Assembly (NCBI GenBank): GCA_031275285.1
Contig: JAISOY010000159.1
Location: forward strand, 1 to 64,000
DNA from: Bacteroidales bacterium
Lineage (GTDB): Bacteria; Bacteroidota; Bacteroidia; Bacteroidales; UBA4181
DNA length: 64,000 nt
Reading direction: 5' to 3'
Of the stretch, positions 1 to 64,000 are shown one piece after another. The position numbers and the translations under genes are program-made. How positions within the stretch are numbered: the stretch's first letter is position 1; every line of letters begins with the position of its first letter. The notes under the pieces are model-generated. The model was not told the DNA's origin and did not search any database. It saw nothing but the letters and a program-made list of their open reading frames with translations.

Positions 1-2
1 TT

Positions 3-284
3 GAACCTGATTTTATTGCAGTCAGACCCCAAAAAGGAATGGTTATCAGGAATATGGATGCATGGCTTATTGATGGTATAAAAAGCGCCAACGCATTAAA
101 GAGAAAAACGATCACTACAATAGATCAATCGGGACATTTGTCTAATACCCTTACCGATAAATCGGAAATACGTTTCATGAATTTTGACATTCCCGTCGGA
201 GATATTTTTAACACCAAGAAAATTAAATTTTTAGTGGACGGGAAAGAAATTGTTTATGACATCGCTAAGTCTGAATGGGAATAA
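3..284 (+). CDS. Hypothetical protein, 5' end outside the window
   Basis: The reading frame is open from the left edge of the window to a TAA at 282-284, so this is the C-terminal part of a longer gene. A methionine at 39 is not needed as a start because the frame continues upstream without a stop. The visible ~93 residues are mostly polar, with no membrane segment and no motif I recognise. It ends about 90 bp before the next gene, in the same direction. No function can be assigned; it could be the tail of any soluble protein. Confidence 0.5.
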   Translation, partial: EPDFIAVRPQKGMVIRNMDAWLIDGIKSANALKRKTITTIDQSGHLSNTLTDKSEIRFMNFDIPVGDIFNTKKIKFLVDGKEIVYDIAKSEWE

Positions 285-373
285 AAAATAAAAATAATTA
301 TAAATCAATAAATTGAAAAACAATGAAAACATTAATCCTCAGAAAAAAAGAAGGAAGGTTCCAGATTCGTGGA

Positions 374-1276
374 ATGAAAAGAAGTTTGCTGTCGGCGTTG
401 TGCGTCATTGCCTTTTCCTGTGCCTGTTTTGCCCAGGATGTTATTGTAACGAAGGATTCGAAGAAAATTGAGGCCAAGGTAACAGAAATAAGTGTAGAAC
501 ATGTTAAGTACAGACTGTTTAATCACCAGGATGGTCCTGTATATACGCTTCCGAAAAGCGATATCGTTACCATCGTTTATCAGAACGGAACGGTAGAAAC
601 GTTTGTGTCGGAAACCACACCCACAAAAACATCCCAGGCGTCGCCTAAGACCGTTCCCACATCCACGCAACCGACGGTATCCGTACAGCCGGTGCAGGTA
701 TCTACACGACCAACATCGACAACCGCTTCCGTCTCTGCGAAGTCCGCAGCGAGAAATAACCAGATTGCAAGGTTTGGGGTTAAATTCGGCCTCAATCTTG
801 CATCGGAGATGGTTGATGAAGGGAGTACCGACACACGTGCCGGAATTCATATCGGAGGCTTTGTGGCGTTTAGACTCGGCAATATAGTGGATCTTCAACC
901 TGAAATACTCTACTCAATGCAGGGAGCAAAGAGTACTTCAGGAGGTACAGAGATGATAGATAAGTTTGATTATATCAATGTGCCATTAATAGTGAAAATT
1001 TTTGTCACCAGGAACCGTACGTTCAGTATCGATCTGGGCCCGCAGTTCGGATATATGGTCAATGCGAAGTTGAAATCCGGGAATACTACATTGAACCTTT
1101 TTGATTATACAGATGATCTTAATAGATTTGATGCATCCATAGCACTGGGGGTATCCTATCTGTTTGACTTTGGCCTTGACTTGTATTTCCGCGGCAACAT
1201 TGGATTAACCAAAATAGCGGAAAGCATGGACCACAAGAACAGTGTATTTCAACTCGGGGTAGGATACAGGTTCTAA
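374..1276 (+). CDS. Outer-membrane beta-barrel protein (PorT-like) with signal peptide
   Basis: The product is ~300 aa. The frame is open from 323, but the ATG at 374 starts a typical signal peptide (MKRSLLSALCVIAFSCACFAQ) and is preferred. After the signal comes a ~60-residue domain (DVIVTKDSKKIEAKVTEI...) of the kind seen in Bacteroidota surface proteins that describe a 'transition' from key to value. A Thr/Ser/Pro/Gln-rich linker (about residues 75-130) follows, then ~170 residues of alternating hydrophobic strands ending in an aromatic residue (GVGYRF), as in outer-membrane barrels. The fold is inferred from this pattern; the function is unknown. A strong terminator follows at 1343. Confidence 0.75.
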   Translation: MKRSLLSALCVIAFSCACFAQDVIVTKDSKKIEAKVTEISVEHVKYRLFNHQDGPVYTLPKSDIVTIVYQNGTVETFVSETTPTKTSQASPKTVPTSTQPTVSVQPVQVSTRPTSTTASVSAKSAARNNQIARFGVKFGLNLASEMVDEGSTDTRAGIHIGGFVAFRLGNIVDLQPEILYSMQGAKSTSGGTEMIDKFDYINVPLIVKIFVTRNRTFSIDLGPQFGYMVNAKLKSGNTTLNLFDYTDDLNRFDASIALGVSYLFDFGLDLYFRGNIGLTKIAESMDHKNSVFQLGVGYRF

Positions 1277-1342
1277 CTGTATGAAAAGTAACCCATGTTG
1301 TCCTAAAATTAATATTTAGAGAAAAGAAAGAAGAACCCAGAA

Positions 1343-1390
1343 AACCCAATGTGCCACACGATTTTCAGGCGTGTGGCACATCGGGTTTTA
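1343..1390 (+). terminator. Strong stem-loop terminator
   Basis: An 18-bp stem with one mismatch runs from AACCC (1343) through TGTGCCACACG, a 9-nt loop (attttcagg), and CGTGTGGCACA to GGGTT, followed by TTTTA. It lies ~70 bp after the barrel gene and separates it from the mobile-element remnant. The A-rich 5' flank means it could also act on the minus strand. Confidence 0.8.
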
Positions 1391-1405
1391 ATAATGACTA
1401 TGAAT

Positions 1406-1437
1406 TGTGGGCAATAAAAATAAAAAACCTCACAATT
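1406..1437. repeat. Imperfect direct repeat, left copy (partner at 3292)
   Basis: A GTGGGCAATAAAA core followed by an A-run and CCTCACAA occurs here and again at 3292-3323, with one indel and two substitutions. The two copies bracket the integrase fragment, the decayed ORFs and the nuclease gene. They may be attachment-site relics or a shared 3' end of related integrase units. The tRNA-Pro 3' end itself is not duplicated at the left copy, so an attL/attR assignment is unproven. Confidence 0.5.
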
Positions 1438-1766
1438 ATATTTTTCTTTTTCTCACAGGTGGTGAAACTCCAATGGAACAGAAAAAGAGAATCCAGAATG
1501 TCATGCGAAGGATGAATAAGAAATTAAAAATGATAAGTGAGGAATTAGGTATTTCCGGGATAAGCACATACACCGGCAAACATTCATATGTAAGTATTTT
1601 GAAACATAGCGTAGCCAATATTGCTTATATTTCCGAAAGCTTAGGTCATAGCAATTTAAGGACAACTGAAAATTATCTGGCTTCTTTTGAGAAAGAAGAA
1701 CGCATTAAAATGCTGCATTGCATACTCAGGAATTTAATGAATGAGTTTGGTCCGAAAATACCATAA
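1407..1766 (+). pseudogene. Tyrosine recombinase (integrase), C-terminal fragment
   Basis: About 105 residues match the C-terminal catalytic part of Bacteroidota tyrosine recombinases. The box-II region TYTGKHSYVSILKHS, the LGHSNLRTTENY block with the catalytic His and the nucleophilic Tyr, and the SFEKEERIK tail can all be seen. Full-length members are ~400 aa, so the SAM-like core-binding domain and the first half of the catalytic domain are missing. The frame begins inside the direct repeat at 1406. The usual Arg of the ARHS motif is Lys here (GKHS), which should abolish activity. It is a relic of an integrated element, not a working enzyme. Confidence 0.8.
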
Positions 1767-1929
1767 ATTTGGAACTAAAAGGATAAATATTTTGTCATAT
1801 ATTTATGCTATTTATGTGACAGGATTAATTTGAAATTGCCTGAAAAACAGGTAAAAATGTATATCCGACAGTAATGTAACTCTACCTGTTTTCCTCGTTG
1901 TAAAGCAGGAAATATGCATACCAAAAAAT

Positions 1930-1961
1930 ATTGTCGAATTCGATAATTTTTGCTAAATTTG
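1930..1961 (+). promoter_or_regulatory. Bacteroidota -33/-7 promoter
   Basis: An exact -7 box TAAATTTG lies at 1954-1961, with an ATTG (one mismatch from TTTG) at 1930-1933 and 20 bp between them. The expected transcription start is about 20 nt before the ATG at 1988, which supports that start for the following ORF. Confidence 0.55.
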
Positions 1962-1987
1962 TAATATATAAACGCAAAATAGTTTGC

Positions 1988-2236
1988 ATGAGCAAGAGAT
2001 TGGTTCATTTGGATTTTGAAATTGATAAATTAACTCATTCCATTGAAAATACTTTTTCGGGCGACAGCTTTACAACAGACATTTTACCTCTTACAAGGCA
2101 CGATTTAAAACAGGTAACCAAGAAAAACAGGTGGAATTTCAATTGGAAGGAAGAGTTTGACAATCCGAGCAAAGATGTATATAAACTGACCATCGTGCAA
2201 AATCCTGACATTATTGACAGATATTATAAAATGTAA
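1988..2236 (+). pseudogene. Small ORF, probably the N-terminal remnant of an element-borne gene
   Basis: There are 82 codons from the ATG at 1988, which has a good promoter just upstream; the frame stays open from 1931. The protein starts MSKRLVHLDFEIDKLTHSIENT and is acidic and soluble, with no signal peptide. From memory of similar genes on Bacteroidota mobile elements, the homologue continues well past the point where this ORF stops (after DVYKLTIVQNP), so I read it as a truncated copy. That is inference. The neighbouring decayed genes support decay of the whole segment. Function unknown. Confidence 0.45.
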
Positions 2237-2241
2237 TAGTT

Positions 2242-2411
2242 GTGGGTTATATAAAAGAACCGGATGGTGTCGATTTTGTGATTGCCCCGTCGTCATATAC
2301 TGATGAGGATAGAGAAGCTATAAGCGCCCACCTTCGGGAGTATAAGGCTAAGAAACGGTTAAAAGTAAAACAGTCAAACGTACACCTAAACGTAAGACTA
2401 CAACGACATAG
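2242..2411 (+). pseudogene. Small hypothetical gene with a likely frameshift
   Basis: It begins at a GTG six bases after the previous ORF. The frame encodes ~37 residues (GYIKEPDGVDFVIAPSSYTD...REYKAKKRLK) that resemble a small partner protein often paired with the preceding ORF on Bacteroidota elements (recollection, not a search). After about 2360 the original frame runs into an unconvincing tail ending at 2448. The neighbouring frame instead encodes SKTVKRTPKRKTTTT and a stop at 2409-2411, a typical basic C-terminus. A one-base indel between about 2355 and 2380 would explain this. No function is known. Confidence 0.4.
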
Positions 2412-2570
2412 TTTTTATAAATATTGCATTTTACATATATTGTTATAAACTTTGCATAAAATAGACCTTGACAGAGCAAAAGGCCTAATAAATATCGAAA
2501 ACGTCTGATACTATTGACAAAATGATCAATAAAAATGCTTTTATTGTAAGATATCAGGCAATATAATTTA

Positions 2571-2578
2571 TACCTTTG
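2571..2578 (+). promoter_or_regulatory. -7 promoter box
   Basis: An exact TACCTTTG lies 22 bp before the small ORF at 2600 and ~115 bp before the nuclease gene. No well-spaced TTTG is seen upstream. It is the likely promoter of the nuclease transcript. Apart from this box I see nothing in 2412-2570. Confidence 0.45.
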
Positions 2579-2599
2579 TGTTGGATCAATTTTGGAACT

Positions 2600-2692
2600 A
2601 TGGATGCAACAACGGTAAAGAATACTAACCACCGGTTTAACTTGAGGTATTGGAGAAATACTAATCAAGATGCTTTAATTAGCAACTCTTAA
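2600..2692 (+). CDS. Short leader-like ORF coupled to the nuclease gene
   Basis: Thirty codons from the ATG at 2600 end in a TAA whose last base is the A of the nuclease ATG (TAATG at 2690-2694). This arrangement implies translational coupling. The peptide (MDATTVKNTNHRFNLRYW...) is basic and unrecognised. It may be a leader peptide or the end of a deleted gene. Confidence 0.3.
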   Translation: MDATTVKNTNHRFNLRYWRNTNQDALISNS

Positions 2693-3267
2693 TGAGTGGT
2701 TTAAAATCTGATAATATGGGTTTAGCCAAATATTTAAAATTAGGAAAAATCAATGTCAATTCCAAAGACAGGTGTATCGAAATTGACGGGGAAACAACTA
2801 TAATTCCTTATGAAAAAATTACCAATTCGGATTGGGGAGCGATTTATGAAAAATACGTTGGTCAAATTTTTGAAGATAACGGGTATGAAGTTATATACAA
2901 CGGCTTAAATTTGGGGTTCATAGATAAAGGGATTGATTTAATTGCAAAAAATGCTTCAAATATTATATTGATTCAATGTAAATATTTTAAAGGATTTATC
3001 ACAAAGAACAAGATAGAATGGATTTTATATAAGGCTTCTAAAGAATTATTGAAAAATTATTATGCTTCTGGTAAAAAAGTAACTTTTATGCTTGTCGTGA
3101 ATAGCATTGATAATAATTTTTCCAAACAAAAGCCAAAGGGATTTAATCCAAATTATGAATCACCAAATGCTAAAATAGAATATCCCTTATTACAATATTT
3201 TCTAGACCATAACTATACCCAAGATAAAATAAAGTTGGCTTGTAAAGAAATAACTATGGAAAGATAA
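2692..3267 (+). CDS. Mrr-like restriction endonuclease domain protein
   Basis: The product is 191 aa. Residues ~43-105 carry the PD-(D/E)XK nuclease pattern of the Mrr/HJC-like group. It starts with WGAIYEKYVGQIFEDNGYEV (conserved Glu in the first helix), continues through KGIDLIAK (metal-binding Asp), and ends in IILIQCKYF (the QxK catalytic strand). Known family members cleave modified DNA or act as stand-alone restriction or repair nucleases; a partner or target cannot be read here. The C-terminal ~80 residues are lysine-rich and unassigned. The gene lies between the two direct repeats at 1406 and 3292, so it is probably cargo of the degraded element, and it appears intact. Confidence 0.7.
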   Translation: MSGLKSDNMGLAKYLKLGKINVNSKDRCIEIDGETTIIPYEKITNSDWGAIYEKYVGQIFEDNGYEVIYNGLNLGFIDKGIDLIAKNASNIILIQCKYFKGFITKNKIEWILYKASKELLKNYYASGKKVTFMLVVNSIDNNFSKQKPKGFNPNYESPNAKIEYPLLQYFLDHNYTQDKIKLACKEITMER

Positions 3268-3291
3268 AAAGGATAAATCTTGTGGGCAAAT

Positions 3292-3323
3292 CGTGGGCAA
3301 TAAAACAAAAAGCCTCACAAATT
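3292..3323. repeat. Imperfect direct repeat, right copy
   Basis: Partner of the repeat at 1406-1437. A further partial copy of GTGGGCAA lies just before it (3282-3289). It is 27 bp from the tRNA-Pro 3' end and overlaps the left arm of the terminator at 3309. Confidence 0.5.
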
Positions 3324-3338
3324 TACTTGTAAGGCTTT
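3309..3338. terminator. Convergent stem-loop between nuclease gene and tRNA-Pro
   Basis: AAGCCT-C-ACAA and TTGT-A-AGGCTT form a 10-bp stem with one mismatch and a short AT loop. It has T or A runs on both sides and can serve the nuclease gene on plus and the tRNA on minus. Confidence 0.55.
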
Positions 3339-3349
3339 GATTTTCAGTG

Positions 3350-3424
3350 TCGGGGTAGCAGGATTCGAACCTGCGACCCTCTGCTCCCAAAGCAGATACG
3401 CTAACCGGACTGCGCTACACCCCG
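3350..3424 (-). tRNA. tRNA-Pro (anticodon TGG)
   Basis: The minus strand folds as a complete cloverleaf. The acceptor stem is CGGGGTG/TACCCCG with one G-T pair, followed by discriminator A at 3350. The anticodon loop TTTGGGA gives TGG (plus 3387-3389), and the T-arm GCAGG-TTCGAAT-CCTGC is standard. CCA is not encoded. On the minus strand a -7 box TACCTTTG (3441-3448) and a CTTG -33-like element (3468-3471, 19 bp away) give a well-placed promoter. The gene is next to an integrase relic, consistent with tRNA genes serving as integration targets. Confidence 0.95.
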
Positions 3425-3440
3425 AATGAAAAATGAGGTG

Positions 3441-3471
3441 CAAAGGTAACAAAATATTTTTTGTCTGCAAG
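3441..3471 (-). promoter_or_regulatory. Promoter of tRNA-Pro
   Basis: Minus-strand TACCTTTG at 3448-3441, with CTTG at 3471-3468 and 19 bp between. The start site would fall ~10 bp before the mature tRNA 5' end. Confidence 0.6.
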
Positions 3472-3535
3472 GACTTTCTCATCAAAAAATCTATAGATAG
3501 TTTGTTTCTAGTAACTTTTGTAGAAGTTTTTCGTA

Positions 3536-3543
3536 TATCTTTG
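3536..3543 (+). promoter_or_regulatory. -7 box upstream of the SprB-like gene
   Basis: An exact TATCTTTG. A TTTG at 3517-3520 is only 15 bp upstream, shorter than the usual ~19. If used, it gives a 5' leader of ~150 nt, within which (3550-3701) I see only AT-rich sequence and no gene. Confidence 0.4.
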
Positions 3544-3701
3544 TAAAAGGAAAAGCATGGAATAAAAAATGCTTAAAGAGTGACATGTCTCTTTTTTGTC
3601 TGATTGACAATGCTTTGTGGTGTTTTGTGATCGTGGGCTTTGTTAATATCTGAAGCATTTAGATTCATTTTTTCTTAGTCGACAGACTTTATTTTTTGAG
3701 C

Positions 3702-6700
3702 ATGAAGAAATTAATTTCTCTTTTTTGGGTACTTTATACATCTTTTTTTACAGTAAATGCTGTAGCGGGCATAAATGACATCTCCCCATCAGGGAATCCT
3801 TTGGCGGAGTTTGGCATAAATGCCAATATGATTGTTACAGTAACAGCATCCAATGTAAAATGTTTTGGCGATAACAATGGGGAGATTACGGTAAAAGTGG
3901 AACAAGGTGTTCCTCCCTATCAGGTCACAATAAATAATGCTACCTATACCTTGAATTCATCGCCTGCTTCTGTTACGGTTTCGGGATTATCCGGAGGCGA
4001 CTATCCTATTGTCGTCACTGATAGTAATGGTGAACGGGAAGCGACTTCCCAGCTGGTAGAAGAGCCAATCAAATTAGATATTGTTATTTCAGAACAAAAG
4101 AACATCTGTCCGGATGAATCATTTGGAACAATTATCCGTGACATCAGGGGTGGATGGGATCCTGTTGCAGTTACCTGGTATAAGGATGGTGCATTGTTGG
4201 GTTCTCCCAACCCGACGAAACTGACGGAAGGACACTATGAGCTGGTGGCTGTGGATTTTGCTTTATGTACCAGTTCGGTAGAAGTAACCCTTTATAAACT
4301 AGACAAAATAGAATATGACGGTTTGGATGTCACTGGTGTTAACTGCCAGGGAACGAATACAGGGTCTGTAAAAATAATCAATCCCCGTGGGGGAGCCACA
4401 GGTGATTTTATTTATTGTGTCAAAGACCTGAACGATCAGGTTGTTCCCGGGTTTGATTATGCCCAATGGCCCAATGATCTTATTTCAGGATTGCCGGAAG
4501 GTGATTTTATCATTGAAGTAAAGGATAATGTGGCAACGGACTGTCTTCCTTTGAGGATCCCCGTAACTATTGATATCGATACCGGAATCGATATCGACAA
4601 AATATCTGTCACCGAACCGTCCTGTTTTGGTAGCAATGACGGATCGATCGATGGGATCAGGGTGCTGGGAAATACACAGCCGTTGGAATATAAACTGGAA
4701 TATCCGGATGGCAATATATCCGGATGGCAACCCTCACCTTTATTTAATTCAATTTCAGCGGGAGACTATAAGGTATGGGTCCGAGAAATCACACCCGGCA
4801 GTTGTGAAGTATCCAAAGATACGACCATTGCAGGGCCGAAAGAATTAAAATTTGAAAACATTGTGGTCGATGATCCGGCATGTATGAAAATTCCTCAGGG
4901 GTCGATCAGTTTTGATGCAACAGGAGGAACCGGAGTATTGAGTGCCACATTAAATGGTAGCAGTTTATTGGGTAACCTGACGGATCCCATAGCCAATACA
5001 TGGCATTTTCAAAAAGAATTGATCAAAGGCGGAAATATAGTTGTCCGGGTAACCGACGAACGGGGATGTAATGATACCATCATGCGTACAATCCCATACA
5101 CCTCGGATCTTGAAATCGACTATTCTGTTATTGTTGAGAATGAATGTCCCGATGATGAGATAGCAAGTATCACCGTCCTTGCAAAAGATATATTAGGTGC
5201 GCCACATGCATATTTTGTATATGAGTTATACCGCGGACCTACTTCTGATGCCGTTTATCTTGAAGAAACAATCACCCAGACGGATATCACACAACCGGTG
5301 GTCTTTCAACAGTTGAAAAACGGAACCTATACTATATCAGTGTATGACGACCGGGCTCCGGTACCTTGCTATACCCCGGATTTAACTGTTGACGTATCAA
5401 ATACGGATATTGTGACCATCGAAGACCTATTGGTGATTGACAATACCTGTACCGGAAAGGCCGAAGGTCGTTTGCTCTTCACCATTGTAGGAGACCCCTC
5501 TCACCTGAAATATGCCTATTCCCTCAATAACGGTCCGCAAACGGAGGTATCTTCAGATGCACAGGGCCGGGCTGATGTCGAGATACTGAATATGAAGGGT
5601 GGTAAGTATACCCTGACTGTTTATTATGGGAATTGTTCTATAGATAAAGAAATCAATATCAATGATCTGTCTTTGGTACTTCCGGCAGTCACAGCCGACG
5701 GGCTCACACGATGTGATCACGTTTCTGACGGAGCTATTCATATCAATATGTCCGATCCGGCAGGTGTACGTTACAAATACTGGTACAGTGGGTTGAATGA
5801 TGGTGATTATATGAGTTTTTCTCCGGCAAATGGTCTCACTACAAGTATCAATGCACTACAAGCCGGGGATTATAAGGTCGTTGTACAGGATAAAAATGGT
5901 TGTTTATCAGACACGATCACACAGAATGTTCCGGATGTTCCACCCATGTCTTTCTCATATACACACATTACCGAAGCATTATGTATCGGAAAATACGATG
6001 GAGTTGTTGGTGTTACCGTTACCAATGGTGTAGCGCCCTATACTATCAGCGTACTTAGCAAACCTTCAGGTGCGATCGACCCAAAGATCAATCCTGATGC
6101 TACATACGATTTTATCATGGAAAATGTGTCCGGAGGTATTTATGAATTATTGGTTACCGGGAGTAACCAATGCTCCGCCACATTGGATATTGATGTCCAG
6201 GTATTGACAGCTGTTGAAATGGATATTACACCTACCGATGCCTCATGTGATATCAACGGAAATGAAATTCCCGGCTCTATACATGTCAAAGTGAAAGAAC
6301 CTCTGTCCGGTACTTTTGTCTACTCGATAGACGGGAATGACGAAAATCCGACCACAGATACGGAACATATATTTTCTCCATTGGTGGGGGGTAGTTACCA
6401 GGTTAAAGTAACCGAGCAAACCGACGGTTGTTTTGTTAGTGAAGATGTAATTATCAGGGGAACAGAAGCTCCCGGAATTACATTTACACCATCAGCTACC
6501 TGTATAGGTATAGATGACGGTAAATTTACATTCACCATTCTTTCCGGAGGAGGTGATTACAGGTACCAGTTAACTTCGGATGGTATAGCTGATCCGGCAG
6601 CATGGATCGATGGGAGCACCGGCGTAATTACAGGCCTGGCGGCAGGCGATTATTGGTTGTTGATTTCAGATAAGCTGAATAATTGTGTCTGGCCATATCC

Positions 6701-7979
6701 GGTTGAAGTTTCTTCTATTCAGGAATTGACTTTTGATATCTTATTGCAAGAGACCCCGATTGCCAATTGTGTAGTTGAAACAGACCTGACCCTGTTACCA
6801 CAGGGAGGAACATTGCCATACAAGTACCAGATAGATAGCGAGCCGGAACAAAGCGGCCCGACATTCGCTGATGTAAGCGGAGGTTATCATAATTTGGTGT
6901 TAACCGATGCAAAAGGATGCCGGAAAGATTCTGTTTTTCTTGTTACCAAACCAACGGTTGATGTAAATATTGACGATTCAAAGCAATTATTATCATGCAA
7001 CAATGATTCGAGTGGGTATCTGGTTTTAAAAGGTGCAGAGCTGTATGATTATAAATGGTATTTAAAAGATGGTGATGGCACTATTCTTTCCAATACCAAT
7101 TCAATTTATGACCTTGCAGCAGGAGATTATGTGGTGGAAGTCAGCCGGCCTGATGGTTTATGTACTGTAGATTATACATTTACCGTAAGTGCAGCTACTT
7201 CTGTTGAAGTAAGTATTGATGATCAGGCACATGGATATTGTCCGGGCGATATGGTCACGCTCAACGGAAACGTAATGATTACGCCTAATCCCGGATCGTC
7301 GTCATATGTCGCAAACTGGATATTGCCTAATGGCGAAACCCTTGACTTCTCCACTAATAACCCATTGATATTTGTGGCTGAGAAAGGAGAAGTACAATTG
7401 ATCGCCTCTTATAATCATTGTTCGGATATTCGGACCCATGAGTTGGATGTTACTACACCAACCCTTAATATTCCGGTCGATACGGTTTATATACCTAAAG
7501 GAGATACCTATATATTGAATGTAGAAGCATCTGGTTTTACAAATTACACCTGGGAAAGTATTCCCGGCGGTTATGCCGATCTGCCTTCTCCGGCAGGCAT
7601 TGTAAGCTTAACCCGACCCGAACAGGCTTATCAGTTAAATCTCACATTGGTTGACGATAATTCCTGTACTGTAAGTGATTCTGTTTTCATCAGTTTTGCG
7701 TTTGATTTGTTCATTCCTAATGCATTCACTCCCAATGGAGATGGGATACATGATACATGGGTTTTCCATAATCTCGATCAATACAGTGAATTCCATTCTG
7801 TAGATGTGACTGTGTATAATCGGGCCGGGATCCTGGTTTATGAAGGCAAGGGATACAATAATGGTTCGGTGGTCTTTAACGGACGACGTGGAGGGAACGA
7901 TTTACCCATCGGTACTTATTATTATGTGGTGAAGATAGGGTCGCGATCGATAACCGGTTCTGTAACCATTATCAGGTGA
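3702..7979 (+). CDS. Giant SprB-repeat surface adhesin, T9SS type B cargo
   Basis: The product is ~1425 aa from the ATG at 3702; a TTG at 3696 is in frame but less likely. A signal peptide (MKKLISLFWVLYTSFFTVNAVAG) is followed by ~10-12 degenerate modules of 80-120 residues. Each opens with a Cys then acidic or Asn-Gly residues (for example VKCFGDNNGEITV, PSCFGSNDGSIDG, TCIGIDDGKFTF) and contains a (A/G)GDY or GGxY turn, the hallmark of SprB repeats. The last ~90 residues (FIPNAFTPNGDGIHDTW...) are the gliding-motility-associated type B C-terminal domain recognised by the T9SS. SprB-like proteins are mobile adhesins for gliding or attachment. The next gene is its usual PorP/SprF partner. Confidence 0.93.
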   Translation: MKKLISLFWVLYTSFFTVNAVAGINDISPSGNPLAEFGINANMIVTVTASNVKCFGDNNGEITVKVEQGVPPYQVTINNATYTLNSSPASVTVSGLSGGDYPIVVTDSNGEREATSQLVEEPIKLDIVISEQKNICPDESFGTIIRDIRGGWDPVAVTWYKDGALLGSPNPTKLTEGHYELVAVDFALCTSSVEVTLYKLDKIEYDGLDVTGVNCQGTNTGSVKIINPRGGATGDFIYCVKDLNDQVVPGFDYAQWPNDLISGLPEGDFIIEVKDNVATDCLPLRIPVTIDIDTGIDIDKISVTEPSCFGSNDGSIDGIRVLGNTQPLEYKLEYPDGNISGWQPSPLFNSISAGDYKVWVREITPGSCEVSKDTTIAGPKELKFENIVVDDPACMKIPQGSISFDATGGTGVLSATLNGSSLLGNLTDPIANTWHFQKELIKGGNIVVRVTDERGCNDTIMRTIPYTSDLEIDYSVIVENECPDDEIASITVLAKDILGAPHAYFVYELYRGPTSDAVYLEETITQTDITQPVVFQQLKNGTYTISVYDDRAPVPCYTPDLTVDVSNTDIVTIEDLLVIDNTCTGKAEGRLLFTIVGDPSHLKYAYSLNNGPQTEVSSDAQGRADVEILNMKGGKYTLTVYYGNCSIDKEININDLSLVLPAVTADGLTRCDHVSDGAIHINMSDPAGVRYKYWYSGLNDGDYMSFSPANGLTTSINALQAGDYKVVVQDKNGCLSDTITQNVPDVPPMSFSYTHITEALCIGKYDGVVGVTVTNGVAPYTISVLSKPSGAIDPKINPDATYDFIMENVSGGIYELLVTGSNQCSATLDIDVQVLTAVEMDITPTDASCDINGNEIPGSIHVKVKEPLSGTFVYSIDGNDENPTTDTEHIFSPLVGGSYQVKVTEQTDGCFVSEDVIIRGTEAPGITFTPSATCIGIDDGKFTFTILSGGGDYRYQLTSDGIADPAAWIDGSTGVITGLAAGDYWLLISDKLNNCVWPYPVEVSSIQELTFDILLQETPIANCVVETDLTLLPQGGTLPYKYQIDSEPEQSGPTFADVSGGYHNLVLTDAKGCRKDSVFLVTKPTVDVNIDDSKQLLSCNNDSSGYLVLKGAELYDYKWYLKDGDGTILSNTNSIYDLAAGDYVVEVSRPDGLCTVDYTFTVSAATSVEVSIDDQAHGYCPGDMVTLNGNVMITPNPGSSSYVANWILPNGETLDFSTNNPLIFVAEKGEVQLIASYNHCSDIRTHELDVTTPTLNIPVDTVYIPKGDTYILNVEASGFTNYTWESIPGGYADLPSPAGIVSLTRPEQAYQLNLTLVDDNSCTVSDSVFISFAFDLFIPNAFTPNGDGIHDTWVFHNLDQYSEFHSVDVTVYNRAGILVYEGKGYNNGSVVFNGRRGGNDLPIGTYYYVVKIGSRSITGSVTIIR

Positions 7980-8016
7980 TGATTTGAAATTATTGGTGTT
8001 GGCAAAATACAATAAA

Positions 8017-8961
8017 ATGAAGAAATTTATTTTCTTACTGGTGATAGGATGTCTGGTGCTGGTCTACAAAGGTTCGGCACAGCAACTGCCTGTTTCATCA
8101 ATATTTATAGAAAATCCGTTTTTGTTTAATCCTGCTGTGGCAGGTGTAGATGACGGATTTAAAGTACGGATGAATAATCGCTTTCAATGGCTGGGTTTTG
8201 CAGATGCTCCCATTACAAACCTATTGAGTGCATACGGCCCGCATAAAAATAAGAATATCGGATACGGAGGTACCATAGGTTATGACTCGGCGGGTCCCTA
8301 TAGCAAATTTAATCTGAACGGGGCTTTCGCTACCAACGTCTCAATTAATGATCAGATACGCATTTCAATGGGGATCGGGTTAGGGTTCATACAATACCGC
8401 ATTGACGGAAGCCAGCTCGAATTGGATGCTCCTGGTACTCCGCAAATCCAGGATCCATATGCGCCGCTTTCCCCCATGTCTACTTCCCTCCCTGATGCGT
8501 CTGCCGGTGTTTATGTATATCATAACAATTGGTATGCCGGGTTTTCAGCCCTTCAGTTGTTCAATAACAATGTCGTTTTTAACGGGGAAAACAGTGACCG
8601 GAACCGTTTAAAAACACATTTTTATGTCAATGGCGGATACAAATTTGTCCTGAATGAACAGTGGGAAATAGAACCTGCCCTATTGGTGAAAAAAGTAGAC
8701 GCTACTCCCCTTCAGCTCGACCTGACGGGAAGAGTCACTTATCGCCAGCAATTCTGGGGAGGGATCAATCTGAGGAACACTTTCGAGTCTTTTGAAGATA
8801 TTTCCATCATGATAGGGTATATCCACCAGAAGAATATACATATCGGATTGGCTTATGACCATACATTGGCAAAGATCGGTAAATTCAATTCAGGGACTAT
8901 TGAATTGGTTTTAGGGTATAATTTCACTTCTATTAAAAATCGTCCCAAAAGCGATAAGTAA
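8017..8961 (+). CDS. PorP/SprF family T9SS outer-membrane protein
   Basis: The product is 314 aa from the ATG at 8017, which begins the signal peptide MKKFIFLLVIGCLVLVYKGSAQQ; the frame is open from 7984. PorP/SprF landmarks are visible: the N-terminal ENPFLFNPAVAG motif, a conserved NRFQWLGF block, Gly-rich barrel strands and a C-terminal strand ending in LGYNFTS. Known members anchor or help export type B T9SS cargo and are usually encoded directly after it, as here (38 bp after the SprB-like gene, same strand). It very likely serves the 3702-7979 product. It is an outer-membrane barrel by family. Confidence 0.93.
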   Translation: MKKFIFLLVIGCLVLVYKGSAQQLPVSSIFIENPFLFNPAVAGVDDGFKVRMNNRFQWLGFADAPITNLLSAYGPHKNKNIGYGGTIGYDSAGPYSKFNLNGAFATNVSINDQIRISMGIGLGFIQYRIDGSQLELDAPGTPQIQDPYAPLSPMSTSLPDASAGVYVYHNNWYAGFSALQLFNNNVVFNGENSDRNRLKTHFYVNGGYKFVLNEQWEIEPALLVKKVDATPLQLDLTGRVTYRQQFWGGINLRNTFESFEDISIMIGYIHQKNIHIGLAYDHTLAKIGKFNSGTIELVLGYNFTSIKNRPKSDK

Positions 8962-9000
8962 TATCATTTTTTTGTTTCTGCTGAGAATAGCGGAGGATGA

Positions 9001-9032
9001 TTTGTCATTGAATAGCCTAATGGCTATCTTTG
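9001..9032 (+). promoter_or_regulatory. Consensus Bacteroidota promoter
   Basis: TTTG (9001-9004), 20 bp, TATCTTTG (9025-9032): both elements match the sigma-ABfr consensus exactly. The start site would be near 9039, which favours the ATG at 9085 for the following gene. Confidence 0.75.
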
Positions 9033-9084
9033 TGCTATTAATCAAGTGATCATCGAAAAACGACCGTATATTTTTAAGCAGAAT

Positions 9085-10308
9085 ATGAAGACTTTGAAAA
9101 ATCTCCCGAAATATGAAGAGATGATGCAACAGGTTGCATCATACCCTTTTGATGTGTTGAATGTCAACGGACATTTTCACACACCTTACTCATTCAGTGC
9201 TTTTACGGATATGGACCAGATCGCCGGAATGGCTGTCAGGGAAAATATCAGGGTATTGGGAATAAATGATTTTTATGTCATGGATGGCTATGAGGAATTT
9301 AATCAAATGGCTGTCCGGAATCAGATATTCCCCTTATTCAATATTGAAGCGATCGCATTGTCCAAAGATCAACAAGCCAAAGGTATCCGGGTAAATGATC
9401 CCAACAATCCCGGTCGTACCTATTTTAGCGGAAAAGGGTTGGATTTTCCGGTTACTTTGTCAGGCGAATACAAAGAATTGCTCGAAAGTGTCAAAGCTGA
9501 AAGTCAGAGGCAGGTAGCCGATATGATTGTAAAACTGAATGAGTGGTTGAAAGAATTAGGTATTCCTTTATCCTTTTCGTATGATGAAATACGCAGGAAA
9601 TACGCCCGTCAGTTGGTTCGCGAACGGCATATCGCCCAGGCATTGCGTATCGCTGTTTTCGAAATAGCGAGTAATGATGACGCATGTAAGGAAGTGTTGC
9701 AAAAGATCTATTCAGGGAAACCTGTCAATGTGGATATTCATGATGCGGCAGCCCTGGAAAATGAATTGAGGAATAATTTACTGAAAGCTGGAGGAAAGGC
9801 TTTTGTGGAAGAAGATGATAAGGCATTTCTTTCTGTGGAACAGATGAAAACGATATACCTGAAAGCCGGGGGAATTCCTTGCTATCCCGTTTTACTGGAT
9901 GATGCAAAGGGTAACTTTACTGATTTCGAGGCCGATAAGGAACAAATGTGCGCAAGCCTCAAAGAACAGGGTATCTATAGTATAGAGTTAATACCCGGAC
10001 GTAACAGCCTGGAAATACTGGAGCCGTTTGTCCGTTATTTCGACGGACAAGGCTTCGTAATTACTTTTGGGACAGAACACAATGCTCCCGGTTTGATCCC
10101 GTTGACTGTGACTTGTCGTGGTGGTGTGGAACTGACCGACTACCTAAAGCGTGTCAATTATGAAGGCGCTTGTATCGTTGCAGCTCATCAATATCTGAGA
10201 AGCCAGGGAAGGGAAGGATATATTGATAATTATGGAGAAGCCCTGATCGGTCAGCGCCAGGAATTTATTCGTCTTGGAAATGCTGTTATCCGTAAATGGA
10301 TATCCTGA
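9085..10308 (+). CDS. PHP-domain metal-dependent hydrolase-like protein
   Basis: The product is ~407 aa from the ATG at 9085; the frame opens at 9046 but that start lies only ~7 nt from the predicted transcription start. The N-terminal NGHFHTPYSFSAF (His-x-His), INDFYVMDGYEEF, FNIEA, and the C-terminal FGTEHNAPG and AAHQY motifs are the metal-ligand series of the PHP superfamily (phosphoesterases such as histidinol-phosphatase and the DNA polymerase PHP domain). A middle insertion (~residues 130-260) is helical and charged. It is cytoplasmic, with no signal peptide. The substrate is unknown, and neighbours do not help because it has its own promoter. Confidence 0.75.
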   Translation: MKTLKNLPKYEEMMQQVASYPFDVLNVNGHFHTPYSFSAFTDMDQIAGMAVRENIRVLGINDFYVMDGYEEFNQMAVRNQIFPLFNIEAIALSKDQQAKGIRVNDPNNPGRTYFSGKGLDFPVTLSGEYKELLESVKAESQRQVADMIVKLNEWLKELGIPLSFSYDEIRRKYARQLVRERHIAQALRIAVFEIASNDDACKEVLQKIYSGKPVNVDIHDAAALENELRNNLLKAGGKAFVEEDDKAFLSVEQMKTIYLKAGGIPCYPVLLDDAKGNFTDFEADKEQMCASLKEQGIYSIELIPGRNSLEILEPFVRYFDGQGFVITFGTEHNAPGLIPLTVTCRGGVELTDYLKRVNYEGACIVAAHQYLRSQGREGYIDNYGEALIGQRQEFIRLGNAVIRKWIS

Positions 10309-10412
10309 CCAAAACTATGAATTGAAAAGTATCATTTTAAAGTGGTCACAATAAATGGCTGTTTTCATTTTGTTATTACTATTCTTTGCCACACGGCGGT
10401 GATAAAGTATTT

Positions 10413-10575
10413 TTCGTATATTTGTAGAATATAGGATACGCCTTGGACAAAATTTCAAGCAAGCTTGATTTTGCCTCTCGGCTTTCACTATATTTGTAGA
10501 ATATAGGATGCGGTTCGGCAATTATTCAAAAGCAAGCTTTCCACAATTGCTCTTACCTTTCACTATATTTGTATC
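10413..10575. repeat. Tandem hairpin repeat (two units plus partial) carrying -7 promoter boxes
   Basis: A unit of 72-75 bp recurs. TATATTTGTAGAATATAGGA appears at 10417 and 10489, and TATATTTGTA at 10564. Between the boxes are hairpins with an inner stem closed by an AA loop (CAAGC-AA-GCTTG within 10448-10473; AAAGC-AA-GCTTT within 10518-10550) and outer stems (CAAAAT/ATTTTG; GCAATT/AATTGC). The stems change sequence but keep pairing. Another unit is at 36095-36175. The last box (10564-10571) is a well-placed -7 element for the ABC transporter gene at 10606. The remainder of 10309-10412 shows no gene. Confidence 0.75.
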
Positions 10576-10605
10576 TAATTGGTATATCAAAGATCTTAGT
10601 AGACT

Positions 10606-13600
10606 ATGAGTGAACGCATATTAAAAGCCTTAATGCAATTATTTGCAATTATTTCGCGGCCGGAAAGCAGTTCCTCCGAACGTCATAAGGTCATAGAGGG
10701 CTTCCTTCGCAAACAACTCAACAGTGAACTGGCAGAAGAATATATTGAGATATTCAATAATTATTTTTCACAGTATCAGGAAAAATATAAAGATACCCAT
10801 AAACATCAGAAACACACTGCTTCGAGTTCTGTTAAATTGCTGGTAATCAGTGATCAGATTAATAAGGAACTAACCCAGAGTGAAAAGTTCTCACTGATGG
10901 TACTGTTGCTTAGCTTTATAAAGTCGGGGCATGGACCGCAAAGCACCATCTCCGAATTTGAGCAGGAGTTTGTAGAAACTGTAGCCAGTGCATTGAATAT
11001 TGAACAGGATGAGTTCCTGGAACTGATCCAGTTTGTCATGCTTCCGGTGGAATTCCTATCCTCTTCTCCCAATCTTTTGCTCATAGATCAGAATGATCAT
11101 GCGGAAAAAGAATATAAGCATCTGCACCGCGATGGGATCCATCGGCCATTAGTCATATTGCATGTAAAAAGCGTGAACATGTATATATGCCGTTATGAGG
11201 GAAATAAAGAACTGTTTCTCAATAACCAGATGATAGAACGGGAGCAGATCTACATATTGAATTATGGTAGCAGTATCCGGAATTCCCAGATCAAACCTAT
11301 CTATTACAGTGATATCGTCAACTGTTTTTATCTTAGCACGCGGGCTAACCCCATGTTGTTCAAGGCTGAAGAGGTAGAATATAAATTTGAAAACGGAACC
11401 ATCGGATTACATCCCGTCAATTTTGAGATACTATCGGGAAATATTGTCGGGATCATGGGGGGAAGTGGTGCCGGAAAGTCTACGTTATTAAATGTCTTTA
11501 CCGGATTGGACCGGCCAACCTCCGGAAAAGTGTTTCTAAACAATGTTGATGTCCATAAACAGGGTCATGAAATCGAGGGGCTCATAGGTTTCGTCGCTCA
11601 AGATGATCTTTTGGTTGAAGAGCTGACTGTATTTCAGAATTTGTATTTTAATGCCAAACTCTGTTTCGGACAATATCCCGAAGAGGAAATCCGGAAAAGA
11701 ACGGATGAGGTATTGCGGGATCTCGGTTTGTATGAGATTCGTGATATGAAGGTCGGATCACCATTGGATAAAAAAATCAGCGGGGGACAAAGGAAGCGGC
11801 TTAATATCGCATTGGAACTGATACGGCAACCTGCTGTATTATTCCTTGATGAACCGACATCCGGACTTTCTTCCAGAGATTCGGACAATATCATGACTTT
11901 ACTTAAAGACCTTTCTTTGAAAGGAAAATTAGTCTTTGTTGTGATTCATCAGCCGTCTTCCGATATTTTTAAAATGTTCGACCGCCTATTGGTACTTGAT
12001 CAGGGGGGATATCTTATATACAACGGTGATCCGGTTGATTCGATCCTGTATTTTAAATCACAGGCACACCAGGCCAACAGGGATACCAGCGAGTGCCCCG
12101 AATGTGGAAATGTAAATCCTGAACAGATTTTTAATATTGTTGAAGCGCGTATACTTGATGAGCATGGACAACCTTCGGATACCCGGCGTATTTCACCAAA
12201 AGAATGGTACGAATTGTTCAGGAAGGTTCCGGTAGCCCGGATACCGGAGGAGGAAAGACCCGAAGAATTGCCTGATGCGACACTGAAAAGGCCATCCAGG
12301 ATAAAACAGTTTATGGTATATGCAACACGCAATATCCTTACCAAACTCAGCGATAGGCAGTATATCATGGTTTGCCTTCTGGAAGCGCCATTGCTTGCAT
12401 TGATCCTCTCATACATTATCCGCTATTATGACGTTTCTAACGGCAGCTATACTTTTGAACTGAATGAAAATGTTCCGATCTATATTTTTGTTGCGGTGAT
12501 CATTGCCATATTTATCGGACTTTCCATGAGCGCGGAAGAAATAATAAAAGACCGGAAAATCCTGAAACGGGAAGCCTTTCTCAATCTTAGCAGGGGAAGC
12601 TATCTCTTTTCAAAAATCATGGTGTTGTTCGGTATTTCTGCTATACAGGCGGCATTATTTGTTTGGGTGGGAAATGGTATTATCCAGATTGCGAGCATGT
12701 CGATAGTATACTGGTTGGTATTGTTCTCAGCATGGGCTTGTGCCAATATGATGGGATTGATCATCTCTGATGCTTTTAAATCGGTAGTAACCATCTATGT
12801 CCTTATTCCCTTCATCGTCATTCCGCAATTGATGTTAAGCGGGGTATTGTTACGTTTTGAAAAAATAAACCCGACTATCTCTTCTCCTGCATCTGTTCCC
12901 TGGTATGGAGAAATCATTACAGCCCGTTGGGCATTTGAAGCATTGGCCGTAGAACAGTTTATGAACAATGACTATGAACGGGTCATGTATCCTTATGAAA
13001 AAAACATGAGTACGGCTGAATTCAGAAAAAACTACTGGCTGGTGGAAATGAAAAACAAACTGGCGGAAGTAAATACGGCACTGGAGAATGGTAGGGAACC
13101 TGACAGTAAGACCATAACCTTATTATGCAATGAAATCGCTTCGGAAAATAAACATCAGGATCTTGTGGCATTCGATTTTTGCGGCATCATGAATAACAAA
13201 GGGCTATCTACGGATCTGATCAATCGGACAACACAATATTTTGACCAGTTATCCAGGTATTATACTGTATTATATAACAAATCAGCCGGACAAAAAAATC
13301 AGTTGATTTCAAAAATTATGGCTACAAATCCTGATAGCCTGCGTCTTTTAAAATCGAAGTATTACAATCAAAGCCTGGCCGATATGGTAAAGAACAGTAA
13401 TGAAACCCATCGTTTGATTGAATACAAAAACCAGTTATTACAAAATTATCATCCGATCTATAAAGATCCGGAACATCCGTTTATCAAAGCTCAGTTTTAT
13501 GCACCGGCCAAGCGTTTTTTAGGTCAGGATTACCCCACCATGTGGATCAATGTTGTTATCATATGGTGTTTCAATATTTTCTTCTTTTTTGCCTTATACT

Positions 13601-13653
13601 TTAGATGGTTACCCAAGCTGATGAAGCTGTTTAGAAAAGATTTTTCCGGATAG
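10606..13653 (+). CDS. ABC transporter, fused ATPase-permease (ABCG-like) with TerB-like N-terminus
   Basis: The product is 1015 aa. Residues ~50-150 resemble a TerB-like helical domain (acidic, with SEFEQEFVETVASALNI). Residues ~190-245 form a small beta-rich, FHA-like segment. The ABC ATPase follows, with Walker A GGSGAGKST at 285-293, signature SGGQRKR near 392 and Walker B VLFLDEPTSGL near 412-422. The EPTSGL and IHQPSSDIFKMFD motifs are typical of ABCG/White half-transporters. The C-terminal half has about six membrane segments (ABC-2 type), with a large ~150-residue soluble insertion before the last one. It probably works as a homodimeric exporter in the inner membrane. Cargo unknown; it appears monocistronic. 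Confidence 0.88.
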   Translation: MSERILKALMQLFAIISRPESSSSERHKVIEGFLRKQLNSELAEEYIEIFNNYFSQYQEKYKDTHKHQKHTASSSVKLLVISDQINKELTQSEKFSLMVLLLSFIKSGHGPQSTISEFEQEFVETVASALNIEQDEFLELIQFVMLPVEFLSSSPNLLLIDQNDHAEKEYKHLHRDGIHRPLVILHVKSVNMYICRYEGNKELFLNNQMIEREQIYILNYGSSIRNSQIKPIYYSDIVNCFYLSTRANPMLFKAEEVEYKFENGTIGLHPVNFEILSGNIVGIMGGSGAGKSTLLNVFTGLDRPTSGKVFLNNVDVHKQGHEIEGLIGFVAQDDLLVEELTVFQNLYFNAKLCFGQYPEEEIRKRTDEVLRDLGLYEIRDMKVGSPLDKKISGGQRKRLNIALELIRQPAVLFLDEPTSGLSSRDSDNIMTLLKDLSLKGKLVFVVIHQPSSDIFKMFDRLLVLDQGGYLIYNGDPVDSILYFKSQAHQANRDTSECPECGNVNPEQIFNIVEARILDEHGQPSDTRRISPKEWYELFRKVPVARIPEEERPEELPDATLKRPSRIKQFMVYATRNILTKLSDRQYIMVCLLEAPLLALILSYIIRYYDVSNGSYTFELNENVPIYIFVAVIIAIFIGLSMSAEEIIKDRKILKREAFLNLSRGSYLFSKIMVLFGISAIQAALFVWVGNGIIQIASMSIVYWLVLFSAWACANMMGLIISDAFKSVVTIYVLIPFIVIPQLMLSGVLLRFEKINPTISSPASVPWYGEIITARWAFEALAVEQFMNNDYERVMYPYEKNMSTAEFRKNYWLVEMKNKLAEVNTALENGREPDSKTITLLCNEIASENKHQDLVAFDFCGIMNNKGLSTDLINRTTQYFDQLSRYYTVLYNKSAGQKNQLISKIMATNPDSLRLLKSKYYNQSLADMVKNSNETHRLIEYKNQLLQNYHPIYKDPEHPFIKAQFYAPAKRFLGQDYPTMWINVVIIWCFNIFFFFALYFRWLPKLMKLFRKDFSG

Positions 13654-13749
13654 ATGATCTTTAAAATCGTTTCATGGTATTTTACTAAATCATCTTTTTA
13701 AGTAGATGTTCATAATTAGTTTCCATTATCATATTTTCTGTTTCCCCAC

Positions 13750-14025
13750 TCATACAGTGGTATTACACCTGGGAGCCTGATCTTCCGGAAGCGGGCACCA
13801 GTCCTGCAAAGTGAAGGGGTAAGCCGGAAGCTGTCTGAGCCGCCAGGCAAGTTCTTCCGGCGTCCCGTAGTGTGCAGTGACTGGTCGCTGAGGAAGTAAG
13901 CCTTGATTTTTACTCACCATAGATAATTTATATGGTGTTCGTGAGATCACTTCGTTTAGTTGCTTCTTTTTATCAAGAAAAAGAAGAGTAAAAAATGATT
14001 CTATGTATGATATAATTTTGAACAT
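13750..14025 (-). CDS. Hypothetical 91-aa protein of unusual composition
   Basis: The protein is unrecognised. An AT-rich N-terminal third (MFKIISYIESFFTLLFLDKKKQ) precedes a clearly GC-richer C-terminal half rich in Pro, Leu and Arg (GTPEELAWRLRQLPAYPF...). An exact -7 box TAATTTTG lies on the minus strand at 14085-14078, ~50 nt before the start, so it could be expressed, either alone or downstream of the regulator. The abrupt composition change suggests a fused relic or a spurious ORF. The flanks 13654-13749 and 14026-14102 hold nothing else that I can see. Confidence 0.35.
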   Translation of the reverse strand: MFKIISYIESFFTLLFLDKKKQLNEVISRTPYKLSMVSKNQGLLPQRPVTAHYGTPEELAWRLRQLPAYPFTLQDWCPLPEDQAPRCNTTV

Positions 14026-14102
14026 TTACTTATTAAAATAAGATACAATTCAAAGAAAAGTTTCAGATAAGGATTTGCAAAATTACGAACAAGTATTGCG
14101 GG

Positions 14103-15290
14103 TCATGTTTCTTTTCCTTCCTCTTCAATATTCGATATCCTGAATTTCTTCTTGTATTGTAAGGGAGTAATTCCTTTTATCTTGGTAAAAATCCTCGATA
14201 CATTTTTGTAATCGTCAAATCCGGACTGATAAGCAGCATCAATTAGAGGTATGTCTGTATTAATCAATAATTCCGAAAATTTTTCTACCCTATATTGTTG
14301 TAGGTATTGATAAATCGACATTCCGGTTTCTTTTTTGAATAATTTTTCCAAAACCCTTCTGGAAAAAGGTCCAGTATCGACAATATCATCGACCGAAAGG
14401 GTGTTCATGTAGTTTTCCTCAATATGTTTCAATATTTTCTCTATATTTTTGTCGGATACGGCATAACGCTCGGTAGAACCACGGGTCACGATACGTAAAG
14501 GCTTGATCACCACATCGGCAGACGATTTCCGCTTTTTCCTGATCTGTTCGTGAAGTAATTTTCCCAATTCATACCCTCCGTTTTGAATATCCAGTTCAAT
14601 TGAAGAAAGGGGCGGATTGGATATATTACACAACAGTTCGTCATTATCAACACCCAATACTGCGATATCATTGGGGACGTGTATATTGAAAATTTTGCAC
14701 ACCTCGGTTATTTGTAAGGCATGATAATCATCACAAGCAAATAATGCAACAGGTTTAGGCAAACCAAGAAGCCAGTGATATAAAACATCCGTATCAAAAT
14801 TCCATTTTTCGGTTTTATTCGTATCTGCCGGTTCCTTAAAAGAATAGACATCAAATCCTTTTTTATTCAGGGTATCTTCAAATCCATCTCCCCGTTCCCG
14901 CATCCATACCGTTTCGGAGAACCCATAATAAGCAAAGTAACGAAATCCCCTCTGCAGGAAAAACTCTGCAGCCATAACACCGGTATGATAATAATCTCCG
15001 GTAAGATTAGATATACCATCATACCGGTCCTTGTAATTTTGGATAACCACCGGAATTTTAAGCTTATTCAATGCCTTCACATCAACATCCGATAACTGTG
15101 CGATGACAGCATCAGCTTTCCATTGTCTGGCCCACTCTACTACTCCTTCATCCCCATATAATTCACGATAATATATGGGCATGCGGTAAAAAATCCAGGG
15201 ACCATACTCCTTTGAGTAGCGAACAACCCCCTTGATCATGCTCCGGCTATATCCGCTGGATAAATCCGTTAATAGAAGAATTCTTGTCAT
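14103..15290 (-). CDS. XylR-type AraC-family transcriptional regulator
   Basis: The product is 395 aa. Residues 1-~270 form a periplasmic-binding-protein-like sensor domain of the XylR/LacI type (MTRILLLTDLSSGYSRSMIKG... with VAVLGVDND and LSSIELD motifs). Residues ~285-385 are two AraC helix-turn-helix motifs ending in SRIFTKIKGITPLQYKKKF. By family it is a cytoplasmic one-component sensor that activates sugar-catabolic genes on binding a mono- or oligosaccharide. It is divergent from the GH-like lipoprotein at 15439 and heads the island. Its own -7 box (minus strand, 15319-15312, TATCTTTG) lies next to the operator-like site at 15331-15356, which suggests autoregulation. It is the best candidate for the factor binding the four shared sites. 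Confidence 0.9.
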   Translation of the reverse strand: MTRILLLTDLSSGYSRSMIKGVVRYSKEYGPWIFYRMPIYYRELYGDEGVVEWARQWKADAVIAQLSDVDVKALNKLKIPVVIQNYKDRYDGISNLTGDYYHTGVMAAEFFLQRGFRYFAYYGFSETVWMRERGDGFEDTLNKKGFDVYSFKEPADTNKTEKWNFDTDVLYHWLLGLPKPVALFACDDYHALQITEVCKIFNIHVPNDIAVLGVDNDELLCNISNPPLSSIELDIQNGGYELGKLLHEQIRKKRKSSADVVIKPLRIVTRGSTERYAVSDKNIEKILKHIEENYMNTLSVDDIVDTGPFSRRVLEKLFKKETGMSIYQYLQQYRVEKFSELLINTDIPLIDAAYQSGFDDYKNVSRIFTKIKGITPLQYKKKFRISNIEEEGKET

Positions 15291-15330
15291 TCAATCAATA
15301 TTAAGAGTTAACAAAGATACAAAAAAGACG

Positions 15331-15357
15331 CTTTTTGAGGATAAATATTCGTAATTT
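15331..15357 (+). promoter_or_regulatory. Operator-like site A (shared island motif)
   Basis: TTTTTGAGGAT, three bases, TATTCG, then TAATTT. It matches sites at 17895, 38315 and 50270 with the same 9-base distance from GAGGAT to the end of TTCG. On the plus strand a TTTCTTTG (15385-15392) begins 48 bp after GAGGAT and would be the -7 box of the gene at 15439. On the minus strand the site covers the -33 region of the regulator gene. Confidence 0.6.
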
Positions 15358-15438
15358 ATCTATATTCGATCGATCTTTGTGTCATTTCTTTGTACCAGGG
15401 GAGAAAGAATAAAAGAATTATCCTTAAAATATCTAATA

Positions 15439-17784
15439 ATGAAAAGAATAAAAATTATCTACATTGTTTTATTTATCTACATGTTAGGAATAGGAATTTC
15501 TGCTTGTCATCAAACCGGATCTACTATGGCTAAAATATCTACTCAGGAGGATATTCAACTACCTGAAGGGAAAGCACCGGAGCCGGAACCTATTCCTCAT
15601 TTTCCGGATAAGTTGCATGCTTTTGTATGGAGAAATTGGAATCTTGTAGATTTGGAAAAGATGGCACAAGTACTAAAAACCTCACCTTCAAAAGTAAAAA
15701 AACTGGCAGGCTCAATGGGTTTGCCGGCTTACCAAAAGCCAAAATGGACGACTGAACAAATCTATATTACCCTGATCAGGCGTAATTGGCATCTTTTACC
15801 TTACGAACAATTATTGGAATTAGTTGAGATGACACCTGAACGATTGAATTTTTCGCTCAGGGAAGATGATTTCCTATGGGTAAAGTTAGGAAACCTAAAA
15901 CCCAAATGTCAACCGTTGATCTATGAAAATCCATCTAAAGAGTCAAAAAAACGAGCCAAAGAGATCAGTAAAGTCCTAAAAGGACAAATCGGTAAAAAGC
16001 AGTTAAATGCTGCGGTAGAACCACGTTTTGCTTTTATCGATGAAATAAAGAAAACCGATGGGATTCCACGGGAAAAAATAGTTTCTGATAAGGAAAAAGG
16101 ATCTTTACGGTTTATCTATTCTTACTTTGCTTTATTTGGAGACCCTTTATTCAGTGACGAAGATATTTTTGCCGAAGGGTTATTAGAAAAATTATCAGCA
16201 TTAGGGGTTAATGGAGTATGGTTGCATGTTTTGCTTCGCGACCTGGCCCCTGGAGGAAATGCCTTTCCCGAATTTGGTGCAGGACATGAAAAGCGGCTGG
16301 AGAATCTTCGCAAAACAGTAGATCTGGCACAAAAATACGGGATCGATATTTATCTGTACTTAAATGAACCCAGGGCTTTACCTGCATCTTTTTTTAATAA
16401 CCCTGATATTCCCGGTAGAGAATCGACAAAAGGAGTCCGCGAAGGTGAATATCATGCATTATGTACCTCTAATGATGATGTCCGGAATTGGATAAAAGAT
16501 GCTTTGACTTACATTTTTACACAAGTTCCGGAACTTGGAGGCGTATTCACGATCAGCGGCTCGGAAAACCTTACTTTCTGCAATTCGCATGGGGGATGGC
16601 AGCAATGTCCGTGCTGTAAAGAAAAATCCGGAGCGGAAGTGACTGCCGATGCCAATGCGCTCATTGCAGAGGGCGTACATCGTGCATCGCCTGATGCAAA
16701 GGTGATTATATGGGATTGGGGATGGAACAGGCACGGAATAGCAACAGACGTAATTGAAAAACTCCCTTCTGACGTATGGTTGATGTCGGTAAGTGAATGG
16801 GCATTACCTATAGAAAGAGGCGGAATAGAAAGTAAAATAGGCGAATACTCAATATCTGCAGTAGGGCCGGGTCCCCGGGCGAAAGAGCATTGGCGTGCTG
16901 CAAAAGAAAAAGGAATAAAGACAGCTGCAAAAGTGCAGTTCAATTGTACCTGGGAAATAGCTGCCGTACCATTTGTACCGGTGATGGATCTGATTGCTGA
17001 ACATTGCAGTAACCTTGCCGAAAGTGGTGTTGACGGATACCTGCTCAGCTGGACGTTAGGAGGGTATCCATCTCCTAACCTCGAAATACCTCAATATTTC
17101 GATCGCACGCCTACGCCCTCAACGGAACAGGTATTGGATAAACTGGCGATAAAACGTTATGGAAATAAAGGCGCTCCGTATGCACGGAATGCATGGAGCG
17201 CTATGAGTAATGCTTATCGGGAATACCCTTATTCGGGAGCAGTTGTTTACTTTTCTCCGGTACAGATAGGCCCGGCAAACTTACTTAGGCCTGAAGCAAC
17301 CGGATATAGTGCGACCATGTCGGGAATTCCTTATGATGATCTGACAAAATGGCGAAGTATATATCCTGCTGAAATATTTGCCCGGCAATTTGAAAAAATG
17401 GCTAAAGGATTTTCTGAAGCTATTCCTTTATTGAAACAGGCTGTAGATATGGCTGATAAGGAGTATATAGCAAGTGTGGAAGACGAATTGCGTTTTGCCA
17501 AAGTAGTATGCATCCACTTTGAAAGCGTAGCCAACCAGGTGCGTTATATATTATTACGGGACCAATATCTCGCACCGGAAATTCAACCGGAAAAGAGAAA
17601 AGAAGTTGCACAACAGATGAAGCCTCTGATAGAGCGTGAAATGTCCCTGGCAAACGAACTGTATCTTTTAACATTGGAAGATTCCCGGATCGGATTTGAA
17701 TCGGCCAATCAATATTTTTATGTACCCAATGATCTGCTGGAGAAGATAATCAGCTGCCAACAAATACTTGATCAGTTAGAGTGA
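15439..17784 (+). CDS. Lipoprotein with glycoside-hydrolase-like TIM barrel and N-terminal HTH-like repeats
   Basis: The product is ~781 aa from the ATG at 15439; an upstream in-frame start at 15379 would overlap the predicted promoter. A lipoprotein signal ends at Cys23 (GISACHQ). Residues ~50-165 hold two related modules with an RNW-L core (HAFVWRNWNLVDLEKM..., TLIRRNWHLLPYEQL...), each looking like a helix-turn-helix. The remainder resembles a GH20/GH163-type barrel: YLYLNEPRA, TISGSENLTFC with a candidate acid Glu, a CPCC cluster, and WDWGWNRHG. Catalysis and substrate are unproven. It is outer-membrane or periplasm anchored. It is the first plus-strand gene after the divergent regulator, so it is likely a regulated enzyme of the island. 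Confidence 0.72.
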   Translation: MKRIKIIYIVLFIYMLGIGISACHQTGSTMAKISTQEDIQLPEGKAPEPEPIPHFPDKLHAFVWRNWNLVDLEKMAQVLKTSPSKVKKLAGSMGLPAYQKPKWTTEQIYITLIRRNWHLLPYEQLLELVEMTPERLNFSLREDDFLWVKLGNLKPKCQPLIYENPSKESKKRAKEISKVLKGQIGKKQLNAAVEPRFAFIDEIKKTDGIPREKIVSDKEKGSLRFIYSYFALFGDPLFSDEDIFAEGLLEKLSALGVNGVWLHVLLRDLAPGGNAFPEFGAGHEKRLENLRKTVDLAQKYGIDIYLYLNEPRALPASFFNNPDIPGRESTKGVREGEYHALCTSNDDVRNWIKDALTYIFTQVPELGGVFTISGSENLTFCNSHGGWQQCPCCKEKSGAEVTADANALIAEGVHRASPDAKVIIWDWGWNRHGIATDVIEKLPSDVWLMSVSEWALPIERGGIESKIGEYSISAVGPGPRAKEHWRAAKEKGIKTAAKVQFNCTWEIAAVPFVPVMDLIAEHCSNLAESGVDGYLLSWTLGGYPSPNLEIPQYFDRTPTPSTEQVLDKLAIKRYGNKGAPYARNAWSAMSNAYREYPYSGAVVYFSPVQIGPANLLRPEATGYSATMSGIPYDDLTKWRSIYPAEIFARQFEKMAKGFSEAIPLLKQAVDMADKEYIASVEDELRFAKVVCIHFESVANQVRYILLRDQYLAPEIQPEKRKEVAQQMKPLIEREMSLANELYLLTLEDSRIGFESANQYFYVPNDLLEKIISCQQILDQLE

Positions 17785-17894
17785 GTCAGGACAAAAAGTA
17801 ATATTATCTTTAAAAAATATTTCTTACGTTGAACAATAATTGAATGTAAATTGTTAAGTATGATTTATACCTAATAACAATAATGAAAAACAAC

Positions 17895-17923
17895 GTTTTT
17901 TGAGGATTTAATTTCGCAAATTA
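17895..17923 (+). promoter_or_regulatory. Operator-like site B and promoter for the SusC operon
   Basis: TTTTTTGAGGAT, TTA, ATTTCG, CAAATTA. A TTATTTTG (17949-17956), one mismatch from TAnnTTTG, begins exactly 47 bp after GAGGAT, the same geometry as site C at 38315. No TTTG lies at -33, as expected for an activator-dependent promoter. The remaining 17785-18477 interval contains no ORF I would support, so the SusC mRNA would carry a leader of ~500 nt. Confidence 0.6.
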
Positions 17924-18477
17924 TCCACAAGGAAAAAAATTGTTAGTGTTATTTTGTATATGATAGGAATCTTTCCAAATCAACCTATCTGTGATATCTA
18001 AAGTTTTATGATCTGATCAGGTGCTCCTGTAAAGACAATATCTTGTAATTGAGTTTGATAAATTATAATCTTATTTGCCTATGATAAAAAAGAAACGGTA
18101 AGTGCGGCCACACCCACCGTTATAAACTTTACTGTCGATTATATTAAATAATCGCATTAATTAGAATGACAAAAATATGATAATAAACCGTTGTAAAAAA
18201 CTATTTATCAATAAAAAGGAAATATTTTTTTGATATCTACCGCCTTCTTCTTTGTAAGCATCTGTATTCTTAATCTTTGATGTGAGGACTCGACAATAAG
18301 ATGTCTGAACATATTTGAATAACCGGTGGAAATAATACCCTCATGCCCGTGATATTAATTGCCGGTAAGGAGGATATGGTGACCTGTCTGTTAAATCAAC
18401 AACGAATTTCAGCCCTTTTTGGCAAAAGAATGAGAGGCCATAAATTGTTTCGAGAATTAACTAAAAATTAAAAAAAC

Positions 18478-21400
18478 ATGATCAATAAATGTGTAAAAAA
18501 GATGTTCGTTTATGATCGTCCCTTGATCTGGAAAATCATCATTATTTCTCTGTCTATTTTATTATTACCTAATCCATCTTTTTCAAACGAGGTGGAAAAC
18601 AATAAAGATTCAGAAGGAAAAGCATTGATAGCTGTTGCACAGTCTTCCATCAGGATTTCCGGAAGAGTTGTGGATAAAGATGGTTTCCCGATACCCGGAG
18701 TTGCAATCAATGTGAAAGGAAAACCGGAGATCGGTACGGTAACGGAGCAGGATGGTAAATATGCGATTACTTGTAATCCGGACGATATGCTGGTATTTTC
18801 TTTTATGGGTTTTAAAACCATGGAACAGGCAGCCAATGAGATTGATAAGGTAACACTGACCATGGAAGAAGATGCCCTTGAAATGGATGAAGTAGTGGTG
18901 GTCGCTTTCGGCAAACAGAAAAAAGAAAGTGTGGTGAGTTCCATCACAACCATTAGTCCTCAGGATCTGAGAATTCCTTCCAGCAACTTAACTACAGCTT
19001 TTGCCGGACAGATTGCCGGGGTAATCGCTTATCAACGTTCCGGAGAACCCGGTCTGGATGATGCGGAATATTTTATACGGGGAATCACGACCTTTAGTTC
19101 GGAAGGTAAAAAAGACCCATTGATCCTGATCGACGGAATTGAAATGGAATCTACCGATTTAGCAAGAATCAATCCTGATGACATTGCCTCTTTCTCCGTA
19201 TTGAAAGATGCCAGTTCTGCGGCATTATATGGCGCCCGTGGCGCCAACGGGGTAATTTTGGTCACTACCAAAGAAGGAGTCAGTGAGAAACTGAATATCA
19301 ATATCCGTGCGGAATTATCCACCTCTGCCAATTCGGAACTGGTGGAACTGGCCGATCCGATCACCTATATGAGGCTTCATAATGAAGCGGTCAGGACCCG
19401 GGATCCTTTGACGATGCGACCTTATTCATCGGAAAAAATATACAATACGCAGTTAGGCAATGATCCTATAAACTATCCTTCTGTGGATTGGTATAACTAT
19501 CTACTCAAAAAAAGGACGTTCAATCAACGGGTTAACGCTAATATTTCCGGAGGCGGAAAAGCTGTTCAGTACTATATAGCAGCAGGATTACAACATGATA
19601 CGGGTATATTTAAGGAAAGCAAGGAAAATCAAATTGATAATAACATTGATGTCCTTCGTTTTCAGCTGCGTACCAATGTAACCATTAAAATTACTCCCAG
19701 GACCACTGCCAGAGTACGGGCTTACGGTTCGTTTGACGATTCTCAGGGGCCAAAAGACGGAGGAAAAGATGCTTTCAACAAAGTCCGTAATGCCACTCCG
19801 GTACAATTTTTACCGGCTTATCCTAAAGATACAGCCAATGAGTTCACCGAATGGATCCTTTTCGGGATGGCTGGCGATGGAGTATATTCTAATCCTTACG
19901 CTCAGATCATCAGTTCTTATAAGGAGGAAAAAAAATCCATGATGTTTTCTCAGTTGGAATTGGAGCATTCCTTTGACGGTCCGCTAAAAGGACTGTTTGT
20001 ACAGGGGATTTACAACATCAAACGAAACTCCGAATATGACCTTAACAGATCCTACCGTCCTTTTTACTATACGCCTGTCGCCACGGCAGATGGTTCCTAT
20101 CTTTTGTATTGTTATAATCCGGACACCGGAACCAACTATCTGGATTATAATTTCGGGAACAGAAGAATCTCATCCTCCATGTATGGGGAATTCCGGATCG
20201 GATATAATAAGGTATTTAATGAAAAACATGATCTGAACCTCTTGTTGTTGGGTGCAATACGAAGCGAAACAGATACCAAGGTCACCACTCTTCAGGAGTC
20301 ACTCCCCAAAAGAAATATTAACTCCGCCGGAAGAGTCACTTATGGATATGATTCAAGATATTTTATCGAAGCTAATTTTGGTTATAATGGTTCCGAACGT
20401 TTCTCCAAGAGCAAGCGCTTCGGTTTTTTCCCTTCCATCGGCGCCGGGTGGATGGTTTCCAATGAAGTATTTATGGAAGGCCTGAAAAAAGTAATACCGA
20501 GGTTGAAACTGAAAGCTACTTACGGGCTGGTAGGAAATGATGCCATCGGCGATAAAAAGGACCGTTTTTTCTTCCAATCACAGATTGAGATGAACAATAG
20601 CGGCATGGGTTATGTATTTGGAACAGAGAGGGGATATGCCAAATCAGGCATTTTGATCAAGAGATATGCTAATGATCAGATTTCATGGGAGATAGCAAAA
20701 AAGACAAACTTTGGTATCGAACTAACCTTATTCAACGATCTGGAGATACTGGCGGATTATTTTATGGAAAAACGGGAAAATATCCTGCAGACAAGAACAG
20801 ATATTCCCACTACCATGGGACTGGTAACCATACCACAGGCCAATGTGGGAATTGCCAAGGGATCCGGTTTCGAAGCGGAAGTAAAATACAGGAAACATTT
20901 CAATCCCGATGTCTTTTTGATTATCAACGGAAATTTCACTTATGCTTCCAGCAAATACAAAGAGTTTGAAGAACCGGATCACACGGACGCACCCTGGAAA
21001 TCCCATATCGGAAAAAAGTTATCACAGCAATACGGATATATTGCAGAAAGGCTATTTATCGATGAGGCAGAAGTAGCGAATGCACCCGTGCAAACCTTTG
21101 GCTCATACGGAGCGGGAGATATCAAATATAAAGACATCAACAATGACGGACAGATCAATTCGGATGATATGGTGCCTATCGGATACCCGACTACACCTGA
21201 GATTATCTATGGAGCCGGATTTTCTATGGGTTTTCATGGTTTCGATTTGTCCTGTTTTTTCCAGGGTTCTGCCAGATCGTCTTTTTTCATCGAGCCCGAT
21301 AAGATCACTCCTTTTATCAATAACGGACAGAGAGGTTTATTGCAATATATTGCAGATGATCACTGGTCGGAGACTAACCGTAACTTATATGCTTTCTGGC

Positions 21401-21678
21401 CGAGACTTTCCGAATACGAGATTAAAAACAACAGCCAGAAAAGTACCTGGTGGTTGCAGGACGGTATATTCCTGCGCTTGAAAAATGCCGAATTCGGATA
21501 TACCCTACCCGAAAAAATATCTCAAAAAATAGGTATGAAAATGCTCCGGGTATACCTGAGCGGTTCCAACCTCTTGGTATGGTCGAAATTTAAAATGTGG
21601 GATCCCGAAATGGCCGGGAATGGCTTAGGATATCCCGTACAAAGAGTGTTTAATCTCGGTGTAAATATTAACTTCTAA
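18478..21678 (+). CDS. SusC-like TonB-dependent outer-membrane transporter
   Basis: The product is 1066 aa, a normal length for the family. An N-terminal signal segment is followed by a carboxypeptidase-regulatory-like domain (ISGRVVDKDGFPIPGVAINVKG, about residues 58-135). The TonB box region (EMDEVVVVAFGKQKKESV), a plug domain with the SusC hallmark LKDASSAALYGARGANGVILV, and a beta-barrel ending in VNINF follow. It imports oligosaccharides across the outer membrane with energy from TonB and pairs with the SusD lipoprotein encoded directly downstream (ATG follows the TAA without a gap). Regulation by the upstream site B is inferred. Confidence 0.97.
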   Translation: MINKCVKKMFVYDRPLIWKIIIISLSILLLPNPSFSNEVENNKDSEGKALIAVAQSSIRISGRVVDKDGFPIPGVAINVKGKPEIGTVTEQDGKYAITCNPDDMLVFSFMGFKTMEQAANEIDKVTLTMEEDALEMDEVVVVAFGKQKKESVVSSITTISPQDLRIPSSNLTTAFAGQIAGVIAYQRSGEPGLDDAEYFIRGITTFSSEGKKDPLILIDGIEMESTDLARINPDDIASFSVLKDASSAALYGARGANGVILVTTKEGVSEKLNINIRAELSTSANSELVELADPITYMRLHNEAVRTRDPLTMRPYSSEKIYNTQLGNDPINYPSVDWYNYLLKKRTFNQRVNANISGGGKAVQYYIAAGLQHDTGIFKESKENQIDNNIDVLRFQLRTNVTIKITPRTTARVRAYGSFDDSQGPKDGGKDAFNKVRNATPVQFLPAYPKDTANEFTEWILFGMAGDGVYSNPYAQIISSYKEEKKSMMFSQLELEHSFDGPLKGLFVQGIYNIKRNSEYDLNRSYRPFYYTPVATADGSYLLYCYNPDTGTNYLDYNFGNRRISSSMYGEFRIGYNKVFNEKHDLNLLLLGAIRSETDTKVTTLQESLPKRNINSAGRVTYGYDSRYFIEANFGYNGSERFSKSKRFGFFPSIGAGWMVSNEVFMEGLKKVIPRLKLKATYGLVGNDAIGDKKDRFFFQSQIEMNNSGMGYVFGTERGYAKSGILIKRYANDQISWEIAKKTNFGIELTLFNDLEILADYFMEKRENILQTRTDIPTTMGLVTIPQANVGIAKGSGFEAEVKYRKHFNPDVFLIINGNFTYASSKYKEFEEPDHTDAPWKSHIGKKLSQQYGYIAERLFIDEAEVANAPVQTFGSYGAGDIKYKDINNDGQINSDDMVPIGYPTTPEIIYGAGFSMGFHGFDLSCFFQGSARSSFFIEPDKITPFINNGQRGLLQYIADDHWSETNRNLYAFWPRLSEYEIKNNSQKSTWWLQDGIFLRLKNAEFGYTLPEKISQKIGMKMLRVYLSGSNLLVWSKFKMWDPEMAGNGLGYPVQRVFNLGVNINF

Positions 21679-23661
21679 ATGAAAAAAAATATGAAATATT
21701 TAATTAGAAATATATGGATATTTTCCGTTATCATGAGTATCACGGCTTGTGATAAATTTCTGGATGTGATTCCGGATGATACTCCCACATTGGATCATGC
21801 CTTTTCGAACAGGGCAGCCATGGAAAAATTCCTGTTCTCCTGCTATTCTTATTTGCCGGATCCGACCAATCCTTACTACTATCCGGCTTATCTGGATAGT
21901 AATGATGAATTCTACCCGAGGGGAGGCGAATCCAACACTCATACGGTATCTACTCCTTCAATCATTATCCGGCGTGGAGAGCAAAATTCCAATGATCCGA
22001 TTCAGGATTACTGGATGGGTAAAAATGGTGGGAAAAGCATGTTTCAGGCGCTGCGTACCTGTAATATTTTTCTGGAAAATGCACATGCTCCTAAAGATAT
22101 AACGGAAACCGAAAGAAAAAGGTGGATTGCTGAGGTAAAATTCCTGAAAGCCTATTATCATTTTTTCCTGTTACAATTATACGGACCGATTCCCCTGATC
22201 AAGGATAATTTCGATATATCGGCCGATCCGGAAGATGTACTGGTCTTTCGCGAACCGGTAGACGAATGTATTGCTTATATCGAAGAACTCATTGATGAAG
22301 CTCTTCCCGACTTACCGGAAATTATTACCAATAATATCCAGGAAGACGGGAGGACTACCCAACCCATAGCACTGGCAGTAAAAGCCAAGGCATTGATCTG
22401 GGGAGCCAGTCCTCTATTCAACGGAAATCCGGATTATGCCGGATGGGTCGATTCACGGGGGAAACAACTGATATCTTCCACGTATAGTAAGGAGAAATGG
22501 GAAAATGCCGCCACTGCTTTAAGATATGCTATCGGAGTTTGTCATCAGTCAGGACATGAACTATATATGTATAGTAAATTAACCGGAAGCCAGCATAATA
22601 TGCATGATAGTGTCGTTGTATTGATGAGTGTACGGAAAGCGGTTACCGAAAGATGGAATAAGGGGATTATCTGGTCTAGCATGGAATCATTCGGAATAAA
22701 ACGGAATAGCGACGATAATAGTAAATTTCTGATACCGACTTATCCTGATATGAGCAATTTTCAACGGATACTATACCCGGCTATAACTGATGACAGGGAT
22801 CCTACATCATACTGTTTTGCTTCTTTCAATATGGCCGAATTGTTTTACAGTAAAAACGGAATACCTATCGATGAAGATCCGGATTGGGATTATGCGAACA
22901 GATATAAGCCGAAACAGGCAGGAAATGATCACAAATTTTATATCGCTTCAGGGGAGAAAACAGCGTCGCTCAATTTTAACCGTGAACCCCGTTTTTATGC
23001 CAATCTGGGGTTCGACAGGGGTTATTTCGAACTGGAAAAAACGGCAGTGAACTATGGCGCGTCATTTACCCCTTGTCTAAAACTGAGAGGCGGTAGTGAG
23101 GCAGGAAGCAATAAAAACGAAACGGGTTATTATGTAAAGAAGTTAGTCGCCTTCGAAACAGCCAATAACCAAACAACCCAGACTTATTCCGGATATGATT
23201 ACCGTTTTCCTTTGATCCGGCTCGCGGATCTATACCTGTTATATGCCGAAGCATTGAATGAAATGTATGACACTCCCAATGATGAAGTATATGAATATAT
23301 TGATAAGGTAAGGGAGGTGACCGGATTGAAAGGAGTGGTGGATTCATGGAAAAATTCCCGCTATCCGAACCGTCCGTTTGATAAAGACGAAATGCGGAAA
23401 ATAATCCAACAGGAACGAATGATCGAACTGGCTTTTGAGGGTCAGCGTTTCTGGGATGTCCGACGTTGGAAACGGGCAGATGAATTCTGGACACAAACCC
23501 CTATAGGCTGGAACCAGCAAGGTAAAACAGTTGAAGAATATTATAATTTAGTGAATATAGGAGGGGTAACACGTAAATTCCTGTTTAAGGATTATTTATG
23601 GCCAATAAGGATTGGTGACCTACGGGTCAATAAAAACCTGGAGCAAACCTACGGATGGTAG
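21679..23661 (+). CDS. SusD/RagB-like surface glycan-binding lipoprotein
   Basis: The product is 660 aa. A lipoprotein signal ends at the Cys of ITACDKFLDV, the classic SusD start. N-terminal TPR-like helices (FLKAYYHFFLLQLYGPIPLIKD) and the C-terminal RagB signature (RLADLYLLYAEALNEM ... QQERMIELAFEGQRFWDVRRWK) are all present. It is longer than the typical 500-600 aa. It caps the SusC channel and captures substrate at the cell surface. It abuts SusC and is surely co-transcribed. The ~165 bp after it (23662-23828) are AT-rich without a terminator I can see. Confidence 0.97.
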   Translation: MKKNMKYLIRNIWIFSVIMSITACDKFLDVIPDDTPTLDHAFSNRAAMEKFLFSCYSYLPDPTNPYYYPAYLDSNDEFYPRGGESNTHTVSTPSIIIRRGEQNSNDPIQDYWMGKNGGKSMFQALRTCNIFLENAHAPKDITETERKRWIAEVKFLKAYYHFFLLQLYGPIPLIKDNFDISADPEDVLVFREPVDECIAYIEELIDEALPDLPEIITNNIQEDGRTTQPIALAVKAKALIWGASPLFNGNPDYAGWVDSRGKQLISSTYSKEKWENAATALRYAIGVCHQSGHELYMYSKLTGSQHNMHDSVVVLMSVRKAVTERWNKGIIWSSMESFGIKRNSDDNSKFLIPTYPDMSNFQRILYPAITDDRDPTSYCFASFNMAELFYSKNGIPIDEDPDWDYANRYKPKQAGNDHKFYIASGEKTASLNFNREPRFYANLGFDRGYFELEKTAVNYGASFTPCLKLRGGSEAGSNKNETGYYVKKLVAFETANNQTTQTYSGYDYRFPLIRLADLYLLYAEALNEMYDTPNDEVYEYIDKVREVTGLKGVVDSWKNSRYPNRPFDKDEMRKIIQQERMIELAFEGQRFWDVRRWKRADEFWTQTPIGWNQQGKTVEEYYNLVNIGGVTRKFLFKDYLWPIRIGDLRVNKNLEQTYGW

Positions 23662-23828
23662 TAAATAATTGAATTTCGATAAGTATGTCAATCCGATATA
23701 ATTATAAAAATTGCTGAAACAAAGCATAATAAGACAATATAAAATATACAGGCGATTAATGCCAGTTCTTTACAAGAATAATATTTATATAACGAACAGT
23801 AGATAATTAATTGATAAAATATTTAGAT

Positions 23829-25151
23829 ATGAAAAACCTGTATTTCTTAACTGTATTATTGATGGTCTGCTTGTTTTCCGCATGTAAAGATGATGAGAAA
23901 ACAGGGCTGAAACCGGGTATACTTACAGAATGTATCGTTACTTCCATCAACGGCGGAGCGCTTATTACCTACTCTATCCCGAGAGGTGTCGATGCGCTGT
24001 ATGTAATGGCCGAATACGAAAGGAACGGACAGATGTTTACGGAGCGGGCATCTGCGTATGAAAACTCTTTGAAAATCGAAGGCTTCAATACCATGAATCC
24101 CGTAAGAACCGCTTTGTATGTGGTTAACCGTGATAAATCCAAATCGGAACCTTTATTTGTAGAGTTCGAGCCTTTGGAGTCCCCTATAAGTCTGACATAC
24201 CAATCTATGACGCTCGAGACGGGTTTTGCCGGAATTATAGCTAAATGGGAAAACCGTGCAGAAATTGAACTGGGGTTCCGGTTGATGGTAGAAGAAGATG
24301 GAAAGTTAACAGATAAGGATATGTACTTTTCTACCCTTTCTTCCGGAGCACATGCTTTCCGGGGTTTTGACGAAGTGGAAGCTACATTTGCCGTATCCAT
24401 TGAGGATAAATGGGGTAATATTTCTGACACCATGTTCCTTACCACCATTCCCTACTTTGAAATGCAGATACCATCTGCCGACATTAAAGACAGGAGGGAT
24501 GGATCCGGACCATCAAAGAGCGGACTCATGTTTGATAAATTCAGGGCAAATTCTACCCTTACATTTAATAGGATGTTCAATGGAGTTACGGATGGAGACA
24601 TGGATAGCTGGACTACCGAACCAACGCCGGATTATAGCGAGATGTGTGCGTTTACTATTGATCTGGGCGCAGTATATAAACTCAGCCGGATGATCATGTG
24701 GCCGCGAAGAAGGTACAATAATCCCCAACATGTATATACCGTAAATAATGTGTTTACTTTCGAAATGTGGGGTTGTAAAACGTGGGATCACTCGAAGGTT
24801 TCAGCTGAAAATAAAGCATACTGGCTGGATGAATTTCAGGATTGGCAGACCTTTATCCCTTGGGATGGCTTTTCCCCGGAAACGGACATTCCTGAACATA
24901 CTTTCAAGGATGATTGGGTATACCTGGGGTATTATGAAGTTGAAAGGTTAGACTTGGCGGGAGCCACAGATGATGAAATATGGGCCAAAGGAGAAGAAGG
25001 GCATCATTTTGATATCATTGCGGAAGCTGATCCGGTACGATACATCCGTTTCTTTCCCAGGTCAACGAATCTGGGGAGCCCTGTACCCAAAGGAGAATTC
25101 CAAATAACAGAGTTGAGCTTTTTCGGTAATAACAATGTGCCGCAAGAATAA
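23829..25151 (+). CDS. Surface lipoprotein of the DUF4959/DUF5000/DUF5126 type
   Basis: The product is 440 aa from the ATG at 23829 (MKNLYFLTVLLMVCLFSACKDDE, lipobox Cys19); the frame opens at 23811. An N-terminal fibronectin-like segment (GGALITYSIPRGVDALYVMAEY) and a second Ig-like stretch precede a C-terminal discoidin-like domain (DWTTEPTPDYSEMCAFTIDLG-like block, RMIMWPRR, VRYIRFFPR). This architecture is common directly after SusC/SusD and is taken as an accessory surface glycan-binding protein. The domain names come from family memory. The ligand is unknown. Confidence 0.85.
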   Translation: MKNLYFLTVLLMVCLFSACKDDEKTGLKPGILTECIVTSINGGALITYSIPRGVDALYVMAEYERNGQMFTERASAYENSLKIEGFNTMNPVRTALYVVNRDKSKSEPLFVEFEPLESPISLTYQSMTLETGFAGIIAKWENRAEIELGFRLMVEEDGKLTDKDMYFSTLSSGAHAFRGFDEVEATFAVSIEDKWGNISDTMFLTTIPYFEMQIPSADIKDRRDGSGPSKSGLMFDKFRANSTLTFNRMFNGVTDGDMDSWTTEPTPDYSEMCAFTIDLGAVYKLSRMIMWPRRRYNNPQHVYTVNNVFTFEMWGCKTWDHSKVSAENKAYWLDEFQDWQTFIPWDGFSPETDIPEHTFKDDWVYLGYYEVERLDLAGATDDEIWAKGEEGHHFDIIAEADPVRYIRFFPRSTNLGSPVPKGEFQITELSFFGNNNVPQE

Positions 25152-25203
25152 ATAGAGTTGAAGGACACTCACGACATACTGAATATTTAATTAAGAAAAG
25201 TAT

Positions 25204-26613
25204 ATGAATAAAATAATATCATTCACAAAAATCCTATTTCTGATGATTACCTGTATTTCTTGCGATGACATGAACAGCATTCATCAGGATTATCTGGATG
25301 AAGGGGAAAAGGTTTATTTGGGAAAAGTAAATGAACCGGAAAGTTTTCCCGGAAGAAACAGGGTAAAGTTGATCTGGTACCAGAATGCCGATCCGGATAT
25401 TACTCAAACCGTGATATCCTGGAACGCAGGAAAGGATTCGATCGTAAAAACTTTCGACAGGACAACAGGCGGTATACAAAAGGATTCTATTATTATCGAT
25501 GTGGAAGAGGGAACCTATTCTTTTAACCTGTTCAATGCCAATCAATCTGATGACAAGTCCCTGATCTCGACCGTTCAGGAGGTTTCCTATGGTGATAACT
25601 ATGAAAAATACCTGGTCAACAGGATGGTGGAAAGTGCATCTTTTCAGGAAGGAGAATTTGTAGTTCAATTATCTGCTACGGTATTAAGCAATATGATCGG
25701 TTCGGATATTTTCTGGCAACAAAACGGGATGGAAGAAAAACTGTTCGTTACTAAATCAAAAAATAAAGTAACCCTTGAAAATTTCAGCGGTTTATCATTT
25801 GCTTACCAGACTCTTTATATGCCTAAATCGACCGCTATTGACACCTTTTACGCAGCAAAGGCCATTTACGCAATGAACATAAGCGCCGATAAGGTTACTC
25901 CCCTTAAAGAAGGCAATACATTGAACATTACTTTTCCGGTAATCAACGATCCGTATTATACTGGGATAGAAATTACCTGGGTACAGGATGGTGTAGAGCA
26001 TATTTATACATTGGATAAGGATAATACCATTGCGGCCATTGATAATTTTGATGCAAGCCGGATCAATTACCGGACCATGTTCGATTATGATGCTACAACT
26101 TATTATTCGGAATATACCGAACTCCAGGTACTTAATCCGGTTAATTTAAACAGAAGCGGATGGACGGTAACCGCTTCTCATAATTTGCCGACCGATCCTG
26201 CTAATAACTCTACGGATAATATCAAAGACGGAGATAACGATACTTTCCTCTCGTTAATTAAACCGGGAAAAAGTTATGCGGGAGTTACCGTATCTGCCGG
26301 TGAAACGGTATATTTTGTCATTGACATGGGTACCTCTCCGACCTTCGATTACTTCATCTTACGTCATCGTCAGGGTAACGAAGCTGCAACTAGTCCGAAC
26401 CTGAGAGTACATAAAGCTTCTTTCTATGGAAGCAATACAGGAGGTAATGATTATGTCCTGATAACAGGTGTAGATATTGATGTGGATGCTCAGGAAAATC
26501 GATATGACATACCAAGATCAACATATCGCTACCTGAAAATGACCTATGACCAATGGACAGATACATCCAGTGCCATGCAAATTGCCGAATTTTATCTGGG
26601 ACTATGGCAATAG
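25204..26613 (+). CDS. Surface lipoprotein with DUF4998 and F5/8 type C domains
   Basis: The product is 469 aa with lipobox CISCDD (Cys20). Residues ~40-230 match the DUF4998 pattern (YLGKVNEPESFPGRNRVKLIWYQNADPDI). The C-terminal ~150 residues form a discoidin (F5/8 type C) carbohydrate-binding domain (WTVTASHNLP..., NIKDGDNDTFLSL, FVIDMG, YRYLKMTYDQWTD). It lies 52 bp after the preceding lipoprotein gene in the same operon. Its likely role is binding glycan at the surface alongside SusD. The DUF4998 core recurs in the next gene. Confidence 0.85.
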   Translation: MNKIISFTKILFLMITCISCDDMNSIHQDYLDEGEKVYLGKVNEPESFPGRNRVKLIWYQNADPDITQTVISWNAGKDSIVKTFDRTTGGIQKDSIIIDVEEGTYSFNLFNANQSDDKSLISTVQEVSYGDNYEKYLVNRMVESASFQEGEFVVQLSATVLSNMIGSDIFWQQNGMEEKLFVTKSKNKVTLENFSGLSFAYQTLYMPKSTAIDTFYAAKAIYAMNISADKVTPLKEGNTLNITFPVINDPYYTGIEITWVQDGVEHIYTLDKDNTIAAIDNFDASRINYRTMFDYDATTYYSEYTELQVLNPVNLNRSGWTVTASHNLPTDPANNSTDNIKDGDNDTFLSLIKPGKSYAGVTVSAGETVYFVIDMGTSPTFDYFILRHRQGNEAATSPNLRVHKASFYGSNTGGNDYVLITGVDIDVDAQENRYDIPRSTYRYLKMTYDQWTDTSSAMQIAEFYLGLWQ

Positions 26614-26791
26614 GGATGATAGGATACAAATAATATGATTTGTTGTTCAAGAAACATATTGTACCGGTTAACCCGGAGGTCTATCCGGGTTTAATCAAAG
26701 AAAAAAATTAAATGTTTTACCGGCTGAAGCAGGAGAGGCTGTAATGAAAAATACCCTGCAATTGATTTTTTAAAATTTAAATGTTACACTT

Positions 26792-28705
26792 ATGAAAAAG
26801 TATGTTTTTCTTTTGATGGCCCTTTTGGGCATAGGGTGCTGGGCTTGTAAGGATGACGACCCGTCGCCGCCGAAACCCGTTATTTTATTATCGGCACCTG
26901 CCAATGCATCTTCTTGTGAGCTGGAAACTGTGGATGATGTCACTTTTTCGTGGGCCGTGAGCAGTGGTGAAGTCGCCGGAGGATATACCTTGTACCTGAG
27001 TCTGTCAGCTGACCTGGTCTCTGCAAAAACCTATACCTCTACCCAGCTTCTGTTAAAGATCGCTTCCGGTAACTTAGATGCCTTGTTGGGAGAATGGGGT
27101 GTTGCCCTGGGTGCGGAAGCTACGGTATATTGGTCGGTGAAGCCTTCCGTGGAAGGTGAAGCCACTCCGCCGGCAGAATCACGGAACGTGAAAATGAAAA
27201 GACTTCCTAAACCGGCTCCTGTAATTTCCTTATCCGAACCGGATGCAGAAGCTTTTATTGACCTGAAAGGCCTCAGTAATATAAATTTCTCGTGGAAGTT
27301 GGGTGAGGAGGATGTTATTACCGGCGGATATACCCTGTATATCAGCAATACGGAAGATCTGGCTTCTTCGCTTACGTATACATCTGAAGAACTTTCTAAA
27401 GCGGTAGATACCAACGAACTGGATGAAAAACTGGAAGAATGGGGTTACACCTGGGAAGCAGAAGCGGAAATTTTCTGGACGGTAAAGCCCACAGAACCTC
27501 AAATTGCAACTGTCCCGGATGCAAGGAAGATAAAAATCAAGCGTTTACCCAGGTCGTCCAGTGTTCTGGGGAGTATGCAAAATGTTCAGGTGTATCCTGG
27601 TTATGAGCGGATTCTTGTAACCTGGGAACAAAATCCTGATCCTATGATTGAACAAACCGTACTTTATTGGAATAATAAAGCGGATTCGGTTGTAATTGAT
27701 TTTGTCAGAACAGAGGATGGTTGGCAAAAAGAGTCTGTTTACATTCCCAATCTAACGGAAGGAACAGCGTATACTTTTAAGTTATTCAATAAAAATTCAC
27801 TTGGGGACAGATCTGCTCCGGAAGGTGTTCAATCGGGAGGATGTACTCCTTACGGGCCGGTATGGGAAGCCACCTTGGGTGGGAAAAACACAAGAGAGTT
27901 AACCAGAATCCTGCCAACGGCCTATAATCCCGCTTCTCCCAATACAACGGTGGGTAATGTGACCCTTACATGGGATAATGCTCCGGCTAATAGCGTAAAA
28001 ACCGTAGTGGAATACAAAAAAACGGGAAGCGGTACGCCTTCCAATGTATATGTCAGCAATAATGCAACATCAACCGCATTGACTCAAGTGGGTAATAATC
28101 TTCTCGATCCGGATCACCTCCTTTATGTAAAAACACTATATGCCCCTGAAGGCGGAATTGATACCCTTGAATCGAAAACTTTATTAAGCCAGATGGTGGT
28201 TTATATCGCGGATATAGAGAAATCACATAAAAGGCTGAATTACAATCATCATCTTAAACCTCCGACCTGGACAGAGACAATTATATCAGCTACTGATGAA
28301 CGGTTGATCTGGGGGATGAATCAGGAAGATAAGATTACGGTATTTGATTGCAACCGATTCGGCAGCTTCGGTATTTTCGGAGGTGCTGAATTTATCAATC
28401 AATATGGAGAGAATTCTCGTTTTCAAATGAAATGGACAATCAATGCAGACAATACGGTAACTGTTGAAGGACGCGATAACGATCCTGCTGCCGGGTATAC
28501 TATTCACAACAATGACCAAACCAGGGGTGAAGGAGGAAGCTCTGCTTCCCATGGTACAGCCGGTGTGGTTACTATAGATGAAGGTCCGTCGACCTTTAAT
28601 CCATCGGATCGTACTTTAGCTATGAATTATATGCGAATAGTGGTCGGTACCACTTCTACAGGAATAAAAACATTTTTCCTGGAGACCCTTAAACCCAAAC
28701 CTTAA
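26792..28705 (+). CDS. SusE-like surface lipoprotein with DUF4998 domain
   Basis: The product is 637 aa with lipobox GCWACKDD (Cys19). Two tandem SusE-type Ig modules (LLSAPANAS... and SLSEPDAEA..., each with FSW-x-GYTLYLS) occupy residues ~30-255. A DUF4998-like module (NVQVYPGYERILVTWEQNPDPM) and a fibronectin-like part follow. The last ~150 residues look like a beta-sandwich ligand-binding domain (AEFINQYGENSRFQMKW). SusE/F-type proteins bind polysaccharide at the surface and sit downstream of SusCD, as here. The gene ends the first part of the operon at a clear terminator. Confidence 0.85.
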   Translation: MKKYVFLLMALLGIGCWACKDDDPSPPKPVILLSAPANASSCELETVDDVTFSWAVSSGEVAGGYTLYLSLSADLVSAKTYTSTQLLLKIASGNLDALLGEWGVALGAEATVYWSVKPSVEGEATPPAESRNVKMKRLPKPAPVISLSEPDAEAFIDLKGLSNINFSWKLGEEDVITGGYTLYISNTEDLASSLTYTSEELSKAVDTNELDEKLEEWGYTWEAEAEIFWTVKPTEPQIATVPDARKIKIKRLPRSSSVLGSMQNVQVYPGYERILVTWEQNPDPMIEQTVLYWNNKADSVVIDFVRTEDGWQKESVYIPNLTEGTAYTFKLFNKNSLGDRSAPEGVQSGGCTPYGPVWEATLGGKNTRELTRILPTAYNPASPNTTVGNVTLTWDNAPANSVKTVVEYKKTGSGTPSNVYVSNNATSTALTQVGNNLLDPDHLLYVKTLYAPEGGIDTLESKTLLSQMVVYIADIEKSHKRLNYNHHLKPPTWTETIISATDERLIWGMNQEDKITVFDCNRFGSFGIFGGAEFINQYGENSRFQMKWTINADNTVTVEGRDNDPAAGYTIHNNDQTRGEGGSSASHGTAGVVTIDEGPSTFNPSDRTLAMNYMRIVVGTTSTGIKTFFLETLKPKP

Positions 28706-28723
28706 GATGTAACATTTGTACTT

Positions 28724-28760
28724 AAACAAGTTGGTGTATTTTACACCAACTTGTTTTATT
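28724..28760 (+). terminator. Rho-independent terminator inside the island
   Basis: A perfect 15-bp stem AAACAAGTTGGTGTA / TACACCAACTTGTTT with a 3-nt TTT loop and a T-rich tail. It lies 18 bp after the SusE-like gene and 32 bp before the BACON-EEP gene, so expression of the downstream genes should drop or rely on another promoter. Confidence 0.85.
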
Positions 28761-28791
28761 CTCTTTCCTGATTTATAATATTTTCTATTCT

Positions 28792-30726
28792 ATGCCTTAT
28801 ACAAGTAAAATACGAGCAACCTCTAAATATCTTATCCTGTTTTTGGTTATTTTGAACGTTGCCTGTAAGAAAGAGACGACCGAACCTTTTTTCAGGATGG
28901 ATGAGTCGGAGTTGCTACAGAATATGAGTGCGGAGGAGGGGAACAGGAAGGTCACCATCTCCACCAATCAGAAATATACAGTCATATCTTCTCAATCATG
29001 GTGCAAAGTTTCTGTTTTTCAGGATTATTTCTCCATCTCTGTTTACGGGAATGAAGATCTGCAATCAAGGACTGCGTCCATTACAATAACATCCAAAGGA
29101 TTCCCGGAACGGGTTGTAACGGTGGTACAAGCCGGAACACCTTCTGTCTGGGGTATTCCTGAAGAATCCTTGATACAGCATTTCACCATGGATGGCGATA
29201 TCCGTACCATTGCAGTTCCAACTGTCCGGGAATATACAGCTACCTCTTCTCAAACATGGTGTGCTGTAACAATCACGGATGATGGTCTTGAAATCACAGT
29301 AACTCCTAATGATGGGGAGAAAAGGACCTCTCTTGTTACCCTTGGCGCCGAAGGGCTTTCCGATATTTTCCTCAAAGTGACCCAGGATGGTGCTATTCCT
29401 TTTCTGGAGGTGCCGGACGATCAATTAATCCAATATTTTGATGAAAACGGAGGTACGCGGATTATTACGGTGGCATGTCACCAAAAATATACGGCTATAT
29501 CCTCTGAAACCTGGTGTTATGCGGAAGTCTGTGATAATGGGTTGAAAATATCCATACCCCAAAACAAAAGTTCGGAACGGACAGCCCGAATTATGGTTTC
29601 TTGTAACAATATGCCGGACATCACTATCGATGTGGTACAGGAGGGTATTACTCCGTTTATCTCGGTAAAAGAATCAGGAATCTGGCTTCGGGCAGGAATA
29701 CAGGAATTTTCTTTAACTGTTACCGCCAATATCCCGTTCGTTTTTGAACTTCCGGCGTGGATACGGAAAATATCATGCAGTCCCTGTGAAACGGCCATTC
29801 GGAAATACACTTTTATCGCCTCTTCTCCGGTAACTGTTCAGGAGAACATCATCATCAAAGGAGTGGATGGCGACGTGCAGGCGGTGGTTCCGGTGATACA
29901 GCAGGAAGTGATGGCGATCAAGGCCATGACCTATAATGTACGGGTATATTCATCCAATGACGGCGACAATAACTGGCCCAACAGAAAAGATGTAGCGGCG
30001 CAGATCATTAAGAACGAAGGAATTGATGTTGCCGGATTGCAGGAGATGAGTAAAAATATTTTAGGAGTGGATCAGTTCGGAGATTTAAAAACGTTGTTAT
30101 CTGAAGATTATGATGCATATGGATACGGGCGCGACGAAAGTTCGATCTCAGATGAGTACAATGCCATATTTTACAAAAAAAGCCGTTTTCGTCTCATCAA
30201 ATCCGGTGTTTTTTGGTTGAGTGAGACACCCGATGTGAAATCAAAAGGCTGGGATGCCGCTTACTATCGTATTGCCGTATGGACCATACTGGAAGACAAA
30301 AATGACGGGCAACGTTTGTTCTTCATCAATACACATCTGGATAATTCGGGGCCAACCGCACGACTGGAAGGCGTCAAGCTGATTATGACCAGGATCAATT
30401 CCCTGAGTGAGGGATTACCGGTTGTTCTGACAGGAGATTTTAATGCCGTACCTGCATCCGAACCGGTCAGGTATATAACGAATCCTTCCATTCCGGATCA
30501 TTTGTTACATACAAAGGATATTGCGGAAAGCAGAAGCGGTCCGAACTGGACCATTCACGATTATGGCGTGACGCCGGAAAGTCAGCGGATATTTCTTGAT
30601 TATATATTTGTCAACCGCTCATCGGAAGTCACTAATCATACTGTTCTCCCTGAAAAACTGAACAACATCTTTTTATCAGATCATTGTCCTGTTACTTCGG
30701 AGATTTTATTAATGAAAAACCTGTAG
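28792..30726 (+). CDS. Lipoprotein with BACON domains and an endonuclease/exonuclease/phosphatase (EEP) domain
   Basis: The product is 644 aa with a lipoprotein signal ending at the Cys of LNVACKKE. Three clear BACON repeats (each with KYTxxSSxxWC and a V-QxG end) plus a fourth, weaker one span residues ~30-375. The C-terminal EEP domain has all key residues: N-terminal MTYNVR, Glu418 (LQEM), His515 (NTHLD), Asp549/Asn551 (GDFNA) and Asp630/His631 (SDHCP). EEP enzymes hydrolyse phosphodiesters or phosphomonoesters, including nucleic acids, inositol phosphates and sphingomyelin. BACON domains tether surface enzymes near glycans. The substrate is open; a phosphodiester-bearing glycoconjugate fits the island. 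Confidence 0.85.
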   Translation: MPYTSKIRATSKYLILFLVILNVACKKETTEPFFRMDESELLQNMSAEEGNRKVTISTNQKYTVISSQSWCKVSVFQDYFSISVYGNEDLQSRTASITITSKGFPERVVTVVQAGTPSVWGIPEESLIQHFTMDGDIRTIAVPTVREYTATSSQTWCAVTITDDGLEITVTPNDGEKRTSLVTLGAEGLSDIFLKVTQDGAIPFLEVPDDQLIQYFDENGGTRIITVACHQKYTAISSETWCYAEVCDNGLKISIPQNKSSERTARIMVSCNNMPDITIDVVQEGITPFISVKESGIWLRAGIQEFSLTVTANIPFVFELPAWIRKISCSPCETAIRKYTFIASSPVTVQENIIIKGVDGDVQAVVPVIQQEVMAIKAMTYNVRVYSSNDGDNNWPNRKDVAAQIIKNEGIDVAGLQEMSKNILGVDQFGDLKTLLSEDYDAYGYGRDESSISDEYNAIFYKKSRFRLIKSGVFWLSETPDVKSKGWDAAYYRIAVWTILEDKNDGQRLFFINTHLDNSGPTARLEGVKLIMTRINSLSEGLPVVLTGDFNAVPASEPVRYITNPSIPDHLLHTKDIAESRSGPNWTIHDYGVTPESQRIFLDYIFVNRSSEVTNHTVLPEKLNNIFLSDHCPVTSEILLMKNL

Positions 30727-30736
30727 ATATAAGGCC

Positions 30737-32854
30737 ATGTATCTGAGATTATCCCTGCTTTTTATCTTATTTTTACGTATTCCGGTGGTATTATCCCAGG
30801 ATTATACCGTCGCCAAAATATGGGATGCGGCTCCTCATAACGCTTTTACAGACCTGACCAGGTATGCGGGGAAATATTATTGTATATTCAGGGAAGGACC
30901 GGGGCATAATCCTACGCCCGGTAACCCGGCTGATGGAAAAGTACGTATTCTTGTTTCGGCAGATGGGGAAAATTGGGAATCGGCAGCATTACTGGAGAAA
31001 GAAGGCGTGGATCTGAGGGATTCAAAATTTTCCGTCACACCCGATGGGCGTTTGATGATCCTGATGGGCGGTAGCTTCTATCCCAACGGAACGCTCACTG
31101 GTCGCCAACCCCATGTGGTTTTTATGGATCCTCAGGGGAAATTTACCGGAATCATGCCGGCCAATATTGATGAAAGTATCCGTTCTTATATGGACTGGCT
31201 ATGGCGGGTTAGCTGGGATCCGAAAACCGGAACCGGGTATGGTGTCGTCTATCAGGATTTTCCGGACAAGGAAAGCGGTTTGTACCTGGTAAAAACCGTT
31301 GACGGCAAAAATTATACCCATGTTTCACGATTGAATCTTACCGGAAAACCAAACGAATCCACTGTTGAAATGCTGGAAGACGGTAAAATGCGTATGATTG
31401 TCCGGCGTGAAGGATCCGACAAAAAGGGGATGGCCGGGTTGATCGGTTATAGTGAAGCGCCTTATGTTGAATGGCAATGGTATGATCTGGGCATTCGTTT
31501 AGGTGGGCCGAACATCATCACTTTACCCAATGGAAAAACCCTGATCGGAAGTCGTTTTCACGTAGATCCTACAAAAAATTTTCCGGCGCGTATGTCACTT
31601 TTCGGATTGGATAAAAATAACAAGGCAGTAAAGTGGTTGGATCTGCCCAGTGGAGATGAGGGGGATACGAGTTATCCCGGTTTTCTTGTTGTCGGGGATG
31701 AACTCTGGGTCTCCTATCATTCCACAGATAAGGCTAAAACAGGAATATATCTGGCAAAGATAAAACTGGCGTTTTTCAATACTTCCGTTGATAATGAACT
31801 GATCTCCGTAAGCAATATAGAATCACAGATGTATACCGGATCGGCCATCTGTCCGGAACCGGTTATTACGGATACGGAAAACGGAAAGATACTGGTTCAG
31901 GAAACAGATTATACTTTAAGTTATGCCAACAATACTGAAATAGGATATGCCCGGATCATTATCGGCGGTATAGGGAATTATAAAGGCAGCCGGACTGTAA
32001 CATTCAGGATTATCTCTGACGTCCGGCCTTCTGTGGAAAAGATCGAAGTCAATCATGAAACGGTAGCCTCCCTTTCCCGTCCTTTTGTGGATATGGGCTG
32101 CGGGACCGCCGCTGCCACTATAAAAGTTGTCGTTCCTTCACAGGATATCAGGGTCAATTTTCATGTTTCAGATAAGGTGTATTCAGGTGGTTATTCAGTT
32201 ACCATTCCGTTAGAACAACCGCAAATATACCGGGTCGGCATTACGGCCTATTCCGATATCTCCGAAAGAACCTATGATCTGCAAATCGAAAGACGTTTTG
32301 AATTTGATCATCTGGTGGCCATCCGGAACCATACCCTCTCTGTGTTGCCGTCTTTCGGCAACATAGGTTTCAAATCATGGCAATTATACCGGAAACCTGC
32401 CGGACAGCAAGACTTTACGCCTCTGCTGGTTGAGGCCGGAGCAGCATACGTGCCTGTTACCATGAGTTACACCCCTTCCGGCAATGAAATACCGGCGAAT
32501 CCAGAAGATGTTTATTACGCGGCTGTAGTCACCATGGACAACGATACCATCCGCAGTTGTGAAAAGAAATGGGACATTATCGCGTTTGTCGATCAAAAAA
32601 CCGCCGGAAATGCGGATTTCCGCATATATCCCAATCCGGTGATACGGGGAATGGAATTTTTCTTTGAAGGACCCTATGAACAGGCCGGAAAAACAGAGAT
32701 ACTGATGTTGCATTTATCCGGATATCCTGTTTTACAGATGCATGTGACCGAACCGTCCGTCCGTGTCAAAGCGCCGGATACCCCGGGAATCTATCCGCTG
32801 ATTGTCCGGACAGGAAATAAGAAATGTAAGAACTGGAAAGTAATTGTTCAATAG
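30737..32854 (+). CDS. Sialidase-fold beta-propeller protein with T9SS type A sorting domain
   Basis: The product is 705 aa with signal peptide (MYLRLSLLFILFLRIPVVLSQ). Residues ~25-350 form a sialidase-type propeller. Asp-box-like ILVSADGENWES, HNAFTDLTRYAGKYYCIFREG and IIGGPN-like repeats match a broad family annotated as exo-alpha-sialidase or BNR; the canonical FRIP arginine motif is not seen, so sialic acid cleavage is doubtful. Ig-like and linker regions follow. The last ~75 residues (FRIYPNPVIRG ... GIYPLIVRTGNKKCKNWKVIVQ) are a T9SS type A signal, so the protein is exported by T9SS and attached at the surface. It starts 10 bp after the EEP gene. Confidence 0.82.
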   Translation: MYLRLSLLFILFLRIPVVLSQDYTVAKIWDAAPHNAFTDLTRYAGKYYCIFREGPGHNPTPGNPADGKVRILVSADGENWESAALLEKEGVDLRDSKFSVTPDGRLMILMGGSFYPNGTLTGRQPHVVFMDPQGKFTGIMPANIDESIRSYMDWLWRVSWDPKTGTGYGVVYQDFPDKESGLYLVKTVDGKNYTHVSRLNLTGKPNESTVEMLEDGKMRMIVRREGSDKKGMAGLIGYSEAPYVEWQWYDLGIRLGGPNIITLPNGKTLIGSRFHVDPTKNFPARMSLFGLDKNNKAVKWLDLPSGDEGDTSYPGFLVVGDELWVSYHSTDKAKTGIYLAKIKLAFFNTSVDNELISVSNIESQMYTGSAICPEPVITDTENGKILVQETDYTLSYANNTEIGYARIIIGGIGNYKGSRTVTFRIISDVRPSVEKIEVNHETVASLSRPFVDMGCGTAAATIKVVVPSQDIRVNFHVSDKVYSGGYSVTIPLEQPQIYRVGITAYSDISERTYDLQIERRFEFDHLVAIRNHTLSVLPSFGNIGFKSWQLYRKPAGQQDFTPLLVEAGAAYVPVTMSYTPSGNEIPANPEDVYYAAVVTMDNDTIRSCEKKWDIIAFVDQKTAGNADFRIYPNPVIRGMEFFFEGPYEQAGKTEILMLHLSGYPVLQMHVTEPSVRVKAPDTPGIYPLIVRTGNKKCKNWKVIVQ

Positions 32855-32942
32855 AAATTATTTGACGAGTGTTTTTTGATGACTGACAAAATCACTGATT
32901 TCAGACTCAAAATCTTTAGCCAAATTAAGCCAATCAAATTCT

Positions 32943-33869
32943 ATGAAATTCCACCTATTCCTTTTTCCTTTTTTAATCTGTTTTTCTTCTTGTACAAATA
33001 GCGGAAAATTACTTTCCTCTAAAGCTTTCCATATCTTATCACAGGGGCTGTCACAAAATGAAAGATGGGAAAAAGTACATGCCGCGGAATTTTTACTGGA
33101 TTTAGGGCATGAAGAACATGTTCGAACCACATTCCTTTCCGAATATGATCAGTACGGACATGTTCCGCAATACAGGATCGGTATCTGGCGGGTACTATAC
33201 AAATGTTCGGAAGGATCCGAAAAGAAAAAATACGGAGATAGTATTTATCAGGCTTTTGTCCGGCCGGATTCTCCTGACCGTCTGCATGCGGTGGAAACCC
33301 TCGCTAAATTAAACATGGCAAAAAGAGATGCCGATACGGCAATCATCGCGTCGGCATTAACATCCACGGATTTACAGATGTGCTTGTATACCCGGTGGTG
33401 GGTACTCCCTCAGCAGGAAAACGGGATAGATCGACTGAAAAACCTGTTGTTTGGGATCATCCGGTCCGGCCAAAACGATGAACCGGTCCGCCGACTGGCA
33501 GCATACATTATCAGGGAAGATCGATCCATCGTACTTACCCTTGAAGAATGGATGCAGATGAAAGATATCGCGGTAGCCGAACCCATTTCGTCAACAGCCA
33601 GGGCCCAACTTCTGGCGACTTTATTTTCAAAAGCATCCTGTGAGGTAACTATGTTGCCCGGGTTCGGAGAAGTAAAAAAAGCACTTCTCAGGTACAAAGA
33701 ATCCGAAGTCGCTCATATGTATCAATTATGTCTGGCATTCGCCGAAAAGGGAACTTCAGGTGATGTCCGCATGTTGGCATCTTTGCTGGATAATGAGTCA
33801 GATGATGTGAAAAATGCGGCGGCCTATGCTATTTTACGGATAGTTGCCCGGAACAAGGAAAAATATTAA
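32943..33869 (+). CDS. HEAT-repeat-like lipoprotein
   Basis: The product is 308 aa with signal peptide and lipobox CFSSCTNS (Cys17). The remainder is all-alpha with repeated ~35-residue helical pairs (WEKVHAAEFLLDLGH, SPDRLHAVETLAKLN, DDVKNAAAYAILRIV), typical of HEAT/PBS-lyase scaffolds. No catalytic motif is seen. Such repeats mediate protein binding, so it may organise the surrounding enzymes in the periplasm. Its end overlaps the start of the next frame, but the chosen MFS start at 33883 leaves a 13-bp gap. Confidence 0.7.
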   Translation: MKFHLFLFPFLICFSSCTNSGKLLSSKAFHILSQGLSQNERWEKVHAAEFLLDLGHEEHVRTTFLSEYDQYGHVPQYRIGIWRVLYKCSEGSEKKKYGDSIYQAFVRPDSPDRLHAVETLAKLNMAKRDADTAIIASALTSTDLQMCLYTRWWVLPQQENGIDRLKNLLFGIIRSGQNDEPVRRLAAYIIREDRSIVLTLEEWMQMKDIAVAEPISSTARAQLLATLFSKASCEVTMLPGFGEVKKALLRYKESEVAHMYQLCLAFAEKGTSGDVRMLASLLDNESDDVKNAAAYAILRIVARNKEKY

Positions 33870-33882
33870 ACCGAAAGGATCC

Positions 33883-35157
33883 ATGAATCATCCATTGTCA
33901 ACACCTGTTCAGATAAAAATTTCTTCGAGGGCCTGGATTACCGTTGCACTCCTGTTCGTGGTAGGTGCCCTCAATTACCTCGACCGTATGATGATAGCGA
34001 CCATGCGGGAATCGCTTGTCACGGCCATACCTATGACTGATGCACAGTTCGGATTATTGACTTCTGTATTTTTATGGGTTTACGGTCTGTGTAGTCCTTT
34101 TGCCGGCTTTATTGCAGATAAGTTCAAAAAAAGCTATGTCATCATTGGCAGCTTGTTTGTATGGTCGGGAGTAACCTGGTTAACCGCACATGCTACCACT
34201 TTCGAGCAATTACTGGCTACAAGAGCCTTGATGGGCATCAGTGAAGCATTCTATATTCCCGCAGCGCTTGCCCTGATCGTCGATTACCATAAAGGTACTA
34301 CACAGTCGCTGGCTGTCGGACTACATCTTGCCGGAACCACTGTCGGACAAAGCCTGGGTTTCCTGGGTGGATGGGTGGCGGAAAAATATACATGGAGCCA
34401 TGCTTTTAATATATTCGGTCTGATTGGCGTTTTATATGCTGTTTTACTGATCTTCACTTTAAGAGAAGCTCCCAAAAGTAATAACAGGAACCTGAATACG
34501 GATCTGAAGGACAAAATTCCGGGTATCCGCTTTAAAGATGCCATGAAAAACATATTTGCTAAGAAAACATTCATCTACCTGTTGTTTTTCTGGTGCCTGA
34601 TCAGCATTGTGGGATGGCTGGTCATCGGATGGCTGCCTACCTATTATAAAGACCATTTCCAGCTTTCTCAAAGTGTAGCCGGAGTATATGCGACCGCATA
34701 CCTATATCCGGCCTCTATTCTGGGACTGATTATTGGAGGTTTCTGGTCGGACAAATGGATCAGGACCAATCCTTATGCACGTATTCTTGTTCCTATGATC
34801 GGTCTCAGTATTGCAGCTCCTTGTGTTTTTATGGCCAGCTACACTAATATTCTGATCATCGCCATTATCTTCTTTATGATGTACGCATTTCTAAAGATGT
34901 TTGTCGATTCCAACCTGATGCCTATTTTGTGTATATTGATCGATGAACGTTACAGGGCTACCGGATACGGAATCCTTAATATGCTGGCAACTATCGTAGG
35001 TGGTGTGGGTATTTATGTGGCCGGTGCATTACGCGATTCCAATATCAACCTGGGAGTTGTGTATCAATCGGCTTCATTGTGTATTGTCCTTTGTGTGGTT
35101 TTGTTATGGCTGATCAGAAGAAATGCACGGGAAATGACCAAAAATAAAATATTATAA
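33883..35157 (+). CDS. MFS transporter, anion:cation symporter (ACS) type
   Basis: The product is 424 aa from the ATG at 33883; the frame is open from 33844 inside the previous gene. About 12 membrane segments are visible. The first-helix motif ALNYLDRMMIATM and the loop GFIADKFKKSYVI match the ACS family, which imports organic anions such as hexuronates and aldonates. It is in the inner membrane. Directly downstream (12 bp) is a 2-keto-3-deoxy acid aldolase, which together suggests uptake and cleavage of a sugar acid. Substrate specificity cannot be read from sequence. Confidence 0.85.
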   Translation: MNHPLSTPVQIKISSRAWITVALLFVVGALNYLDRMMIATMRESLVTAIPMTDAQFGLLTSVFLWVYGLCSPFAGFIADKFKKSYVIIGSLFVWSGVTWLTAHATTFEQLLATRALMGISEAFYIPAALALIVDYHKGTTQSLAVGLHLAGTTVGQSLGFLGGWVAEKYTWSHAFNIFGLIGVLYAVLLIFTLREAPKSNNRNLNTDLKDKIPGIRFKDAMKNIFAKKTFIYLLFFWCLISIVGWLVIGWLPTYYKDHFQLSQSVAGVYATAYLYPASILGLIIGGFWSDKWIRTNPYARILVPMIGLSIAAPCVFMASYTNILIIAIIFFMMYAFLKMFVDSNLMPILCILIDERYRATGYGILNMLATIVGGVGIYVAGALRDSNINLGVVYQSASLCIVLCVVLLWLIRRNAREMTKNKIL

Positions 35158-35169
35158 AAACAGATTTGT

Positions 35170-35946
35170 ATGAAAATGCGGGAAAGTAAGGTACTTAGAA
35201 AGCTCAGGTCGGGAGAAAATGTATGTAGCTTCAAACTGAACCTGTGCAGTGCACAGGCTGCTGAGCTGGTAGCCATGACGGGTTTCGATTGTATATGGCT
35301 GGATATGGAACACACAGCACAGGACTGGAGTATGATCAATGCTCAGAACTGGGCTGCCAAAGCTCATGATACGGATGTATTAGTAAGGGTTTCAAGAGGA
35401 GGCTACAGTGATTATATCAAGCCGTTCGAACTGGATGCTACAGGGATCATGGTGCCGCACATCATGAGTCTGGACGATGCAAAGAATGTAGTCCGTATGA
35501 CCCGCTTCCATCCTATCGGCCGCCGGCCCGTAGATGGTGGAAACAGCGACGGCGCCTATGGAATGACAGGAATGGACGACTACCTGAAAAAAGCGAATGA
35601 ACAACGTTTTGTCGTTTTACAGATCGAAGACCCGGAGCCGCTTGTTGACCTGGAAGCTATAGCGCAACTGGAAGGATACGACATGCTGTTCTTCGGGCCG
35701 GGAGATTTTAGCCAGGGCATAGGCGCCCCGGGACAGTGGGAAGATCCCCGTCTAATAAAAACACGTGAATTAATCGCAACTACGGCCCGGAAATATGGGA
35801 AGTATGCCGGGACAACAGGTAGCCCGGATAATTTTAAACAGTTGAATGATATGGGATACCAGTTTGTTAATCTGGGTGCAGATGTGGTGGGCCTGATCGA
35901 TTATTGCCGAAAACTTGTCAACGGGTTTCGGGGCGAAATGAAATAA
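35170..35946 (+). CDS. HpcH/HpaI family aldolase
   Basis: The product is 258 aa; family members are usually 250-270 aa. Motifs of the class II pyruvate aldolase fold are present: GFDCIWLDMEHT (with the catalytic Glu-His pair near the start), VLVRV, GATGIMVPH-like ATGIMVPHI, QIEDPEPLVDLEAIA, and FFGPGDFSQ (metal-binding region). The family reversibly cleaves 2-keto-3-deoxy sugar acids or 4-hydroxy-2-oxo acids to pyruvate and an aldehyde, with divalent metal. It is cytoplasmic and likely co-transcribed with the MFS gene. It could be a GarL- or RhmA-like enzyme; which one is undetermined. Confidence 0.88.
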   Translation: MKMRESKVLRKLRSGENVCSFKLNLCSAQAAELVAMTGFDCIWLDMEHTAQDWSMINAQNWAAKAHDTDVLVRVSRGGYSDYIKPFELDATGIMVPHIMSLDDAKNVVRMTRFHPIGRRPVDGGNSDGAYGMTGMDDYLKKANEQRFVVLQIEDPEPLVDLEAIAQLEGYDMLFFGPGDFSQGIGAPGQWEDPRLIKTRELIATTARKYGKYAGTTGSPDNFKQLNDMGYQFVNLGADVVGLIDYCRKLVNGFRGEMK

Positions 35947-36094
35947 AAATCTGTTCGTAAACGATAAAAATAAAACGAACCAACTGATGTTTTATAATCG
36001 CCGGTCAGGATTTGCTTCACGGAATATTACACCGGTTGCATAGTTTGGGGATCTGGGCGTGTTGTCATTCCTGTTTCAGTATCAGGATTTTTTC

Positions 36095-36175
36095 TATATT
36101 TGTAGAATATAGGATGCACCTCGGCAAAGTTTACGAACAAGTTCGACACTCTGCCCTCGGTTTTCGCTATATTTG
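36095..36175. repeat. Hairpin repeat with flanking -7 boxes (same family as 10413)
   Basis: TATATTTG at 36095-36102 and again at 36168-36175, 73 bp apart, enclose TGTAGAATATAGGATGC and a hairpin at 36123-36155. The inner stem is CGAAC-AA-GTTCG and the outer stem GGCA/TGCC. It differs in sequence from the 10.4-kb copies but has the same structure. The second box may drive the protease gene at 36296. The remainder of 35947-36295 has no gene. Confidence 0.7.
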
Positions 36176-36295
36176 TCAGGGATATCATATCATTATTGAC
36201 TGGTTTGTAGGAAGTAATGACCAAAATTATATTTTTCGCAAAACCGGTAATTTTCCGAACATCAACACACCTATTCTTAAAATCACTTTGCAGAG

Positions 36296-38134
36296 ATGAA
36301 AAGAATTTTTCTGAACCTCCTTTTGTGTACGGCCGTTTTATTTCCTTATAATATCTTTTCTCAACAGAAGTATGGAGCCAACCGGGTGTCGGTAGAACGC
36401 CGGTCTCAGGCTCCACCTTTAAAATTGATATCCTCTTCTGACAGGGAAATGATACAAAAGGCAGATCAGATGGTGAAAAAATACCATTTGAATACAAAGC
36501 CGGTCAACCATGTGGTGAAAATAGTATATTTTCATGGTAATGATCTGTTCCCATTAGATAACTGGCAGGACCGGCTGCCCCGGACATTGGATGACGTAAG
36601 CAACTTCTACAGGGAAGAATTTCAAAGATATGGTATTGACATTAGCGGAGTGCCTTTTGAAAAAAAGAATGGTGAATATGTCATTCATAAAGTTCAGGGA
36701 GATCTGTCATCCCGTAATTACAATACCGAGTCGGGAGGGATAATCGAGGAAGAAATTGCAAGGAAGACCAACGGACGGATCAATTTTTCCACGGATTATG
36801 TATTAATTATAAATGGTTTGTGTTATCGAAAAGATGATGGAGTTTATGTTTTTCACTCACCATATCACGGGAGAGGTTCATTCATCGATGGGGTATGTCA
36901 CGTTGCGGATTGCGAACTGTTAGATGCCGGATTATTAAAAGATACTACTATGCGAATGGTGTTTTCTGAAATGATGATAGCTCGAAAAGAGTGTGGTGTC
37001 GCTGAATTTAACAGTTGGTATATTGGCGGGATTGCTCATGAAATGGGACATGTATTTGGGCTTCCCCATGATTTTGGTTATCCGGGGGAGACGGACGGAT
37101 CTAATATTTCGTTGATGGGACAGTATGGCAGTCGGCATTTCAGGGATTATCTCTGGGGAGGAAAACCAAGTGCATTTTTCTCTGCGGCGGGTATTTTACA
37201 GATGTTGAGCCATCCTGTTTTTACTCAATCCGATAAATTACAAAACACAGATCTTGATTTTTGGTTGTATAGTAAACAGTTCGAAAAAAATGAAACAGGG
37301 ATACTGTTAAATGCGAATTTTAAAGCCGGGGTGCCACCCTATGGAATAGTAGCGTTATTACGGCCGGATAATATTTCGGAATATTTCAACCGGAGTTTTC
37401 CAACTTTTATCCAAAGTGCCGGTTCAATAAGTGTAGAATTAGGGAAATTATCGGCAGGAAGTTATACCCTTCAATTATTGTTCCTTTTCCCTAACGGTGC
37501 TGTCCGATGGTTCAATCATACGGTATCTGTAGACAATGAGGGTAATGCCGTGATCATTGATTCTCCGGCGAATAATTCCGTAGACATACAGAAATTGTAT
37601 GAAAAGATCGGGAAGCAGAAAAAAACCACGGAAACACAGGCGAAATTAGAAATATTAAATGGAATATTGAATCCGCAAACGCCTATAAATCCTGTAACAT
37701 ACCAGGGGAAAACATTATATTTATCAGATGCAAAGTGGGAGAAAGCCATGGTAGGTTGGGAACAACCGGCCAGGAATTATTTTAACCGCGAAGCGGAACA
37801 TAGGTTTTTCCTGGAACTTCAGGGGAAATTATATGCCAAAGGCCTTTATGCTCATTCGCCGTCATTATATGTGTTCCGCTTAGGTAAAAAATGGAATACA
37901 TTTTCTGCAATTGTCGGTTTAAGGGATGGCGCTCATAAACAAGGATCTGCAAGATTTACAGTGATCGGCGACGGTAAGGTAATTTACAAATCAGACGTGT
38001 TAAGAAACCAAGGACAGGAAGAAATAACAGTGGATATATCAGGCGTAGAGATTCTGGAACTAAAAGCCGACGGAACAGAAGGACATAATCATAATTCGTG
38101 GGCGATATGGGTCGATCCTGTTATAAAAAAATAA
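36296..38134 (+). CDS. Secreted metzincin-type metalloprotease with C-terminal NPCBM domain
   Basis: The product is 612 aa with signal peptide MKRIFLNLLLCTAVLFPYNIFSQQ. The zinc motif HEMGHVFGLPHD at 248-259 gives HExxHxxGxxH with ligands His248, His252, His258 and catalytic Glu249. Met274 (SLMGQYG) fits the Met-turn of metzincins. The last ~140 residues (KGLYAHSPS..., FSAIVGLRDGAHKQGSARFTV) are an NPCBM carbohydrate-binding domain. Known pairings of glycan-binding domains with zinc proteases include mucin-directed enzymes, so cleavage of glycosylated protein is a reasonable inference. It has its own upstream repeat or promoter region. Confidence 0.85.
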   Translation: MKRIFLNLLLCTAVLFPYNIFSQQKYGANRVSVERRSQAPPLKLISSSDREMIQKADQMVKKYHLNTKPVNHVVKIVYFHGNDLFPLDNWQDRLPRTLDDVSNFYREEFQRYGIDISGVPFEKKNGEYVIHKVQGDLSSRNYNTESGGIIEEEIARKTNGRINFSTDYVLIINGLCYRKDDGVYVFHSPYHGRGSFIDGVCHVADCELLDAGLLKDTTMRMVFSEMMIARKECGVAEFNSWYIGGIAHEMGHVFGLPHDFGYPGETDGSNISLMGQYGSRHFRDYLWGGKPSAFFSAAGILQMLSHPVFTQSDKLQNTDLDFWLYSKQFEKNETGILLNANFKAGVPPYGIVALLRPDNISEYFNRSFPTFIQSAGSISVELGKLSAGSYTLQLLFLFPNGAVRWFNHTVSVDNEGNAVIIDSPANNSVDIQKLYEKIGKQKKTTETQAKLEILNGILNPQTPINPVTYQGKTLYLSDAKWEKAMVGWEQPARNYFNREAEHRFFLELQGKLYAKGLYAHSPSLYVFRLGKKWNTFSAIVGLRDGAHKQGSARFTVIGDGKVIYKSDVLRNQGQEEITVDISGVEILELKADGTEGHNHNSWAIWVDPVIKK

Positions 38135-38314
38135 CTGAACCACTATGTATCTTTAGTCCATAGGTTGGAGAATGACTGAATGCAATTTCCGGGTAGAACG
38201 CTCTTTTAACCACTTCAATAGCATTCTCAACGCTAAATGTGTTAAAGTGCATAGTTTTTACTATGATTCATCTTACAATTCCTTTTACCTTTAATGGACT
38301 TTCGTATAAAAAAC

Positions 38315-38343
38315 GTTTTTTGAGGATTTTATTTCGCGAATTA
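38315..38343 (+). promoter_or_regulatory. Operator-like site C and promoter
   Basis: TTTTTTGAGGAT, TTT, ATTTCG, CGAATTA. TTACTTTG (38369-38376), a one-mismatch -7 box, begins exactly 47 bp after GAGGAT, as at site B, and both are followed by TATAT. It lies ~110 bp before the oxidoreductase gene at 38423. Confidence 0.6.
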
Positions 38344-38422
38344 GATATGATTCATGGCCATAATGGTATTACTTTGTATATACCTTCAAAATCATTTGGA
38401 ATAAAACAATATAAAATATAAT

Positions 38423-39763
38423 ATGGATACATCAAGACGTGATTTTATAAAAAAAGTCTCATTAGGAGCGACAGCGCTTAGTGTCGGAGGTATACTTCCC
38501 GGGTTCAGCGCCGGAAGTTATCGTCGGATTATAGGGGCCAACGACCGCATCCGTGTTTCGGTAATCGGTGTCAACAGCCGTGGCAATGCTTTGGCTCAGA
38601 ATTTCGCTCATCAACCGCAATGTGAGGTTGCCACTATATGTGATGTGGATAAACGAGCCATAGAGAAATGTATCAAGGCATTAAGTGGAATACAGGAAAA
38701 AATACCCGGAGGAGAACCGGATTTCAGAAAATCACTCGAAGATAAGAATATAGATGCCGTTGTTATAGCTACTCCCGACCATTGGCATACACCGGCTGCA
38801 TTGTTGTCCCTCCAGGCAGGAAAACATGTATATCTTGAAAAACCTGTAAGTCACAACCCGAATGAGGGCGAAATGCTGGTCAATGCCGCAAAAAAATACA
38901 ATAAAGTAGTGTTGATCGGTACACAGCGCCGTTCCTGGCCCAAGGTAGTCGAAGCCATTCAGAAAGTACAGGAAGGTGTTATCGGAAAAGTACATTACGG
39001 GAAAGGATGGTATGCCAGCAACAGGCCGGGCATCGGTACCGGTAAACCTGTTCCTGTTCCGGAATGGTTGGATTGGGACCTGTGGCAGGGGCCGGCACCA
39101 CGTAAAACCTATAAGGATAATATTGTCCACTATAACTGGCACTGGTTCTGGAATTGGGGAACTGCCGAATCATTGAACAACGGGACCCATATGATAGACC
39201 TGCTCTGCTGGGGGATGAACCTGAAATACCCTAAAAAGATCACTTCAAGCGGCGGAAGATATTATTATAAAGACGATTGGGAAACACCCGACACACAAAT
39301 CATCAATATAGAATATGATGATGTGCTCTTATCATGGGAAGGGCAAAGTTGTAACAGCAAATTGATCGAAAACTCATCTGTAGGAGTCATTTTTCACGGA
39401 GAAAAAGGCAATCTATTCATCTCCGGTGGGAATGATTACAAGATATTCGACAAAAATAACAAGGTGATCAGTGATGTGAAGAGCGACATTACTATCGACC
39501 CCCAGAACAGGACAAGTCCCGCCCAAAGGCTGGATGCCCTCCATATACAGAACTTCTTTGACGGCATACAAAAAGGGGCTAAGCTCAACATGACCGTTGA
39601 GGAAGGGCATTTGTGTACTTTACTGATGCAATTGGGCAATATATCACTGCGTACCGGAAGTCCTTTGAATATCAATCCCGAAAACGGGCATATCCTGAAA
39701 AATTCCGCAGCGCAAAAACTCTGGAAACGGGATTATGAGCGTGGATGGGAGCCCAAAGTTTAA
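38423..39763 (+). CDS. Tat-exported Gfo/Idh/MocA oxidoreductase, copy 1
   Basis: The product is 446 aa. A twin-arginine signal (SRRDFIKKVSLGATALSVGG) is followed by the Rossmann domain (RVSVIGVNSRGNALAQ, CDVD, VVIATPDHWHTP) and the family EKP motif (VYLEKPVSHN). The C-terminal alpha/beta domain has the GTHMIDLLCWG His-Asp pair typical of catalysis. NAD(P) enzymes of this family oxidise or reduce sugars and cyclitols; some (GH109) hydrolyse N-acetylgalactosaminides through a keto intermediate. Tat export implies it folds with its cofactor before leaving the cytoplasm. It is ~91% identical to the product of 50382-51722. Substrate unknown. Confidence 0.88.
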   Translation: MDTSRRDFIKKVSLGATALSVGGILPGFSAGSYRRIIGANDRIRVSVIGVNSRGNALAQNFAHQPQCEVATICDVDKRAIEKCIKALSGIQEKIPGGEPDFRKSLEDKNIDAVVIATPDHWHTPAALLSLQAGKHVYLEKPVSHNPNEGEMLVNAAKKYNKVVLIGTQRRSWPKVVEAIQKVQEGVIGKVHYGKGWYASNRPGIGTGKPVPVPEWLDWDLWQGPAPRKTYKDNIVHYNWHWFWNWGTAESLNNGTHMIDLLCWGMNLKYPKKITSSGGRYYYKDDWETPDTQIINIEYDDVLLSWEGQSCNSKLIENSSVGVIFHGEKGNLFISGGNDYKIFDKNNKVISDVKSDITIDPQNRTSPAQRLDALHIQNFFDGIQKGAKLNMTVEEGHLCTLLMQLGNISLRTGSPLNINPENGHILKNSAAQKLWKRDYERGWEPKV

Positions 39764-39920
39764 TTAAAGTAGAATACAAAATATGAATTAAGTATCATAT
39801 TTTTTATTGGTCAGGGAAATGATCAATAAGTATAACTATGGTCGTTTTTAAATCTATTTGTGTGAGAGTGTGAAATAATCGATTGGACATTGGTCACTTC
39901 CAACTCAACTGTTTTATTGT

Positions 39921-41291
39921 ATGAAAAAATCTTACTCCAGACGAGAATTCATAAAACGTAATTCATTCACCGGATTAGGCGTTTTAATGGCAGGAACTTT
40001 TGGTTCCCGTATCTTTGCCTCAAGTGGATCGTCCCAAAATACACTGGCCATATTGGGAGGTCAACCTGCACATCCGGGAAAATGGGTTTCGTGGCCGATA
40101 TGGAAACCTGAGACAGACGAAGAGCAGTTATTGAAAGTCATCAGAAGCGGGGTCTGGTCACGGGCAAATACAGTCGATGAATTCGAACGGAAATGGGCAC
40201 AGATGATTGGTTCCAAACGCTGCCTATCCGTAGTGAACGGCACCAATGCACTGATTGTGGCGCTTACCCAGATGGGTGTCGGGGCCGGCGATGAGATCAT
40301 CGTTCCCCCATATACATTCATCGCCACGGTAGCAGCTGTTTTAATGACCGGAGCCATACCCGTATTTGCCGATATCGATCCTGAAACTTATCAGATTGAT
40401 CCTGAAAAAATAGAGAAAAAGATCAATGCAAGGACACGGGTAATTCTTCCTGTCCATATACTGGGATTGCCTGCTGATATGATACGTATTATGTCCATTG
40501 CCGGGAAACACCGGCTGCTGGTTCTGGAAGATGCTTGTCAGGCATGGTTGGCGGAAATTAATCACAAGAAGACAGGTACTTTCGGAAAAGCCGGCTGCTT
40601 CAGTTTCCAGAATTCAAAGAACCTGGCCATCGGGGAAGGTGGGGCAATCGTAAGTGATGACGATGAATTCATGGACAGGTGCTGTTCGTATAATAATTTC
40701 GGATTCCCTCATAATGCTCCGGGTTCAATAGGAACTGACGCAGTGATGTTGGGTACAAAAGTACGTTTTACGGAATACCAGGCAGCCATTGGATTGGCCG
40801 AAATGGTACGTTTGGAGGGAGAAACAAAACTTCGTAATGAAAATGCAGCTTACCTGAGGGCAAAAATCGAGAAAATACCCGGTATCATTCCTTACAAATT
40901 ATACAATAATGTAACCCAGGCCGCATTTCATCTTTTCCCATTCAGGTACAAAAAAGAACAATTCAAAGGCATATCAAGAAATACATTCCTGAGGACCCTG
41001 AGGGCCGAAGGTGTACCATGTTCCGGCGGATATACCCCGCTCAACAAGATGCCCTTCCTTGAACATGCTTTTAATACGAAAAATTTCCGGAAAATGTATA
41101 CTGCTGGAGAACTGGATGCAAAGTCCTATTACCGTCAGAATGAATGTCCTGAAAACGATCTTTTATGCACTGAAGCGGTATGGTTACCGCAAAGCCTTTT
41201 GCTCGGGAACAAGCAGGATATGGATGATATAGCAAATGCCATAGAAAAAATTAGTCAGAATGCAGGGAAATTAATTTCATACGACAAATAA
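39921..41291 (+). CDS. Tat-exported DegT/DnrJ/EryC1/StrS aminotransferase
   Basis: The product is 456 aa. A twin-arginine signal (SRREFIKRNSFTGLGVLMAG) precedes a complete fold-type I PLP enzyme. VNGTNALIVAL, PPYTFIATVAA, LEDACQAWLA (PLP-binding Asp) and CFSFQNSKNLAIGEGG with the Schiff-base Lys233 are all intact. The family transaminates keto-sugars or keto-cyclitols, usually in the cytoplasm for antibiotic or cell-wall sugar synthesis; export of such an enzyme is unusual. It begins a compact operon (next gene starts at the base after its stop) with Gfo/Idh oxidoreductases, which could supply or consume a keto-sugar. Confidence 0.85.
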   Translation: MKKSYSRREFIKRNSFTGLGVLMAGTFGSRIFASSGSSQNTLAILGGQPAHPGKWVSWPIWKPETDEEQLLKVIRSGVWSRANTVDEFERKWAQMIGSKRCLSVVNGTNALIVALTQMGVGAGDEIIVPPYTFIATVAAVLMTGAIPVFADIDPETYQIDPEKIEKKINARTRVILPVHILGLPADMIRIMSIAGKHRLLVLEDACQAWLAEINHKKTGTFGKAGCFSFQNSKNLAIGEGGAIVSDDDEFMDRCCSYNNFGFPHNAPGSIGTDAVMLGTKVRFTEYQAAIGLAEMVRLEGETKLRNENAAYLRAKIEKIPGIIPYKLYNNVTQAAFHLFPFRYKKEQFKGISRNTFLRTLRAEGVPCSGGYTPLNKMPFLEHAFNTKNFRKMYTAGELDAKSYYRQNECPENDLLCTEAVWLPQSLLLGNKQDMDDIANAIEKISQNAGKLISYDK

Positions 41292-42668
41292 ATGCCGGAC
41301 AAACCCATAAAAATATACGGACTTCTCTTTGTTTCCGCTCTCTTCTTTACCAGTAAGGTTTTCGCGGAAACCAATATTTCCATGCTGTGGAAGGCCGGTA
41401 CGGCACAGGTTGTTATAACACCAGGAGAGAATTTGTGGATGGCCGGATATGCGGCCCGAAACCAACCCTCCGAAGGAAAAATTCACGACTTATATGCTAA
41501 AGCACTGGTGTTGGAAGATTCTTACGGAAGTCGTTCCGTATTGGTTACATCCGATCTTTTGGGCTTTACAGCAGACTTGTCGAATCGTATTCGAAAAGAA
41601 CTGGCATCTTTACTGGATCTTACAAAAGCCCAGATTATCCTGAACGCCTCGCACACACATTCGGGTCCTGTGTTATCCGGCGCTTTAGTGGATATCTACC
41701 CGATAGATAAGGAAGAATGGGATAGGATTGAAAGGTATACGCAGACCCTGGAAAAAAAAATCATCGATCTGGTCATAGAAGCGGCCCTAAACTTAGAGCC
41801 TGTTTCAATCTATGCGGCCAACGGAACGGCCCGGTTCCTGGTAAATCGTAGGAATAATCCGGAACAAAAAATAGAGTACCAAAGTGAATTGAAAGGGCCG
41901 AGCGATTATTCAGTTCCTGTTCTTAAAGTTGTTAAAAAGTCAGGTGATATAAAAGCCATTATCTTCGGGCATGCCTGCCATCCCGTTGTGTTGACCGGTT
42001 ACCAATGGGCCGGCGATTATCCGGGATTTGCTCAGTTGGAATTGGAAAAATTATATCCCGGAACGACGGCCCTCTTTTTTCAAGGTGCCGGTGCCGATCA
42101 AAACCCTATGCCTCGTAGAACCATTCCGTTGGCCAGGCAACATGGCATCACACTGGCAGCGGCTGTGGACAGGGTACTTCACGAAAAGATGAAATCATTG
42201 CCATCCAGCTTAAAAACAGCATATAAAGAGATCGACCTACCTTTGGTACCGATATCCGAAAAAGAATTGGCCGGAATAATACAAGAGAAAGAAGGATATC
42301 CGAAGCAGTGGGCTTTACGTATGCTGGAAGAAAGAAGAAAAGGCATTACTCCTCTCAATACCTATCCGTACCCCATACAAATATGGAACCTGGGAGGGTT
42401 ACCCTTATTTTCCTTAGGTGGAGAATTAGTAGTAGATTATGCTCTGAATTTCAAACAAAAATATGGATATGAATCATTTGTTTTAGGATATTCCAATGAT
42501 GTTATGGCTTATATACCGACTGTCAGGATATTGAACGAAGGTGGTTATGAAGGGGCGGATTCACAGATGGTATATGGAATGCCCGGATTGTGGTCGTCTG
42601 AAATAGAAACCCTTATATTTAAAGGGGTAGATGAGTTAGCAGAAAAAGTAGATATACAACGCCGGTAA
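41292..42668 (+). CDS. Neutral/alkaline ceramidase-like hydrolase (N-terminal domain family)
   Basis: The product is 458 aa with signal peptide (KIYGLLFVSALFFTSKVFAET). It has the zinc-binding blocks of the neutral ceramidase N-terminal domain: NASHTHSGP (His121, His123) and FGHACHPVVL (His227, His230). It is much shorter than true neutral ceramidases (~650-780 aa). The catalytic-serine motif GDxSPN is not seen; the equivalent region reads GAGADQNP (265-272). It is therefore a secreted zinc amidase or hydrolase of uncertain substrate, not a proven ceramidase. It follows the DegT gene with no gap. Confidence 0.78.
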   Translation: MPDKPIKIYGLLFVSALFFTSKVFAETNISMLWKAGTAQVVITPGENLWMAGYAARNQPSEGKIHDLYAKALVLEDSYGSRSVLVTSDLLGFTADLSNRIRKELASLLDLTKAQIILNASHTHSGPVLSGALVDIYPIDKEEWDRIERYTQTLEKKIIDLVIEAALNLEPVSIYAANGTARFLVNRRNNPEQKIEYQSELKGPSDYSVPVLKVVKKSGDIKAIIFGHACHPVVLTGYQWAGDYPGFAQLELEKLYPGTTALFFQGAGADQNPMPRRTIPLARQHGITLAAAVDRVLHEKMKSLPSSLKTAYKEIDLPLVPISEKELAGIIQEKEGYPKQWALRMLEERRKGITPLNTYPYPIQIWNLGGLPLFSLGGELVVDYALNFKQKYGYESFVLGYSNDVMAYIPTVRILNEGGYEGADSQMVYGMPGLWSSEIETLIFKGVDELAEKVDIQRR

Positions 42669-42672
42669 CACC

Positions 42673-43965
42673 ATGAAAAACAATCATAAAAAGACAGTCC
42701 ATTCCCTTATAGCTAAACGCTATTATTCCGGATTTGCAGATGCACACGATACCTACAATGCTATCTCTGCCGGTAGCGATGGGAGAATATATTACGTCTT
42801 ATCTTCCACACGATATGATATTGGGGGGCAATTTTATGTATATGACCCAAAAACAGAAAAAACAGAATTTATAGCCGATTTATCATCCGCTTTGGGAGAA
42901 AAAGAAAAAAAATGCATAGCCCAGGGAAAAAGCCATGTGGAATTTTATGAAGCTGATCATAAGTTATATTTTGCCACACATATAGGATATTACGAAATGA
43001 TAGGCGGCATGGAGCGGTTGCCACGAAATGCTCCGGATGGATATCAGTTGTATCCGGGAGGTCATTTCCTGTCTTATGATATGGAAACAGGCAAAATAGC
43101 CGATCTGGCTTTAGCTCCTGATGGTGAGGGTATTCTGACTATGGCTATGGACAAAAAAAGAGGTCATATTTATGGAATTACATGGCCGAAAGGATACCTG
43201 GTAGATTATAATATTCATACTGGGCAGCTGAAAAATACCGGTTTGATCAATAAAATGGGAGAAGCCGGCATAATAGGAAAAGATTACCGGGTTCTTTGCC
43301 GTTCGATGTTTGTGGACACTCGTAACGGAAATTTGTATTATTCCACTGCCGAAGGGGATATCTGGACTTATCATCCGAAATATAACAAGCCTGAAAAACT
43401 GGATGAAGTGGATATGAAGCTGGATTATTTCGGAACCTATGATTATACTGATCCGGGAAGTATGGCTTATAATTGGAGAAAAGTATGCTGGTGTGAACAG
43501 GAACATGTAGCCTATGGTGTTCATGGTAATTCCGGTTATTTGTTCCGTTTTGATCCGGAAAAAAGGGAATTGGAGGTCATGGAACGAATCACTTCCGGTC
43601 CATCCAGAAAAAGCGGCATGTATGACCAGTTCAGTTACGGGTACCTTGGTTTTATGTTGAGTAACAGCCAGACTGTTTACTATCTCACCGGAGGACCTGT
43701 TTATCGTGATGGAAAACGTGTCGGCGGAACCGGCAAAATAGCTATGGGAGCTGCCAGGGGACTGGAGAACCTTCACCTGGTCACTTATGATATTCCCCGG
43801 CGAAACTATACGGATCATGGTGCCGTTTTCTATGAAGACGGTAGTATTCCTACATATGTAAATTCCATAGCTATGGATCAACAGGGTAACATATATACCC
43901 TGGCCAGGTTCATCCACGAAGGAAAAGAAATCGAAGACTTAGTGAAAATAATATTGTTTCAATAA
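42673..43965 (+). CDS. Beta-propeller protein of unknown function
   Basis: The product is 430 aa without a clear signal peptide. Repeated blades are visible: GRIYYVLSSTRYDIGGQFYVYDPKTEKTEF, HLYFATHIGYYEM-like, GHIYGITWPKGYLVDYNIHTG, NGNLYYSTAEGDIWTYHP, GYLFRFDPEKRELEVM, GNIYTLARFI. Such propellers include lactonases and lyases as well as non-enzymatic binders; I see no diagnostic catalytic residue. It is 4 bp after the ceramidase-like gene and 11 bp before an oxidoreductase gene, so it clearly belongs to this operon. It may act on a sugar lactone made by the oxidoreductases, which is speculative. Confidence 0.6.
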   Translation: MKNNHKKTVHSLIAKRYYSGFADAHDTYNAISAGSDGRIYYVLSSTRYDIGGQFYVYDPKTEKTEFIADLSSALGEKEKKCIAQGKSHVEFYEADHKLYFATHIGYYEMIGGMERLPRNAPDGYQLYPGGHFLSYDMETGKIADLALAPDGEGILTMAMDKKRGHIYGITWPKGYLVDYNIHTGQLKNTGLINKMGEAGIIGKDYRVLCRSMFVDTRNGNLYYSTAEGDIWTYHPKYNKPEKLDEVDMKLDYFGTYDYTDPGSMAYNWRKVCWCEQEHVAYGVHGNSGYLFRFDPEKRELEVMERITSGPSRKSGMYDQFSYGYLGFMLSNSQTVYYLTGGPVYRDGKRVGGTGKIAMGAARGLENLHLVTYDIPRRNYTDHGAVFYEDGSIPTYVNSIAMDQQGNIYTLARFIHEGKEIEDLVKIILFQ

Positions 43966-43976
43966 ATTAAATATCT

Positions 43977-45005
43977 ATGACAGACCGTAGAACTTTTATC
44001 AAAACCGGAGCTTTTGCAGGAGTGGGATTATTCACATCGGGATGGGTTTCAGGAAACGTTTCCGAACCTGTAAAAAAAGGATTACGAGTAGGAATTATCG
44101 GATTGGATACTTCACATAGCACAGCTTTCACAAGATTGTTCAATAATGATCAGGCATCCGACTATGGAGGATACAAAGTCGTCGCAGCCTATCCCTATGG
44201 CAGCCGCGATATAAAATCCAGTGTCGACCGTATCCCGGGTTATATCGAAGAAGTAAAAAAAATGGGAGTGGAAATTGTTGATTCCATCAAAGCCTTATTA
44301 AAAAAAGTCGATTTTGTATTGCTTGAGACAAATGACGGGCGTCCGCATCTGGAACAAGCATTGGAGGTTTTCAGGGCAGGAAAGCCGGTGTTTATTGATA
44401 AACCGGTGGCTGCTTCCTTAACCGATGCTATTTCCATTTATCAGGCAGCCGGAAAATTTAAGGTCCCTGTTTTTTCTGCATCTTCCCTCAGGTACATGTC
44501 GAATATGGATGATATCCTGAAAAAACAAAGTATTGGAAAAATCCTGGGTGCCGATACATTCAGTCCATGCGCACTGGAGGAAACCCATCCTGATTTTTTC
44601 TGGTATGGCATCCATGGTGTCGAAGCATTGTTTACCGTCATGGGCGTAGGATGTAAAACAGTATCGCGCGTACATACCCCAGGCGCTGATGTTACGACAG
44701 GTATTTGGAATGATCAACGTATCGGTACTTTCAGGGGAATACGGACAGGGAAAACAGGGTATGGCGGATATGCTTTCGGTGAAAAGGGTATTAAACCTTT
44801 GGGTGACTATAATGGATACATCCCGTTAGTCAAGGAAATTGTTAAATTTTTCCAGACAGGAATTGCTCCTGTAACTCCGGAAGAAACACTTGAAATATTC
44901 TCCTTCATGGAAGCAGCAGATGAAAGCAAAAGAAGGAACGGTGCATCTGTTGATATTCAGGAGATTCGTGAAAAGGCGCTTAGTAAAGTAAAAAAGACAT
45001 GGTAA
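43977..45005 (+). CDS. Gfo/Idh/MocA oxidoreductase with Tat-like signal
   Basis: The product is 342 aa. The N-terminus (MTDRRTFIKTGAFAGVGLFTSG) is a twin-arginine signal. The Rossmann core LRVGIIGLDTSHSTAF is followed by VDFVLLETNDGRPHLEQA and FIDKPVAASL, where DKP replaces the usual EKP. The C-terminal half is shorter than in the 446-aa paralogs. This subgroup with a DTSH motif is often found in Bacteroidota and Planctomycetota clusters with ceramidase-like and DegT genes (recollection). The reaction is unknown; NAD(P)-dependent sugar oxidation is inferred. Confidence 0.82.
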   Translation: MTDRRTFIKTGAFAGVGLFTSGWVSGNVSEPVKKGLRVGIIGLDTSHSTAFTRLFNNDQASDYGGYKVVAAYPYGSRDIKSSVDRIPGYIEEVKKMGVEIVDSIKALLKKVDFVLLETNDGRPHLEQALEVFRAGKPVFIDKPVAASLTDAISIYQAAGKFKVPVFSASSLRYMSNMDDILKKQSIGKILGADTFSPCALEETHPDFFWYGIHGVEALFTVMGVGCKTVSRVHTPGADVTTGIWNDQRIGTFRGIRTGKTGYGGYAFGEKGIKPLGDYNGYIPLVKEIVKFFQTGIAPVTPEETLEIFSFMEAADESKRRNGASVDIQEIREKALSKVKKTW

Positions 45006-45026
45006 GGTAACATTAAAATAAAACAG

Positions 45027-46337
45027 ATGACCGAAACAACTTTATCCAAAAAGAATTCAATAGTATCGATTGCGATCCTGGCGTTTATGTTCTTTATCTT
45101 CGGGTTTGTCTCGTGGATTAACGCAATACTTATTCCCTATTTCAGGATTGCCTGCGAATTAGAAACGGATTTCCAGGCCTATTTAGTGGCATTTGCATTT
45201 TACATTGCATATTTCGTGATGTCTATGCCAGGTGCCCTGCTCCTGAAAAAAGTCGGGTTCAAGCGCGGCATCATGTACGGTTTTTTTGCCCTGTCATTGG
45301 GTGCCTTGATATTTATTCCCGCTGCACTTACCCGCACTTATGGTATTTTTCTGATCGGGTTATTTACCATGGGAACAGGATTGGCCGTGCTGCAAACAGC
45401 CGCAAACCCCTATGTAACTATCATCGGTCCTATCGAAAGTGCTGCGCGGCGTATGAGTATCATGGGGGTATGCAATAAATTTGCGGGTATCGTTTCCCCG
45501 CTTATTTTTGCCGCATTCACATTAAAAGCCACTGACACCTCGCTATTTGAAGCTTTGCCTCTAATGGACGATGCAAGCAGAAGCGCTGCCCTCGATGAGT
45601 TGATCCGCCGTGTGATATTCCCTTATGGTTGCCTTAGCGTATTATTGGTCGGAGCCGGATTATTTATCAGGTATTCCGTACTTCCTGAGATCAATACGGA
45701 AAAAGAAACAGAAGAACAGGTACTGGCACATACAGGAAAGAAAAATATTTTCCATTTTCCTTACCTGATATTGGGTGCCATTGCCCTGCTTTTACATGTC
45801 GGCACACAGGTAATTGCTATCGATACCATCATCAGGTATGCCGAATCCATGGGGTTGAATCTCATCGAGGCAAAAGCATTCCCTTCATATACTTTGACAG
45901 CCACCATCATTGGATATATCATCGGCATCGCCTGTATTCCTAAAATTATCAGCCAGACTACGGCATTAAGGATCTGTACGATCACAGGACTGATATTTTC
46001 TTTTTGTGTCCTCTTCATACCCGGATATATGAATTTCGGAAATCATACCATCAGTATCTCTATCTGGTTCCTGGCTTTGTTGGGATTGCCTAATTCGCTG
46101 ATCTATGCAGGGATATGGCCTTTGGCTATCCGGAATCTGGGACGATTCACTAAAACAGGTTCTTCCTTATTGATTATGGGATTGGTAGGAAATGCCATTC
46201 TCCCTTTAATCTATGGGGCGCTTGCCGATCGCATCGGGTTACGTCAGGCATATTGGGTGTTGATTCCATGTTTCCTGTACCTGGTTTTCTATGCCTTGTA
46301 CGGACACAAAATCACTTCATGGAAACGTGTAAAATGA
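45027..46337 (+). CDS. FucP-type sugar:proton symporter (FHS family)
   Basis: The product is 436 aa with ~12 membrane segments. The motifs FGFVSWINAILIPYFR, LKKVGFKRGIMYGF and QTAANPYVTIIGP are hallmarks of the FucP/GluP/NagP family of inner-membrane sugar symporters. NagP-type members import N-acetylglucosamine. Because nagA and nagB lie in the same operon, an N-acetylhexosamine is the most likely substrate here. It is 21 bp after the oxidoreductase gene. Fucose or another monosaccharide cannot be excluded from the sequence. Confidence 0.88.
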   Translation: MTETTLSKKNSIVSIAILAFMFFIFGFVSWINAILIPYFRIACELETDFQAYLVAFAFYIAYFVMSMPGALLLKKVGFKRGIMYGFFALSLGALIFIPAALTRTYGIFLIGLFTMGTGLAVLQTAANPYVTIIGPIESAARRMSIMGVCNKFAGIVSPLIFAAFTLKATDTSLFEALPLMDDASRSAALDELIRRVIFPYGCLSVLLVGAGLFIRYSVLPEINTEKETEEQVLAHTGKKNIFHFPYLILGAIALLLHVGTQVIAIDTIIRYAESMGLNLIEAKAFPSYTLTATIIGYIIGIACIPKIISQTTALRICTITGLIFSFCVLFIPGYMNFGNHTISISIWFLALLGLPNSLIYAGIWPLAIRNLGRFTKTGSSLLIMGLVGNAILPLIYGALADRIGLRQAYWVLIPCFLYLVFYALYGHKITSWKRVK

Positions 46338-46469
46338 TACCCGCATAAATATTCATGATCAATGTTCACATCAACCATCTATAAGTTCATAGTTTATTAT
46401 TCATCTTTTCTACTTTAAAGAACCTTGAATCCGGAATTTTGAACTTCAATCTAAAATAATCTTAATCGT

Positions 46470-47843
46470 ATGAAATCCAAACCTATTTATAACAGACGTT
46501 CATTCCTTTCGAATACAGCTTTGGCAGGGGCAGGAGTTTTGGGTTTTCCGGCTATTATCCATTCATGCTCCGGCTCTGCAGACAGGGGGATTATGCCATT
46601 GCGCCCTTTTGAAGAATTATTTATACCCGAACTTCCGGATAAAGCAATTGAGGGAAAGCCGCTTAAAGCAGCGCTTGTCGGGTGTGGAGCAAGAGGAACA
46701 GGTGCCGCATTTAACTTTCTGGACGCAGGTGATAATTTACTTATAACAGCTTGTGCCGATTTATTTAAGGATAAATTAGATGCATGCCTGAAGATGTTGA
46801 AGGAAAAAAAGAAAATGGAAGTGCCACCGGAAAATTGTTTTACAGGTTTTGATGCATACAAAAAAGTTTGCGATTTGCCTGTTGACCTGATTATTATAGC
46901 TTCCCCTAATTGTTTTCATCCTGAACAAATGAAATATGCCATAGAAAAAGGGAAACATGTATTTGTAGAAAAACCGGCTGCCATTGATCCTACCGGTTAC
47001 AGGACATTTCTCGCATCTGCCCGTCAGGCGTACAGTCGCGGGCTAAACGTCCTTCCCGGAACGCAGTACCGTTTTGATCGTCCTTTTGTAGCATCTTACC
47101 GGAAAATTCAGGAAGGATGGATAGGAAGTATTGTTTCAGGGTATGTTTTTTACCATACAGGAAGTGACCAGTACATCGTTCGTCAACCCGGATGGTCGGA
47201 TATGGAATATATGATACGGGGACACTTCAACTGGAGTTGGGTAAATGGTGATCAGGTCAGCAATATGTTGATACATTGGATTGACGTGTTTAACTGGTTT
47301 TCGCATCTTAAACCCGTAAGAGCCATTTCATACGGTTCACGGATACAAAAAAACATAGGAAATGTATATGACAATTTCAGTATGAATATTGAGTACGAAG
47401 GAGGAGTAAATGTTTCCGGTATGGTCCGTAGGATAGACGGATGCGATAATGACAGGGGCGCTATTATCCGGGGGGAGAAGGGCTCATGGCACAGCCGTGA
47501 TTTTTCCATAAGAAACAATGACGGCGAAATAATATGGAAGTATGATGGAGAAGACGCCAAAAATAAATTCAAGGTACATGATATGTATACTCTCGAACAC
47601 ATTGAGCTGGTCAACCATATACGAAAAGGTAAAGTGATAAATGTAGCCGAAGGTGCGGCCATATCATCCATGACTGCTGTAATGGCTAGGGAATCGGCTT
47701 ATACGGGAAAAGCGTATACATGGGAGCAAATTACCTCTTCAAATTTGAATATGTTACCTGAAAAAATGGAGTTAATAAATATGGACCTGAAAAAATATGA
47801 AATACCGCTTGCAGGGATTTCTTCCAAAAATATACCGTCATGA
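46470..47843 (+). CDS. Gfo/Idh/MocA oxidoreductase, probable Tat lipoprotein
   Basis: The product is 457 aa. The N-terminus (NRRSFLSNTALAGAGVLGFPAIIHSCSG) combines a twin-arginine motif with a lipobox-like Cys, suggesting a folded, membrane-anchored periplasmic enzyme. Rossmann LKAALVGCGARGTGAAFN, IIASPNCFHPEQ and HVFVEKPAAIDP (EKP) are intact; HWIDVFNWF carries the C-terminal His-Asp pair. It overlaps nagA by four bases (ATGA at 47840-47843), so the two are translationally coupled. The substrate may be the same amino sugar handled by NagA. Confidence 0.85.
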   Translation: MKSKPIYNRRSFLSNTALAGAGVLGFPAIIHSCSGSADRGIMPLRPFEELFIPELPDKAIEGKPLKAALVGCGARGTGAAFNFLDAGDNLLITACADLFKDKLDACLKMLKEKKKMEVPPENCFTGFDAYKKVCDLPVDLIIIASPNCFHPEQMKYAIEKGKHVFVEKPAAIDPTGYRTFLASARQAYSRGLNVLPGTQYRFDRPFVASYRKIQEGWIGSIVSGYVFYHTGSDQYIVRQPGWSDMEYMIRGHFNWSWVNGDQVSNMLIHWIDVFNWFSHLKPVRAISYGSRIQKNIGNVYDNFSMNIEYEGGVNVSGMVRRIDGCDNDRGAIIRGEKGSWHSRDFSIRNNDGEIIWKYDGEDAKNKFKVHDMYTLEHIELVNHIRKGKVINVAEGAAISSMTAVMARESAYTGKAYTWEQITSSNLNMLPEKMELINMDLKKYEIPLAGISSKNIPS

Positions 47844-49021
47844 AAAGAATAAAAATCATCAATGGGAAAATCATTACTTCTACCAGGATATTTCCGGGTG
47901 TTGTGTGTGTTGACGGGAATAAAATATGTGAAATAAGTGACAGGGATATTGATTTTCCGCATGCCGTCATTGTAGATGCAAAAGGTAAATATATATCCCC
48001 GGGATTTATTGATTTACATACGCATGGAGCAGGGAATTCCGATTTCATGGATGGAACGGTAGATGCTTACCTGACCGCAGTGGAAAGGCATGCTGTGCAC
48101 GGCACTACTGCTTTATATCCTACGACACTGGCTTCTACTTATGAAGAATTGATCCATACTTTTGAAGTCTACGAAGAAACTATTACAAAAAACACCAAAG
48201 GGGCTACTATGATGGGACTTCACCTGGAAGGACCGTACTTCTCGATGAATCAGAGAGGAGCACAGGATCCGAAGTATATCCGGAATCCCGAACCGAAAGA
48301 ATACCTGTCCGCCCTTCATGCCACCAGGCATATCAAAAGATGGAGTGCGGCCCCTGAACTGAAAGGGAGTAAAGAATTTGCTGAAGCGTTATCGGTCCGG
48401 GATATACTACCTGCCATTGCCCATACCGATGCGGTTTATGAAGAAGTGCTGCCGGCATTTGACTGGGGATTTACACACATAACACATTTATACTCCTGCA
48501 CTTCAGGAGTAACACGTCGAAATGCATTTCGTTATGCCGGAGTGATAGAGGCTGCATACCTGATCCCTGAAATGACGGTGGAAATTATTGCAGATGGTGT
48601 ACATCTTCCGGCAAGTCTGTTAAAACTAGTGTATCAAATCAAAGGTCCCGGAAAAATAGCTTTGATCACAGACTCCATGAGGGCAGCCGGTATGCCGGAA
48701 GGTCCGAGCATATTAGGAAGTCTAAGCAACGGACAGGAGGTAATAGTAGAAGATGGTGTGGCAAAATTACCGGACCGTTCCGCTTTTGCCGGAAGTGTGG
48801 CTACAACCGACAGATTAGTACGTACCATGATGAAACAGGGCGAAGTCCCTTTAATAGATGTAATAAAGATGGTAACCTCTACACCTGCACGGATTATGGG
48901 AATAGAAAAAATAAAAGGTTCATTATCAAAAGGAAAAGATGCAGATATTGTCGTCTTTGACGATGACATCAACATGCAGATGGTAATGATTAATGGTAAA
49001 ATTATACAAAATAAATTGTAA
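47840..49021 (+). CDS. nagA: N-acetylglucosamine-6-phosphate deacetylase
   Basis: The product is 393 aa, typical length. The amidohydrolase metal and catalytic residues are all seen: FIDLHTHGAG (HxH), GLHLEGPYFS (Glu ligand), AHTDA and THLYS (His residues), and LITDSMRAAGMPEG with the catalytic Asp. It removes acetate from GlcNAc-6-P in the cytoplasm to give glucosamine-6-P for NagB, which starts on the last base of its stop codon. GalNAc-6-P deacetylase (AgaA) is closely related and cannot be excluded. No HexNAc kinase is present in the window. Confidence 0.92.
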   Translation: MKRIKIINGKIITSTRIFPGVVCVDGNKICEISDRDIDFPHAVIVDAKGKYISPGFIDLHTHGAGNSDFMDGTVDAYLTAVERHAVHGTTALYPTTLASTYEELIHTFEVYEETITKNTKGATMMGLHLEGPYFSMNQRGAQDPKYIRNPEPKEYLSALHATRHIKRWSAAPELKGSKEFAEALSVRDILPAIAHTDAVYEEVLPAFDWGFTHITHLYSCTSGVTRRNAFRYAGVIEAAYLIPEMTVEIIADGVHLPASLLKLVYQIKGPGKIALITDSMRAAGMPEGPSILGSLSNGQEVIVEDGVAKLPDRSAFAGSVATTDRLVRTMMKQGEVPLIDVIKMVTSTPARIMGIEKIKGSLSKGKDADIVVFDDDINMQMVMINGKIIQNKL

Positions 49022-49794
49022 TGACAGCGGTAAAATACATTCAAAAATACAGTTTACATATTTATGTTTATCCGTCAAGAAAAGAACTAGGGTCATCTGC
49101 TGCCCGGAATGTAGGTGACACTATCCGGGAAATGCTGCAGCAGAAAGACTTCCTGAACATAATCTTTGCTGCAGCGCCTTCTCAAAACGAATTCCTTGAA
49201 TCACTCCGTAAACAGCAAGGCATTGAATGGCAAAGGATCAATGCATTTCATATGGATGAATATGTCGGATTGCCTCTCGATGCCCCTCAACGTTTCGGAA
49301 ACTATTTGAAGGAGCATATTTTTAATACTTTACCTTTTTATTCTATCAATTATCTGAATGGTAATGGTAGTGTTAATACAGATGAAGAATGCGAAAGATA
49401 TTCCAGGCTTTTGGAACAACATCCCGTGGACATTGTCTGTATGGGAATCGGAGAGAATGGACATATTGCATTCAACGATCCGCATGTAGCAGATTTTTAT
49501 GATCCTGTTTTGGTCAAACAAGTTGATTTGGATGATGCCTGCCGGCAACAACAGGTGAATGACGGGTGTTTTTCCTCTTTTGAAAAAGTACCTACACATG
49601 CACTTACTTTGACCATTCCCGCTTTAATGAAGGCATCACATCTTTTTTGTATGGTGCCTGGACAGGCAAAAGCATGGGCGGTATCACATATGGTCAATGG
49701 TCCCGTTAGTGAAGATATTCCGGCAACCTGCCTGCGCAAGCATGAACATGCTACGATATATGTAGATATGGAAAGTGCAGCCATGTTAGGTTAA
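49021..49794 (+). CDS. nagB: Glucosamine-6-phosphate deaminase
   Basis: The product is 257 aa, near the usual 240-270. NagB signatures are clear: FHMDEYVGLP (catalytic Asp), CMGIGENGHIAFNDP (usually NEP) and the C-terminal HLFCMVPGQAKAWAV. It converts GlcN-6-P to fructose-6-P and ammonia. It overlaps nagA by one base (TAATG), giving tight coupling. The sequence is divergent from enterobacterial NagB (DAPQRFGNYL after the active-site loop), so an AgaI-type galactosamine-6-P isomerase is possible. No terminator is obvious after it. Confidence 0.88.
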   Translation: MTAVKYIQKYSLHIYVYPSRKELGSSAARNVGDTIREMLQQKDFLNIIFAAAPSQNEFLESLRKQQGIEWQRINAFHMDEYVGLPLDAPQRFGNYLKEHIFNTLPFYSINYLNGNGSVNTDEECERYSRLLEQHPVDIVCMGIGENGHIAFNDPHVADFYDPVLVKQVDLDDACRQQQVNDGCFSSFEKVPTHALTLTIPALMKASHLFCMVPGQAKAWAVSHMVNGPVSEDIPATCLRKHEHATIYVDMESAAMLG

Positions 49795-50269
49795 CGTATT
49801 GAATATGAGTAAATAAGTGATTGTTTCCTGTTTGATTTATCCAAAATGTAAAAACTTTAAATTGCCTAGTAAAAAGGGTATTGACTTGAATGTTATATTT
49901 TAATGGTATCCAATATGTTATAATGAATTAACTGATATAAAGGTAGGCTATAACCAGTTTAATAATGATTGGAATTTTCATTAAGAAAATTTAATCGGAA
50001 ATTTCCGAAACTTATAAAATGATGAAATAAGGATCGTCGATTATACTTCTTCTTTTATCGTTCTATTTGTCTATCTGTCAAGTAAAATAACTCTTGTATG
50101 TTACCGAACCGGTTCTACAATAACAAAACATATATTCAGGAAGGTATCCGGTTTCCGGCAAATACTTGATGAATTGGAGTTGAGTGAAAACAAAAAAATG
50201 TTGCTTAAAAAAAAACAATGCTGAACAATTATTGAACCAAACTGTTAATCTTATAAAGCAGTTAAAGCC

Positions 50270-50297
50270 TTTTTTGAGAATTATTATTCGCAAATTT
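50270..50297 (+). promoter_or_regulatory. Operator-like site D (duplicated upstream region)
   Basis: TTTTTTGAGAAT, TAT, TATTCG, CAAATTT. It aligns with site C along with ~60 bp of downstream sequence (CATGACCATAATGATATT), so the duplication includes the control region. The -7 position seen at site C has changed to TTTTTTAT and the spacing is 3 bp longer, so this promoter may be weaker or shifted. The remaining 49795-50269 interval is AT-rich with no gene I would support. Confidence 0.5.
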
Positions 50298-50381
50298 TGA
50301 ATATGATATCATGACCATAATGATATTTTTTATTACATCTGCAAAGTTATTCCGAATAAAACAAAACAACGAAATAGTTTT

Positions 50382-51722
50382 ATGGATGCGTCAAGGCGGA
50401 ATTTTATAAAAAAGGTCTCAATAGGAACGGCATCACTTGCTATTGGTGGTATACTTCCCGGGTTCAGCGCCGGAGGTTATCGCCGGATTATAGGGGCCAA
50501 CGATCGAATCTGTATTTCTGTAATCGGTGTCAATAGTCGCGGTAATGTTTTGGCAAGAAATTTTGCCCGTCAACCGCAATGTGAAGTTGCCACTATATGC
50601 GATGTGGATAAACGAGCTATAGGAAAATGTATCAGGGCAGTAAGCAAGATACAGAAAAAAGCGCCCGAAGGAGAACCGGATTTCAGAAAATCACTTGAAG
50701 ATAAGAATATTGATGCTGTCGTTATAGCTACTCCCGACCATTGGCATACACCGGCTGCATTGTTATCCCTTCAGGCAGGGAAACACGTATATCTTGAAAA
50801 ACCTGTTAGTCACAACCCGAATGAGGGCGAAATGCTGATTGAGGCAGTAGAGAAATACAATAAAGTGGTATTGGTTGGTACACAGCGCCGTTCCTGGCCT
50901 AAGGTAGTCGAAGCCATTCAGAAGCTACAAAAAGGAATTATTGGCAAAGTACATTACGGGAAGGGGTGGTATTCCAGCAACAGATCAGGCATCGGTACCG
51001 GTAAACCTGTTCCTGTTCCGGAATGGTTGGATTGGGACCTGTGGCAGGGGCCGGCACCACGTAAAACCTATAAGGATAATATCGTCCACTATAACTGGCA
51101 TTGGTTCTGGAATTGGGGAACTGCCGAATCGCTGAACAACGGGACCCATATGATAGACCTGCTCTGTTGGGGACTGAATCTGAAATACCCTAAAAAGATT
51201 ACTTCAAGCGGCGGAAGATATTATTATAAAGACGATTGGGAAACACCCGATACGCAAATCATCAATATAGAATATGATGATGTGCTCTTATCGTGGGAAG
51301 GACGAAGTTGTAACAGTAAATTGATCGAAAATTCGTCTGTAGGAGTCATTTTTCACGGAGAGAAAGGCAATCTATTCATCTCCGGTGGGAATGATTACAA
51401 GATATTCGACAAAAATAACAAGGTGATCAGTGATGTGAAGAGCGATATTCCCATCGACCCCCAGAACAGGACAAGTCCCGCCCAAAAGTTGGACGCCCTC
51501 CATATACAGAACTTCTTTGACGGCATACAAAAAGGGGCTAAGCTCAACATGACCGTTGAGGAAGGACATCTGTGTACTTTACTGATGCAATTGGGTAATA
51601 TATCACTGCGTACCGGAGATTCTCTGGATATTAATCCCGAAAACGGACATATCATGAAAAACTTTGCCGCAAAAAAGTTGTGGAAACGGGATTATGAGCG
51701 TGGATGGGAACCTAAAGTTTAA
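50382..51722 (+). CDS. Tat-exported Gfo/Idh/MocA oxidoreductase, copy 2
   Basis: The product is 446 aa, the same length as copy 1 at 38423 and ~91% identical (about 40 differences by eye). The twin-arginine signal (SRRNFIKKVSIGTASLAIGG), Rossmann motif, EKP and GTHMIDLLCWG are all intact, so both copies look functional. Differences cluster in the first ~215 residues and the last ~30, while the centre is almost invariant. The copies lie ~12 kb apart in the same direction and bracket the DegT-to-nagB operon. Function as for copy 1; sub-functionalisation is possible. Confidence 0.88.
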   Translation: MDASRRNFIKKVSIGTASLAIGGILPGFSAGGYRRIIGANDRICISVIGVNSRGNVLARNFARQPQCEVATICDVDKRAIGKCIRAVSKIQKKAPEGEPDFRKSLEDKNIDAVVIATPDHWHTPAALLSLQAGKHVYLEKPVSHNPNEGEMLIEAVEKYNKVVLVGTQRRSWPKVVEAIQKLQKGIIGKVHYGKGWYSSNRSGIGTGKPVPVPEWLDWDLWQGPAPRKTYKDNIVHYNWHWFWNWGTAESLNNGTHMIDLLCWGLNLKYPKKITSSGGRYYYKDDWETPDTQIINIEYDDVLLSWEGRSCNSKLIENSSVGVIFHGEKGNLFISGGNDYKIFDKNNKVISDVKSDIPIDPQNRTSPAQKLDALHIQNFFDGIQKGAKLNMTVEEGHLCTLLMQLGNISLRTGDSLDINPENGHIMKNFAAKKLWKRDYERGWEPKV

Positions 51723-51962
51723 TAAAATCCAATTAAGGATATATCGTGTTTGCTGTTGAGGCTGTCTTAAAGATATTTTAAAAGTTTTTATCTTAGGGTA
51801 TTTTAATTATTGTCTGAAAATAAGGATATTATCAGGGTGGTTGCGCAAAGAGACAAGATAATTAAAATTATCGAAAATCACACAATTTGTTAATGATATC
51901 CAAGACAGTAATTCGGTGTTTTCAAATTGATGCTGCATCGGTTATTACGGAAAAGCATCAAA

Positions 51963-52355
51963 TCAGTCCATCCTTTCCCATACCTCTTCAATAGGACTAT
52001 TGCCAATCTTTCCCTTCATGTGGAGTTTGTTGTTTTTTAACTCATATTCATAAGTGAATTTTTGTCCCAGAAAAGACTTCATTACCGTGAAAGCCATAAC
52101 AATGGTTTCGGTAAAAGTATTTCCATCGATGGAGAATTTTCCACCCGCTCCAATCTTTATTTCCCCTTCATCGTCAAAGTTGGCCCAGATAAAATTGTTT
52201 TCCGTAATAAATTTGATCTGGTTGATTTTACCGGTTACATCTTTTCCGTTCTGGGAAATCAGTTTCCAGGTGCCTTTTAATTCGTTTTCTTTTGCATCTG
52301 CACAGAAAAGGATTGTCAAAGACAGCACAGCAATGAATAAGAATTTAAATTTCAT
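51963..52355 (-). CDS. Small exported lipocalin-like protein
   Basis: The product is 130 aa with signal peptide (MKFKFLFIAVLSLTILFCADAKEN). The opening ELKGTWKLISQNGKD is the GTW motif of lipocalin-like (DUF4488/DUF4923-type) domains, followed by alternating beta strands and ending in EEVWERMD. The role is unknown, possibly binding small hydrophobic molecules in the periplasm. It lies ~85 bp downstream of the S41 peptidase gene on the same strand and may be co-transcribed with it. The 51723-51962 gap on the other side shows no gene. Confidence 0.65.
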   Translation of the reverse strand: MKFKFLFIAVLSLTILFCADAKENELKGTWKLISQNGKDVTGKINQIKFITENNFIWANFDDEGEIKIGAGGKFSIDGNTFTETIVMAFTVMKSFLGQKFTYEYELKNNKLHMKGKIGNSPIEEVWERMD

Positions 52356-52366
52356 ATGTAAAAAAA

Positions 52367-52397
52367 TTGAGAATTGAGAATTGAAAGTTGAGAATTA
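52367..52397. repeat. Short AT-rich tandem repeat (ATTGAGAA units)
   Basis: Three to four imperfect copies of ATTGAGAA/ATTGAAAG lie between the lipocalin and S41 peptidase genes. Low-complexity tracts of this kind are frequent in Bacteroidota intergenic DNA. No function is proposed. Confidence 0.6.
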
Positions 52398-52442
52398 TAT
52401 TTTCATTGACTATTCAACATTAAGAAATGAAGGTCACTTATC

Positions 52443-54764
52443 CTATTTTTCATTTATATACTGAATAGCCCGCTCTATCAGTACATCTTTTTTATTAAGC
52501 AGGTCGTCTGCTGTAGGCCGGGCATGTATATCGATCTTTACTCCTGTACGCTGACATTGGATCCAGTCGGGATAATATGCGCCAATGACAGTATAACTAA
52601 CGGTCATTCCTCCGGGCAGAATAAACCTTGTTACATTTCCGTCCGCACCGGAAGTGGTTGATCCGATCACAGCAGCCCGGGGTGCATTACTTAAAGCAAT
52701 GGCTGTCATTTCACCAAGACTTTGTGTATACTCATTCACCAATATGGCCACCTTTCCTTTAAAGAAATCAGGATTTGTTTTTCCGATAGGGCACTCATTA
52801 TATTTTCTGTAATGCCCAGGATAATTAAGTACGGATGTTGAAAACCATAAATTAATTGCCGTATTTGGTAAAAGAACATCCGACAATTTGAAAAAAGACA
52901 TGAAATCGCGGGGATATTGTCTTAAATCAAAAATAATCCCCTTAGCAGACATATTATTTTCTATGGCATTGACCAGTTGGCTCGATATAGATGTCCCCAA
53001 ATTCAGGAAAATAATGTCTTTGTTTTCTCTTTGATAATTCTCAGCACCTTTTACACCAGTCGTATTCTCTCTGGAAAATTGCTTCAATTCCAGTGATATC
53101 ATTTGTCCGCCCCGGTTGATCTTTGCTTCCAGAGAACTGGCTTTACCGGTACCGGCCATTATGTCCATAGCATTATCAGCGGATTTTGCCAATATGCACG
53201 GACGTAGGTTGCGTGACAATGCAGCATTGTTGGAAGCTGTAATGTAAGGAGCCAGTTCGTTATATATTTCTTTTACAGGTTTACCATTTACGGAAAGTAT
53301 GATATCACCGGGGTTTAGCTCAGAGGTAAAGGATTTCTCTACGCAAAACTCACCGTTGTCTGTTTCCGTCAGGGTAACCGGGTATTTTTTGTATTCCAGC
53401 CTTTCTGCAGGTGTTCCTTTCAATGACCCATTAAAAAATAACCTTCCATGAGAATCGTTAATTTCTGCTACTGCTTTCATCATAGCAGCAAAATATTCCG
53501 CTTCCGATCCAGCCGATAAAACTTCCGGAATATATTCAGTCAATACATTTGTCCATGGTTTATCTGTCAGGGATTTGTAAGGAAAATTGTATTCCATTAC
53601 ATTCCAGAACCGGAACAATGAAAGCAAGCGATATCCCTGGTCTTCCCATGTTATATTATTATATGGTTTTTCAGCCCTGAAGTTACGTTGACGTGGTCCT
53701 CCTCCGAATGGGATCATATAATAATTCACCTTTTCCTGTCTTACGGCATTTTTCACTTTATTCAAAAGCGAAATCATATCATCTGTAAACATTTCTTTAT
53801 TGTTGATCCATGCGATATCGGCAAAGCATGGATATAAGATGCTGTCTCCTGATGATATATGATACTCTTTCACCGGAAAGTCTCCTATATTTTCCGTCCA
53901 GTTATATAGTACCTGATTTAGTTCCTTTTTGTTTTTCGCATTTGCTACTTTTGGTAATACACGGAATAATTCATAATCCCAGTTTATATCGCCATCTGCT
54001 ATCGCAGGATGATAATATTTCAAAAATCCCCATATACGCCCCAATACGTCAAGATTTCTATATACCTCCGGTGTCAGTTCTTTTAACGTTATACCGGATC
54101 CTTTGTCGAATTCCACATCTTCTTCGGCAGGATATCTTGCTTTTACATATCGGTATACAGGAAAGTTGTCCACCTGTATATCCCAATCATCGATCCAGAC
54201 CTTGTTGATATTTTCGGTTTTCAGACCAAACCTGATTTCATAAATATTCGGTTTTAATTTGGCCCTGATCGTAAAACCATCCCATCCGGCATTTCCGGAT
54301 ATATTATTTATGATCAGAGAGTCAGGAATAGCAGGATGTTCTACTGATTCATCCCTTACCCGTTGCAGTATATAAAAATATAATTTTCCGGATCTTGCCT
54401 CTGAATATTTGAATTTTCCGGAAAAAATTAACGAATCGCCTTCTATCCTGGCAGCGTCGAGGTAATAGTAAACATCACAATCGTTTTGAAGTTTTAATGA
54501 ATATTTCCCTTCGGCAACATTGATGCTGTCTTTTCCTGTATTTCCGGAACTAATCCATTTACTCACATACGGAGAAGGACAATTACGTGGATTATAAACT
54601 ACAGCATTCGTCTCAAATTTCATTTCCGGTGTTATATACCTGCTATCAGGACGGTCTGGCGGAGTAATTCCTGCCTGTCTATTATTTACAGGATATGTGG
54701 TACTATTTGCACCATTACAAGCCGATAAAAAGAATACGACGATCAGGAATAGATACTTTTTCAT
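52443..54764 (-). CDS. S41 family peptidase lipoprotein (tail-specific protease-like)
   Basis: The product is 773 aa with lipobox LSACNGA (Cys16). Residues ~40-220 are an extra beta-sandwich domain (YNPRNCPSPYVSKWISSG..., KVWIDDWDIQVDNFPVYRYV). The middle contains helical regions and a PDZ-like segment (NPGDIILSVNGKPVKEI). The C-terminal S41 core has GIIFDLRQYP, the probable nucleophile serine in NEYTQSLGEM, and IGSTTSGADGN. It would cleave proteins or peptides at the cell envelope. It is unrelated in context to the island on its left and is divergent from carB. Confidence 0.85.
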   Translation of the reverse strand: MKKYLFLIVVFFLSACNGANSTTYPVNNRQAGITPPDRPDSRYITPEMKFETNAVVYNPRNCPSPYVSKWISSGNTGKDSINVAEGKYSLKLQNDCDVYYYLDAARIEGDSLIFSGKFKYSEARSGKLYFYILQRVRDESVEHPAIPDSLIINNISGNAGWDGFTIRAKLKPNIYEIRFGLKTENINKVWIDDWDIQVDNFPVYRYVKARYPAEEDVEFDKGSGITLKELTPEVYRNLDVLGRIWGFLKYYHPAIADGDINWDYELFRVLPKVANAKNKKELNQVLYNWTENIGDFPVKEYHISSGDSILYPCFADIAWINNKEMFTDDMISLLNKVKNAVRQEKVNYYMIPFGGGPRQRNFRAEKPYNNITWEDQGYRLLSLFRFWNVMEYNFPYKSLTDKPWTNVLTEYIPEVLSAGSEAEYFAAMMKAVAEINDSHGRLFFNGSLKGTPAERLEYKKYPVTLTETDNGEFCVEKSFTSELNPGDIILSVNGKPVKEIYNELAPYITASNNAALSRNLRPCILAKSADNAMDIMAGTGKASSLEAKINRGGQMISLELKQFSRENTTGVKGAENYQRENKDIIFLNLGTSISSQLVNAIENNMSAKGIIFDLRQYPRDFMSFFKLSDVLLPNTAINLWFSTSVLNYPGHYRKYNECPIGKTNPDFFKGKVAILVNEYTQSLGEMTAIALSNAPRAAVIGSTTSGADGNVTRFILPGGMTVSYTVIGAYYPDWIQCQRTGVKIDIHARPTADDLLNKKDVLIERAIQYINEK

Positions 54765-55026
54765 GACTTATGATCTTTAAGAGACAGTTTTTAATAGTGT
54801 ATCACTTTGTAAATATATGAAGAATCATTAAAGAAACAACTCTACAGGCATTTTTATATGATGTTTATACAATCATTATCAAAACGTAATCCGGATATCA
54901 TTCCTGATCATGCTTAATAAGAGCCGTTTATGTAATGTTTGATATATGCTGATCATTCATTTTCTTTTGATTCTCATTTTTTATAAACAATCAAAAAAAT
55001 CGTATACAACCTGCCCTTAAATGTTA

Positions 55027-55034
55027 TATTTTTG
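55027..55034 (+). promoter_or_regulatory. -7 box upstream of carB
   Basis: An exact TATTTTTG lies 56 bp before the carB ATG. No TTTG is seen at the usual -33 distance. The rest of the divergent 54765-55090 region is AT-rich and contains no gene. Confidence 0.5.
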
Positions 55035-55090
55035 CATGCGGAAAAATGGGTATACGTAGGTCGTATATTTTTGAAAATTAAACAAGAAAA

Positions 55091-58000
55091 ATGGAGCAAA
55101 ACATCAAGAAAGTCATTGTATTAGGGTCTGGTGCCCTGAAAATCGGAGAGGCGGGTGAGTTTGATTATTCTGGCTCGCAGGCATTAAAAGCGATGCGAGA
55201 GGAGGGGGTTTATACCGTACTGATCAATCCGAACATCGCAACGGTACAAACCACGGAAGGCATTGCCGATAAGATTTATTTTCTCCCGGTAACGCCTTTT
55301 TTTGTGGAAAAAGTAATCCAACGCGAACAGCCCGATGGTATTTTATTGGCTTTTGGAGGTCAGACAGCTCTGAACTGTGGGATTGCTTTGTTTAAGGCCA
55401 ATATATTTGAAAAATACAATGTACGGGTATTGGGTACACCTATTCAGGCCATTATGGATACTGAAGACCGTGAACTTTTTGTACATAAGCTTGACCAGAT
55501 TGATGTGAGGACTCCGCGCAGTATTGCCGTAGAAACCATGGAAGCTGCCGAAGAAGCCGCTGAAAAGTTAGGATTTCCAATTATAGTCCGTGCCGCTTAT
55601 GCTTTAGGCGGTTTGGGAAGCGGATTTTGCATCAATATGGAAGAACTCCGGACATTGGTAGCCAAATCTTTCACTTATTCTAATCAGGTATTAGTTGAAG
55701 AATCGCTGAAAGGATGGAAGGAAATAGAATATGAGGTAGTCCGAGACAAGTACAACAACTGTATTACGGTATGTAATATGGAAAACTTCGATCCGCTCGG
55801 GATACATACAGGAGAAAGTATAGTCGTGGCACCCATCCAGACCATGAATAACCGTGAAGTGCAGAAACTCCGCCAGCTATCTATCAATATTATCCGGCAT
55901 ATCGGGGTGGTAGGTGAATGTAATGTGCAGTTTGCATTCGATCCGTTTTCCGAAGATTATCGTGTAATTGAAGTAAATGCACGTCTCTCCCGTTCCAGTG
56001 CATTGGCATCCAAAGCGACCGGTTATCCGCTGGCTTTTGTCGCCGCAAAATTGGCTTTGGGCTACGGATTACACGAACTGAAAAACTCCATTACCAAGGT
56101 AACATCTGCCTATTTCGAACCATCCATCGATTATATTGTTTGTAAGATCCCACGTTGGGACATGAATAAATTCCAGGGGGTTTCCAAGGAAATCGGTTCC
56201 TCTATGAAAAGTGTGGGAGAAGTGATGGCCATCGGACGTACATTCGAGGAATCCATACAAAAAGGATTACGGATGATCGGACAGGGAATGCATGGATTTG
56301 TTGGTAATCGTGACCTTGTTTTTGAAGATATCGAAAAAGAATTGACCAATCCGACCGATATGCGGATTTTTGTGATCAGCAAAGCCTTTGACAAAGGATA
56401 TACCGTTGATCAGATATATGACCTGACTAAGATCGATAAGTGGTTTCTTTATAAGTTGTTAAATATCCATCACTTAAAAGCCGAGCTGGGTAAATACAAC
56501 AGCATCGAAGAACTTCCGGCCGACCTGTTACTGGATGCTAAAAAACAAGGATATTCCGATTTCCAGATTGCCCGTTATGTTTGTAAAGACGATGACCGTA
56601 AGATCAGCCAGTCATTGCTGAAAGTACGTAACCACCGGAAAAAGCTGGGGGTAGTGCCTTATGTGAAGCAGATCGATACATTGGCGGCCGAATATCCTGC
56701 GCAGACCAATTACCTGTATCTGACCTACCATGGATCGGAGCATGATGTGCCGTTTGAGCGTGACGGAAATTCTGTGGTGGTTCTCGGTTCAGGTGCATAT
56801 CGTATCGGTAGTTCCGTTGAATTTGACTGGTGTAGTGTCAATGCCATCAACACCATCCGGAAAGAAGGTTACCGTTCCATCATGATCAATTATAATCCGG
56901 AAACGGTCAGTACCGATTATGATTCCTGCGATAAACTGTATTTTGACGAATTGTCTTTTGAAAGGGTCATGGATATTCTGGATCTGGAACAACCGAAAGG
57001 GGTGATCATTTCCACCGGAGGGCAGATACCTAATAATCTGGCCATGCGCCTTGATGAGCAGAAAGTGCCTATTCTGGGTACCACTGCTGCTTCTATAGAC
57101 AGGGCAGAGGACCGTCATAAATTTTCCATGATGTGTGATGCCCTGGAGGTTGATCAGCCTAAATGGAAGGAATTATCAAACATGGATGATATCTATAAGT
57201 TTGCCGACGAGGTTGGCTTCCCCTTATTGATTCGTCCTTCCTATGTATTATCCGGCGCTGCGATGAATGTGGTTTCCAACCGTGATGAACTGAGGGATTA
57301 CCTGCAACTGGCCGCCAACGTTTCCAAACAACATCCTGTAGTAGTTACTGAATTCCTGCAAAATGCCAAGGAAATCGAAATAGATGCTGTAGCCAATAAA
57401 GGAGAACTGGTTACCTATGCTATTTCGGAACATGTCGAGTTTGCAGGTGTACATAGCGGGGATGCTACGATTGTATTTCCTCCGCAAAAACTGTATTTTG
57501 AAACTGTACGCCGTATCAAAAGGATTACCCGTAAGATCGCCAAAGAGTTGAATATTTCAGGTCCGTTTAATATGCAATTCCTGGCAAAAGATAATGATAT
57601 CAAAGTCATCGAATGTAACCTGCGTGCATCACGTAGTATGCCTTTTGTTTCAAAGGTTTTGAAAACCAATCTGATAGAGATCGCTACCCGGGTGATGCTC
57701 GGATTACCTGTGGAACAATTGGATAAATCCACTTTCGACCTTGACTATATTGGCGTGAAAGCTTCCCAGTTTTCTTTTGCCCGATTATTAAAAGCAGATC
57801 CTGTCTTAGGAGTAGAAATGGCTTCAACAGGTGAGGTCGGCTGTATTGGCGATGACTATTACGAAACATTAATGAAATCGATGCTTTCGGTAGGTTATCG
57901 TATTCCGGAAAAAAACATACTGATGTCGACGGGAACCATGCGTGACAAAGTTGAATTACTGATTCCGGCACGTTTGTTAGTAGAAAAAGGATATAAAATA

Positions 58001-58309
58001 TTCGCTACCCGCGGAACTGCAAAATTCCTGGTTGAAAATGGAGTAGAAGCGACACCGCTTGCATGGCCGGATGAAGATGAGCATCCGAATGTATTGGATT
58101 ATCTGAAGGAAAAGAAAATCGATATGGTGGTCAACATACCGAAGAATCTGTCGAAAAGTGAGTTGAACAATGATTACACGATTCGTCGGAGTGCGGTTGA
58201 TTTTAATATCCCGTTGATCACAAATGCCCGTTTGGCCAGCGCTTTCCTGACTGCTATCTGTAAGAACAGTCTGGAAGATATGAAGATCAAGAGTTGGGAT
58301 GAATATTAA
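55091..58309 (+). CDS. carB: Carbamoyl-phosphate synthase large subunit
   Basis: The product is 1072 aa, the standard length. It has two homologous synthetase halves, each with an N-terminal dinucleotide-like fold (VIVLGSGALKIGEAGEFDYSG; VVVLGSGAYRIGSSVEFDW) and an ATP-grasp domain (IIVRAAYALGGLGSGF; LLIRPSYVLSGAAM). The C-terminal MGS-like allosteric domain (IFATRGTAKFLVENGVEATPLAWPDE) is present. It makes carbamoyl phosphate from bicarbonate, ammonia supplied by the CarA glutaminase, and two ATP, for pyrimidines and arginine. carA is not adjacent; an S41 peptidase gene on the other strand precedes it. The frame is uninterrupted. Confidence 0.97.
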   Translation: MEQNIKKVIVLGSGALKIGEAGEFDYSGSQALKAMREEGVYTVLINPNIATVQTTEGIADKIYFLPVTPFFVEKVIQREQPDGILLAFGGQTALNCGIALFKANIFEKYNVRVLGTPIQAIMDTEDRELFVHKLDQIDVRTPRSIAVETMEAAEEAAEKLGFPIIVRAAYALGGLGSGFCINMEELRTLVAKSFTYSNQVLVEESLKGWKEIEYEVVRDKYNNCITVCNMENFDPLGIHTGESIVVAPIQTMNNREVQKLRQLSINIIRHIGVVGECNVQFAFDPFSEDYRVIEVNARLSRSSALASKATGYPLAFVAAKLALGYGLHELKNSITKVTSAYFEPSIDYIVCKIPRWDMNKFQGVSKEIGSSMKSVGEVMAIGRTFEESIQKGLRMIGQGMHGFVGNRDLVFEDIEKELTNPTDMRIFVISKAFDKGYTVDQIYDLTKIDKWFLYKLLNIHHLKAELGKYNSIEELPADLLLDAKKQGYSDFQIARYVCKDDDRKISQSLLKVRNHRKKLGVVPYVKQIDTLAAEYPAQTNYLYLTYHGSEHDVPFERDGNSVVVLGSGAYRIGSSVEFDWCSVNAINTIRKEGYRSIMINYNPETVSTDYDSCDKLYFDELSFERVMDILDLEQPKGVIISTGGQIPNNLAMRLDEQKVPILGTTAASIDRAEDRHKFSMMCDALEVDQPKWKELSNMDDIYKFADEVGFPLLIRPSYVLSGAAMNVVSNRDELRDYLQLAANVSKQHPVVVTEFLQNAKEIEIDAVANKGELVTYAISEHVEFAGVHSGDATIVFPPQKLYFETVRRIKRITRKIAKELNISGPFNMQFLAKDNDIKVIECNLRASRSMPFVSKVLKTNLIEIATRVMLGLPVEQLDKSTFDLDYIGVKASQFSFARLLKADPVLGVEMASTGEVGCIGDDYYETLMKSMLSVGYRIPEKNILMSTGTMRDKVELLIPARLLVEKGYKIFATRGTAKFLVENGVEATPLAWPDEDEHPNVLDYLKEKKIDMVVNIPKNLSKSELNNDYTIRRSAVDFNIPLITNARLASAFLTAICKNSLEDMKIKSWDEY

Positions 58310-58333
58310 ACCGCCTTCAATCAATTAAGTAGT

Positions 58334-59251
58334 TTGACAATTCGGGTATTTTTGGTCTTTCTGGGCATGTTTCAGGCCTTGTTTTCGCTTACCGGGCAAT
58401 CAGTTGAAACAGAGCAGACACCCTGTCGTTTAGGAATGGTTTTAAGCGGAGGCGCGGCTCGTGGTATTGCACATATCGGAGTCCTTAAGGCATTTGAGGA
58501 AAATGGTATCGAAATTGATTATTTCTCAGGTGCAAGCATGGGGGCCATCATTGCTTTATTTTCTGCTTCGGGAAAGACTGCCGATGAAATGTTGGACATA
58601 GCTTTACAGTTGAAAAAAAGGAAATTAAAAAAGTTCGGCAAGCTCCACATTGGAAAAGTAGGTATTGATTATATCGGAAAACAGATAGATAAACATATTC
58701 CCCAAAAATCTTTTGAAGAATTGGAAAAACCCTTGTTCGTTTGTTTAACAAATATGGGTACCGGAAATTTTGAAATCTTCTCTACAGGAGCGATCCTCCC
58801 TCCATTAAAAGCGACAGCAGCTATTCCTGTTAAATATAAAGAGCAGGATATCAATGGAATGACCTATGTCGATGGTGGTATGTTGAATAATTTACCGGTA
58901 GAGCCGTTACGTGACCGTTGTACTACAGTTGTCGGTATCAGTGTTAACCCCATGGAGGAAAAGACCGGAAAACTGAAACTCCGGACCAAAGTCGTCCGTC
59001 TGATCGATCTGGTCGTAAATGAAAATGAAACACGTCGGGTAGAACTATGTGATTTTCATTTGGAAGTGCCGGGTTTGGGGGCTTATGATCTGGAAGAATA
59101 TGATAAAGCTCAGGAAATATATGACTTGGGATATCAGGCGGCTAAAGTATTTATTGCTGAAAACCCTGAATTGTTGACCTTTAAAACAAAAAACCATGAA
59201 AACAGCGAGTCGGTTAAGCCTTGTGATTGTGATATGTTTCGCGGCTTGTAG
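58334..59251 (+). CDS. Patatin-like phospholipase
   Basis: The product is 305 aa from a TTG at 58334, chosen because it gives a signal peptide (MTIRVFLVFLGMFQALFSLTGQ); an ATG at 58367 is the alternative. The patatin oxyanion motif SGGAARGIAHIGVL, the nucleophile elbow GASMGA (Ser of GxSxG) and the catalytic Asp in VDGGML are intact, so a Ser-Asp dyad lipase or phospholipase is expected at the envelope. It starts 24 bp after carB. Its 3' end overlaps the rhodanese gene by 56 bp. Confidence 0.87.
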   Translation: MTIRVFLVFLGMFQALFSLTGQSVETEQTPCRLGMVLSGGAARGIAHIGVLKAFEENGIEIDYFSGASMGAIIALFSASGKTADEMLDIALQLKKRKLKKFGKLHIGKVGIDYIGKQIDKHIPQKSFEELEKPLFVCLTNMGTGNFEIFSTGAILPPLKATAAIPVKYKEQDINGMTYVDGGMLNNLPVEPLRDRCTTVVGISVNPMEEKTGKLKLRTKVVRLIDLVVNENETRRVELCDFHLEVPGLGAYDLEEYDKAQEIYDLGYQAAKVFIAENPELLTFKTKNHENSESVKPCDCDMFRGL

Positions 59252-59585
59252 ATCGTTTGTAACGACAACACTGGAATCTGAACTTTTCGAAGAGGCCATG
59301 AAAAAAGTTGCGAACCCACAACTGATAGATGTCCGTACCCCGGAAGAATTCAAGGAAGGACATCTTCCCGGAGCCATTCTTATAGATATTAAAGAGCCCG
59401 ATTTTGACAAGGTAATCCTTAATCTGGATGCGGAACAGCCGGTTTTTGTGTATTGCCGTTCGGGAAGACGAAGCCTGAAGGCCGCTAAGATCCTTGAAAA
59501 AAATAAATTCAGGGTGGTATATAACCTTGCCGGGGGAATCAATGCATGGAAAGGTAAAGATAAAGCTGTGACCATACCGGAATAA
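59196..59585 (+). CDS. Exported rhodanese-like domain protein
   Basis: The product is 129 aa with an N-terminal signal and possible lipobox (VIVICFAACRSF). The single rhodanese domain spans residues ~25-125: LIDVRTPEEFKEGHLPGA, active-site loop CRSGRRS with the catalytic Cys, and NLAGGINAWKG. It may transfer sulfane sulfur or bind sulfur or thiol compounds in the periplasm. Its start lies inside the patatin gene in another frame (56-bp overlap), so the two are probably co-translated. Confidence 0.85.
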   Translation: MKTASRLSLVIVICFAACRSFVTTTLESELFEEAMKKVANPQLIDVRTPEEFKEGHLPGAILIDIKEPDFDKVILNLDAEQPVFVYCRSGRRSLKAAKILEKNKFRVVYNLAGGINAWKGKDKAVTIPE

Positions 59586-59647
59586 AGAAATTGAAAAAAA
59601 CAGACTGGATTGTCTGATCATTAAATAAAGAAAAGCAGGAAATAGAA

Positions 59648-61225
59648 ATGGATTTGGAACAGGAGATTTGCCGGCGAAGAACCTTTGCCGTTATTGCCCA
59701 CCCTGATGCAGGGAAAACCACTTTAACTGAAAAACTACTATTATTTGGAGGCGCCATACATGTAGCAGGAGCTGTAAAATCCAATAAGATAAGGAAAACA
59801 GCTACATCCGATTTTATGGAAATCGAGAAACAGCGTGGTATCTCAGTGGCTACTTCAGTGATGGGATTTGAATACAAAGATACCAAGGTCAATATCCTGG
59901 ATACGCCCGGACACCAGGATTTTGCGGAAGATACCTACCGCACACTTACGGCTGTGGATAGCGTGATTGTGGTGATTGACGCAGCCAAGGGGGTTGAACC
60001 GCAAACCCTTAAACTGATGGAAGTATGCCGGATGCGGAAAACCCCGGTAATTGTATTTGTCAATAAACTGGACCGGATCGGGCAAGATCCTTTCGACCTG
60101 ATGGATGAGTTGGAACAACAGCTTAAGATACAAGTCTGCCCGATGACATGGCCGATCAGTAGCGGCCCGACATTCAAAGGAGTATACAATCTATACGAAA
60201 AGAATCTGCAATTATATACTTCCCAGGAAAAACAGATCATCGCCGACTATTTAAAGATAGAAGATATACAGAGCAACGAGCTGGATCAGCAGATCGGTGA
60301 ATATGCCGGAAAACTACGGGAGGACCTGGAGCTGGTGCAGGGTATCTATCTGTCACTGGATCTGGCAGAATATCGTGCCGGTCATTTAGCACCGGTATTT
60401 TTCGGAAGTGCACTCAACAACTTTGGTGTACGTGAACTGCTGGATTGTTTTGTCGATATTGCACCGACCCCCAAAAGCTTCGAGGCGGAAGAACGGATTG
60501 TACAACCTAAGGAACCTAAATTAACCGGATTTGTATTCAAGATACACGCCAATATGGATCCTAATCATCGGGACAGGATCGCTTTCCTGAGGATTTGTTC
60601 GGGTGAATTCAAACGAAATACCAATTACCTGCATGTCCGTTTAGGTAAAAATCTCAAATTTGCTAACCCGACTTCCTTTATGGCTGAGAAGAAGTCCATT
60701 GTGGATGAGGCATATCCTGGTGATATTGTGGGAATATATGATACCGGTAATTTCAAAATAGGGGATACATTGACAGAAGGAGAACAGATCCATTTCAAGG
60801 GAATACCGAGTTTTTCACCTGAATTATTCCGGTATGTGGAAAATGCGGATCCCATTAAATACAAGCAATTGGCCAAAGGATTGGAACAATTGACGGACGA
60901 AGGAGTGGCACAATTATTTGTCAACCAGTCCAACGGTCGTAAAATCATCGGAACTGTGGGCGCTTTGCAGTTTGATGTCATCCAATATCGTTTGGAACAT
61001 GAATATGGTGCATCCTGTACTTACCAGCCCATGCAATTGTATAAAGCCTGTTGGATAGAAAGTACCGACAAAGCCGAATTGGAGGATTTCAAAAAACGAA
61101 AATGGCAATTCATGGCTTCAGATAAGGAAGGCAGGGATGTTTTTATGGCTGAATCCATGTATGCATTATCGACTTCCCAGGAAAAATACCCCAATATCAG
61201 GTTTCATTTTACATCGGAGTTTTAA
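59648..61225 (+). CDS. prfC: Peptide chain release factor 3
   Basis: The product is 525 aa, matching RF3 (~525-530). GTPase motifs are G1 [14 protein letters not shown]2 region [12 protein letters not shown]3 [16 protein letters not shown] and G4 NKLDR. RF3-specific blocks [18 protein letters not shown] and the C-terminal [21 protein letters not shown] are present. It recycles RF1/RF2 from the ribosome after termination. It follows the rhodanese gene by 62 bp. No anomaly seen. Confidence 0.97.
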
Positions 61226-61251
61226 TCATTGTCTTTCCTGAAGTTTTGCGT

Positions 61252-61282
61252 ATTTTAAAAATGATTCAATCATTTTTAAAAT
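61252..61282. repeat. Perfect 31-nt palindrome between convergent genes
   Basis: ATTTTAAAAATGATT, a single C, then AATCATTTTTAAAAT: a perfect 15-bp inverted repeat. It lies 26 bp after prfC and 6 bp before the end of the convergent CPBP gene. It is too AT-rich for a classical GC stem terminator but could terminate both transcripts, since A and T runs lie in the stem. Confidence 0.7.
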
Positions 61283-61288
61283 GTTGAG

Positions 61289-62245
61289 TTATCCGATCCC
61301 TAAAACATAATGTTGGAAGAATCGTAGTAACTCAATAATCAATGCAATCCCCATATGGATAATTACCCCTCCCCAGATGTGGCGTGTCTGAAAAGCCAAT
61401 GCTCCCAAAAAATAACCTCCGAAAAAAGCTGAAATAGTTTCCAGGACAGGTTTGCCGAAATGAAGGGCGACATATACTGCAATCATAGGTAATACTGCGT
61501 TCCTGCCCATTAATGATACCATACCGATCACGAGTGCGCCGCGGAAGATCAGTTCTACCATCAGGAAGTCGCTCATGTATACGGTCTCAAAAATAAGCGT
61601 ATTCAGCCACACCGGATTCCCGAAAGCATTTTCATAATTCCAGGGTTTATAGGACGGATAATAGGATAGAAAATCAGGCGTGAATGAAACGATGATCAAT
61701 ACAGGAAGGATAACTACATATAGGTACAAATAAGCTTTTACATGATGGTTGCCACTACAAAGCCCATATAATCCTTTTACATTTTTATCGATAAAAAGCC
61801 TTAACAGAACCAGTACAGGAATAACAAAAACCGCATTTCGCATTCTCCACAGGGTACGGAAAATGTAATTTTGTTCTTCAGCTGTCAATGACGGTAGTTG
61901 TAACACCTCCCGCCAGGAAAAAGCATCAGCGAACCCTATCAATGAGGTGATTAAAATTGCTTTGATGTAAAATAGAGGATTCCGTAGTTTTCCTGTTTCT
62001 TTTTTGATGCATGCAACCGGTATGGCTACCAGAAAATATATCAGCAGGTACATCAATATATTGTTTAAGATCGGAAAAGGAGTGGGAATCCTGCTGTAGG
62101 TAATCTGTTCCCCCCATTCGGTGCCATAAATCAATCCGATAAAAGTTCCCACAATTATAAACACATACAAATAAGCAGCTATATGGAAATCTTTCCGGAA
62201 AAAAGTCAGGAAATCCTGCACCAGGAACTTAAGTTGTCGGATCAT
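61289..62245 (-). CDS. CPBP family intramembrane metalloprotease-like protein
   Basis: The product is 318 aa with about eight membrane segments. The C-terminal part carries the ABI/CPBP pattern ELIFRGALVIG (ExxxR, with Val in place of the usual first Glu of the EE pair), the second block VALHFGKP and the third block GVIIHMGIAL, each contributing a metal-type His. Family members (Rce1-like) cleave within or near membranes or act in bacteriocin immunity. The loss of one Glu raises doubt about activity. It is convergent with prfC and divergent from the gene at 62371. Confidence 0.75.
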   Translation of the reverse strand: MIRQLKFLVQDFLTFFRKDFHIAAYLYVFIIVGTFIGLIYGTEWGEQITYSRIPTPFPILNNILMYLLIYFLVAIPVACIKKETGKLRNPLFYIKAILITSLIGFADAFSWREVLQLPSLTAEEQNYIFRTLWRMRNAVFVIPVLVLLRLFIDKNVKGLYGLCSGNHHVKAYLYLYVVILPVLIIVSFTPDFLSYYPSYKPWNYENAFGNPVWLNTLIFETVYMSDFLMVELIFRGALVIGMVSLMGRNAVLPMIAVYVALHFGKPVLETISAFFGGYFLGALAFQTRHIWGGVIIHMGIALIIELLRFFQHYVLGIG

Positions 62246-62370
62246 GAAATGGTGGATTCAATTTCAGATTGTGGCTGTGAAGATAAATAAATTTCCATTT
62301 GACGGGTCTTGGCATGGATGATTTCACTAAAAATAATACCTTTGTTGATCATCTTTAAAACGATAAAACT

Positions 62371-64000
62371 ATGAAATGGTATTACCTGATACTTTGCCTA
62401 TTCTTTTTTGCCTGTTCCGAATCACGGCCTCTGAAAAATTGCGAAACCTACGCCGAGGCCCAGGATCCTTCACCTGATGTAAATGCAGACTGGAATAAGG
62501 TTTCCCGGAAACTGAATGTTTCCTTTGGTAGCATTGATGAACGTTATGCCAGGTCTTCCATACCTGCGCTTGATCATGTAGATACCTGGAATGGCAGCGG
62601 ATGGAGAGGCGAACGCTTGTCGGCACAGGTGGTTCTATGGAGTAAGGAGCCGGTAGAACAAATCGAGTGCGAATTCACGGATTTTCGTTCTCCGGAAGCT
62701 ACATTAAATGCTTCTGTTGCACAAGCCAGATTTGTCCGCTATGTACTTACCGATATTTTTGAACCGGGCTGCGGACATCGTAAACCTAAAGACTTTCCAT
62801 CATCCTTATCTCCGGATATGCTGGATTCAATCAGTTGTTTTCAGATGGAAGCCCAAACTACCCGCCCTGTCTGGTTAAGTTTTGATATTCCCGAAAATGC
62901 ACAACCCGGGATTTATGCCGGCACTTTGAAGATCTATGCCCGGAACCAAAAGACACACCTCCTGAATATTAATCTTGAAGTGCTTCCGCAAACACTTCCT
63001 GCTCCAAAAGAATGGGAATTCTATCTGGATCTCTGGCAACATCCTTCTGCAGTAGCGAGGGTTCATGGTGTGAAACCATGGTCGGAGGAACACTGGACCT
63101 TATTGAAAGCACCGATGGCTATGCTGGCTTCTGCAGGTCAAAAAGTGATTACAGCTAATATCAATAAGGATCCATGGAATAATCAATGTTATGATGCATA
63201 TGAAGATATGATCATCTGGACCAGGCAGGCAAACGGTACCTGGAGTTATGACTACACCATTTTTGACCGCTGGGTAAAATTCATGATGGATCTGGGTGTT
63301 AAAAAAGTGATCAACTGTTATTCCATGATTCCATGGAACAATGAACTTCATTATCTTGATGCCAAAAAGAACGAATTGGTAAATATCAGTGCAAAGCCTG
63401 GAACCAAAGAATTTAATGATATCTGGACTCCTTTTCTCAAAGATTTCCGCAAACATCTGGAAACGAAAGGATGGCTGGAAATTACTAATATCGCGATGGA
63501 TGAACGTTCCCCAAAAGATATGAAGGCAACGATAGACCTGTTAAAAAAGGTAGCGCCTGAATTCGGAATTGCATTGGCAGACAATCATAAGAGCTACAGG
63601 GAATACCCATTCCTGAAGGATATCTGTATTTCATTCGGCGGGGATAATTTTGACAAGGAGGACTTAGACTTTCGTAAACAAAATAATCTGATCAGTACTT
63701 ATTATGTCTGTTGCAGCCACAAATTTCCCAATATGTTCACTTTCTCCGATCCGGCCGAAGCCACTTATATTGGCTGGCATACTGTTGGATCCGGGCTGGA
63801 TGGCTTCCTGCACTGGGCATACAATTCGTGGACAGAAAATCCTGTGATCGATTCCCGTTTCCGTACATGGCCGGCCGGTGATACCTACCTTATCTATCCC
63901 GGTGAACGCAGTTCTATTCGTTTCGAACGTTTACGCGAAGGTGTTCAGGATGCAGAAAAAATAAGGATTCTTCGCGAAAAATTAATGCTTTCATCTAAAG
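62371..64000 (+). CDS. GH123-like (DUF4091) glycoside hydrolase lipoprotein, 3' end outside the window
   Basis: The frame is open from the ATG at 62371 to the right edge (543 codons seen). Lipobox FFACSES (Cys15). Residues ~25-200 are a beta-sandwich (GWRGERLSAQVVLWS, FDIPENAQPGIYAGTLKI) and ~210 onward a TIM barrel. Asp377-Glu378 in NIAMDERS fits the adjacent Asp-Glu pair used in substrate-assisted catalysis by GH123 beta-N-acetylgalactosaminidases, and HWAYNSWTENP and ERLREGVQDAEK are typical of the DUF4091/GH123 family. Expected role: release of terminal beta-GalNAc from glycans or glycolipids at the cell surface or periplasm. Confidence 0.82.
   Translation, partial: MKWYYLILCLFFFACSESRPLKNCETYAEAQDPSPDVNADWNKVSRKLNVSFGSIDERYARSSIPALDHVDTWNGSGWRGERLSAQVVLWSKEPVEQIECEFTDFRSPEATLNASVAQARFVRYVLTDIFEPGCGHRKPKDFPSSLSPDMLDSISCFQMEAQTTRPVWLSFDIPENAQPGIYAGTLKIYARNQKTHLLNINLEVLPQTLPAPKEWEFYLDLWQHPSAVARVHGVKPWSEEHWTLLKAPMAMLASAGQKVITANINKDPWNNQCYDAYEDMIIWTRQANGTWSYDYTIFDRWVKFMMDLGVKKVINCYSMIPWNNELHYLDAKKNELVNISAKPGTKEFNDIWTPFLKDFRKHLETKGWLEITNIAMDERSPKDMKATIDLLKKVAPEFGIALADNHKSYREYPFLKDICISFGGDNFDKEDLDFRKQNNLISTYYVCCSHKFPNMFTFSDPAEATYIGWHTVGSGLDGFLHWAYNSWTENPVIDSRFRTWPAGDTYLIYPGERSSIRFERLREGVQDAEKIRILREKLMLSSK

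Follow-up and report, generated by a model that had tools for sequence, protein, structure and literature searches.

Integron attC sites, as in CALIN arrays, are imperfect hairpins in which an outer stem, an unpaired spacer, an inner stem and a variable terminal structure succeed one another, and they occur in tandem arrays. Short non-autonomous repeats are also present within Bacteroidales, where the MITE BrickBuilt occurs in Porphyromonas gingivalis. IS608 inserts precisely 3′ of TTAC, retains this target on its left, and carries a guide 5′ of the hairpin that base pairs with the target (PMC5934647). RAYT genes have been described as lying, without exception, between two inverted REPs, most of the listed REPs beginning with GTAG (PMC2817692). 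Here we analyze a hairpin unit of 65-90 bases that is present in ~60 copies in a Bacteroidales genome (5.54 Mb in 225 contigs), three of which lie in the window, i.e. the whole 64,000-nucleotide stretch of DNA that was analyzed. The units share with attC sites the hairpin anatomy and the tandem arrays, but have no core motifs, contain no cassette genes and sit at promoters. They resemble REPs and REPINs in being dispersed, multi-copy, intergenic imperfect hairpins, but are direct repeats, do not co-occur with RAYT genes and flank none of the RAYT loci examined. Their likeness to IS200/IS605 elements (IS608, ISDra2 and non-autonomous derivatives) lies in precise insertion 3′ of a short target, which is not duplicated and is retained on the left (at yajC, murI and in Proteiniphilum), in a guide at the foot of the hairpin that appears from sequence to be complementary to the target, and in a 3′ end carrying a related cleavage sequence (PMC5934647). 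They differ from these elements in that one hairpin constitutes the whole element, the guide spans 7 nt, the target is an 8-nt promoter box, and no Y1 gene is linked or, in most host genomes tested, present. The likeness to an IS200/IS605 end is one of geometry.

Copies in the window and across Bacteroidales

The sequence-only reading had noted a sequence common to units at 10417, 10489 and 36095, with bounding boxes spaced 72-75 bp apart, and both observations were borne out. The 20-mer TATATTTGTAGAATATAGGA occurs exactly at all three positions, where 0 occurrences are expected in shuffled sequence, and the box-to-box spacings are 72, 75 and 73 bp. Allowing up to two mismatches, 51 copies of the 20-mer were found genome-wide, as compared to 0 for a reversed control pattern. 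Fifty-six units of this genome were aligned to build a covariance model, which retrieved 63 copies when the same genome was searched. They comprise subtypes A, B, C and some others, with a mean divergence within each subfamily of ~4-6% from the consensus, and those of the window are a C followed in tandem by a B, plus a lone A (Table 1). The last, gene-adjacent unit of the arrays in this genome is almost always of subtype B.

Table 1. Positions of the hairpin units, their parts and neighboring genes in the window.
Feature	Position	Strand	Description
tRNA gene	3350-3424	-	
5′ box TATATTTG	10417..10424	+	Putative native -7 box (target) of the downstream ABC transporter gene, from congener comparison
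Unit 1, subtype C	10425..10496	+	Covariance-model hit 94 bits; RNA MFE -17.2 kcal/mol, z -3.3
Unit 1 parts	NNN 10425-10427; guide AATATAG 10428-10434; own box 10489-10496	+	Internal loop; stem GCC/GGC; CAAG-loop hairpin; CTATATT
Unit 2, subtype B	10497..10571	+	In tandem behind the unit 1 box; hit 95.6 bits; RNA MFE -13.5, z -2.3
Unit 2 parts	NNN 10497-10499; guide 10500-10506; own box 10564-10571	+	Stem GGT/ACC
ABC transporter gene, 1015 aa	10606..13653	+	ORF; ATPase + ABC-2 membrane domain; Pfam PF00005, PF01061
5′ box TATATTTG of single copy	36095..36102	+	Putative host -7 box, by analogy with empty sites elsewhere
Single unit, subtype A	36103..36175	+	Hit 99.1 bits; RNA MFE -16.5, z -2.3
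Single-unit parts	NNN 36103-36105; guide AATATAG 36106-36112; own box 36168-36175	+	Stem ACC/GGT; CGAA-CAAG-TTCG hairpin
NPCBM/NEW2-domain protein gene, 612 aa	36296..38134	+	ORF; Pfam PF08305; downstream of the subtype A unit

Using a strict pattern, 8 of 198 Bacteroidales genomes were positive, with a patchy distribution within genera, and the element was found in 0 of 117 genomes of the same phylum outside Bacteroidales. When 84,980 species genomes were scanned, 83 stretches were obtained, in named Bacteroidales groups that include Dysgonomonas, Parabacteroides, Proteiniphilum, Paludibacter, Bacteroides, Muribaculaceae and Rikenellaceae, and genomes other than that of the window contribute 101 hits. 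Eight congeneric genomes have 0 copies anywhere at the sensitivity used. Plasmids gave no matches to the element, and the phage and viral collections gave few, weak ones. The window units have no Rfam match above the gathering score, and no earlier description of the element was found in the open-access literature, although one may exist outside open-licence papers. Some copies depart from the standard unit. Copies truncated at the 5′ end, which retain only the right half and the 3′ box, occur at L076, L093, L106, L126, L150 and other loci, often directly upstream of intact copies, a placement that may reflect selection bias. Composite units of 137-141 bp with a second hairpin nested inside were found in Proteiniphilum (L121) and on a viral contig (L166), and in Proteiniphilum acetatigenes (L135:60-460) a different hairpin repeat (CGAAAACGTTC..GCTATGGCAAAGTTCAA..CTCATTTAGC) flanks a copy of the element.

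Fold and covariation of the unit

The element has the consensus NNN-AAKATAG-GATGC-GNN-TC-(variable hairpin)-NCTC-NNC-TTTCA-CTATMTTTG. Supplied with no structure, RNAalifold returned a 3-bp stem together with the inner hairpin, with double changes in 8 of the 10 pairs. The 3-bp stem, which takes a different form in each of the window units, is fully paired in 39 of the 56 copies of their genome (shuffled-partner mean 14.8). Among copies of other genomes, for which anchors were fixed at the unit ends without fitting, all of its pairs are Watson-Crick in 67 of 83, as compared to a mean of 17.8 and a maximum of 31 after shuffling, its main forms there being GCC/GGC, GGT/ACC, GGC/GCC and GTC/GAC. 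Over the 101 hits in other genomes the covariation score is 0.533, as compared to 0.164 for shuffled partners and at most 0.091 for slid ones. The compensatory changes first noted in three units hold in this larger set of copies. The unit is closed by an outermost stem, AAKATAG/CTATMTT (AATATAG/CTATATT in the window), in which K and M change jointly. The original description of the hairpin was correct as to its inner stems (CAAGC/GCTTG, AAAGC/GCTTT and CGAAC/GTTCG) and outer stems, but the 2-nt AA loop that it proposed cannot close, the folded loop being CAAG, and it overlooked both the 3-bp stem and the outermost stem.

All three window units fold as predicted as RNA, with z scores of -2.3 to -3.3, and their DNA folds are weaker (z -1.1 to -2.6). 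Stems are often broken by changes within subfamilies, as expected for copies that decay after insertion, and the structure is kept between subfamilies. The idea that selection acts on structure and promoter together at each locus is weak, given the divergence and the broken stems. We also asked which strand actively folds by weighing G.T against A.C mismatches, but the stems contradict one another and this approach was dropped. The NNN triplet, which separates the 5′ box from the guide, shows 20-25% variation within subfamilies, as compared to 3-6% for most of the unit, and is often common to neighboring units of differing subtype.

Promoter boxes and empty sites

The -7 consensus of sigma-ABfr is TAnnTTTG (PMC7366714), and the element’s box matches it. 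Units are inserted in a single orientation, and the host -7 box directly 5′ of the element has the form TATNTTTG; the 5′ box that opens an array is flanked by a T-rich stretch, which is also seen for 51 ordinary -7 boxes in the window genome. In this genome, 31 of 36 arrays have a co-directional gene on their 3′ side (p=1e-5), as do 66 of 81 elsewhere (p=9e-9), the strand of the upstream gene being approximately even. The start codon mostly lies at a distance of 16-200 nt, with a minority of these calls blurred by spurious ORFs, and the start codon of the window’s ABC transporter gene lies 34 nt past the last box of unit 2. The genes downstream of the copies are unrelated to one another. Near copies in three genomes (L059, L120 and L144) there are related proteins that appear to resemble tRNA(Ile)-lysidine synthase, and these may be independent hits. 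The boxes that were initially read as embedded promoters do match the -7 consensus, but they are of two kinds that the sequence-only reading could not distinguish: the one upstream belongs to the host promoter behind which the unit inserted, and the one downstream is borne by the element.

Related genomes supply empty sites. In 19 Dysgonomonas species, a single box, TATATTTG-TAA or similar, precedes yajC and there is no unit; in Dysgonomonas sp. 521, TATATTTG is followed by a 66-bp insert (CAGAATATAGG...CACTATATTTG) and then TAA, giving the layout TATATTTG-unit-TATATTTG-TAA. At murI, three Dysgonomonas species without the unit have the native box TATCTTTG, and the same TATCTTTG forms the 5′ box in the filled site of sp. 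521, where the unit has the guide AATATAG and the 3′ box TATATCTG. Because TATATCTG differs from the host’s TATCTTTG, the 5′ box is the host’s own and the 3′ box is the element’s, which rules out a target-site duplication. MITEs are recognized by terminal inverted repeats together with target duplication; the ends of our element are complementary, but the second box at murI is no copy of the host box. Our contrast with BrickBuilt rests on these empty sites, which show no target duplication. In Proteiniphilum, one site holds a unit in three genomes, tandem units in a fourth, and only a TATATTTG or TACATTTG box in four related genomes, and at a second site (L134) two units in one genome correspond to one hybrid unit in the close relative P. 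acetatigenes, which we read as an array contraction inside the hairpin. At the 10.4-kb locus of the window, seven congeners carry a single TANNTTTG box ahead of the ABC transporter gene and lack the unit; congener G005 reads AAATTTCG-TATTTTTG-CAG and the window genome TATTTTTCG-TATATTTG-TAG. In the comparison of empty and filled sites the host box stays upstream, no duplication of host sequence is needed, and the 3′ end of the element puts a new -7 box where the old one stood relative to the gene. It is thus well supported that the units are a non-autonomous mobile hairpin that targets promoters, entering immediately downstream of sigma-ABfr -7 boxes with a single orientation and re-supplying the box. 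The terms ‘mobile’ and ‘UTR insertion unit’, offered originally as suggestions, are justified by the empty sites in relatives, the patchy spread and the position just upstream of co-directional genes.

Target choice and mobilization

In 42 copies from other genomes that abut host sequence, the variable letters of host box and guide are A/T in 32, C/G in 9, C/T in 1 and A/G in 0; box and guide thus agree in 41 of 42, the sole mismatch being murI. The scan pattern permitted all four letter combinations, and a few of the 42 copies may follow a decayed older copy in place of host sequence. As judged from these letters, the coupling could plausibly arise because the guide selects its target by base pairing, in the manner of IS608, but could also result from recombination between identical boxes.

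Considering all of the evidence, we think it probable that the units are copies of a small mobile hairpin, non-autonomous and native to Bacteroidales, that inserts 3′ of -7 boxes by guide pairing and is served by a trans-acting enzyme. Such an element would move as a folded single strand, and its 5′ guide AAKATAG would have two pairing partners, the 3′ end of the element itself and the target box CTATMTT. Insertion 3′ of the short target would be IS200/IS605-like and catalyzed in trans, in most host genomes presumably by an enzyme that belongs to none of the known Y1, RAYT or Y2 families. The new box would itself be a target, behind which further units could stack to give tandem arrays. Judging from the center of the -7 box, transcription from the host box would begin ~3 nt past it, near the first A of the guide; mRNA from the host promoter would then start with the hairpin, and the element’s box could keep the old start site in use. 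Neither the variability of NNN nor the many 5′-truncated copies is accounted for by clean single-stranded DNA transposition. More tentatively, and with some doubt on our part, the units may represent a new transposition system, in which the guide of a ~70-nt gene-less element pairs with the melted -7 box strand of active promoters, and the element inserts behind the box and restores it through an enzyme outside the Y1, RAYT and Y2 families.

The search for a mobilizing enzyme bears on a different reading, namely that the units are REP/RAYT or IS200-like elements moved by a present or past Y1 transposase, genomes without Y1 holding fossils. Their insertion geometry and guide match IS608 (PMC5934647), and the window genome encodes four IS200-like Y1 proteins and one RAYT. 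The RAYT gene (L160 / L241, G000:C173:53486-53965; NF047646 above cut-off) has no element beside it. However, there is no association between enzyme and element: Y1 is present in 5 of 18 element-bearing genomes (absent in 13) as compared to 4 of 12 others, and RAYT in 14 of 39 (undetected in 25) as compared to 23 of 38. In addition, none of the Y1 and RAYT loci examined has the element at its ends, the units are head-to-tail and not inverted, and the conserved GTAG of REPs is missing, the triplet after TTTG varying among TAG, CAG, AAT and GAT. We regard a Y1 origin as unlikely. Mobilization through RAYT and REPs was rejected for want of any association or element-flanked gene, and through Y2 (IS91) because the transposase was found in 0 of 31 element-bearing genomes. 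An all-against-all comparison of ORFs around ~120 arrays gave no recurrent transposase, which led us to reject a linked autonomous partner, and larger elements with the same ends were likewise rejected, only the 137-141-bp composites being found, which are too short for a gene.

Equally improbable, in our estimate, is a site-specific recombinase of the tyrosine type acting on the shared 8-bp box, as for integron cassettes or Xer-dependent elements, with the element as a double-stranded or folded circle and the hairpin as an attC-like folded site. It would explain why the same box stands at both junctions, with a crossover at or after box position 4 at murI, and universal host recombinases would account for the absence of a linked enzyme. 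The anatomy is also attC-like, with a 7-bp outer stem, a 5x5 unpaired spacer, a short inner stem, an asymmetric loop and a variable terminal hairpin. The RYYYAAC/GTTRRRY core is missing, however, nearly all copies from other genomes having the outer stem AAKATAG/CTATMTT, and the nucleotides past the box (NNN) are unconserved. Dispensing with a dedicated enzyme altogether, template switching or recombination at an 8-bp box common to the element and many promoters would agree with the box identity at every junction and with the array contraction at L134, but ~60 copies at unrelated promoters, with none in eight congeners, are hard to obtain from 8-bp identity alone, and we consider this quite improbable. 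Finally, the strong RNA fold, the fixed orientation upstream of genes, and the better preservation of the last 3′ box (29 of 36 arrays) as compared to the first 5′ box (18 of 36; p=0.013) are what one would expect of a host regulatory unit, either a promoter-proximal RNA leader or a small RNA, maintained at each gene by virtue of its function. The unrelated downstream genes, the empty sites in most related species, the many copies with broken stems and the lack of an Rfam match make this very improbable. The units could conceivably give rise to a small RNA, as was first suggested.

If the mobile-hairpin reading is true, an element that targets the core promoter and returns the box that it strikes would be a clean case of harm-avoiding target choice, and it would provide a route by which many genes of one genome acquire a common 5′ leader. 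The element would be a natural marker of sigma-ABfr promoters, and the guide/box rule could serve as a retargetable system for DNA insertion in Bacteroidales, for which few tools exist.
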